In this document: positions 1 through 36,527 of the stretch, piece by piece
Layout: each line of letters starts with the position of its first letter
Numbering within the stretch: the stretch's first letter is position 1
Source of the DNA: Dokdonella sp.
Lineage (GTDB): Bacteria > Pseudomonadota > Gammaproteobacteria > Xanthomonadales > Rhodanobacteraceae
Length of the DNA stretch: 36,527 nucleotides
Assembly (NCBI GenBank): GCA_019634795.1
Contig: JAHCAR010000023.1
Coordinates: forward strand, 1-36,527
Direction of reading: 5' to 3'
The notes under the pieces: generated by a model
Seen by the model: the letters and a program-made list of their open reading frames with translations, nothing else
What the model was told of the DNA's origin: nothing
The model's database searches: none
Position numbers and translations under genes: made by a program

Positions 1-1
1 C

Positions 2-274
2 GCCCGCAGTCGCGGCGCGGCCGCGGCGCTTGAGCTGGTTCAGCACAACGGCCTGGATACCGATCCGAAGTTCCTGCTCACGCTCGAAGCCCTGCTGGAA
101 GTGCTGCCAGTGCCGCCGGGCCTGCGCGGCGAAACCGGTGAGGCGGAAGACCACGCCGGCGACTTCGATGCGCTGGAGAAGCTGCGCCGACTGGCCTTTG
201 CCGACCAGATCGGCCAGCCCGAGCAATTGCGCATGTTCGAAGAGCAGCAGCGCGCCCTGGAGACGGCCGGGTGA
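2..274 (+). CDS. C-terminal end of a possible DUF1156-type DNA methyltransferase (partial, 5' end outside window)
   Basis: An open frame enters from the left edge and stops at TGA 272-274, giving 90 residues. The tail is acidic and helical, with the readable pieces ELVQHNGLDTDPKF, LEALLEVLP and LRRLAFADQIGQPEQL. From memory, DUF1156-type adenine methyltransferases of phage-defence islands have C-termini of this style, and they are often followed by a helicase, as here. No catalytic motif is in view, so the identification rests on tail similarity and context only. The stop overlaps the GTG start of the helicase (GTGA), which points to translational coupling and a shared operon. It could also be another subunit of the same defence cluster. 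Confidence 0.5.
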   Translation, partial: ARSRGAAAALELVQHNGLDTDPKFLLTLEALLEVLPVPPGLRGETGEAEDHAGDFDALEKLRRLAFADQIGQPEQLRMFEEQQRALETAG

Positions 275-3200
275 GCCTGCTGCGCGACCAAGACTGGCGC
301 ATCCGTTACACGCCCGAGCAGGGCAATCTGCTTGACCTCGTGTACGTGCCGGCCCTGCGTTGCGCGCACACCTACGACCGCACCACCGGCTACTTCAACG
401 CGCGAGCGCTGACGCTGGCGGCGCGCGGCGTGGAGTACCTGATCCACAACGGCGGCCGGATGCGGCTGATCATCGGCTGCACGCTCGATGAGCCTGAGGT
501 GCAGGCGATCAAGAAGGGACAGTCGCTGCGTGACACGGTAGAGGCGCAACTGCTGGCGAGCCCCTTGCAGCCGCAGCGTCCGGAAGAGACCGATGCCCTG
601 GCGCTGCTGGCCTGGATGGTGGCGCGTGGGATCCTGGAAACCAAGGTCGCCATTCCCTGCGATGCGCAACGTCGTCCGCTCGCTGCCAGCGGCCCGCTGT
701 TCCACGAGAAGTCCGGCATCTTCGAGGACAAGACCGGCGACAAGATCGCCTTCAACGGCAGCCTCAACGAGACCGCCGCCGGCTGGACGCTCAACTGGGA
801 GAGCCTGAACCTGTTCCGCTCCTGGGTGGAGCCCGAGCGCGTCGCCGCGGAAGAGGAGAGCTTCGCCCGCCTGTGGGCCGACCGGGCCAGCCGCGTGATC
901 ACGCTCGATGTGCCGGCCGCGGTGCGGCAGGACCTGCTCCGCTTCCTGCCCAAAGATGATCGAATGCCGCCGGGCTTGCAGCCGAAAGAGCCGGCCGACG
1001 ACGGTGAGGCGCCGGACGCCATCGGGCCACCGACATCGACACCCGTAGTCGACCTCGACGAACGTCGACGCGCGCTCTGGGGTTTCATCCGCGAGGCACC
1101 GCGCCTGCCGGATGGCGGCTCCCTGGTGGGGGAGGCGACGGCGGCAGTAACGCCCTGGCCGCATCAGGTGCGCGCCTTCCATCGCCTCTACGACCAATGG
1201 CCACCGCGCCTGCTGATCGCCGACGAGGTGGGTCTCGGCAAGACCATTCAGGCGGGCTTGCTGCTGCGCCAAGCCTGGTTGGCCGGTCGCGCCAGTCGCA
1301 TCCTGGTGATGGCGCCGGCCAGCGTCTGCAAGCAGTGGCAGATCGAGCTGCGCGAGAAGTTCAACCTGAACTGGCCGATCTATGACGGCCACGTATTGCG
1401 CTGGCAGCCGACGCCGGCGCAGCCTGAAGGGCGCGAGCTGGCCGTGCTGCGGTCCGAATGGCATCGCCAGCCGGTAGTGATCGTTTCCAGCCACCTTCTG
1501 CGGCGGCAGGATCGCTTCGACGAGGTGATTTACCAGGCCGAGCCTTGGGACCTTGTGGTGCTGGACGAAGCGCATCACGCCCGCCGGCGCAGCTTGGTCA
1601 ACCTCGACGATGCGCGCCCCAACGCCCTGCTGCGCCTAATGCGAGAGCTGGCGCCCCGCGCGCCTGGCCTCGTGCTGCTGACGGCGACGCCGATGCAGGT
1701 GCACCCCATCGAGGTTTGGGACCTGCTGTCCTTGCTCGGACTGCCGGATGGTTGGCATGGCCGCGCGTTCCTCGACTTCTTCGAGATGGTGGCCCATCCG
1801 AATCCTTCCAACGACACGCTGGACCGCATCGCACGGCTGTTCATGGCGGCCGAACGGCGCTTCGGCCTACGCGATGCCGCGAATCTTCAGCGGCGGCTGG
1901 AGGGCGTCGGCAAGCTGCGTTTGCGCCGTGTGCTGGATGCCCTGCGCTCTGAAGCCAGCATTCCGAGGCGGATGCTGAGTGCCGAGGACCGGCAGCTTGC
2001 CCTGCGCATTGCGCGGCAGGCATCGCCTGTCAGTTGCCTGATCTCGCGCCACACACGCGCATTGCTGAGGCGCTATCACGAGCGTGGTCTGATCTCGACA
2101 CGAGTGGCAACCCGCATGGTCGAGGATCGCTTCCTCGATATGAGCGAGGGCGAAGGAGCGCTGTACCTTGCGCTTGAGGACTACATTACCCAGACCTATA
2201 ACAAGGCATCGAAGGAGGAACGCTCCTCCATCGGCTTCGTGCTGACTATCTATCGTCGCCGCTTGGCCAGCAGCATTCGCGCCCTGATCCTGACCCTCGA
2301 CAAGCATTTGAATGCCGTCCGCCAAGGTGACGCCACGCCGGATCTGCTCTCTGCAGATGATCGCGAGGCTCTGGAGTCGGATGCAGACGCAGTCGATGAA
2401 ACAGATCTCGACGCCGCTGAGCGAGCGTCGCTTGCCCGTGAGGAAGCTGGCGAGATCGAAGCGCTGCTGCGCTTGGCGCGGGGCCTGCCCGAGGACACGA
2501 AGCTCGGCGCACTGCGCGAAGCGATCGCAGAGCTGCGCGCGGGCGGCCACGCGCAGGTGATGGTCTTCACCCAGTTTACCGACACGATGGACCTACTACG
2601 GGAGAACCTTTCGGGCCAGGACGACCTGAAGCTAATGTGCTTCTCGGGGCGCGGCGGCGAAATCCGTGGGCAGGACGGGTCATGGCGCAAGATCACCCGC
2701 GACGAAACCAAGCGACGCTTCCGCCAAGGCGAGGCGCATGTGCTGTTATGTACCGACGCGGCCGCCGAGGGTCTGAACTTCCAGTTTTGTGGCGCGCTGA
2801 TCAACTACGACATGCCCTGGAACCCGATGCGCGTCGAGCAGCGCATTGGCCGTATCGACCGGCTTGGGCAGCGCTTCCCCGAGATCCGCATCATCAACCT
2901 GCACTACGAAGACAGCATCGAAGCCGACGTGTACCGCGCGCTCGGCTCGCGCATTGACCTGTTCCAGGCTGTCGTCGGCAAGCTGCAGCCAATTCTGTCC
3001 AGGCTGCCCAGCCTGATTACCGCGCGCGTGCTCACCGGCGGGTCGCGCGGGGAGGCCGGACGCCAGCAGATGGCTGACGAGGTTGCGCATGAGGCCGCCG
3101 CGGCCGAAGAGCAGAGCTTCGACCTCGACGCCATCCTTGAGGACGATCTGGTGATCCCAACGCGGCTGACGCCTCTCCTAACACTATCGCAACTGGGTGC

Positions 3201-3447
3201 GGTGATGCGCGCGCCGGAGCTACTACCCAGCCAACTTCAACTTGCGCCGCTTGGGAACGCCGACTGGAGCCTGCGGTTGCCCGGCATGTTGAAGCCAGTT
3301 CGGGTCACTACTGATCCAGAATTCTTTGAGCAACACGCCGGCAGCGTAGAACTTTGGTCGCCAGGCAGCCCTATTTTTCCTGAGCCAGAGTGGGCGGATT
3401 GGCGGCCAGAGCAAGGCATTCCGAAATTTGGAACCGACCGGTCTTAG
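271..3447 (+). CDS. PLD-nuclease-like / SNF2 (RapA-type) helicase fusion, probable anti-phage defence protein
   Basis: The product is a 1058-residue ATP-dependent nucleic-acid translocase. Residues ~1-220 form a phospholipase-D-like domain: an N-terminal segment with YDRTTGYF, then an HKD-like site with H145 and K147 (FHEKSG) followed by FNGSLNE at 161-167. Residues ~295-960 are an SF2/SNF2 motor: Walker A DEVGLGKT at 318-325, DEAH at 432-435, TATP at 471-474, and motifs V-VI around 823-870 (CTDAAAEGLNFQ, then QRIGRIDRLGQ). The C-terminal ~100 residues match nothing I recognise. The GTG start overlaps the stop of the upstream gene. In related islands (DISARM DrmD, the helicase-methylase-ATPase group) such helicases sit beside adenine methyltransferases and recognise or process phage DNA. 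The helicase call is secure; the nuclease activity and the exact system type are inference. The neighbours that would settle the type lie left of the window. Confidence 0.88.
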   Translation: MSLLRDQDWRIRYTPEQGNLLDLVYVPALRCAHTYDRTTGYFNARALTLAARGVEYLIHNGGRMRLIIGCTLDEPEVQAIKKGQSLRDTVEAQLLASPLQPQRPEETDALALLAWMVARGILETKVAIPCDAQRRPLAASGPLFHEKSGIFEDKTGDKIAFNGSLNETAAGWTLNWESLNLFRSWVEPERVAAEEESFARLWADRASRVITLDVPAAVRQDLLRFLPKDDRMPPGLQPKEPADDGEAPDAIGPPTSTPVVDLDERRRALWGFIREAPRLPDGGSLVGEATAAVTPWPHQVRAFHRLYDQWPPRLLIADEVGLGKTIQAGLLLRQAWLAGRASRILVMAPASVCKQWQIELREKFNLNWPIYDGHVLRWQPTPAQPEGRELAVLRSEWHRQPVVIVSSHLLRRQDRFDEVIYQAEPWDLVVLDEAHHARRRSLVNLDDARPNALLRLMRELAPRAPGLVLLTATPMQVHPIEVWDLLSLLGLPDGWHGRAFLDFFEMVAHPNPSNDTLDRIARLFMAAERRFGLRDAANLQRRLEGVGKLRLRRVLDALRSEASIPRRMLSAEDRQLALRIARQASPVSCLISRHTRALLRRYHERGLISTRVATRMVEDRFLDMSEGEGALYLALEDYITQTYNKASKEERSSIGFVLTIYRRRLASSIRALILTLDKHLNAVRQGDATPDLLSADDREALESDADAVDETDLDAAERASLAREEAGEIEALLRLARGLPEDTKLGALREAIAELRAGGHAQVMVFTQFTDTMDLLRENLSGQDDLKLMCFSGRGGEIRGQDGSWRKITRDETKRRFRQGEAHVLLCTDAAAEGLNFQFCGALINYDMPWNPMRVEQRIGRIDRLGQRFPEIRIINLHYEDSIEADVYRALGSRIDLFQAVVGKLQPILSRLPSLITARVLTGGSRGEAGRQQMADEVAHEAAAAEEQSFDLDAILEDDLVIPTRLTPLLTLSQLGAVMRAPELLPSQLQLAPLGNADWSLRLPGMLKPVRVTTDPEFFEQHAGSVELWSPGSPIFPEPEWADWRPEQGIPKFGTDRS

Positions 3448-3686
3448 CACCCCATGTTGGGGGACTCGGAAGACACGGTCGAGTGGGCAGCACTCGCATT
3501 GCGGCGGTAAGTCTGACGGTAGATCGGAGGAAAATCGTCAGATAAATCATATTTTTCAATGAGTTGAATTGTCTATTGGAGTCCACCCATAGCCACCATA
3601 TCGCTGTCCCGCAATACCCGAGCAAGTACGAGTGAACCCCGTGGGTTCCATCGGCTTGGGCGCCCCATGGGCGAGCAGAAGTCAGG
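3448..3686. other. Intergenic gap between convergent defence genes
   Basis: This is the 239-nt space between the helicase stop and the convergent nucleotidyltransferase remnant. It is less GC-rich than the flanks around 3520-3600. I see only two short hairpins (3450-3462 and 3480-3496), neither followed by a T-run, and no supportable gene. Confidence 0.5.
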
Positions 3687-4120
3687 TCATTCCATTCCGC
3701 CAATCTTCCTGAGGCGTGCCAGCACCACGTCACTGCGACCGGGATCCGGGATCAAGCCTGGCAATGCGTTGCCGAAATCCGGATGCACCAAAAGCTGTCC
3801 GATCGCGTCGCGTACGGCCTCGCTCAGCGCCTCTGGGGCCAACTCGAGTTCGGCCGCGAGCTCCTCGCGTCCGTCGACCACGTTCAGCACGTCTTCCAGA
3901 TCGTGGCTTGCAAGGATATCGCCAGCACCTCGGCTGGCGTCAGTCCGCTCGCCTCGACGATTGCGTCAACGTCCACGGTTGGACGCACGCTTTCGGCGAG
4001 CGGGTCGGTCAGCAATAGGCCGGCCGTTGCGCCACCGACAAAGACCACCTGCTCGCAGAGGTCACCGAGAGCCTCGGCTATGGCTCGGAGTTGCGCCAGG
4101 TTCGGGTCATCTCGCCGCAT
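3687..4120 (-). pseudogene. AbiEii/MNT-like nucleotidyltransferase, internally deleted and frameshifted
   Basis: The upstream frame starts at ATG 4120 (MRRDDPNLAQLRAIAEAL) and carries the nucleotidyltransferase signature VFVGGATAGLLL followed by TVDVDAIVEAS. It then runs off into unrelated sequence and stops near 3884. The matching C-terminal part is in another frame: reading upstream of 3890 gives GDILASHDLEDVLNVVDGRE and continues to TGA 3687-3689. In intact family members these two blocks are separated by roughly 90-100 residues, which are missing here, and the junction is out of frame. The start overlaps the stop of the upstream regulator (4107-4109), so the two were one operon. DNA polymerase beta-type nucleotidyltransferases paired with a winged-helix protein are typical of AbiE-like toxin-antitoxin modules. 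The toxin-like half appears dead. Confidence 0.75.
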
Positions 4121-4640
4121 TGGGCGACCCCAGCGCCTGTGCCAAGGCCTGCTTCGCCAGATCGCGCTCGCGCGCGCGGCCAATCCTCAAGGCATCGAGC
4201 AAGGCGAGAAGCTGATGCAGCGCCGGATCTGCAAGGGCAGCCTGTGGGACGGTGCGGTACAACGGTGACAGGCTAGGACCTTTTACAGTACCGCTGGGCC
4301 AGGCCCATACCGGCACGTCGCCGGCTGTCGCCGCCAATTTGGACGCGAGCGGCTCTACGCCGAATGATGTCGGCACGCCGCGGCGAACCGGCCCCGGGAC
4401 GGCGGGGAACGCGTAGCGAGCGCCATGCACGGCGAATTCCAGCAATGCAGGAATGATCGGCGCCCAATCGCCGCGCCCGCGGACCACGGCAAGGCCGGCA
4501 ACGGCCGCTCGCTGTACGCTTGCATGGACCTCCGAAGGGCTCATCGACAAGGCCTTCCCCAGGGCAGCATAAGTCAGCCGCTCGCCCGGCCGCGCAGCGG
4601 CCTTCAGCAGAACCAACAGATCTTGGGGTTTGAGTTCCAT
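4107..4640 (-). CDS. Winged-helix-type regulator/antitoxin partner of a nucleotidyltransferase
   Basis: The product is 177 residues from ATG 4640 (MELKPQDLLVLLKAAARPG). The frame is open 19 codons further upstream, but that stretch is the palindrome at 4646-4673 and is unlikely to be translated. The N-terminal ~75 residues read as a MarR/winged-helix fold (LTYAALGKALSMSPSEVHAS, then AVAGLAVVRGRGDW). The rest has conserved-looking aromatic and proline-rich segments (YAFPAVPGPVRRGVPTSFG, VWAWPSGTVKG) that I recognise only as belonging to a protein found next to nucleotidyltransferases. Its stop overlaps the downstream nucleotidyltransferase start by 14 nt. By analogy with AbiEi it would bind its own promoter and neutralise the partner enzyme. 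The partner is deleted while this gene is intact, so it may persist as an orphan regulator. Confidence 0.7.
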   Translation of the reverse strand: MELKPQDLLVLLKAAARPGERLTYAALGKALSMSPSEVHASVQRAAVAGLAVVRGRGDWAPIIPALLEFAVHGARYAFPAVPGPVRRGVPTSFGVEPLASKLAATAGDVPVWAWPSGTVKGPSLSPLYRTVPQAALADPALHQLLALLDALRIGRARERDLAKQALAQALGSPNAAR

Positions 4641-4645
4641 GCGCC

Positions 4646-4673
4646 ATATTCGCAATTCGCGAATTGCGAATAT
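4646..4673. promoter_or_regulatory. Perfect 28-bp palindrome, probable operator of the regulator gene
   Basis: The 14-nt half-site ATATTCGCAATTCG is followed directly by its exact reverse complement, with no spacer. It ends 5 nt before the ATG at 4640. On the - strand a TTGCCT...GATATT pair with 17-nt spacing places the -10 in the outer arm, so a bound dimer would block transcription. Autoregulation by the adjacent winged-helix protein is inferred. Confidence 0.65.
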
Positions 4674-4702
4674 CGGGCAATTCGCTCCGCCAGGCAAGTC
4701 CC

Positions 4703-4867
4703 ATGCACGTTCGGGGCGAGAACCAACCGGTCGCCATTGAGCGCCTGACCTGGTGGCTCACAAACGACGCTGTCCTCTTCGGGATGATGCACGGCCATCC
4801 AGATCAGCGCCCGACGCGCGCCTGGACCGAATTGAACCCTGGCGAACTAATCCCTCTCAGCGGCTAG
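4703..4867 (+). CDS. Small hypothetical ORF divergent from the regulator (54 aa, uncertain)
   Basis: This short + strand frame lies just past the palindrome. It starts at ATG 4703 (MHVRGENQPVAIERL) and contains the well-formed segment LTWWLTNDAVLFGMMHGHP before ending at TAG 4865-4867. The composition looks protein-like, with Trp pairs and a balanced set of hydrophobic residues, and nothing better is on the other strand here. I see no clear Shine-Dalgarno and cannot name a family. It could be a remnant of a small accessory gene sharing the regulator's promoter region, or it could be chance. Confidence 0.25.
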   Translation: MHVRGENQPVAIERLTWWLTNDAVLFGMMHGHPDQRPTRAWTELNPGELIPLSG

Positions 4868-4894
4868 CGTTGCGGCCACCGCCTTCGACGACGA

Positions 4895-4923
4895 CTCCGG
4901 ATCCGCCGCGGAAGTGTCCGGAG
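4895..4923 (-). repeat. Inverted repeat just downstream of the TlpA-like gene
   Basis: CTCCGGA and TCCGGAG (7-bp arms) flank 15 nt, beginning 12 nt after the stop codon of the thioredoxin-like gene. There is no T-run, so it is at best a weak or factor-dependent terminator. Confidence 0.25.
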
Positions 4924-4935
4924 CCTCGCCGCGCG

Positions 4936-5472
4936 TCAATTGTTGGCGGCAACAGGCGTCTCGGCTGCCTGCTCGAGCAGCAGGTTGATCTCGTAAACGA
5001 AGCGCGGCAGCGCGTCCTCCGAATAGCCGATATGGATGTAGGCGACTTGGCCCTGCTTGTCGACCAGGACCATGTGCGGCAGGCCGCTGACGCCGTAGGC
5101 CTCGGCAATGCCTTCCTTCTTGCCGTCCGCGGTCAGGGTCAGCTGGAAATCCTTCATCCGGCGGCGCATGGTCCGGTACTTGTCGTGGTCCCTGTCAGTG
5201 TTGATCGCGACCACCGCGATCTGCTCGCTGCCGACCTTTCGCTGCAGGTTCTCGAGGATTGGCAGCTCCTTCAGGCAATAGCCGCACCAGCTCGCCCAGA
5301 ACGTCAGCACGACGACCTTGCCGCGGTAGTCGCTGACGTGAATCGCCCGGTTGTCCTTGTCGACGCCGAGCGCGTCGGGCGCTGGCGAGCCGACCAGGGA
5401 GGCCGCTTGCGCAAGGCCGGTCAGCAGTAGCAGAAGCAGCAAGGTCGCGGCCTTTTTCAGGGCAAGCATCAT
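4936..5472 (-). CDS. TlpA/ResA-like exported thiol-disulfide oxidoreductase
   Basis: The product is 178 residues. It has a signal peptide (MMLALKKAAT, a run of seven leucines, cleavage near AQA-ASLVG), so it works in the periplasm, possibly membrane-tethered. The thioredoxin fold is clear: FWASWCGYC with the redox pair C63/C66, an extended central insert typical of TlpA/ResA, and the cis-proline loop GLPHMVLVDKQG (P132). Such proteins keep cytochrome c or other exported cysteines reduced, or simply act as periplasmic reductases; the client is unknown. I chose ATG 5472, preceded by GAGGTGG. An in-frame GTG two codons upstream (5478), with AAGGAA before it, is an alternative. No cytochrome maturation genes are nearby. 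Confidence 0.9.
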   Translation of the reverse strand: MMLALKKAATLLLLLLLTGLAQAASLVGSPAPDALGVDKDNRAIHVSDYRGKVVVLTFWASWCGYCLKELPILENLQRKVGSEQIAVVAINTDRDHDKYRTMRRRMKDFQLTLTADGKKEGIAEAYGVSGLPHMVLVDKQGQVAYIHIGYSEDALPRFVYEINLLLEQAAETPVAANN

Positions 5473-5530
5473 GTCCACCTCGTTCCTTCCCGGATGGCCG
5501 GACCGTGTCGATCAGTCTAGATGCAGATTT

Positions 5531-5566
5531 CCCTGCGCGGCAACCAGCAGGATCGGCCGCGCAGGG
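5531..5566 (-). terminator. GC-rich hairpin between the unknown secreted gene and the TlpA-like gene
   Basis: An exact 11-bp stem (CCCTGCGCGGC / GCCGCGCAGGG) with a 14-nt loop lies 46 nt past the stop of the gene at 5613-6296. It lacks a T-run on either strand. It could be a Rho-assisted terminator or an mRNA-stabilising structure in an intercistronic gap. Confidence 0.4.
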
Positions 5567-5612
5567 TCATCCGGGGCGTTTCCGCCCGGTCACTCAATCG
5601 CGACGCTTCAGC

Positions 5613-6296
5613 TTACTGGCGGCAGTCCCACCACTTCAGGTCGGTGACGAACATGTACATGGCCGGGCCATTGCCACCCGGACAGGAAATGCTCGCGATC
5701 GCATGCGTCTCGCAGGCCATTGCCGTGTTCGGAACCGAGGCCTGGGACTGCGAAGGCGTGCCGCCGTAGGTCGTCGAAATCTGATCGGCAGTCACCGTAC
5801 CCGCACGATTTACCGTCCACGCTTCCGTGTGGTTGGTCGTGTTGATGATGCCTGGATCATTTCGGGAGTTGGCCAGCGCAAACGTGCCGCCGGAAGCCTG
5901 GGCCGTGATGATGAACACGGGCGAGCCCGAAGTGCCCGAGCAGTCGCCTTCCTGCGAACCGCTGACCTTGGGGGCGGGAATATTCAACTGCTTGATGAGA
6001 CTGTCGTATTTGTCGATGACCTGCGCCGCGCTTCCACCACGACTCTCGATCGCCTGCCGACTCGCATCGCGTTGATCGGTCAGCAATTCCGACATCGCCT
6101 GGGTGCCTGCGCGGCCCAGTGCCATGTACGACTCCTGCGTGCCGACACGCTTCACGTAGAAGCCGTCGGAGAGTTGGATGTAGCCATCCTGCCTGAGCAG
6201 TTCTTTCTGCGTTGCGGCGGGATCACCGTCCTTGGCCACGGCAATCGAGGCCATGGCGCAAAGGGAGATTGCGAGCATATGGTTCAGATTCTTCAT
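5613..6296 (-). CDS. Unknown secreted protein (227 aa)
   Basis: This is an exported protein of unknown function. The start at ATG 6296 is preceded by AAGGAAG and gives a clean signal peptide (MKNLNHMLAISLCAMASIAVA, then KDGD). The long in-frame extension upstream to 6566 has no secretory character and is rejected. The mature part begins with a helical, charged segment (residues ~25-115, including DGYIQLSDGFYVKRVGTQ). A Ser/Thr/Gly-rich half follows, with Cys at about 119 (EGDCSGTSGSPVF), 201 (MACETHA), 209 (SISCPGGNG) and 225 (WWDCRQ); four cysteines could form two disulfides. The last residues are aromatic. I recognise no family. It lies 140 nt upstream of the TlpA-like gene on the same strand, and an exported disulfide protein beside a periplasmic thioredoxin is suggestive but unproven. 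Confidence 0.75.
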   Translation of the reverse strand: MKNLNHMLAISLCAMASIAVAKDGDPAATQKELLRQDGYIQLSDGFYVKRVGTQESYMALGRAGTQAMSELLTDQRDASRQAIESRGGSAAQVIDKYDSLIKQLNIPAPKVSGSQEGDCSGTSGSPVFIITAQASGGTFALANSRNDPGIINTTNHTEAWTVNRAGTVTADQISTTYGGTPSQSQASVPNTAMACETHAIASISCPGGNGPAMYMFVTDLKWWDCRQ

Positions 6297-6320
6297 GCCT
6301 TGCTTCCTTTTCTGGTCGGA

Positions 6321-6342
6321 CCGAATCAGGGGGTTGATTCGG
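6321..6342 (-). repeat. Inverted repeat in the leader of the unknown secreted gene
   Basis: CCGAATCA and TGATTCGG form a perfect 8-bp stem with a 6-nt loop, ending 24 nt upstream of ATG 6296. It could be an operator half-site pair or a 5' UTR hairpin. Confidence 0.4.
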
Positions 6343-6941
6343 CAATCGCTGGATAAAGAACGAGCCTCACGAGCACCGTTCTGCCCGTTCGCCAATGGCC
6401 GGGGAACCGAAGGTCCATCGTCGACCGAATTGCGTGAGCGGCAGGGATGCGCGCAATTCGCTGTCAACGCGGTCTTGCCCGGCAACGATGGGCTCCCCTC
6501 GGAATGCACCACTCCCAGCGGGAGCCAATCGTCCTGGCGAATGGCACTCGTGTACATGGATAACAAAGAAGCAAATACGCGTGAAGTTTATGTTTCATTG
6601 TTGCTACAAAACCATGCGCAGCGGCTTGGCCATTTGTCCAAAGTGTTGTCTTGGTTGGCGAATTTTGCTGCCCGGTGCTGCGCAGACGAGCGCTGCGCTC
6701 GCGTTGCGACCGTGTCACAGGCGAAAAGCGCGGCTCCGCCCAGCGGCGGATCACGGTCCGGCTTGCCGGGGCGCGGATGGACGCCCGGCAATGTCCAATT
6801 TGCGCGCATCCTGGCTGTAAGGAAGGCCCTGAGGTGCATCGGAATCAGCGGATGGCGGCGTGGTCGCCTCGGCCAGCTGTCACAAGCCGGAAACGGGCGA
6901 TCGCCGACATTCGCGAGGCCCGCCATCACACATTGCGCTAA

Positions 6942-6964
6942 CGACACGGCAGAAGGCCGCGTCG
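6942..6964 (-). terminator. Candidate terminator hairpin of the secreted beta-propeller gene
   Basis: A 9-bp stem with one G-U pair (CGACGCGGC / GCCGTGTCG read on the - strand) and a CTTCT loop lies 40 nt past the stop codon. Only TT follows it, so it is a weak candidate. Confidence 0.4.
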
Positions 6965-7004
6965 CGCTCGACTCACTTCCGCTTCACGTCGCTTGCGGGT
7001 GGGG

Positions 7005-9269
7005 TCAATCGAAGCCGTGGTCGTAGATGCGGTCCAGGCGCAGCACCACATCCACCGCGTTGTTGCGCAACTCGGGATCGCTGGTGCTCACGGCTGGGCT
7101 GATCGAGATTGGAATACGCACTTCGTTGCGCGCCGAAAGCGGAATCGTGCCGCTGATCTGATAGGTCGCCTGGCCGCTGTCCTGCAGGTCGAGGGCATTG
7201 GCGATCGAGCCATTCACGATGACGTTGGCGCAGCCGCTGACCAGGGTTCCCGGCACGCAGCGCCAGCTCGCGCTTTCGAGGCCGGAGAGGTCGCCAGTGA
7301 CCATCGCGTTGCTCGACGGTACCGTGCCGTTGTTGCCGACGGTCACGCTGATGCTGATCGGGGCGCCACCGGAAAACAGCGAACCGGTCGCCACCGGGTC
7401 GACGGCAAGGTCGGCCTTGCTGAGGAATCCATCGAGGCGACCGAGAATGGTCGAGGCGCCGACATCGGCGACGTAGACGAAGCCGTTGGAGGAGGCCAGC
7501 AGTCGGCGCGGCGTTCCGCGCACGCGGCCCGACTGGATCACCTGATAGGCACCGTTGTAGCGGCGCAGTTGTGCCGGCGGCTCCAGGGAGATCGCATAGA
7601 CATCCCCATTCAGCCAGCCAATGTCGACCACAGGCGCATTGAGATTGCCGGCGAAGGTCAGCCCGCCGCTCTCGAAGATCTGGCCCGAGCCGAGGATGAT
7701 GCGGCTGCCATCGGGCGAGACGCGGATCGGCGTCGCCGCGATCACCTCGCCGTGGTAGGGCGATTCGCCCTCAGCCACGATGCTGCCGTCCAGGCCGATC
7801 TGCTCCCAGTGCAGGTCGTTGGGCGAGGTGTCGTCGCGGAAGAAGTACATGCGGCGCAGCACCGGATCCCATTCGTACTGACGCGAGTAATAGTTCCAGT
7901 CCACGCTGCTGAGCAGCGATCCGCCCGGACCGAACGTGTAGTGCGACACCCAGGCCCCGGACGGATCGACGGCAAAGACGTACTCTCCGGCCGCGGCCAG
8001 GCCGAGCGACGACGAGGCCGTGGCCGCGAACCAGCTGGCCGCACCGTTGCCGGCGCGCGGATAGGCGTAGATCGCGCCGCCCGCGTAGGCCGCGTAAACC
8101 GTGTTGTTGACCGCCGAATAGGCCGCCTGCAACGCCCCCGGGTGGACGGAGGTCGGAATGGCGTGCGACCAGGTCTGCGAATTGAAGGAATAGGCCGCGT
8201 GTTCGCTCTGGCTGAACAGGACCACGTCGTTGCCGTCGCCGAGGATGAAGTCGGCCTTCGGTGCCGCCACCTCCCAGGCGCGCGCTGGTGGCGGCGCGGG
8301 CTGGGTGATCGCATCGATGCCGAGCGGTGCAATCGTCAGTGCATTGATCGAACCGGAGATGGCATAGACCGAGCCGGCATAGGCGACGATGTCCTGCAGC
8401 CCGAGCGGTGCCGCGATTTCGCCCAACTCGTGGACGCTGTTGGTGAATACGGCGAGCTGGCCGCCGCGCATGACCACGAAGCGATCGTCGAGGAACGCCA
8501 CGGCTTGCACGGCGCCACCGAGACTTCCGAGATAACCCAGCGTGTTGCTCGCATAGACGACGCCCGAACTGTTGACCACCAGACCACCGGCCTCGCGGGC
8601 GAAGGTCTTGTCGCCGATCGGATAATCGCCATGGAACGGACTGTCGAAGTAATTGGTGACGGCGCCGGTGGCCGGATTGAACTCCACCTCGACCACATCG
8701 GGCGGCGATACGCCCTGGGTGACGCCGTACAGACGGCCTTCCAGCTCGATGGTCGAGGTACCGCCCATGGTATAGAACGCGAAGTGGCTGCCGGCCAGGG
8801 CGCCGGTCATCTTGTTGTAGGCGTAGACGTGGTCCTCGTCGCCCATCAGCAGGACATTACCGGCCACCTCGATATACGGCAGTGGCGCCGTAACCGCCGG
8901 CACCACCACGCTGCCACTGCCGTCGAGCGAGACCCGCTCGACGCGGTTGGAGAATTTCACGTAGATGCCCGTGGCATCGACATCGAAGGCGTCCGCGGCG
9001 CCGTTGATCGTGATGTCGGAAAGCCACGTAGACGTCGCGAAATCGTAGCGACGCAGCCGGGTCGAAGCATTGTCGAGGAAATACAGCACGCTGCCGTGCA
9101 AGCGGCGCTGGTTCCACACCATGGTCGTCGGCGTGACGGAGGCCGCGCCCGAATCCTCGGAGAGCGGCGGCGCGTCCGTGTGGTAGGCCGCCAAGGCGCC
9201 AGGCGCGGCAAGAACCGCCGCCATCACACCCGCCGAAACAACGAAGCTCAAAAGACCCGTGGTACGCAT
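7005..9269 (-). CDS. Secreted beta-propeller-like protein with C-terminal CARDB/DUF11-like domain
   Basis: The product is 754 residues, exported by a signal peptide (MRTTGLLSFVVSAGVMAAVL, cleavage after ALAA). Residues ~45-630 are a long series of beta-rich units with recurring forms such as VLYFLDNASTRLRRYDF, VYAYNKMTGALAGS, IYAYPRAGNGAASWFAA and RLLASSNGFVYVADVG. These look like PQQ/WD-type propeller blades, perhaps two propellers. Residues ~635-745 form an Ig-like domain of CARDB/DUF11 style (ADLAVDPVATGSLFSGG, NNGTVPSSNAMVTG, ELRNNAVDVVL). The protein ends LDRIYDHGFD, a short tail resembling that of the large repeat protein at 26926-34845. No catalytic motif is visible, so a binding or surface role is inferred. 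The start has AGGGATGGA just before ATG. The palindrome at 9354-9371 and a TATACT box near 9299 lie upstream. Confidence 0.85.
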   Translation of the reverse strand: MRTTGLLSFVVSAGVMAAVLAAPGALAAYHTDAPPLSEDSGAASVTPTTMVWNQRRLHGSVLYFLDNASTRLRRYDFATSTWLSDITINGAADAFDVDATGIYVKFSNRVERVSLDGSGSVVVPAVTAPLPYIEVAGNVLLMGDEDHVYAYNKMTGALAGSHFAFYTMGGTSTIELEGRLYGVTQGVSPPDVVEVEFNPATGAVTNYFDSPFHGDYPIGDKTFAREAGGLVVNSSGVVYASNTLGYLGSLGGAVQAVAFLDDRFVVMRGGQLAVFTNSVHELGEIAAPLGLQDIVAYAGSVYAISGSINALTIAPLGIDAITQPAPPPARAWEVAAPKADFILGDGNDVVLFSQSEHAAYSFNSQTWSHAIPTSVHPGALQAAYSAVNNTVYAAYAGGAIYAYPRAGNGAASWFAATASSSLGLAAAGEYVFAVDPSGAWVSHYTFGPGGSLLSSVDWNYYSRQYEWDPVLRRMYFFRDDTSPNDLHWEQIGLDGSIVAEGESPYHGEVIAATPIRVSPDGSRIILGSGQIFESGGLTFAGNLNAPVVDIGWLNGDVYAISLEPPAQLRRYNGAYQVIQSGRVRGTPRRLLASSNGFVYVADVGASTILGRLDGFLSKADLAVDPVATGSLFSGGAPISISVTVGNNGTVPSSNAMVTGDLSGLESASWRCVPGTLVSGCANVIVNGSIANALDLQDSGQATYQISGTIPLSARNEVRIPISISPAVSTSDPELRNNAVDVVLRLDRIYDHGFD

Positions 9270-9353
9270 GATTCCATCCCTGAGGGTGCAAAGGTGCGCA
9301 GTATATCTTGCAATCGAGAAACAATGATTAAAGTCACAGACCCGACGAAGTCT

Positions 9354-9371
9354 AGCCAGGCTAGCCTGGCT
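9354..9371. promoter_or_regulatory. Perfect 18-bp palindrome upstream of the beta-propeller gene
   Basis: AGCCAGGCTAGCCTGGCT is its own reverse complement and lies 85 nt before the start at 9269. It is placed as an upstream operator might be; the protein that binds it is unknown. Confidence 0.4.
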
Positions 9372-9460
9372 GAATGATTACGACGGCCGGATTCAGGATG
9401 GCGTCGGGGCACCCGGGCTTAAGGTTATGGACTCCCGGGAAACATCTTCAGCTCCTAAAC

Positions 9461-10045
9461 TCATTCAGCTTTCCACCATCGGGCGGTGCTAGATGAGTAC
9501 ACCTCCGCGATATCGAGCCCGGTCGGCTTGAATTGCTTCAATGCCTCATGAACTGCGGCGCCGACAACGATCATGGGCGCCCGTAGCCAGCCCTCGCCAA
9601 ACTGGACGCTGGTTTGCTTGACCGACGACGGCGAGATCGAGCCGTCGTCCAGCAAACGTAGCGGAAGTGCATGGGACACCTCTGCAGACACCCCGCACGC
9701 GCTGCAGCGATTCTCGAACTGCACGGGGCGAAACGACAGGTCAACTTTGATGGAGTCGAGATTCCGAAAATAGTGGTAAGCGCCGAAATTGGTATGGACC
9801 AAAGCGGTTTCTGCGTCCGAAAGAACACGCATGACATCAGCGACATCGCTGGACATGAGGATCACGCCATCATAGGTCGAGCCGATTTGTCGCTTCTTGC
9901 CCAGGTGCAAGGGCAGCGGAGGGCGCACGTTCGAAACACGTGCGCCACACCCCTGGCAGAAGAGCTCGGACATCAAGTCGCGGTCATAGAAGTAGGCATC
10001 CACGTCCCGAGGCAGCAGCGCATACCCGAGTACTTGCTTCGACAT
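9461..10045 (-). CDS. Double-CXXCG motif protein, possible SitI6-like immunity protein
   Basis: The product is 194 residues from ATG 10045 (MSKQVLGYALLPRDVDAYFY). It carries two CXXCG motifs, C30-Q-G-C33-G and C114-S-A-C117-G, each probably half of a zinc ribbon. This layout and length match the double-CXXCG family first noted as Myxococcus paralogs, one branch of which (SitI6) is an immunity protein against a contact-delivered toxin. That function is known for the branch, not shown here. The frame is open upstream through an RHS-derived fragment (10076-10320) without a stop until the TAG near 10151, so a TTG start at 10075 is formally possible. An immunity-like gene next to RHS debris and downstream of a full RHS gene fits an orphan toxin/immunity module. 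No cognate toxin domain is visible. Confidence 0.6.
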   Translation of the reverse strand: MSKQVLGYALLPRDVDAYFYDRDLMSELFCQGCGARVSNVRPPLPLHLGKKRQIGSTYDGVILMSSDVADVMRVLSDAETALVHTNFGAYHYFRNLDSIKVDLSFRPVQFENRCSACGVSAEVSHALPLRLLDDGSISPSSVKQTSVQFGEGWLRAPMIVVGAAVHEALKQFKPTGLDIAEVYSSSTARWWKAE

Positions 10046-10075
10046 TCCCGAAATCCCGTGAGTGATGCCGAACAA

Positions 10076-10320
10076 TATATCGGCGCCGTAGACATAGCCG
10101 ATGATCGCGCCGCTCGGCAGAGTCGTCGCATCGAGCCAGCAGGCGCTGTCCTAGTGGTGGTTCGTGGTCTTGACCAGGGCCGCCGAACCATCGCCAAGGC
10201 GCGGGCTTCGCTCGAGAACGCGACCATGACGGTCACATCAAGTTCAGGGCACCAGCGCCACCGAAAGAGCGGATCTGGCGGCAGCCGCATTTTCGCCACC
10301 GATAGGCCCTGGGTCGTGTC
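10076..10320 (-). pseudogene. Decayed fragment of an RHS/YD-repeat gene
   Basis: The DNA from 10081 to about 10290 lines up, on the same strand, with 13881-14090 inside the intact RHS core; most positions match over the first 155 nt. The encoded pieces correspond to LGDGSAALVKTTNHHYDSAG and LPSGAVIGYAYGAD of the full gene. Here the tyrosine codon TAC is TAG, and further upstream there are small indels and more stops, so it is not expressed as RHS protein. Its frame passes directly into the double-CXXCG gene. It is a displaced or duplicated internal piece, not the C-terminal tip usually found as an orphan. Confidence 0.85.
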
Positions 10321-10419
10321 GAACGAGGCAAGTGCGCTTGTACCGTGGCCGTAAACACCGGCGCCGCGGCTCTGGATGCCAGTGCGTTCAGAAGGAGCGG
10401 CCAGCCCCTGGCTGGACCC

Positions 10420-11256
10420 TCAGTGCACTTTCGGCAAGTACCCGAAGCGCTTCATCTGCTCGGAATGGCGCTCGACGATCACTTTCATCTGACTCGCCGT
10501 CAACACGTCGCGCCACTCGTTCGTGGTGCCCTTCCGGAAGAAGAATCGGCCCTTGTCCGAAGCCTCCCGGAATCCGTTCTTCCTTTCCAGTGCGGAAAGC
10601 GTCGAGAAGGTGGAGTGGCGCACAGCGCGATCGATGCGTTCACTGCAGCCGCCGATTCCGAGGAAGCGGGCGATCTTCGCGAACTGCTTCCTCGAATTTC
10701 GCAACAGATCCTCGTAGCGGACCGTAAGCACACGGGTTGAATCGAGGCTGGCCCAACTCCTTGCATGGTCGGACCAGGACCCCAGGACCTGGGTGACGAA
10801 CAGGTCGTCGTTTTGTGTTGCGACGTTCTCGTTGCCGAGGCGCTCGATCGCATCGTCGAGCGACAGGCCGAAGTGATGCGTCATGCTGATCGCCACGTCC
10901 ATCGGATTTCTCACGACATGGATGGCGCCGGCGGTCACGCCGAGGTTTTGCAGCGGATAGTGATCGATGACCCCGACCCTGTTGTGGGTCTTGACGAAGC
11001 GTGTCCCGCAGGACGCCGAAGCGATCCTCGCGTGAACCTGGGGGCGAAGCATGGAGATCTCGTCCAGATCGAGCTCGGCGCTCGGCTTGCCGGCGAGCTC
11101 GCTGAAATGGGCGGGGTTCGCCTCGTCGTCGCAATACCGGTGAAGCTGATCGAGTGGCACGGGATCGGGCTTGTTCGCGATCAGATTGGCCAGGAAGACG
11201 CGCAGCCAGGTATTGCCGGACTTCGGATAAGACGCCAACCAGACGATGTTTCCCAT
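10420..11256 (-). CDS. PAPS-dependent sulfotransferase
   Basis: The product is 278 residues. It transfers a sulfonyl group from PAPS to a hydroxyl or amine acceptor and is probably cytoplasmic, since no signal peptide is visible. The 5'-phosphosulfate loop is YPKSGNTWLRVFL (residues 10-22), VKTHN (88-92) supplies the probable catalytic H91, the 3'-phosphate site is VVRNPMDVAISMTHHFG with R116 and S124, and the C-terminal RKGTTNEWRD (241-250) corresponds to the family RxGxxGxW element. The start at ATG 11256 puts the PAPS loop at the usual distance from the N-terminus; an in-frame extension to 11379 has no support. The acceptor is unknown; bacterial members modify glycans, lipids or small metabolites. 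It stands alone between the RHS debris and a gene-poor stretch, so context gives no substrate. Confidence 0.92.
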   Translation of the reverse strand: MGNIVWLASYPKSGNTWLRVFLANLIANKPDPVPLDQLHRYCDDEANPAHFSELAGKPSAELDLDEISMLRPQVHARIASASCGTRFVKTHNRVGVIDHYPLQNLGVTAGAIHVVRNPMDVAISMTHHFGLSLDDAIERLGNENVATQNDDLFVTQVLGSWSDHARSWASLDSTRVLTVRYEDLLRNSRKQFAKIARFLGIGGCSERIDRAVRHSTFSTLSALERKNGFREASDKGRFFFRKGTTNEWRDVLTASQMKVIVERHSEQMKRFGYLPKVH

Positions 11257-11853
11257 GTGGGTGCCAGGTAGATTGCATTGACCACCGCGGGCTGAAGCAG
11301 CCACGCGGATCATTGGGTTTCGACTTCCCGCCTGCCGGGTTCGGCTCCGGCAGCGACGCAAGCGGAGCCGCCTGCCCACCCGTGCCGCAGCGCCGGGCGG
11401 TGCGTGCCTTCACTTCGGACGCGAGCAGGACGCTCCGCGGCAGGCGTTTCGAGCGTGCCGCTATCTCTCTGACTTCTGAAGGCAACTGAGTCTGTTCAAT
11501 CTCTGAACTCTGAACCGGCGATTGCGGGCACGTGCTGCAGGCCCGGGGCGCCCGGCCGCTGCCCGGGTGCGCCGGGAGGCGGCCGGTTTCGCAGTGGCGT
11601 CTGCTCGCGCCGGGGCGCAGCCCACTTCCTGAACACGCAACCCTTTCGCACGGTTCCGCATCTGTTCCGGCGGTGGTGCGCCTTGCGTGACCAGGCGTTG
11701 GATAGCCGAGCCACGCGCCTGCAAGAGTGCGCGGTGAATTGCGTTGGGAGGATTCGTTCGATGCAGAACCGCGAATGACCATAGGCACTGGTCATGCATC
11801 CAAGGCTTGACGATTCTGTTTGCCGGCACCTGCCGGCAGGGAGCTGATGCCCT
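11257..11853. other. 597-nt region without a supported gene
   Basis: Both strands have open frames, but none shows recognisable domains or a start with a ribosome site. The stretch around 11520-11640 is very GC-rich and strongly biased toward codons for Arg, Pro, Ala and Gly in every frame, as expected of non-coding or decayed sequence. It must contain the promoters of the divergent sulfotransferase and regulator genes, but I cannot place them. Confidence 0.5.
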
Positions 11854-12837
11854 TTGAACCCACCTGTCCCGAACGAATCGCTTCAGCCCAGCCTGCTGTG
11901 GCCGCGTTGCCGCTGCGGGCCGCTCGTGATCGATTTCGAGCTCGGACGCGTCGACCGCAACGGGGAATCCATTGTCCTGCAACCCATTCCGCTGCGCATC
12001 CTGGCGATGCTGCTCGAACGCCCGGGCCGCCCAGTCAGCCGCGAACAACTGCACCGGGCCATCTGGCCCGCCTATCCGCTCGACAGTTTCGAACGCAACC
12101 TCTACACGGCAATGCGCAAGTTGCGCCGCGCAATCGGCGACGATGCGCGCACGCCTGCGCTCGTCGAGACACTTCGCGCCAAGGGCTATCGCTGGTGTGG
12201 TCCGGCGCCGACACCCGACGACCCAGCCGGGCACGCGCCCGCCGAGCCAGTGGCGGACGCGCCGACGTCCGCCGCTTCGCCCTCGCTGCGTCCGCTGCGA
12301 GCATTTCTCCACCGCATCGGCACGGCATGGAAAGTCCGCGGTGCCTACCTGCTGCCGACCTTGGCTCTGGCCGCCGTTCTCGCCCTCTCGCTACGCTCCA
12401 TCCTGGAATCGAAGCACGATGCGCCGGCCGGGAATGCCGACTCCATTGCCTTGACCTTGCGCCCCGCGACACTTTCCACGCGCCCCGAGGTCCAGGCGCT
12501 CGAAAACGCGCTGGCGGCCCGCTATCGGCTGTACGACCCTTCGAAACCCGAACATGCGCCGGCAGCCACCGTCCATGTCTGGTTGTCGCCGGATGGGATC
12601 CAGCTGCGCGTTTCGGGCAATCAGGTATCCGACGCGACGGGCGAGGCCATTGCCCTCGACGCACCGCTCGCGATCGAACAAGCGCTCTTGCGCATCGGCA
12701 TACTCGCGCCTGCAGCACGCCTCAGCACGCAATCGCCTGCGCTCACGCCGCCCCACGAAGCGCTGCTGCGCAAGGCCGACGCCCGCATTGCAAGCGGACG
12801 TGAGGACGCACTCGTGTCGATCCGCTCCGCGCCGTAG
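11854..12837 (+). CDS. CadC/ToxR-like membrane transcriptional regulator
   Basis: The product is 327 residues. Residues ~20-115 form an OmpR/PhoB-type winged-helix domain: VIDFELGRVDRNGE, LRILAMLLERPGRPVSREQL, NLYTAMRKLRRAIGDD and VETLRAKGYRW. A Pro/Ala-rich linker leads to one membrane segment at ~164-186 (AYLLPTLALAAVLALSLRSI), and ~140 residues follow outside. This is the one-component layout of CadC/ToxR, where a periplasmic signal controls DNA binding by the cytoplasmic domain. The start must be TTG 11854 or later, since an in-frame TGA sits at 11845; GGGAG upstream is a distant ribosome site. The C-terminal region is short compared with relatives that carry TPR repeats, so the gene may be truncated at its 3' end. 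It is the only + strand gene after the helicase and runs against the 3' end of the RHS frame. Confidence 0.82.
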   Translation: MNPPVPNESLQPSLLWPRCRCGPLVIDFELGRVDRNGESIVLQPIPLRILAMLLERPGRPVSREQLHRAIWPAYPLDSFERNLYTAMRKLRRAIGDDARTPALVETLRAKGYRWCGPAPTPDDPAGHAPAEPVADAPTSAASPSLRPLRAFLHRIGTAWKVRGAYLLPTLALAAVLALSLRSILESKHDAPAGNADSIALTLRPATLSTRPEVQALENALAARYRLYDPSKPEHAPAATVHVWLSPDGIQLRVSGNQVSDATGEAIALDAPLAIEQALLRIGILAPAARLSTQSPALTPPHEALLRKADARIASGREDALVSIRSAP

Positions 12838-15800
12838 GCGAATCCGCTGCAACCCGCTTGGCCGCCATGCATGGGGCGAACTCGGCAACGCATTGTGCTG
12901 CGCGATCGTGCCGCTTCGCTCGCTGAATCTGGGGTGCGTAAATCTGGGTGTCGCCTTAATGCGTGAAACTGGGTGTCGTTTGACAAGGACGCGCGGGGTG
13001 TCGAGGTGATCCGGTTCGACGGCGAAGACGGCGACGGTGCCTGCATTCTGGCCGCCGTGGCTGGCAATCCAGGCACTCGGCTTGATCAGGGCGACCGGGG
13101 TGTCCTCGAGCCAGACGTGTTCGGCGATCAGTGCGCCGCTGTCGCTGTATTCACCGAACAGGTGGCCGGCCTCGTCATAGACGTATTGGCTGCCGCTGCC
13201 GGCATCGGCCGGCTCGGTGCTGCCCGGCCCTTGTGGGCACGCACCGCCTGCGCTGGCCTTGCACACGCGCTCGCCAAAGGCATTGGTCGCGTAGCGGGCA
13301 ATGACCGTGTTGGTGCTCTGCAGGCGCGCGCTGGCCATGCGGTTGCGCGCGCTGTAGGTGTAGGCGTGGATGCCGTCGCTGGTGGTGTTGCCGGCGGCGT
13401 CATGGCTGCGTGAGACGCTGCCGACGGCCTCGAGCCGGTTGCTGGTCGGCGCGGTGGTGTAGGCACTAGTGCTGCCGTTGCGAGTTTCCTCGCTGCGGTT
13501 GCCGGTGGCGTCGTAGTGCCAGCCGAGGCCAAGCTGGGCCAGCGGGCCTTGCGTGGCGGCATTGCTGGCCTCGTTCAGGCGGTCCTGGCCGTCGTAGCCG
13601 AAGCTCCAGTTCGCGGAGGACGAGGTGGCCGGGGTGGTGCCGTCTTCGCTGGCGGTATCGACCAGGCCCGTGATGCGGTGGCTGGCATCGTAGCCGAGCT
13701 GGCGATAGGCGTCACCGAGCGTGTGGTGCTCGATGCGCCCGTCGGTATCGAAACTTCGTTCGTAGCGGAAGCCGTTCGCATTCGGCCCCTCGGTCCAGGC
13801 CTTGGGCTCGCCGAACGGGAAGGTCTCGATCTCGCGCACGATCGTGACGCCGTTGACCGTGATCGTGAGGATCCGGCCATCGGCGCCGTAGGCATAGCCG
13901 ATGACGGCGCCGCTCGGCAGGGTCGTCGCATCGACCCGGCCGGCGCTGTCGTAGTGGTGGTTCGTGGTCTTGACCAGGGCGGCCGAGCCATCGCCGAGGC
14001 GCTGGCCGCGCTCGAGGACGCGGCCATGGCGGTCGTACCTGAGGCTCAGGATACCGGCGCCATCGCTGAAGCGGACCAGGCGGCCGCGCGCGCCTTCCCC
14101 GCCGATCAGTGGATCGTCATAGGTGAAGGCCAGCGTTTCCTCGACGCTGGCCAGCGCAGCCGGATCCGTCGGCGAGGCCGGGCCGTACTGGATCTGTGCG
14201 ATGCGATCGAGGGCATCGTAGGCATAGATGCCGCGCTGGTTGCGCGCATCGGTACGTACGGCGAGGTTGCCGGCCGGGTCGTAGCGGTGGCTGGTCAGGC
14301 CGGTGTCCGGACTGGTCAGCGTTTCGAGTTCGTCGAAGCCGGTGTAGAGGTAACGGGTGACGAGGTTGCGCGGGTCGGTGACCCGGTTCAGGTTGTCCTG
14401 GACATCGTAGCCGTAGTCGATCTGCGCATGATCCGGATCGGTCTCGGCCAGCACATCGGTATGACGCAGGCGATCGAGCTCGTCGTAGTGCTGCGTGGTG
14501 ACGTGGCCGAGCGCATCGGTGATGGTCTTCTCATTGCCGGTGCCGTCATAGGTGAAATGGGTCGATTCATCGGGATCGGTGCCATATTCGGCCTCGACCC
14601 GACCCAGCACGTCTATGTGCCGGTTGACCACCTGGACGAGTTGGTCGTCGGCATCGAAGGTCTCTTCCTTGACCCTATTGCCCAGCGCGTCGAGCGTGTA
14701 GTGGACATGCCGGCCGCGGCTGTCGGTAACGTCGGTCAGGCGATCGGCGATGTCGTAGTCATAGTCGAGATAGCTTTCGTCGGCCAGGGTCAGGCGATCG
14801 ACTGTGCCGCTCGGCGTGTAGTCGAACCGCGTCGTCTCGCCGGGATCGTTCTCGTCGATCCTGTTGATCACGTGGGTCAGGCGGCCGCGTGGGTCGTAGC
14901 GGTATTCAGTAATCTGGCCGTTGGCATCGATGCGCTTGAGCAGGCGCGCATCGTCGTCGTACTCGGTGTAGTGTGACTCATTGCCCTCGCCGTCGGTCAT
15001 GAGGATGAGGTTGCCCGTAGCCGGGTCGTAGTCCCAGCTACTGGCGTCGTTGACGTCGGATCGCGGGCCATCAAAGCCCGTCAGCTGGCCATTGCCGTCA
15101 AAGTCGGTTGTCCAGACGCGTGTTTCGGTGCGCGCGGTCACCGTGCGCGATTGCAGATTCCCTTCGTCGTCGTAGACGAACACCGTATGGCGCGTGCCGC
15201 CTTCTATCGGCTCGAAGGTTTCCAGCGGCAGGAACCAGAATGGGTGCCAGATGGTTGTCGTGACGCGCTGCAGGGGCGTGCCCGCAGCTTCGGTGAGGGT
15301 TTCGATCAGTCCGCGACTGTTGCGCCCATAGCGCGTGATGCGACCTTCGAAATCCTTGCGGCTGGCGATCAGGCCACGCGGATCATAGGTCGTCTCGGCG
15401 GCCATGCCACCGCCGCAGCTGCCGCATGGCTGCGTGACCTTGTGCAGATACTTGCGCTTGTTGTCCGTCACGAATTCGTAAACACGCTCGGTGCCGAGCG
15501 GATCCGTTTCGATGGTGCGGTCTTCCTCGTAGCGGAATCTGTAGAGCTCGATTCCGCCGGGCTTGCCGCTCGACAGCACGCGGCCTCGGTGATCATAGGT
15601 CCAGGTGACATAGCGCTCGCCGCGCTCATCGGTGATGCCGGTCAATGCGTAGCGTTGGGTGACGTCCTCGTAGTGGTACTGGCGGGTCGTGGTATCGGGA
15701 TAGGTCACCTTGCTCAGATTGCCAAAGCCATCGTGCTCGAATGAAATCTGGCGGTGCGCCGGATCCTCGACCCCGGACAGATAACCCGTGGTCGGATCAT

Positions 15801-18800
15801 AGGAAAATTCCAGCGTGCGCCCGAAGGTATGAGTCACGCTAGCCGGACGACCGCGGTCATCATAGGCCAGGGTGTGGGCGAGACCGGCACGGTTGGTGAT
15901 CGAGAGCAGGCGCCCTTCCGCGCTGTAGTGCTCGGTCGTGTCCTGCGGCGTGTAGTGCAACCAGCCCGTGGTGGTGCCGCCACTGACCAGGCGCTCGATT
16001 CTGCCGGGAACGTTGCCGTCCGAAATGTAGGCAGTATTCCGCCACGTGAACTGCGTCCAGCCCCCGTCCTCGCGCATGATCAGGACCGAGTCCGGACGCT
16101 CGTTTGCGGGGAACGGGCTGCCGTCGACCGATTGCGGCAAGCGCAGGTTCTGGAAGTAGCTCGCCGACCACTTGGCCCCGACGTAGCCACTCAGGTTCGG
16201 CACCGCCGACATGTAGGTTCGTTCAAAATGCAGGGGAAAGGCGCCATCGCCCTGGTAGTCGTGCTCGGTCTGCCACTTGACCCCGCTGCCGATCGCCACG
16301 GGGTTGCCTCTCGGCGTATCGCTGCCGCGATCGTCGTCATGGCTGCCGTCACCGCCATCGAAGCCCAGCGCCGAAGCAATGCCTCCTGCACTGAGGTCAA
16401 CGCCAAGCCAGGAAGCGATCTTGCGCAGGCAGGGCGGCACGTAGGAACAGGCAATATTGTTGATGGTATCGATACCGAGCTGCGCCTTTTCCTCCGGCGT
16501 AAGCGAGCCCCATTCATCGATGATCGAGCTCAGCCACATCGACACTTCGTAGACGGCATAGGCTATGCCCACGGCAATGAGCACGGCGTCGATAACCACC
16601 AGGACCGGAATGATCGGCGCAAAGATCGCGCCCAGGGCTGCGGCCACCGTCTCGAAGGCCGCGAGGCGGCCGATATAGCGGAGCAGGAACCTTTTGATCG
16701 ACTCTATGATCCTGGTGTTGCAAAGAATATAGAGCGCTACGGCGACCACGATGCAACCGACATTGATACCGCCGGACAGCCCGCCCTCGATGCGTTGCAG
16801 CGAGTTGCCTGTCTGCGGGTCATAGATGACATAGCCCGCTCCGCGCCATCGGCCGTAACTGACCTCGCGCTCGTGGGCGACGACGATCAACCCGGCGTTC
16901 ACGCTTTGGCGAATTTCATCTTCGGCGTAACTGGACAGATTCAGCTGGCCGAGGGCGACACTGAGGTTGTCGCGACTGATCTGGAAGATACGCTGTCCGT
17001 TGTCGATGGCCAGCTTGAGGATCGTCGAGGCCGATATGCCGAGGCCCTGCTGGTAGGTACCGGTCAACAGCGGCCAGATGGCGCTTTCCGCCATCGAACC
17101 GGTCGAGCCGATATGCAGCGACATGCGGGTACGATCTTCGGCATTGCGCACGGTCAGGCCGATGCGAGCCGCCTTGACATCGGTAACCTGTCCGGCGACG
17201 AAGCCCGAACGCGGAATGCCGAAGAAGTAGGAGACTTCGTAACTCTGGGCGAAGGCGCCAATCGAAGGCAGGCGCAAGGCCACCGCGTCAGCAGAGCGTG
17301 CTGCCTGTTCTTCGAGGTGATCCGATATCGCCCAATAGAGCAGGCCACCGTAGTAGAGCGCATCGCGTGTTGGCAGGCTGGCCATGTCGGGAAGGCCCGC
17401 GCCTTCGCGCTGGACCCGATCAGGACGCATGCCGGCCAGGTCAGGGACCAGTGCGATGGTGCTGCCCGCGGCGAAGCGGTAGGCCTCGGTGGTCGTCCGC
17501 CTGCCGCTGGCGTCGCGCACGTCGACGTGCCAGAACTGCATGGTGCCCATGCGCGTGGCGCCTGATTGCCAGAGCACTTCGTTATCGAGCATCAATCGCG
17601 GAACCACGTTGAGCTGGCCGAGCGGGAGCGTTTCGGCATGGCTGGCCGCGTAGGTGGCCATGGCCTGGGCATCGGCGTCGGTCGCCGGTGCGTAGTCCAC
17701 ACCGAAATGATGCGCGCCGAGACGCACCATCGGCACGCTGACCTGCGCACTCGGTGAACCGTAATTGAGCGCCGATTCGTCCGCGTAGTAGCGGATCTCG
17801 ATCGTCTGCCTCAGCGTTGCAGGAAGCTCTGCGTAGCGGGCAACCGTGGACGATCGCAACGGGTAAGGCAGGGCGCCCGCAAGAATCAGGCTGTTGATCG
17901 GACGGATCGTGCGCCGGTCATTGAAGCTTTCGCCGGTGATGTCCGGAATGGCCGCGTACATCTCCTCGCCGAGGTCCTGTGCCGTGGCACCCATGGCCCG
18001 GTTCATTTCGTCGAAATTGAAGCCTGTGATGCCGCCGGTGGAGTCGACCTGGATTGCATCGGCGAAGGTCTGCGCGATCTGGCGACGCGATTCGAGCGTG
18101 TGCTCGCGCCAGGGATAGGCGGCGACATAGTCGAACTGCTTGAAGGCAACCTCGAATGGCACCCATTGGTCGGGGACGCGATTGATCGCCCCGCGCGAGG
18201 GGATGAAGTCGACCCAAGCTTCGACCCAGACATGCTCGAAACGAACCGCGACAATGCGGCCACCGGAGATGACGCTGGCGGCGGGAATACCGCCCTTCTG
18301 CATGAGTTCCACCGCCATCTGCGGCGTCGCGACGTTGCCGAGCCAGTTCTGGACCTTGTCGATCGGCAGCTCGACGATGCTCTTGGCGTAGCGGGCGGGC
18401 ACGCCGGAGGTGCGCAACAAGGCCAGGGTGAGACTGGCGATGTCGAAGGCGTTGCCACGACGGCTCAGCAAGGTCTGGTCGGCACCCTGCACCGAGCCGA
18501 AGGTCGGATGGAATTCGACGTTATCGTAGACCCAGTTGCGTATCGCCACCGGGTTGCCACCCAGGGACTGGGCCAGGGCCTGGATCGCCGGTGTGAACTG
18601 GGCGTCCGGTGTTTCTGCCAGTTCGCCGGGTCCGGGCGGATCGGTGATCGAATCGGGCGGAAGCGCGCCCTCGGTCTCGGGTTCCTGCGGGGCTGCCACA
18701 TCATCGAGAGTGGCGAACGAGGTCGGTAGCGCGGACTTGTCGATGGCACGCCATGCGCGTGAGCGGGTCTGTCCGGCAAACCAGTCAGAGAGATTGGCAA

Positions 18801-19329
18801 GGGAAGCGCTGACATCGGAAACGCTGGCGCGCGTGTCGCGCAGGGGCTCGATAAGGCTCCGGAATGTCGCTGCACGCGAAAGCACTTCCGACAGGAGTGC
18901 CTCGTGGCGGGCGACGATCGCCGCGTCAACGCCGCTCTCGGCCATCTGCTCTGCTTCGGCACGCCAGTCTTCCTCGATTTCCGATTCAAAATCGCCGAGT
19001 TCGTCGACATCGGAAAGAATCCGCAGCGTCAGCGCATTGGGCTCAGTGTCGCCCGTGCCGGCCTGGACGCTGGCAGCCGAAGGTTTCGGAGCCCCGACCG
19101 GTTGCAGGCGGGCGAGTTCGGCTGCCACCGATTCCAGTCGATTGGCCATGGTGCGCACACGCGCATCGCGATCGCGCGCATTCTGCGCGGCTGCGATTGC
19201 CGCGGCGTACTCCGAATGTTCTGCGGCCACCGCGCGCGCCATGTCGAGATGCGAGAACCACATGACCGACGCGATGCCGAGCGCCAGTGAGAGGCGACGG
19301 GCGAAACTCCGAAATTGGTTTGCAGGCAT
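12391..19329 (-). CDS. RHS/YD-repeat protein with transglutaminase-like domain, C-terminally truncated
   Basis: The frame has 2312 codons. It has a signal-peptide-like N-terminus (residues ~1-36), then a helical region, a transglutaminase-like domain at ~250-400 (NWVYDNVEFHPTFGS, RRGNAFDIASLTLALLRTSG, RFEHVWVEAWVDF) in which Ala replaces the nucleophilic Cys, a hydrophobic multi-span segment at ~855-945, and a DUF6531-type RHS entry at ~1005 (GNPVAIGSGVKWQTEHDYQG). YD repeats follow to ~2115 (for example YDALDRIAQIQYG, YDELDRLRHTDVL). In a normal RHS protein the segment after HLDTPRVLV leads to the RYYDP...DPLGL end and a variable toxin. Here that is missing: the frame passes into short direct repeats at ~12985 and then reads ~198 codons antisense, largely through the regulator. 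The shell-closing end and toxin are therefore lost. It is the last gene of the operon, 4 nt after the previous stop. Confidence 0.88.
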   Translation of the reverse strand: MPANQFRSFARRLSLALGIASVMWFSHLDMARAVAAEHSEYAAAIAAAQNARDRDARVRTMANRLESVAAELARLQPVGAPKPSAASVQAGTGDTEPNALTLRILSDVDELGDFESEIEEDWRAEAEQMAESGVDAAIVARHEALLSEVLSRAATFRSLIEPLRDTRASVSDVSASLANLSDWFAGQTRSRAWRAIDKSALPTSFATLDDVAAPQEPETEGALPPDSITDPPGPGELAETPDAQFTPAIQALAQSLGGNPVAIRNWVYDNVEFHPTFGSVQGADQTLLSRRGNAFDIASLTLALLRTSGVPARYAKSIVELPIDKVQNWLGNVATPQMAVELMQKGGIPAASVISGGRIVAVRFEHVWVEAWVDFIPSRGAINRVPDQWVPFEVAFKQFDYVAAYPWREHTLESRRQIAQTFADAIQVDSTGGITGFNFDEMNRAMGATAQDLGEEMYAAIPDITGESFNDRRTIRPINSLILAGALPYPLRSSTVARYAELPATLRQTIEIRYYADESALNYGSPSAQVSVPMVRLGAHHFGVDYAPATDADAQAMATYAASHAETLPLGQLNVVPRLMLDNEVLWQSGATRMGTMQFWHVDVRDASGRRTTTEAYRFAAGSTIALVPDLAGMRPDRVQREGAGLPDMASLPTRDALYYGGLLYWAISDHLEEQAARSADAVALRLPSIGAFAQSYEVSYFFGIPRSGFVAGQVTDVKAARIGLTVRNAEDRTRMSLHIGSTGSMAESAIWPLLTGTYQQGLGISASTILKLAIDNGQRIFQISRDNLSVALGQLNLSSYAEDEIRQSVNAGLIVVAHEREVSYGRWRGAGYVIYDPQTGNSLQRIEGGLSGGINVGCIVVAVALYILCNTRIIESIKRFLLRYIGRLAAFETVAAALGAIFAPIIPVLVVIDAVLIAVGIAYAVYEVSMWLSSIIDEWGSLTPEEKAQLGIDTINNIACSYVPPCLRKIASWLGVDLSAGGIASALGFDGGDGSHDDDRGSDTPRGNPVAIGSGVKWQTEHDYQGDGAFPLHFERTYMSAVPNLSGYVGAKWSASYFQNLRLPQSVDGSPFPANERPDSVLIMREDGGWTQFTWRNTAYISDGNVPGRIERLVSGGTTTGWLHYTPQDTTEHYSAEGRLLSITNRAGLAHTLAYDDRGRPASVTHTFGRTLEFSYDPTTGYLSGVEDPAHRQISFEHDGFGNLSKVTYPDTTTRQYHYEDVTQRYALTGITDERGERYVTWTYDHRGRVLSSGKPGGIELYRFRYEEDRTIETDPLGTERVYEFVTDNKRKYLHKVTQPCGSCGGGMAAETTYDPRGLIASRKDFEGRITRYGRNSRGLIETLTEAAGTPLQRVTTTIWHPFWFLPLETFEPIEGGTRHTVFVYDDEGNLQSRTVTARTETRVWTTDFDGNGQLTGFDGPRSDVNDASSWDYDPATGNLILMTDGEGNESHYTEYDDDARLLKRIDANGQITEYRYDPRGRLTHVINRIDENDPGETTRFDYTPSGTVDRLTLADESYLDYDYDIADRLTDVTDSRGRHVHYTLDALGNRVKEETFDADDQLVQVVNRHIDVLGRVEAEYGTDPDESTHFTYDGTGNEKTITDALGHVTTQHYDELDRLRHTDVLAETDPDHAQIDYGYDVQDNLNRVTDPRNLVTRYLYTGFDELETLTSPDTGLTSHRYDPAGNLAVRTDARNQRGIYAYDALDRIAQIQYGPASPTDPAALASVEETLAFTYDDPLIGGEGARGRLVRFSDGAGILSLRYDRHGRVLERGQRLGDGSAALVKTTNHHYDSAGRVDATTLPSGAVIGYAYGADGRILTITVNGVTIVREIETFPFGEPKAWTEGPNANGFRYERSFDTDGRIEHHTLGDAYRQLGYDASHRITGLVDTASEDGTTPATSSSANWSFGYDGQDRLNEASNAATQGPLAQLGLGWHYDATGNRSEETRNGSTSAYTTAPTSNRLEAVGSVSRSHDAAGNTTSDGIHAYTYSARNRMASARLQSTNTVIARYATNAFGERVCKASAGGACPQGPGSTEPADAGSGSQYVYDEAGHLFGEYSDSGALIAEHVWLEDTPVALIKPSAWIASHGGQNAGTVAVFAVEPDHLDTPRVLVKRHPVSRIKATPRFTHPRFSERSGTIAQHNALPSSPHAWRPSGLQRIRLRRGADRHECVLTSACNAGVGLAQQRFVGRRERRRLRAEACCRREYADAQERLFDRERCVEGNGLARRVGYLIARNAQLDPIRRQPDMDGGCRRMFGFRRVVQPIAGRQRVFERLDLGARGKCRGAQGQGNGVGIPGRRIVLRFQDGA
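12920..12978. repeat. Short direct repeats at the RHS break point
   Basis: Two 19-nt units, TGCGTAAATCTGGGTGTCG (12935-12953) and TGCGTGAAACTGGGTGTCG (12960-12978), repeat with a 25-nt period. A third, poorer copy begins at 12920. They lie exactly where RHS homology ends. Repeated motifs of this kind occur at the ends of some insertion sequences, so this may be the scar of a lost element; that is inference, and no transposase gene is present. Confidence 0.6.
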
Positions 19330-19333
19330 GTCC

Positions 19334-22300
19334 TCACGCCCTCCTTGTCTGGCGTGATCGAATCGCTGCCGAACCGAGCAGCAACAGGAAGATGGAAAGC
19401 AGGGCCAGGGCGAGGCGCCCGTTGCCGGGTACCGGTATCGGTGTCACCAGCAGACCCTCGGCGTCATCGAGATCAACGAACACCGGATCCGATCCGAGTG
19501 CGGCATAGCCCGGATCGGCCGACTCCACGGCAGCGACCCGAATCCCGATGATCCGCAAGCCGTCGACCGTCCCGTTGTTGAAGGTCCGCAGGATCACGGC
19601 GTTCGAGCCTTCCCATTGTGGTGGCTCGATCGTCAGCACCTGGGGCTCGAGTTCGATCAACGCGGAGTTCGGATCCGCCGGTGACTCGACGGCCGCTGCC
19701 AACGTGAGAGTCACTGGCGCGACCGGTCGCGAACCAAGGCTCAATTGAAGCTCGGTGGAGTCGCCTTCGGTCAGGTCTTGTGGACCGGCAAGGGACAGGC
19801 GGATCGCCGCGACATCGTCATCCAGATTGTGTGCGGTGACGAATTGTGCCGGCATTGCGGCGAACTGATTGTCATCCGATGCGCTCACTCTCAGGGTCAG
19901 CGCAACATCACGCGTGCCGTCGGCGACATCGTCGTCGAGGCCGTGCAGGATGACGGGCTGGGCCGTCGTCGCATTGGCAGCGGTGAAGACGAGGTCTACT
20001 GGATCCGCGACCACTTCACTGGGGTCGGCCGATGTGATTTCGACATGCACATCGGCACTCGGCAGGCGATCAAAGGCAATCTGCAACAGGCCGGTGTCCC
20101 CAACCTCGGAAACATCGAGATCGGTCGCCACGATTTGCCAGGTCGGCGCAACGACGACATCGTCGTCGCGATTGACCGCGTTGAGGTCGGGCGGATCGAT
20201 GCCCTGATAGCGCGGATCGTCGCTGACCACGGGCTGCAAGCCGATCACGCCAATGATGTCGCCGTCCACTTCGGCATCATCGACACCGGTCACCGTGAAG
20301 CTCAGGACCGAAGTGCCCGAGCCGGCTGGAAACACCAGCGAATCGGTATCCAGGGACCACTCGCTGTTGTCGGGATTGACCAGATCGATCCTGACCGGAT
20401 CCGTGGGCGGCACGCTCAGATGCACGCTGACCGTTGCCTGGGTTCCCGTTTCGCTCGTCTCGATCCGGGTCTCGGGGTCCACGACAACCTGTACCGCCTC
20501 GTTGTCGAGATTGGTCACGCTGACATCGGGCGGGTTGATTCCGGCGTAGTGGGCGTCATCGCTCAGTGCAGCCGCGATGACGATGGCGCCGACGATGTTG
20601 CCATCGGCTTCCGCGTCGTCGACGCCGGTCACGACCACGGTCCTCGCACTCCAGTCCTGCGGCGTGAACACCAGTTCCGACTCCGCAATCGCGAATTCGC
20701 CGGGGTCCCCGCTGGCCAGGGGTACATGGACGTCGTCCGTCGGTGCAGTCGTCAGCGCCACGAAGAAGCTCGCGCTGGCGCCGTTCTCGTCGACGATCAG
20801 CCCGGTGGTGGGCGCGACGACGATGCGGGCACTGTCGTTGTCGAGGTTGAGCAGAGTCACATCCGGTGGATCGATGCCGGCGAACGCCGTATCCGTGCTC
20901 TGCGCGGGACCGAGGGAAAGCAGCGCAGACTGGTCGCCATCGACGAGATCGTCGTCCACGGGATTCACGGCGACGCTGTAACCGGACTGCCAGTTGCCTG
21001 CGTCGAGCCGGATCTCGGTCTCCAGCACTTGCCATTCGCTGGCGTCGACCGGGCCGATCGGTACCACCACCTCGGCGCTCGGCATGCGGTTCAGGCGAAC
21101 CACGAAGCTGTCCGCGGTGCCGGATTCCGAGGTCGTGACCTGCAGCGGATCGACGAGGACATCGGCCTGCTCATCGTCGGTGTTGGACAAGGCAACATCG
21201 ACCGGATCGAGGCCGTTGAAGACCGGGTCCTGACTGACGGCCGGCAACAGCTGCAGCACACCGGTCTGGGTACCGTCGAAATCGGTGTCGTCGACACCCG
21301 TCACCTGCACCGTCATGCCCGCCTGCCAGTTGCCACCGTCAAGCGTCAAGGTGGTGAGCGGCAGGGACCATTCGTCCGGATCCGGATTGACCAGATCGAT
21401 CTGCACGCTCGAGTCCGGTGCCGCGTTCAAACGGACCACGAAGCTCGCGCTTGTTCCGGCTTCGGAAGTGGTTATCGTCGTGGGCGACACGAGGATCTCG
21501 GCGCTGTCGTCGTCCAGATTGACGATGGAGACATCACTGGCGTCCAGGCCCGCATAGGCAGCATCGGCGGATTGCGCGGGCAACAGGCGAATGAAGCCGG
21601 CCTGGTCTCCATCCACGAGGGCATCATCCACACCGTCGACGAGGATTGCGCGAGGAACGTCCCAGGTGGCCGGGGTGAATACGATTTCGCTCCCCGGCAG
21701 ACTCCACTCGGCAGCATCGCTCGCCATGACCGGAATGCGGACTTCAGCGGCCGGCTGGCTGGCAAGGGAGACATTGAACGTGGCGCTCTGCCCGGCTTCC
21801 GAGGTCACGAGGCCGGAGACCGGATCGACCAGGATCGCTGCTGCGGCAGGAGCTATCAGCGTGAAGGACTCGGAATCGAGGATGCGCCAGTCGCCGGCAC
21901 CTCGATCGATCTCGACGAGGCAGGCATGCTCGCCCGCAGCGAGCCCGCTCGTCGGCAGCAGTTCGCTGGCGACATAGTCGGCCCCGGGAACGAGATCGAC
22001 GATGACGAGCTGCTCGTATTCGACCGTGCCGCCATCGAGGGCGACCATGCGCTTGCGCAGATGGGCATCGGGCTGCGCTGCGGTGCCGCGATTGCGCACC
22101 GTGAACAGACAGGTTTGCGGCTCGCCGATCAGCAGCGAAGGCCTGGCAATGCTGACGAAGCCCTCGATCGAGGCACTGGTGTCGGGCAGGCGCTGGAAGG
22201 TGATCGTGTCGGTGGCGTACTCGTAACCGGTCAAGCGGGAGCGCAGGCGTGCCACGGCGGTGTATTCGCCGGCGGCTGCGGCGCCGTCGACACCCATCTC

Positions 22301-25300
22301 GCCAGCAATCGAGGCATTGGCGAAAAGATCATCCAGCAGGAAGCTGCGGGTCTGCACGAATCCAGCGGGCCCGGAAATCGTGATCGCGACTTCGGGCAGG
22401 CGGATCACTTCCGAGGATGAAAGATTGCCGGCCACGTAGTCGATGCGGATGGCTTCCCCGGCCGCGTACTCCGAACGAGGCGTGCTCAGGCTGACCGTTC
22501 CGGCCGGTCCCGTGAAGTCACCACTGATCGCGAACGATACGGTAGCCGTATCCGCGATCGCACCCTGAGAATCATGGAGTCGACCTTCGAGTACGTAGTT
22601 GCCGGCCAGGACGCCCTGGGTCGACCATTCCAGACTGCGTGGCACGGTGCCACCTGCGGGAATTTCCGTGATGACCTGGTCGTCGAGCGAGGCGGTCACC
22701 ACACCCTGCGCATTGCGGATGAACCACTCGACCGAGTAGCCCGCCGCGACCACGCCGAGGTTGGAAACGGTCGCCGTCAGCGTAGCGATCGCGCCCGGCT
22801 CGTAGGTCAGGCTGTCGGTGGCCAGCTGTAAATCCCCGCGCCCGTTGGTCGCCAGGAACGGAATGCTGCGCTCGTTGTTGCTCTCGCGGCATTCGCGGGC
22901 GCGATTTCGCTGGTCGACCACGGCATGCAGATCGCCGCTGCCAGCCACGCTGATCTCGCCGAGATTGACGATCTGGAAGCGCGCGGGCCGCAAGGTGTCG
23001 AGGCGCTGTTCCGTCAGCAACGTTCCACCAGCGGCCGGATCGCCTCGGTAGATGCTGATGTAGGGGGGCTCGTGCGCATCGACCGGGCCGGCGTTGCCGA
23101 CGCGTACCTGTACGGCCGGATTGTGGCCCGCTCCCTGGTCGATCAGGCGCAGGTCGCCGACCGTGAAGTCGGGCATGCCGAGCGGATCGGGCAGCGGGCT
23201 CTGCTGCACGCGATAGGTATTGTGGGTCAGCCAGGAGGGCGTCTCGATCAGCGGAAGCGTCGAGTCCTCGTTGATCTCGTTGACATGGAAGGCCGCCGAA
23301 CCCCAGGCCGATCCGGCATCCGCCCAGGCGCCGTTCCTGGCCTTGAAGACGCGGATCCCCGGCGTGGCGAGGGCAAGGTCCCTGTCGAATCCGGTGACGA
23401 TGATCTCGGCCTGCTTGTCGCCGTCGAGGTCGGCCACCACCGGCACTTCATAGACCGTGACCGAAGAATTGGCAGTGATGAAGCGCTGGACCAGCGTGCG
23501 CGCATCAAGAATGCGCAGGTTGTGCTCATCGGTGTGGACCACTTCGAGCAGTCCGTCATTCTCGAAGTCGAAGACCGTCGCGCTGGTCACGCCCGATGGA
23601 TCGTCGATGTCGAAGGTGCGTTTGACCGTGCCGTCGGACTCGAACACGGTGAGCTTGTGCAGACTCGAAATGATGATTTCAGGCAACCCATCGTCGTCGA
23701 TGTCGGCTACCGTGGGCGCGCCCATGGCCGTGAAATCGGGCGCATGGACCGGGCCCCAGATGGTCTCGCCGGTGTGTTCGAGCAGCCACAGCTCGTCGTT
23801 GATCGAAAGGACGATTTCGGCGAAATCATCCGAATCGAAATTGCCAATGGCTACATAACCCGAGTAGTTCATCGGCACTTCGTTGGCGTCGGTAATTGGT
23901 ATCGGCTTGATGTCGTCTCGGTGCCACAGGGTGCGGCCTTCGAAATCGTAAGCCGTGCGACCGGCGATGACTTCCACGCGCCCATCGAGATCGATATCGG
24001 CAGCTACCGAAGCCACGGACCCCGCCACGCGAAGGGGCGAACCGATCGGCTTGCCGCCGGTGCCACCGGCGTCGAATTCGCCCTCCCAGAGCTGCTCGCC
24101 GGTGAGGCCGCGGAACGCGGCCCGACCCAGGACCACTTCGGCTTCGTTGTCGCCTTCGAGGTTGACGATGATCGGCTGGTCGAAGACAAAGGGTGCCGGA
24201 GGAAATATCGGCGCCGGTTCGCGTGGGCCGTTCATGGTCGTACGCCACTTCAGGGTACCGTCGTTCTCGAACGCGATCAGCTCCTGCCGATAGCCACGCA
24301 CGACAATGATCTCGGCGACACCGTCATTGTCGATATCTCCGGTTGCCGGCGAAGCAAATTGGGAAAGCCGGATATCGGTCCGCGACCAGAGTTCCGCCCC
24401 GGTGCGACCGTCGAGCGCGACGAGGGCGGTCTGGCCGGGCGCAATACTGTTGCGCAGGCCAGCCACGAAGACCAGGTCCGGTGTGTCGTATTCATTGATC
24501 ACGCCGTCGCCGTTGTCGTCGGTCAGCTGGACGACGGAGGGCGTCGCGTTGAGCGAGTTGATCTGCGGATTGGAGGACAGTCCGTCCCAGCGCCAGAACT
24601 CCTCGACGCTGTCGTTGCCCACAAACGAAGGCGTAACCCGGCAACCGAGCAGACTGGTGCCGACGTTGTTGTCTTCGTCCTGTTCCGGGATCTCGTTGTC
24701 CGCGTCTATCCAGAACGCCACCGGCGCGTCGCGGAAGGTCAGTTGCGCGGCCACGGCGATGTCGACCTCGGTGCTGCCGCCGACAGGCAGATCCTGATCG
24801 ACCCGAGTCCGGCCGATTTCCGGCTCGAGTCCGGAATCGAAGCTGCCATTGCCGTTGGCATCGACGAAGGCGATGACATCGAAATCCTGGGTTGTCGAGG
24901 ACGTGCCGCGATTGGCGATCGAAAGGGTGAACGCCCGATCAAGATCAAAATGATCCGGATCGGTTTCCGACAGGGTGCTCTCGACCAGCACGAGGTCGGG
25001 GAAGTAGAAGGCCAGCGCTGTGGGTTTCAGCCCGATCTCGCCGAGGTCGCGCACTTCCAGCGGCTGCAGTGGCACGGCCAGCGTTGCAGGGTCGAAGGCG
25101 TCGGCGCTGATGGCCAGCCGGGTCACCGGTCCGCTGACGCCGCTCAGCGAGAACGCGCCGGCTGAATCGGTGCGGGCAACATGCTGGCCGCCCGGATCGC
25201 TGGCGACGATCAGGGCATTTTCGATCGGCTGGCGATTGGCCTGATTGACGATAGTGCCGAAGACCCGTGCCTGGTTTGCGCCCTCCGGGGTTTGGCCTTC

Positions 25301-26929
25301 GGGATACATGCGCGGCGAGAACACCAGCACTTCATTGTTGCCCAATGGGGCCGAGACACTGACCGGATCGTAACCCGACAGGCTGGCAACCAGGGTCACA
25401 AGCGGGCTGGCTTCGGAGAGAAGACCGTAGCTACCCGATGCGTCCGTGGTCGTCGCAACCGGAGGCGCGCCCGCCACGATGGCCACGCTCACGCCAGCCA
25501 GTGCATCGCCGGTGACGCCATCGACGATAGTTCCTCGAACGGTGGCTCCGGTCGCGTTTGCATCGGCCTGCAGCGCAACCGAGAATTCGATTACCGCCGA
25601 TGGGCCGATATCGACCTCTGCGAATCGGCTCGAGTAGCCGGCCGCCGAGACGATGATGCGAACGTGTCCGGCCGGAACCTGCAGGATCTGATAGCTGCCA
25701 TCCCCGCCACTGCTCACCTGGATCGGCGGCTGCTCGATGAGAATGCTGGCACCCGGAATCGGTGCGCCATCCGCAGCCCGTGTGATGCGTCCACGGACGA
25801 TGGCCAGGTTGGCACCCGCATCACCCTGGTACATGCGCAGATCACCGAGATCGAGGATGCGGCCATCGGCCAGACTCAGCTCGAACTCGATTGAATGCAT
25901 GCCCGGATAGCTCAGCGTCGCCAGATAGCTGCCGGCGATCAGCGAGGCCGACTGAAGATGACCCGAGTCATTGCTGGTCAGGGTCGCGACGGCCGTGCCG
26001 CCCAAGGCCAGGGTCGCCCCGCTGATCGGCAAGCCCGTATCGGCCGAAAGGACCCGACCCGTCAATCCGGCTTGCATCGGCTCGACGACAGGCTGCTCGA
26101 ACAACCAGAGTGCACGAAGCGCCAGCGCGGTTACGTAGGCGTCGCCTTCGAAACTCCCGTCGGTCGACTGCGCCATCGAAAGCGCGGTTGCGATCGGGGC
26201 CAGCGTTGCGCGATCGACGCCGAGGTCGACAAGGGCCTCGAGCACGACCGCAGTTTGGAAGGCTTCGCCAAATGTATTGTCGGGCTGTCGCGCCGACTGC
26301 AGGAATGCGAGGGAGCGTGCGATCGGCTGGGTCAATGCAAAGCGATTTCGAAATGCGTAGAGCACCTGCGCCGCACGCGCCGTCGGAATGACATGGCTGG
26401 TGTTGGCAGGTGCGGCGAGCCAGCCTCCGTCCGTCTGTTGGCTGGCAATCAGGTAGCCGAGGGCGCGTGCCGCCTCGGTCTCCCCACCGCGGCCGGCACG
26501 GTCCAACGCCAGCAACACCCATGCCGTCGTCAGCGGCTCGCTTTGCAAGCCCGGCAAGGCTGGAAAGCCGCCGTCTTCACCTTGCTCGGCTAGCAGCTCA
26601 TCGAACTGATCCGCGGCCGACTGGCCCAGATCGATCCGGTTGTGGGCCAGTCTCGCCAGCGACAACAACGTTTCATCGCGCTGCTCCCGGGCAAGGCCAA
26701 CGGTTGCGGGAAAATCGGCGGAACGCGAGAGTCTGGCGATGGTCGTGTACGCCTCCGCATTGGTGTCCGCGGCGCCGGCCAGATCTTCGATGCGATGGAC
26801 TCCCGCTGGCGATTCCCTGCCGCGCAACCACTCCATCCCGCTCGTGACATCGGCATGTGCGAAGAGTGCCGGCGCGAGGCCGACCAGGAGCAGGCAGACA
26901 CGCCCCATCCAATGGCTAGGGTGCTTCAT
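19334..26929 (-). CDS. Giant exported multidomain protein: toroid, CarboxypepD_reg, CARDB, FG-GAP, Calx-beta, C-terminal anchor
   Basis: The product is 2531 residues with a signal peptide (KHPSHWMGRVCLLLVGLAPA, cleavage near AHA-DV). Residues ~25-280 form an alpha/alpha toroid of prenyltransferase/terpene-cyclase type (QGEDGGFPAL, QQTDGGWLAAP, QSTDGSFEGDAYVTALALRA), with no thioester GCGEQ and no cyclase DxDD motif seen. Four carboxypeptidase-regulatory-like domains occupy ~283-625, and a CARDB domain ~640-765. Eight FG-GAP/VCBS-type calcium loops lie at ~790-1215 (GDIDNDGVAEIIVV, ADIDDDGLPEIII, ADLDGDKQAEIIV). CARDB-like domains follow to ~1680 and seven Calx-beta-like repeats at ~1690-2490 (SEAGTSASFVVRL, TSESGTADSFVVRL). 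The end is a hydrophobic segment plus basic tail (PGNGRLALALLSIFLLLLGS then RSRQTRRA), like IPTL-CTERM sorting signals. The start overlaps the previous stop (ATGA). A calcium-dependent surface adhesin or scaffold is the inferred role. Confidence 0.92.
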   Translation of the reverse strand: MKHPSHWMGRVCLLLVGLAPALFAHADVTSGMEWLRGRESPAGVHRIEDLAGAADTNAEAYTTIARLSRSADFPATVGLAREQRDETLLSLARLAHNRIDLGQSAADQFDELLAEQGEDGGFPALPGLQSEPLTTAWVLLALDRAGRGGETEAARALGYLIASQQTDGGWLAAPANTSHVIPTARAAQVLYAFRNRFALTQPIARSLAFLQSARQPDNTFGEAFQTAVVLEALVDLGVDRATLAPIATALSMAQSTDGSFEGDAYVTALALRALWLFEQPVVEPMQAGLTGRVLSADTGLPISGATLALGGTAVATLTSNDSGHLQSASLIAGSYLATLSYPGMHSIEFELSLADGRILDLGDLRMYQGDAGANLAIVRGRITRAADGAPIPGASILIEQPPIQVSSGGDGSYQILQVPAGHVRIIVSAAGYSSRFAEVDIGPSAVIEFSVALQADANATGATVRGTIVDGVTGDALAGVSVAIVAGAPPVATTTDASGSYGLLSEASPLVTLVASLSGYDPVSVSAPLGNNEVLVFSPRMYPEGQTPEGANQARVFGTIVNQANRQPIENALIVASDPGGQHVARTDSAGAFSLSGVSGPVTRLAISADAFDPATLAVPLQPLEVRDLGEIGLKPTALAFYFPDLVLVESTLSETDPDHFDLDRAFTLSIANRGTSSTTQDFDVIAFVDANGNGSFDSGLEPEIGRTRVDQDLPVGGSTEVDIAVAAQLTFRDAPVAFWIDADNEIPEQDEDNNVGTSLLGCRVTPSFVGNDSVEEFWRWDGLSSNPQINSLNATPSVVQLTDDNGDGVINEYDTPDLVFVAGLRNSIAPGQTALVALDGRTGAELWSRTDIRLSQFASPATGDIDNDGVAEIIVVRGYRQELIAFENDGTLKWRTTMNGPREPAPIFPPAPFVFDQPIIVNLEGDNEAEVVLGRAAFRGLTGEQLWEGEFDAGGTGGKPIGSPLRVAGSVASVAADIDLDGRVEVIAGRTAYDFEGRTLWHRDDIKPIPITDANEVPMNYSGYVAIGNFDSDDFAEIVLSINDELWLLEHTGETIWGPVHAPDFTAMGAPTVADIDDDGLPEIIISSLHKLTVFESDGTVKRTFDIDDPSGVTSATVFDFENDGLLEVVHTDEHNLRILDARTLVQRFITANSSVTVYEVPVVADLDGDKQAEIIVTGFDRDLALATPGIRVFKARNGAWADAGSAWGSAAFHVNEINEDSTLPLIETPSWLTHNTYRVQQSPLPDPLGMPDFTVGDLRLIDQGAGHNPAVQVRVGNAGPVDAHEPPYISIYRGDPAAGGTLLTEQRLDTLRPARFQIVNLGEISVAGSGDLHAVVDQRNRARECRESNNERSIPFLATNGRGDLQLATDSLTYEPGAIATLTATVSNLGVVAAGYSVEWFIRNAQGVVTASLDDQVITEIPAGGTVPRSLEWSTQGVLAGNYVLEGRLHDSQGAIADTATVSFAISGDFTGPAGTVSLSTPRSEYAAGEAIRIDYVAGNLSSSEVIRLPEVAITISGPAGFVQTRSFLLDDLFANASIAGEMGVDGAAAAGEYTAVARLRSRLTGYEYATDTITFQRLPDTSASIEGFVSIARPSLLIGEPQTCLFTVRNRGTAAQPDAHLRKRMVALDGGTVEYEQLVIVDLVPGADYVASELLPTSGLAAGEHACLVEIDRGAGDWRILDSESFTLIAPAAAAILVDPVSGLVTSEAGQSATFNVSLASQPAAEVRIPVMASDAAEWSLPGSEIVFTPATWDVPRAILVDGVDDALVDGDQAGFIRLLPAQSADAAYAGLDASDVSIVNLDDDSAEILVSPTTITTSEAGTSASFVVRLNAAPDSSVQIDLVNPDPDEWSLPLTTLTLDGGNWQAGMTVQVTGVDDTDFDGTQTGVLQLLPAVSQDPVFNGLDPVDVALSNTDDEQADVLVDPLQVTTSESGTADSFVVRLNRMPSAEVVVPIGPVDASEWQVLETEIRLDAGNWQSGYSVAVNPVDDDLVDGDQSALLSLGPAQSTDTAFAGIDPPDVTLLNLDNDSARIVVAPTTGLIVDENGASASFFVALTTAPTDDVHVPLASGDPGEFAIAESELVFTPQDWSARTVVVTGVDDAEADGNIVGAIVIAAALSDDAHYAGINPPDVSVTNLDNEAVQVVVDPETRIETSETGTQATVSVHLSVPPTDPVRIDLVNPDNSEWSLDTDSLVFPAGSGTSVLSFTVTGVDDAEVDGDIIGVIGLQPVVSDDPRYQGIDPPDLNAVNRDDDVVVAPTWQIVATDLDVSEVGDTGLLQIAFDRLPSADVHVEITSADPSEVVADPVDLVFTAANATTAQPVILHGLDDDVADGTRDVALTLRVSASDDNQFAAMPAQFVTAHNLDDDVAAIRLSLAGPQDLTEGDSTELQLSLGSRPVAPVTLTLAAAVESPADPNSALIELEPQVLTIEPPQWEGSNAVILRTFNNGTVDGLRIIGIRVAAVESADPGYAALGSDPVFVDLDDAEGLLVTPIPVPGNGRLALALLSIFLLLLGSAAIRSRQTRRA
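19340..19346 (-). promoter_or_regulatory. Shine-Dalgarno of the RHS gene inside the preceding gene's last codons
   Basis: AAGGAGG on the - strand lies 10 nt before ATG 19329 and overlaps the terminal Arg codons of the upstream gene, whose stop is 4 nt from the RHS start. This fixes the RHS start and supports co-translation. Confidence 0.75.
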
Positions 26930-29900
26930 TGGGATTCGAATCCATTCTTGAACAGGGTGTCGACGACCGGAGCACCGACGAAATCGAGCTCAACCTCGGC
27001 TTCGTCGGAGAGATTTCCCGGATCGGCGATGCGGTAGCGGAAGCTGTCCTGCAGTGGTCGAGTCGTCGTCAAGGTGTAGACGAACGAACCGTCCAGGCCG
27101 AGGTTGAGCTGTCCGTGTTCGGGCGCGCGCACGAGGCTGGGAACAAGCGTTTCACCGTCCGGCTCGATATCGTTGGCGAGCAGGCCGCTGCCTGCCTCCA
27201 CCACAAGCTCGGTTGCAGATTCCGGAACCTCGTAGTAATCGGGGAGTGCTTGCGGCGGATCGTCGACCGGTAGCAGGGTGATACGTACTTCGACCGGTAG
27301 GGACTCCAGTTCGCCGTCGCTCACTGCATACGGAATGCTGACGTCGCCGACTGCATTGCGCTCGGGCACGAAGCGGACATGGCCTCCGGGCAGCACCTCG
27401 AGCATGCCTGTCGGCGGCGACTGCAGCACGACCAGTGAAAGCGGCTGTCCTTCCGGATCGACATCGTTGGCCAGCAGGCTCTCGAGCTGGCGCGTATCCA
27501 GCACACTGTCTTCGGCGATGGCATAGGCTTCGCCGACGGCAACAGGTCGCTGGTTGCCGGACGAAGCGACATCGATGATGGCTCGACCGAGCGCGGATTC
27601 CTCCCCGTCGCTGACCCGATAGGCGAACTCGTCCCGACCGGTGAATTCGGCATCGGGCACGTAGGTAAGCGATCCGTCCGCATGCAGGTCGAGCGCGCCA
27701 TGGCTGGTGCCGGCATCGAGTTCGACCGTGAGCGCCTGTCCTTCGACGTCGCTGTCGTTGGCCAGTACCCCCTCTGCCGCTACGACCTGTAGCGAGCCAT
27801 TTCGCTCGACAAGATAGCGATCGGTCTGGGCCTGTGGCGCATCATTGACTGCTTGCACATCAATAGACGCAGACACCGGTTCGCTGCTCTGATCACCATC
27901 GCTGACTGCGTAGTCGAAGGCATCCGGACCAAAGTAGTCCGGATCCGGGCGATAACGGAAATGGCTGCCCTCGAGTTCCAGGGTTCCGTGTGTCGGCGCC
28001 TCGCGAAGCGCGACAAACAGCGCGTCGCCATCCGGATCAGTGTCGTTTTCGGTGAGTCCGCCTACGTTGTCGCTGTCGAGGACTCCATCTTCCTCGATCG
28101 AATAGGATTCGCCCGTAGCGACAGGAGGATGGTTCTGGCCACTGCCGACTGTCAGCGTCACCTGCGCCACGTCGCGAGTCGCGCCATCGGTCGCGGCATA
28201 GCGGAATCGGTCCTCGCCCGTGAACGCGGGGGCCGGCTGATAGGAAAATCCGCCATCGACGGATACCTGGACCTGGCCATGCGCGGGGGCATCGACGAGT
28301 TCGACGCCGAGTGTGTCGCCATCGACATCGGTGTCGTTGGCGAGAAGGCCGTTCAGGGCATCGATCACGAGCGTCTGGTCGCGGACCGCGTGGTAAAGAT
28401 CCGGTGAAGCCCCGGGCGGGTCGTTCTGGGCAAAGACCTCGATGCTTGCGGTAGCGATTTCGGACAGTCGTTCTCCATCGCTTACGCGATACAGGATGCG
28501 GTCGCTGCCATTGAAGTTTTCTGCAGGAAGATAGGTGAAGTGCCCGTCCGTCTGCCAGCCGAACGTGCCGTGTTCGGGCGCGGAATCGAGAACGAGGCTC
28601 AATGGCGCGCCTTCGAAGTCATGGTCGTTGGCAAGCAGGCTACCGGAGGAATGGGAATCCAGCAGATGGTCCTCGAGTACGGCAAATTGCTCGCCGACGG
28701 CCACAGGCGGGACGTTTGACGTCGATCGAACGTCGAGAGTGACACGACCCAGCTCTATAACGCTCCCCGCGGATGCCGCGTAGGTAAATCCCGTGACGCC
28801 GGCAAAGCCCTCGGGCGCCGAGTAGTGGAAGGCGCCGTTGGCGTCCAGGGTGACCGTGCCCGTATCCGGGGGGAGAATCAGTGTGGCGGAGAGCGATGCG
28901 GCACCGCTGACTTGATCGTTGCCGAGTACGCCGGGAGCGGCGACCGTCGTGGATGGCCCCTCGAATGCATAGAAGTCATCCTCGACCGTGACCACAACGG
29001 CCGGCGCAACCGGTCGAACGATGACACTGACCGCGGCCGCAGAAATCGCTCCCAGACCATCGTCGACCTGATACTGGAATTGGTCGACGCCGGCAAAGAT
29101 GCCGTCGGGGACGTAGACGAAGGCGCCATCGAACTGCAGGTCGACTTGACCGTGCTGCGGCGGTCCGACCAAGGCGACAGTGAGAGCGGGGCCATCGACA
29201 TCGAGATCGTTGGACAGGACGCCCGAGCCGGCATCGACGCTCAGCGTCTGATCCTGTGCGATTTCATATTCGTCCGCATGTGCCAGCGGCGGATCATTGA
29301 CCGGCGTCACGAGGATTTCGACGGTGTCCTCGGAGGACAGCTGGCTCTCGTCGAATACGCGATACCTGAACTGATCGCGTCCGTTGGCATCAGGATCCGG
29401 TGTGTAGGTAAAGCTGCCATCCGGCATGAGGAGCGCTTGTCCGCGCAGCGGCGGCTCGATCAGTTCGGCGTTGATCAAGAGCTCTCCATCCACTTCCCTG
29501 TCGTTGCGCAGCACTCCCTGTGGCTCCGGCGCAACAAGCACTTCGTCCTCGCGGGTCCTGTACGTGTCGGGCTCGGTATAGGGCGCATCGTTGACCGGGA
29601 GGACGGTGATGCCGACATGGCCGACGGCGTTGCCGGCAACGCCATCCCGAACGGTGTAGAAAAACTCGTCCTGGCCGAAGAAATTGGAATTCGGGGTGTA
29701 GCGGAATCCGCCATCCCTGCGCAGTTCGACCCGACCATTGCAGGGCGCACAACCGTTGCTCGCGAAATAGGCCTGGAGCGAATCCCCGTCGATGTCGGTG
29801 TCATTGGCGAGAACCCCTTCGGCGGTCGAAACGGCCAGCACGATGTCTTCGTTTACAACGTAGTTGTCCGCACTCGCGACAGGGGGTGTGTTGACACGGA

Positions 29901-32900
29901 TCTGCACGGTGGCGGGCTCGCTCTGGCGACCCGTCGCATCGATGGCACGATAGGTGAAGCTGTCCGAGCCCGAGTAGTCCGTGCCGGGGGTATAGGTGAA
30001 GGTGCCAACCGGACTGAAGACAATCGTGCCGTGTGCGGGCGGAATCGCAAGCTCTGCGTAGATTGGGAGAAGGTCCACGCCACTGGCTGCGGCCCATGGA
30101 GCGGCGTGCGGATACGGGCGCGTATCCGGATCGAAATCGTTGTTCAGTACCGCTTGGGTGCTCGTCGTGACGACCAGCGCGGTGTTCCTCGGCGTTATGT
30201 AGTTGTCATCGGCCGCAATCGGCGCATCCGGCACGGGCAACACGGTGAAACTCACATAGCCATTCGTGCTTTGCGTACCGTCGTCAACGATGTAGCGTAG
30301 CGTCTCGACTCCATAGAAATGCAGTCGAGTGGTGACTGTCGTCGCGAGCGGAGCCGCGAGATCATCGACGTGCAGCGTGACGTAATGCCCGGGTTGGCTG
30401 TCAAAGCTGTCGCGGAGGTAATGGATCGGATCGCCATCGGGATCGAAATCGTTGGTCAGCGGGTCGGGGGATATTTCTTCCACGCTGTCCTCGGTCACCG
30501 TATACGCATCGGGATTGGCAACCGGCGGCGCGTTGGTCCGCAGGGTTACCGTCGCGATGTCACCGATTCCGGTACTGATCTGGTAGATGCGATAGGTGAA
30601 GGTATCGACACCCGAAAAATCCTGGAATGGCGTATAGCGCAGCCTTCCGGTCTGGGAATTCAGATCGGCTGAGCCGTGCTGGGGAAGAGATATGATTTCG
30701 AAATTGACCGGGTAGTCGCTGTCATAGTGGTCATTGAAGGAAACGGGCTTAGAACCCGAATCGAAGACCGTATTGCGCAGCACTCCATAGGCATCATCCA
30801 CCGCCTCGACGCCGTCATTCACGGGGCCGACCGAGATACTGACAACGGCGGCATTGCTGACGCTGGTGCCATCGTAGATCTGATACACAAAAAATGTGTT
30901 GCCGTAGAAATTCGCCCTTGGCCTGGCCGTGAAGGAGCCGTCTGGCGCCAGTGTCACGCTCAAATTGTGATTGTCGAAATCGACCAGAAACGCCTGCAGG
31001 AATTCGGGTGGCGTATCGGCATCCGTGTCGTTGATCAGTACCCCGGACTCCGCAGCGACGACCAACGTCTCGTCCTCAAGGATGGAATACGCGTCCGCAT
31101 TCGCCCGAGGCAAGCTGGTGATGCCGACGGCCAGGGTGACGTTGCCGAAGTTTGACGAGGAATGTCCGTCCGTGACCTGGTAGGTGAACGTATCGATGCC
31201 CATGTAGCCGGAATCGGGGTCGTACCGGAACGTTCCATCGGAATTCAGCACCAGGGTGCCGTGCTCAGGCACGGTACCGGGGATGACGCTCAGCTCGTCA
31301 TTCTCCGGTGCATCATGATCGTTGGCCAGGAGGCCGAGCGTCGGGTCGAGGATCTCAATGGGCGAGTCGACGTCCCCCAGGTAGACATCATTCGTTGCCG
31401 TTGGCGGTTGAGTCACATCGACCTGCACGGTGGCCTGGCTTGCCTCACCGGATGCATCGACCGCTTCGTATGTAAACGAGTCGACGCCTCGAAAGTTGAC
31501 CTCGGGCACGTAGGAAAGCGAGCCATCGGCACGCAAAAGGATTTCGCCATGCTCGGGGCTGCCCAGCAGACGTGCGACGAGCACCTCTCCGTCGATGTCG
31601 GAATCATTGACCAGGACTCCGGGCGCCGGAATGTCGAGCGCGACATTCTCATCGGTGAGGTAGGCGTCGCCGTTTGCAATCGGCGGATCGTTCACAGCAC
31701 GAATTGTGAGCGCCACCTCGACCGGGTAGGAGTTCGTACTCGAGTCTTCGAGGCGGTAGGAAAAGGAGTCCGGCCCAAAATAGTCAGGCGACGAAGGTCG
31801 GTATACGAAGCTGCCGTCGTTCGCCATTTGCACCAGGCCATGGGCAGGCTGCCCGGTGACGGCAATGCGCAGGACACCCACGGGGATGGCGCTGTCGTTG
31901 CCCAGCACGCCGGGCGCGTCGACGACCAGGATGTCACCCTCGTTTAGCGAGTACGCATCCGGCAGCGGCGCGAGGTGATCATTGACATGCACGGTGACCG
32001 ACGCCTGACTGCTCAGGCCACCCGGATCGACGGCTTCATAGACAAAGCTGTCGGTGCCGACGAAGTCGGGAAGCGGCGAGTAGCGGAAGCTCCCATTGGC
32101 ATTCAGGGTCAGGGCGCCCATTTGCGGATCGCTGACGACCCGTGCGACCAGCGGATCCCCGTCGGGGTCCGAATCGTTGCCCAAGACGCCGGGCTGCGAA
32201 ACAACGAGGTCGTGGCCAGTGTCCACGACGAATTGGTCCGGCGCTGCAACAGGGGGCTCGTTGACGTCGTTGACTGAAATCGTGACCCTCGCGGGCAGCG
32301 ATCGGATGCCGCCGGTGTTCAATCGATAGTAGAAATGATCCACGCCGCCATGCGCAGCGGGCACATACTGAAAGCCGCCGTAATCGCCGAGGACAAGATC
32401 GCCAAGGGCAGGGGCCGAGTCCAGTTCGACCTCGACAGATTGACCGGGGTCGATCATGTCGTTCGCGAGTAATCCCGATCCGGCCGCAACGACCAGAGTC
32501 TGGTTGTCATTGACAGAGTAGTTGTCGTCGACCGCATGACTCGCCTCGTCGACATTGAGTGTCACGCTGGTTGCGGCACCGACCAGCGTCGCCGCGCCTG
32601 CCGAATACTCGAACCGGTCCGCGCCTACGAAGTCCTGTTCGGGGGTATAGACGAAGCCTCCATCCGCAGAGAGCACGATCGTGCCATGCGCCGGCAGCGC
32701 CCTAAGTACCGCAAACAGGGCGCCACCCTGAGGATCATGATCATTGGCAAGTACGCCATTCGCCGCTTCGACGACAAGCGAACCATTGGTCGTTGCCGCA
32801 TAGATGTCCGGCTCCGCGACAGGGCCGGTCGCCTCATTGTCTGCAATCTCGACGATTGCAGAGGAAGCGGGTGCAAATGGGATCTGTGCTTCGGGCGTTG

Positions 32901-34845
32901 CCAGCAAGAAGCGGCGCGTTCCCGTGGGCGCATCGACCGCAACGTCCGCCTCGAATTCGATCGAGGTTCCATCGGGCGCATGCACGATGTCTCGCAATAC
33001 CACTCCATCGGGTGGCACGATCGATACCTCGCTGGCGAGATCCAGCCCGATGCCTGCAATGGTGACGTGGACGGATGTTCCCCTGGAAAAGAGATCCGGC
33101 GATACGCTGTGGGCAAAGGCTCCCCGAACAACACCAAGGATCGGCGCGCTCAGCAATGCATTCCTTTCCTCCGATTCGGGGGCAGGCCTGAGCACTCCCA
33201 ACACCGGCGCAACAAAAGGTGTCAGCAAGTCAGTCCTATCAACGATGAACAGCGTATTGGACGGGAGCAACACATTGCCGCTATTGCCGGCTGGACTTTC
33301 CAGTCTTACAAGGCGGGGGCCCAATGCCGCACTGCCAGTAGAACGGAGGGAAAGCCGCGCAATCCCGTCGCTGACGATCTGCAAGTCTTCGATGACCAGA
33401 TCGGTGCCAGGAAGCACATTCGCTGCATTGACCTGGCTGAGATGCTCACCCTGCAACTCGATAGTCTGGGGTGTGCCGTCGCGCAACAGATAGTTTGGCG
33501 TCATCGCATGGAGCTGCGGCGGCGCATCCCGGATCACGAGCAGTCGCGGCGCATCGAGCCGGCCCGTCGAATCCAAGGCTGACACTCGACGCGGCAGGAG
33601 CTCGGCGTCAGCGGCGACGTGGATGTCGACGGAAACCTCCCCGTCGCTGACGGCAATGCTCGAACCGTCAACTTCGATACCCTGATCCGGGCTCAGGCTG
33701 ATCAGCGTAGTTCCACCGAGCCCGGTGCCGATCAAGCGCAGCCGCACCGTCTCTGCCGGCGATACGGTTTCGGGCACCATCTGGACAATCGCAGCACCCT
33801 TGGTGACGCCAACTGGAGCAGAGGCCATGAATCGGAGCGTTGCGGCCTGGGCGACAGGGCGGTCGACGCCCAGTGGCACGGAAACGAAGGGACCGCGCCC
33901 GAGCAGGGAACCGTCCGCAACGTGCAGCTGGTTGGCGGGAGTCGGCAGGTCGCTGGATGTGCCGCTCTCGGTAATGACCTGGACCAGTCGATCGACGAGT
34001 GTGGCGTCCGCGCCGACGGCAATGGACACGGTGACGAGCGTTCCTTCGTCATTGGAGACAGGGGTGCTGCTCAACTCGATACCATCTGTGGGGGTCAGCC
34101 GCACCTGCGGTTGCTCGGAGAAACCGTGGACGCCGGCTGGCGGCAAGCCGCGCAGATTGGTGCCTCGAATCTCGAGCAGATAGCCTTGTCCTCTTGCAAG
34201 AAGATTGGGCGTCACACTGTCGATGCGCGGGACGGGCGCTGTCAGCAGGATCTGGGTAGAGTCCGCGCGATCGTCCGGCAGCGCGTTTCCGCTCTGATCG
34301 AGGATGCGGAGTCGACGCAATCCGGGTCGGGCCGAAGTGGCTACCTCAACAACAGCATCGATTCGTTCACCGCTGGGGTCAACCTGGAATTCCACGACGC
34401 TGGTGTCGTCAGCCGGATCTAGAACAAGGTGTTGCACCGTCTCAAGTCCGCGACCGTGGATCACGAGGCCTTGGCCAGCTTGGCCTATGGACAGGCGATC
34501 TGGTTCGAGCCCAAAGACCACCGCTCCCCTGGTCACGCCGAGCAGGCCTGATGCGAAGAAGTTCAAGTCATTTGGCGGCGTAACGGATCCATACTGCACA
34601 CCGAGCTGAGGTGAAATCAGCAGGTGACTTGCAGGATTCGCGTCAGACACCCTTGTGACACCCAAGGCGGCATTGGCCAGCACGTCGCCTGGGCGTAACA
34701 GAAGCCGTGGGGTTTCGAGGGAACTTGCGTCCTGGTTCTGCTGCCTGACCTCGATGTCAGCGGCATTTGCCGCGCACCCGAGACCACCAACCAGAAGCAG
34801 CAACAGGCAACGGCCGACGCGCTGCCGAAATCCGCAGAGAGGCAT
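26926..34845 (-). CDS. Giant exported protein with IPT-like domains and twenty tandem cadherin-like (tandem-95) repeats
   Basis: The product is ~2639 residues from ATG 34845; TTG 34878 and GTG 34866 are in-frame alternatives. The ATG start gives a good signal peptide (MPLCGFRQRVGRCLLLLLVG, cleavage near ANA-ADIEV). Residues ~60-660 hold about five IPT/TIG-like domains (LARGQGYLLEIRGTNLRGLP, SRGTSVHVTIAGIGLDL), several introduced by an LGVxRG-type motif. From ~670 to ~2620 come twenty repeats of ~95-100 residues with the pattern DxYxVxEDxxLxV...GVLANDxDxDGD...HGxLxLxxDGSFxYTP...GxDxFxYxxxDG, the calcium-binding bacterial cadherin-like type used in large adhesins. It ends VDTLFKNGFESQ, a short tail like that of the beta-propeller protein at 7005-9269. 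It lies 47 nt after the glycine-rich gene and overlaps the next start by ATGA. A cell-surface or biofilm adhesin role is inferred from the repeats. Secretion route is unclear: no RTX or T1SS C-terminal signal was seen. Confidence 0.92.
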   Translation of the reverse strand: MPLCGFRQRVGRCLLLLLVGGLGCAANAADIEVRQQNQDASSLETPRLLLRPGDVLANAALGVTRVSDANPASHLLISPQLGVQYGSVTPPNDLNFFASGLLGVTRGAVVFGLEPDRLSIGQAGQGLVIHGRGLETVQHLVLDPADDTSVVEFQVDPSGERIDAVVEVATSARPGLRRLRILDQSGNALPDDRADSTQILLTAPVPRIDSVTPNLLARGQGYLLEIRGTNLRGLPPAGVHGFSEQPQVRLTPTDGIELSSTPVSNDEGTLVTVSIAVGADATLVDRLVQVITESGTSSDLPTPANQLHVADGSLLGRGPFVSVPLGVDRPVAQAATLRFMASAPVGVTKGAAIVQMVPETVSPAETVRLRLIGTGLGGTTLISLSPDQGIEVDGSSIAVSDGEVSVDIHVAADAELLPRRVSALDSTGRLDAPRLLVIRDAPPQLHAMTPNYLLRDGTPQTIELQGEHLSQVNAANVLPGTDLVIEDLQIVSDGIARLSLRSTGSAALGPRLVRLESPAGNSGNVLLPSNTLFIVDRTDLLTPFVAPVLGVLRPAPESEERNALLSAPILGVVRGAFAHSVSPDLFSRGTSVHVTIAGIGLDLASEVSIVPPDGVVLRDIVHAPDGTSIEFEADVAVDAPTGTRRFLLATPEAQIPFAPASSAIVEIADNEATGPVAEPDIYAATTNGSLVVEAANGVLANDHDPQGGALFAVLRALPAHGTIVLSADGGFVYTPEQDFVGADRFEYSAGAATLVGAATSVTLNVDEASHAVDDNYSVNDNQTLVVAAGSGLLANDMIDPGQSVEVELDSAPALGDLVLGDYGGFQYVPAAHGGVDHFYYRLNTGGIRSLPARVTISVNDVNEPPVAAPDQFVVDTGHDLVVSQPGVLGNDSDPDGDPLVARVVSDPQMGALTLNANGSFRYSPLPDFVGTDSFVYEAVDPGGLSSQASVTVHVNDHLAPLPDAYSLNEGDILVVDAPGVLGNDSAIPVGVLRIAVTGQPAHGLVQMANDGSFVYRPSSPDYFGPDSFSYRLEDSSTNSYPVEVALTIRAVNDPPIANGDAYLTDENVALDIPAPGVLVNDSDIDGEVLVARLLGSPEHGEILLRADGSLSYVPEVNFRGVDSFTYEAVDASGEASQATVQVDVTQPPTATNDVYLGDVDSPIEILDPTLGLLANDHDAPENDELSVIPGTVPEHGTLVLNSDGTFRYDPDSGYMGIDTFTYQVTDGHSSSNFGNVTLAVGITSLPRANADAYSILEDETLVVAAESGVLINDTDADTPPEFLQAFLVDFDNHNLSVTLAPDGSFTARPRANFYGNTFFVYQIYDGTSVSNAAVVSISVGPVNDGVEAVDDAYGVLRNTVFDSGSKPVSFNDHYDSDYPVNFEIISLPQHGSADLNSQTGRLRYTPFQDFSGVDTFTYRIYQISTGIGDIATVTLRTNAPPVANPDAYTVTEDSVEEISPDPLTNDFDPDGDPIHYLRDSFDSQPGHYVTLHVDDLAAPLATTVTTRLHFYGVETLRYIVDDGTQSTNGYVSFTVLPVPDAPIAADDNYITPRNTALVVTTSTQAVLNNDFDPDTRPYPHAAPWAAASGVDLLPIYAELAIPPAHGTIVFSPVGTFTYTPGTDYSGSDSFTYRAIDATGRQSEPATVQIRVNTPPVASADNYVVNEDIVLAVSTAEGVLANDTDIDGDSLQAYFASNGCAPCNGRVELRRDGGFRYTPNSNFFGQDEFFYTVRDGVAGNAVGHVGITVLPVNDAPYTEPDTYRTREDEVLVAPEPQGVLRNDREVDGELLINAELIEPPLRGQALLMPDGSFTYTPDPDANGRDQFRYRVFDESQLSSEDTVEILVTPVNDPPLAHADEYEIAQDQTLSVDAGSGVLSNDLDVDGPALTVALVGPPQHGQVDLQFDGAFVYVPDGIFAGVDQFQYQVDDGLGAISAAAVSVIVRPVAPAVVVTVEDDFYAFEGPSTTVAAPGVLGNDQVSGAASLSATLILPPDTGTVTLDANGAFHYSAPEGFAGVTGFTYAASAGSVIELGRVTLDVRSTSNVPPVAVGEQFAVLEDHLLDSHSSGSLLANDHDFEGAPLSLVLDSAPEHGTFGWQTDGHFTYLPAENFNGSDRILYRVSDGERLSEIATASIEVFAQNDPPGASPDLYHAVRDQTLVIDALNGLLANDTDVDGDTLGVELVDAPAHGQVQVSVDGGFSYQPAPAFTGEDRFRYAATDGATRDVAQVTLTVGSGQNHPPVATGESYSIEEDGVLDSDNVGGLTENDTDPDGDALFVALREAPTHGTLELEGSHFRYRPDPDYFGPDAFDYAVSDGDQSSEPVSASIDVQAVNDAPQAQTDRYLVERNGSLQVVAAEGVLANDSDVEGQALTVELDAGTSHGALDLHADGSLTYVPDAEFTGRDEFAYRVSDGEESALGRAIIDVASSGNQRPVAVGEAYAIAEDSVLDTRQLESLLANDVDPEGQPLSLVVLQSPPTGMLEVLPGGHVRFVPERNAVGDVSIPYAVSDGELESLPVEVRITLLPVDDPPQALPDYYEVPESATELVVEAGSGLLANDIEPDGETLVPSLVRAPEHGQLNLGLDGSFVYTLTTTRPLQDSFRYRIADPGNLSDEAEVELDFVGAPVVDTLFKNGFESQ

Positions 34846-34892
34846 GCTGCACCGGCGCCTGCGCACCGCGTTCCCCAACGAACCGGGCGCGC

Positions 34893-36293
34893 CTAGAGGG
34901 TCACCCTCTTTCCGCTGGCCGTGATGAGTGTTGTGGTCGTGTTGCCACTCATGCTGGCCGCAAGTTCCACCGAGATAACCTTCTCACCATCGGTGTAGCG
35001 CGAAAGCGCCTGTTGCTGCGTGCCTGCGACCGAGTAGCTCAGTGTTGCGAGCAACACACTCGGACCATCCGGAATCGATACGTTGGCCGTTGCGGTCGCC
35101 GCATCAACCGTGCCCTGGAGCGCGCTCGAAATGCTCATTGTCGACGCACCATGAGGCGGAGTGACGATAACCGATATGGTCGTTCCGAGCGGTACGCCGG
35201 TCGTCGCCAGTTCGACGGCAACCGGATTCGGCGCATTGGCTGGCAGGATGATGTCGGAATGGCCGGTAGGTTCCGCGGGTGCCGGCTGACCCGCCACTGC
35301 GGAAATGCGAATCGTCGGCAGACCATCGACGAAAAGGCTACCGGGCAGACCTTGCGTGTAGGGCGGGTTGGTACTTGCCGTGCGCTGGAAGGTCTCCGCT
35401 TCGAAGCGAATTCGCCCTGCTCCTCCGTCGGTGGTATTCGAATAGCTTGAAAACGCTCCGCCAATGCCTCCCACCGCGTTGACGGTGCCGTTGCCGGTGA
35501 GCGTCGTAGCGACGAGTCGGATTGCGCCACCGCTACCGCCACCACCGGTTGTGCCACCAGCGTTGACGGCGTTTCCGACGTCCCCACCTTTTCCGCCGTT
35601 GGCCAGGATGGTGCCGGTTACCTGCAATGTCCCACTGACTGCGATCAGTAGTGCCCCGCCACCGCCGCCACCGCCACTTCCGCCGAGGCTCAGAAACGCT
35701 GTTCCGCCGGCGCCACCCGATCCGCCAACCATGGGCAGGAGATCCGGGTTTGCATAGGTGTCGGATTGCGTTCCACCGCAACCGGCTGCCTCGCCTCGGG
35801 TACCGAAGGAACCGCCGCCGCCAAAGCAGTTGTAGGCAGTACCCGGAGCAGGGCGGCCGCCACCAGGGCCGATGCCTGCCTGTCCGTTGCGCGCATTGGC
35901 CGGCGTCGAATCGATGGTCCCACCGAGTCCGCCGGCATAGCCGCCAGGCCCGCCTTCGCCCGGCAGGCCATCATCGGCGACGTTTCCGTTACCGGCACCA
36001 TTTGCATCTGGCGCAGCCTGTCCGCTGACGTTGATGCCTCCTGCAATCGTCGCATCGCCGCTGACAAGGAGAGTCACCGGCGTATTGAGCGCATTGCGCA
36101 GGAATCGCACTGTGACACCGGAAGGGATGTTGATCGACGAATAATTCAGGATTCCGCTAGCGGGAACCTGTATTTCGGTGTCCACGTTGGGACTCAGTGC
36201 GCCGTCGCTTCCAGTGCTGCCGCTGTCGAACGCGAAAGCCGCTGTCGCAAAAAACAAGCACGCAATAGCGGCGCAAATAAGGCGACTGCCCAT
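34893..36293 (-). CDS. Glycine-rich secreted protein, first gene of the giant operon
   Basis: The product is 466 residues. ATG 36293 is preceded by GGGAGGGG and gives a signal peptide (MGSRLICAAIACLFFATAAF, cleavage near AFA-FDSG); the 12-codon upstream extension is rejected. Residues ~35-90 are beta-rich (DTEIQVPASGILNYSSINIP, VTLLVSGDATIAGGINVSGQ). Residues ~95-310 form a glycine-rich region with blocks such as GEGGPGGYAGGLGG, GGSGGGGGGG and NGGKGGDVGN between short beta strands, which looks like an irregular beta-helix or a glycine-turn stack. Residues ~325-466 form a separate C-terminal domain of Ig-like character (ISVIVTPPHGASTMS, TATANVSIPDGPSVLLATL). I recognise the style from exported proteins of environmental bacteria but not a function. 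It is first behind the promoter at 36411-36440 with a ~110-nt leader, so it may be the most abundant product of the operon. A stop-overlapping 6-bp hairpin (34895-34909) lies before the next gene. Confidence 0.85.
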   Translation of the reverse strand: MGSRLICAAIACLFFATAAFAFDSGSTGSDGALSPNVDTEIQVPASGILNYSSINIPSGVTVRFLRNALNTPVTLLVSGDATIAGGINVSGQAAPDANGAGNGNVADDGLPGEGGPGGYAGGLGGTIDSTPANARNGQAGIGPGGGRPAPGTAYNCFGGGGSFGTRGEAAGCGGTQSDTYANPDLLPMVGGSGGAGGTAFLSLGGSGGGGGGGALLIAVSGTLQVTGTILANGGKGGDVGNAVNAGGTTGGGGSGGAIRLVATTLTGNGTVNAVGGIGGAFSSYSNTTDGGAGRIRFEAETFQRTASTNPPYTQGLPGSLFVDGLPTIRISAVAGQPAPAEPTGHSDIILPANAPNPVAVELATTGVPLGTTISVIVTPPHGASTMSISSALQGTVDAATATANVSIPDGPSVLLATLSYSVAGTQQQALSRYTDGEKVISVELAASMSGNTTTTLITASGKRVTL

Positions 36294-36410
36294 ATTCCCC
36301 TCCCTTATGGGAAAACCAGACGAGAGCACGGCGCATTCGCCATTCGACGAATGTCACAGGTGCTTTCGAATCCTAATCCCTTGAATGCGGCCCCAAACTC
36401 CGCGGCCGGA
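36294..36410 (-). other. Untranslated leader of the giant operon
   Basis: About 110 nt separate the predicted transcription start (near 36404) from ATG 36293. Apart from the Shine-Dalgarno at 36297-36306 I see no strong hairpin or riboswitch-like pattern. Confidence 0.45.
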
Positions 36411-36440
36411 ATACTAGATAGGCAAACTGGAAGCTGTCAA
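36411..36440 (-). promoter_or_regulatory. Sigma70-like promoter of the giant secreted-protein operon
   Basis: On the - strand a consensus -35 TTGACA (36435-36440) is followed after 18 nt by TAGTAT (36411-36416) as -10. Surrounding sequence is AT-richer than the genes. It faces the glycine-rich gene with nothing in between, so it probably drives all four genes down to 12391. Confidence 0.7.
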
Positions 36441-36527
36441 CTCTTAACCGAGAAAAATCTTGTGCGGCCTTACACGAAACGCAGAGTACACAACGTGACG
36501 AATCTCTCGATATTCCAATAAGGGATC

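What the first reader, a model, noticed from the sequence alone, without database searches (positions are those of the whole stretch)
12391..36440. A 24-kb, four-gene operon encoding a matched set of giant surface proteins ending in an RHS shell
One consensus-like promoter precedes four same-strand genes: glycine-rich protein, twenty-repeat cadherin-like protein, toroid/FG-GAP/Calx-beta protein, and RHS protein. Junctions are 47 nt, an ATGA overlap, and 4 nt with an embedded AAGGAGG. Every product has a signal peptide. Tight coupling of such large exported proteins suggests a single assembly, for example a calcium-dependent surface platform that carries or displays an RHS capsule. I do not know a described system with this composition.
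Basis: partly seen in the sequence, partly recalled or inferred. Interest (0 to 1): 0.8.

Follow-up and report, generated by a model that had tools for sequence, protein, structure and literature searches.

The report
Giant surface operon carrying RHS toxin
A run of four genes for very large exported proteins, kept together in related bacteria, most likely builds a surface platform for an interchangeable antibacterial toxin, although in this genome the toxin gene has lost its tip.

Summary
The observation largely holds. Four adjacent minus-strand genes encode exported giant proteins. Their junctions, promoter-like site and leader are conserved in Dokdonella immobilis. The order 1-2-3-4 recurs there (86-94% identity) and in another family of the order (49-58%); dN/dS is 0.07-0.16.

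The better reading is a polymorphic-toxin locus. Gene 4 has an inactivated transglutaminase-like N-terminus (Cys to Ala in 10 of 10 aligned rows) before its RHS part, a toxin class described by Zhang et al. 2012. Relatives share this N-terminus up to a WxGxGY..TG..IxGG motif, then diverge: NucA/NucB DNase, DUF6310, weak HNH, hydrophobic domains. Two genomes hold arrays of cassettes with differing ends; D. immobilis holds RHS cassette copies.

What I did not find described is gene 4's partner: a gene-3-like toroid/TTR/CARDB protein lies beside 23 of 35 testable loci (6 of them weak or indirect). Genes 1 and 2 are rarer additions.

In the window the RHS gene stops before the RHS-core end and runs antisense into a regulator. 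Downstream synteny with D. immobilis argues against a gross chimera. Calx-beta was not confirmed. That genes 1-3 anchor or deliver the toxin is inferred.

The parts
36411..36440 (-). promoter-like site TTGACA-18-TAGTAT
   Evidence: hexamers unchanged in D. immobilis
36307..36493 (-). conserved upstream/leader stretch ahead of gene 1
   Evidence: local alignment with D. immobilis; no Rfam match; 19-mer from it has exact matches only ahead of this operon in G000 and G002
34893..36293 (-). gene 1: exported glycine-rich protein, no Pfam or NCBIfam match; ATG 36293
   Evidence: 6 of 200 genomes of the order
26926..34878 (-). gene 2: exported protein with 20 tandem-95/Big_9 cadherin-like repeats and tail LFKNGFESQ; start TTG 34878 or GTG 34866 more likely than ATG 34845
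19334..26929 (-). gene 3: partner protein; toroid, carboxypeptidase-regulatory (TTR-like), CARDB, FG-GAP, about six unassigned repeats, C-terminal hydrophobic segment plus basic tail
12391..19329 (-). gene 4 ORF: N-terminal transglutaminase-like module, pre-toxin motif, hydrophobic segment, DUF6531, RHS repeats; not RHS below about 12988
18151..18558 (-). inactivated transglutaminase-like domain (Ala at the Cys position, Glu at the Asp position)
16780..16848 (-). motif WRGAGYVIYDPQTGNSLQRIEGG, which marks the boundary with variable C-termini in relatives
12391..12987 (-). non-RHS tail of the gene 4 ORF, antisense to the regulator over 12391-12837
11848..12837 (+). Trans_reg_C (CadC-like) regulator ORF next to the truncated RHS end
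10420..11379 (-). sulfotransferase gene between the operon and the RHS remnant
10049..10333 (-). RHS fragment with in-frame stops (matches gene 4 aa 1732-1829), remnant cassette
9461..10075 (-). 204-aa double-CxxCG ORF after the remnant; possible relic immunity gene
   Evidence: no Pfam or NCBIfam match; found only in its own genome among 200 searched

Best explanation
The operon encodes a Sec-exported polymorphic-toxin system. Gene 4 is the toxin carrier: an inactive transglutaminase-like N-terminal module, a pre-toxin motif, a hydrophobic segment and an RHS shell that in intact relatives ends in the RHS core and a toxin domain. Gene 3 is its conserved partner, a secreted toroid/TTR/CARDB protein with a membrane-anchor-like C-terminus. 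It most likely docks or displays the carrier at the cell surface, with the transglutaminase-like fold as a binding module. Genes 1 and 2 are lineage-specific additions, a glycine-rich secreted protein and a long cadherin-like arm likely to reach neighbouring cells. On contact the toxin domain would enter the target. Shown: gene order, selection, loss of the catalytic Cys, variable ends, cassette copies. Inferred: surface docking, contact, delivery, bacterial target. In this genome the carrier has lost the core end and toxin, so this copy is probably not an active toxin.
For: Order 1-2-3-4 in G000, D. immobilis G002 (contig ends inside RHS) and G093; 1-2-3 to a contig end in G105 and G122; 2-3-4 in G110 and G342. 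dN/dS gene 1 0.08, gene 2 0.16, gene 3 0.12, gene 4 aa 1-1720 0.07. Cys to Ala in 10 of 10 rows, His kept in 10, Asp in 9. G110: six copies 83-97% identical over the 150 aa up to the motif end, then C-termini 26-41% identical in 14 of 15 pairs (shuffled mean 26), one pair 79%. G424: three of four copies had the motif; 65-97% before it, 24-28% after (shuffled 23). C-termini: NucA/NucB DNase 4e-14, DUF6310 8e-14. Rhs_assc_core in G093 and G192 and at four places in G002; RHS cassette copies and downstream ORFs on D. immobilis contig C60. Gene-3-like partner upstream of 21 and downstream of 2 of 35 testable loci.
Against: 12 of 35 testable loci showed no partner (5 are extra copies in genomes that also have a partnered copy). 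Six of the 21 upstream partners are weak or indirect: G246 matches the CARDB part only; G424 and G927 have one ORF in between; G759 has the toroid at the C-terminus; G573 lies about 1.1 kb away; G731 scores 59 bits. Eight of the genomes trained the partner profile. HNH matches in G093 (E 0.015) and G192 (E 0.002) are below Pfam cut-offs. The PT-HINT match in G993 lies in a different frame from its carrier ORF. Immunity genes are guesses from position: tested ones matched no family. Structure models were poor (pLDDT 51 and 35). The window gene lacks a toxin end. No experiment bears on surface location or delivery.
Confidence: 0.7

Rival explanations
1. The four proteins form a structural adhesin or matrix assembly in which RHS is only a surface filament, with no toxin role.
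For: Cadherin-like repeats, FG-GAP and glycine-rich protein; the window RHS has no toxin end yet aa 1-1720 are under strong purifying selection between two species.
Against: Relatives carry DNase-type and other unrelated C-termini at one boundary and arrays of cassette copies, which is the signature of polymorphic toxins.
Confidence: 0.12
2. In this genome the system is a relic: the carrier lost its toxin end and the downstream cassettes decayed, while genes 1-3 persist as surface proteins or are beginning to decay.
For: RHS similarity stops at about 12970-12988, Rhs_assc_core missing; RHS remnant with stops and an isolated double-CxxCG ORF. The missing end was not seen elsewhere in G000: its one Rhs_assc_core (C2) has no gene 4 similarity.
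Against: dN/dS over 1-1720 is low, so the loss would be recent; the genome is 85% complete, so an intact copy could be missing. This is compatible with the best explanation for the family.
Confidence: 0.5
3. The truncation is a local assembly error at a repeated RHS stretch.
For: Contigs of relatives often end inside RHS genes (G002, G105, G078, G192), and the break falls in a stretch shared by cassette copies.
Against: Non-RHS stretches 4971-5410 and 7009-9319 of the window match D. immobilis C60 downstream of its RHS array in the same order at 88-89%, so the contig is not a gross chimera. A small local error is not excluded.
Confidence: 0.2

Closest known systems
Inactive-transglutaminase RHS polymorphic toxins (Zhang et al. 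2012, PMC3482391, section 19)
   Same: Signal peptide, inactive transglutaminase domain, RHS repeats, several kinds of toxin C-terminus; anchoring role proposed there.
   Different: The section read does not mention a partner gene, a giant operon, or the many carriers without RHS found here; a find for toroid, squalene, carboxypeptidase, FG-GAP and cadherin in the held text gave none.
MafA/MafB of Neisseria (as described in PMC3482391, section 37 passages)
   Same: A non-polymorphic secreted surface protein encoded upstream of a polymorphic toxin, proposed to anchor it.
   Different: No MafB-N or MafA match; the partner is a toroid/TTR/CARDB protein, with giant additions in this lineage.
T6SS Rhs effectors (PDB relatives 7q97, 8cp6/Tse5, 8qja, 8h8a, 8uxt)
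   Same: RHS/YD shell.
   Different: No PAAR or VgrG domain in Pfam scan of gene 4; signal-peptide-like N-terminus instead.
WapA-type Sec-exported toxins (recalled; PMC12704120 seen as listing and abstract start only)
   Same: Sec export of an RHS-bearing toxin.
   Different: Gram-positive cell-wall setting; no matched partner operon known to me.

Membership tests
Polymorphic toxin systems | Conserved N-terminal module with exchangeable C-terminal domains | tested here: met
   Met in relatives, not visible in the window copy alone:
Polymorphic toxin systems | Orphan C-terminal cassettes beside the full gene | tested here: met
   G110 and G424 arrays, D. immobilis RHS copies; window has one RHS remnant
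Polymorphic toxin systems | Cognate immunity gene downstream | tested here: inconclusive
   Small ORFs follow most copies but those scanned matched no family; window ORF 9461-10075 is unassigned
Polymorphic toxin systems | Toxic activity | not testable with these tools
   needs experiments
Inactive-transglutaminase RHS toxins | Transglutaminase fold after a signal peptide with a lost catalytic residue, followed by RHS | tested here: met
RHS proteins | YD/RHS repeats | tested here: met
   9 RHS_repeat stretches
RHS proteins | Rhs_assc_core (TIGR03696) end | tested here: not met
   absent in the window gene; present in G093, G192 and G002
T6SS Rhs effectors | PAAR or VgrG N-terminus | tested here: not met
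Active transglutaminases | Cys-His-Asp triad | tested here: not met
   Ala at the Cys position in 10 of 10 rows
Calx-beta proteins (gene 3) | PF03160 match | tested here: not met
   no match at E up to 5

The most novel reading that the evidence does not exclude
The toroid/TTR/CARDB protein and the inactive-transglutaminase carrier are the two fixed parts of a distinct Sec-dependent toxin display system of Gammaproteobacteria and beyond: the partner anchors the carrier outside the cell, the carrier accepts RHS or non-RHS toxins at one motif, and some lineages add giant cadherin-like arms that set reach and target.
Probability: 0.35. Interest if true: 0.8.

Novelty: new variant of a known kind. 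Interest (0 to 1): 0.6.

Why it matters
How Sec-exported polymorphic toxins of Gram-negative bacteria are held at the surface and reach a target is open. A conserved secreted partner encoded next to them gives a concrete candidate for the docking part, and the shared motif gives a rule for finding the toxin boundary in many unannotated proteins of about 1000 residues. D. immobilis, a cultured environmental species, makes it testable.

Tried and rejected
Rejected: T6SS Rhs effector (no PAAR or VgrG in gene 4). Active transglutaminase (Cys lost). Calx-beta. A known riboswitch in the leader (no Rfam match). The window double-CxxCG ORF as a known immunity family. Gross chimera of the contig. A regulon sharing the leader: the 19-mer had one exact match in G000 and one in G002, plus one match with 2 mismatches in G002; none in G093.

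Led nowhere: structure models of gene 1 (pLDDT 51, 4 rows) and of the gene 4 N-terminal module (pLDDT 35, 3 rows) were too poor, so no fold search was run. PADLOC gave nothing useful. Eight literature searches found one relevant paper. The regulator search found many homologues of the DNA-binding part, most in longer frames, so whether the window regulator is truncated is unsure.

Fetched but not analysed: L119 (G073) and L132 (G002:C61 end). Two places above the 200-bit line (G721, G506) were not fetched.

Full report
What is there. The window is one whole contig of a genome in the same genus as Dokdonella immobilis. Four minus-strand genes run from 36293 to 12391. The 2/3 junction is an ATGA overlap and the 3/4 junction a 4-nt gap with an embedded AAGGAGG; both are the same in D. 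immobilis. The 1/2 gap is 47 nt only if gene 2 starts at ATG 34845, which D. immobilis lacks; TTG 34878 and GTG 34866 are shared, so the gap may be 14 nt. The promoter-like site is no rarer than chance as a scan hit (2 found, 3.4 expected), but its two hexamers are unchanged in D. immobilis inside an alignable stretch of about 187 nt.

Conservation. D. immobilis has all four genes in order at 91, 86, 94 and 92% identity, its contig ending inside the RHS gene. G093, a MAG of another family of the order, has all four at 58, 52, 54 and 49% with a complete RHS gene. G105 and G122 show 1-2-3 up to contig ends, G069 shows 2-3 to a contig end, and G110 and G342 show 2-3-4; G110 has another large gene in position 1. 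Of 6 of 200 genomes of the order with gene 1, four have gene 2 next; G216 and G062 do not. Between the two Dokdonella genomes dN/dS is 0.08, 0.16, 0.12 and, for gene 4 residues 1-1720, 0.07.

Gene 4 is a toxin carrier. Its transglutaminase-like domain has Ala at the Cys position in 10 of 10 aligned relatives, His in 10, and Asp in 9, with Glu in the window. Zhang et al. 2012 (PMC3482391; section 19 read whole, other passages by search) describe such inactive transglutaminase domains before RHS in polymorphic toxins. The module without regard to RHS occurs in 33 of 398 genomes of the order (a narrower three-row query), 24 of 369 of the class and 6 of 299 of the phylum (G000 and G022 are in both of the last two). 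Many are proteins of about 1000 residues without RHS. In G110, six copies are 83-97% identical over the 150 residues up to the end of a WxGxGY..TG..IxGG motif; their C-termini are then 26-41% identical in 14 of 15 pairs, where shuffled sequences give 26, and 79% in one pair. In G424, three of four copies had the motif: 65-97% before it, 24-28% after, shuffled 23. C-termini elsewhere match NucA/NucB DNase (4e-14) and DUF6310 (8e-14); HNH matches in G093 (0.015) and G192 (0.002) are below cut-off; five of ten C-termini scanned had nothing better than E 0.04. A PT-HINT match in G993 is in a different frame from the carrier ORF. Small ORFs follow most copies, several of them hydrophobic, and are candidate immunity genes by position only.

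The RHS end. G093 and G192 have the Rhs_assc_core end, and G002 has it at four places. On D. immobilis contig C60 the RHS end is followed by a tail that looks like a restriction-fold nuclease by inspection, an ORF, a second RHS copy in two frames with a related tail and a related ORF, and a third RHS fragment. The window gene lacks this end. Similarity to RHS stops at about 12970-12988, and the ORF continues about 200 codons, largely antisense to a plus-strand Trans_reg_C regulator. Further on come a sulfotransferase, an RHS fragment with stops and a double-CxxCG ORF. The only Rhs_assc_core elsewhere in G000 has no gene 4 similarity, but the genome is 85% complete. Non-RHS stretches 4971-5410 and 7009-9319 match D. 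immobilis C60 downstream of its RHS array, in order and at 88-89%, so the contig is not grossly chimeric; only the first 48 kb of C60 were compared.

The partner. I looked beside 42 carrier places: 19 with 150 bits or more, 19 further ones and 4 further ones with 200 bits or more. Seven could not be tested (contig ends, or not fetched: G105:C329, G192:C19, G515, G721, G506, G993, G976). Of 35 testable, 21 have a gene-3-like protein upstream, 2 downstream (G299, G714) and 12 none. Six of the 21 are weak or indirect: G246, G424, G927, G759, G573, G731. Of the 12, five are extra copies in genomes that also have a partnered copy (G110, G057, G574, two in G424); the others are G069:C31, G192:C33, two in G643, G022, G476 and G740. 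G022 has a weak match to gene 3 outside the core, nearby. Sources. The profile was trained on eight of these proteins; those eight were also found by direct comparison with gene 3. The smallest partners (474-527 residues) keep little beyond a toroid and an Ig-like domain, and one ends in an IPTL-CTERM motif. No formal chance model was run; gene 3 matches occur in 20 of 99 genomes, so adjacency by chance should be rare.

Mechanism. Most likely the carrier is exported by Sec, held at the surface by gene 3 through the transglutaminase-like module, and presented by long arms (genes 1 and 2 here). Export, docking, contact and target are inferred. Structure prediction did not help.

Novelty. The carrier is a known kind. 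The partner, the shared motif as a toxin boundary, the carriers without RHS and the giant operon were not found in eight searches of an open-licence library, which is not proof that they are undescribed. I file it as a new variant of a known kind.

Noticed in passing
window 26926-34878 (C-terminus), 7005-9269 (C-terminus): Exported proteins end in FxxGFE-like tails (LFKNGFESQ, RIYDHGFD), as do neighbours in G093, G069 and G342; possibly a sorting tail. Not tested.
   Followed up: no
window 271-3447: Large plus-strand ORF that looks like an SNF2-type helicase with a PLD-like N-terminus, by inspection only.
   Followed up: no
L081:6631-13223, L126:7750-14263: Partner proteins in G424 and G927 are split in two and carry an MG2 domain beside a toroid protein, recalling alpha-2-macroglobulin.
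   Followed up: partly
window 10420-12837: A sulfotransferase and a Trans_reg_C regulator lie between the RHS gene and the RHS remnant, where D. immobilis has RHS cassettes.
   Followed up: partly
L047:6153-7067: A transposase-like gene sits inside the G110 cassette array (by inspection).
   Followed up: no
window 7005-9269: Exported 754-aa protein with 89% nucleotide identity to a syntenic stretch in D. immobilis.
   Followed up: partly
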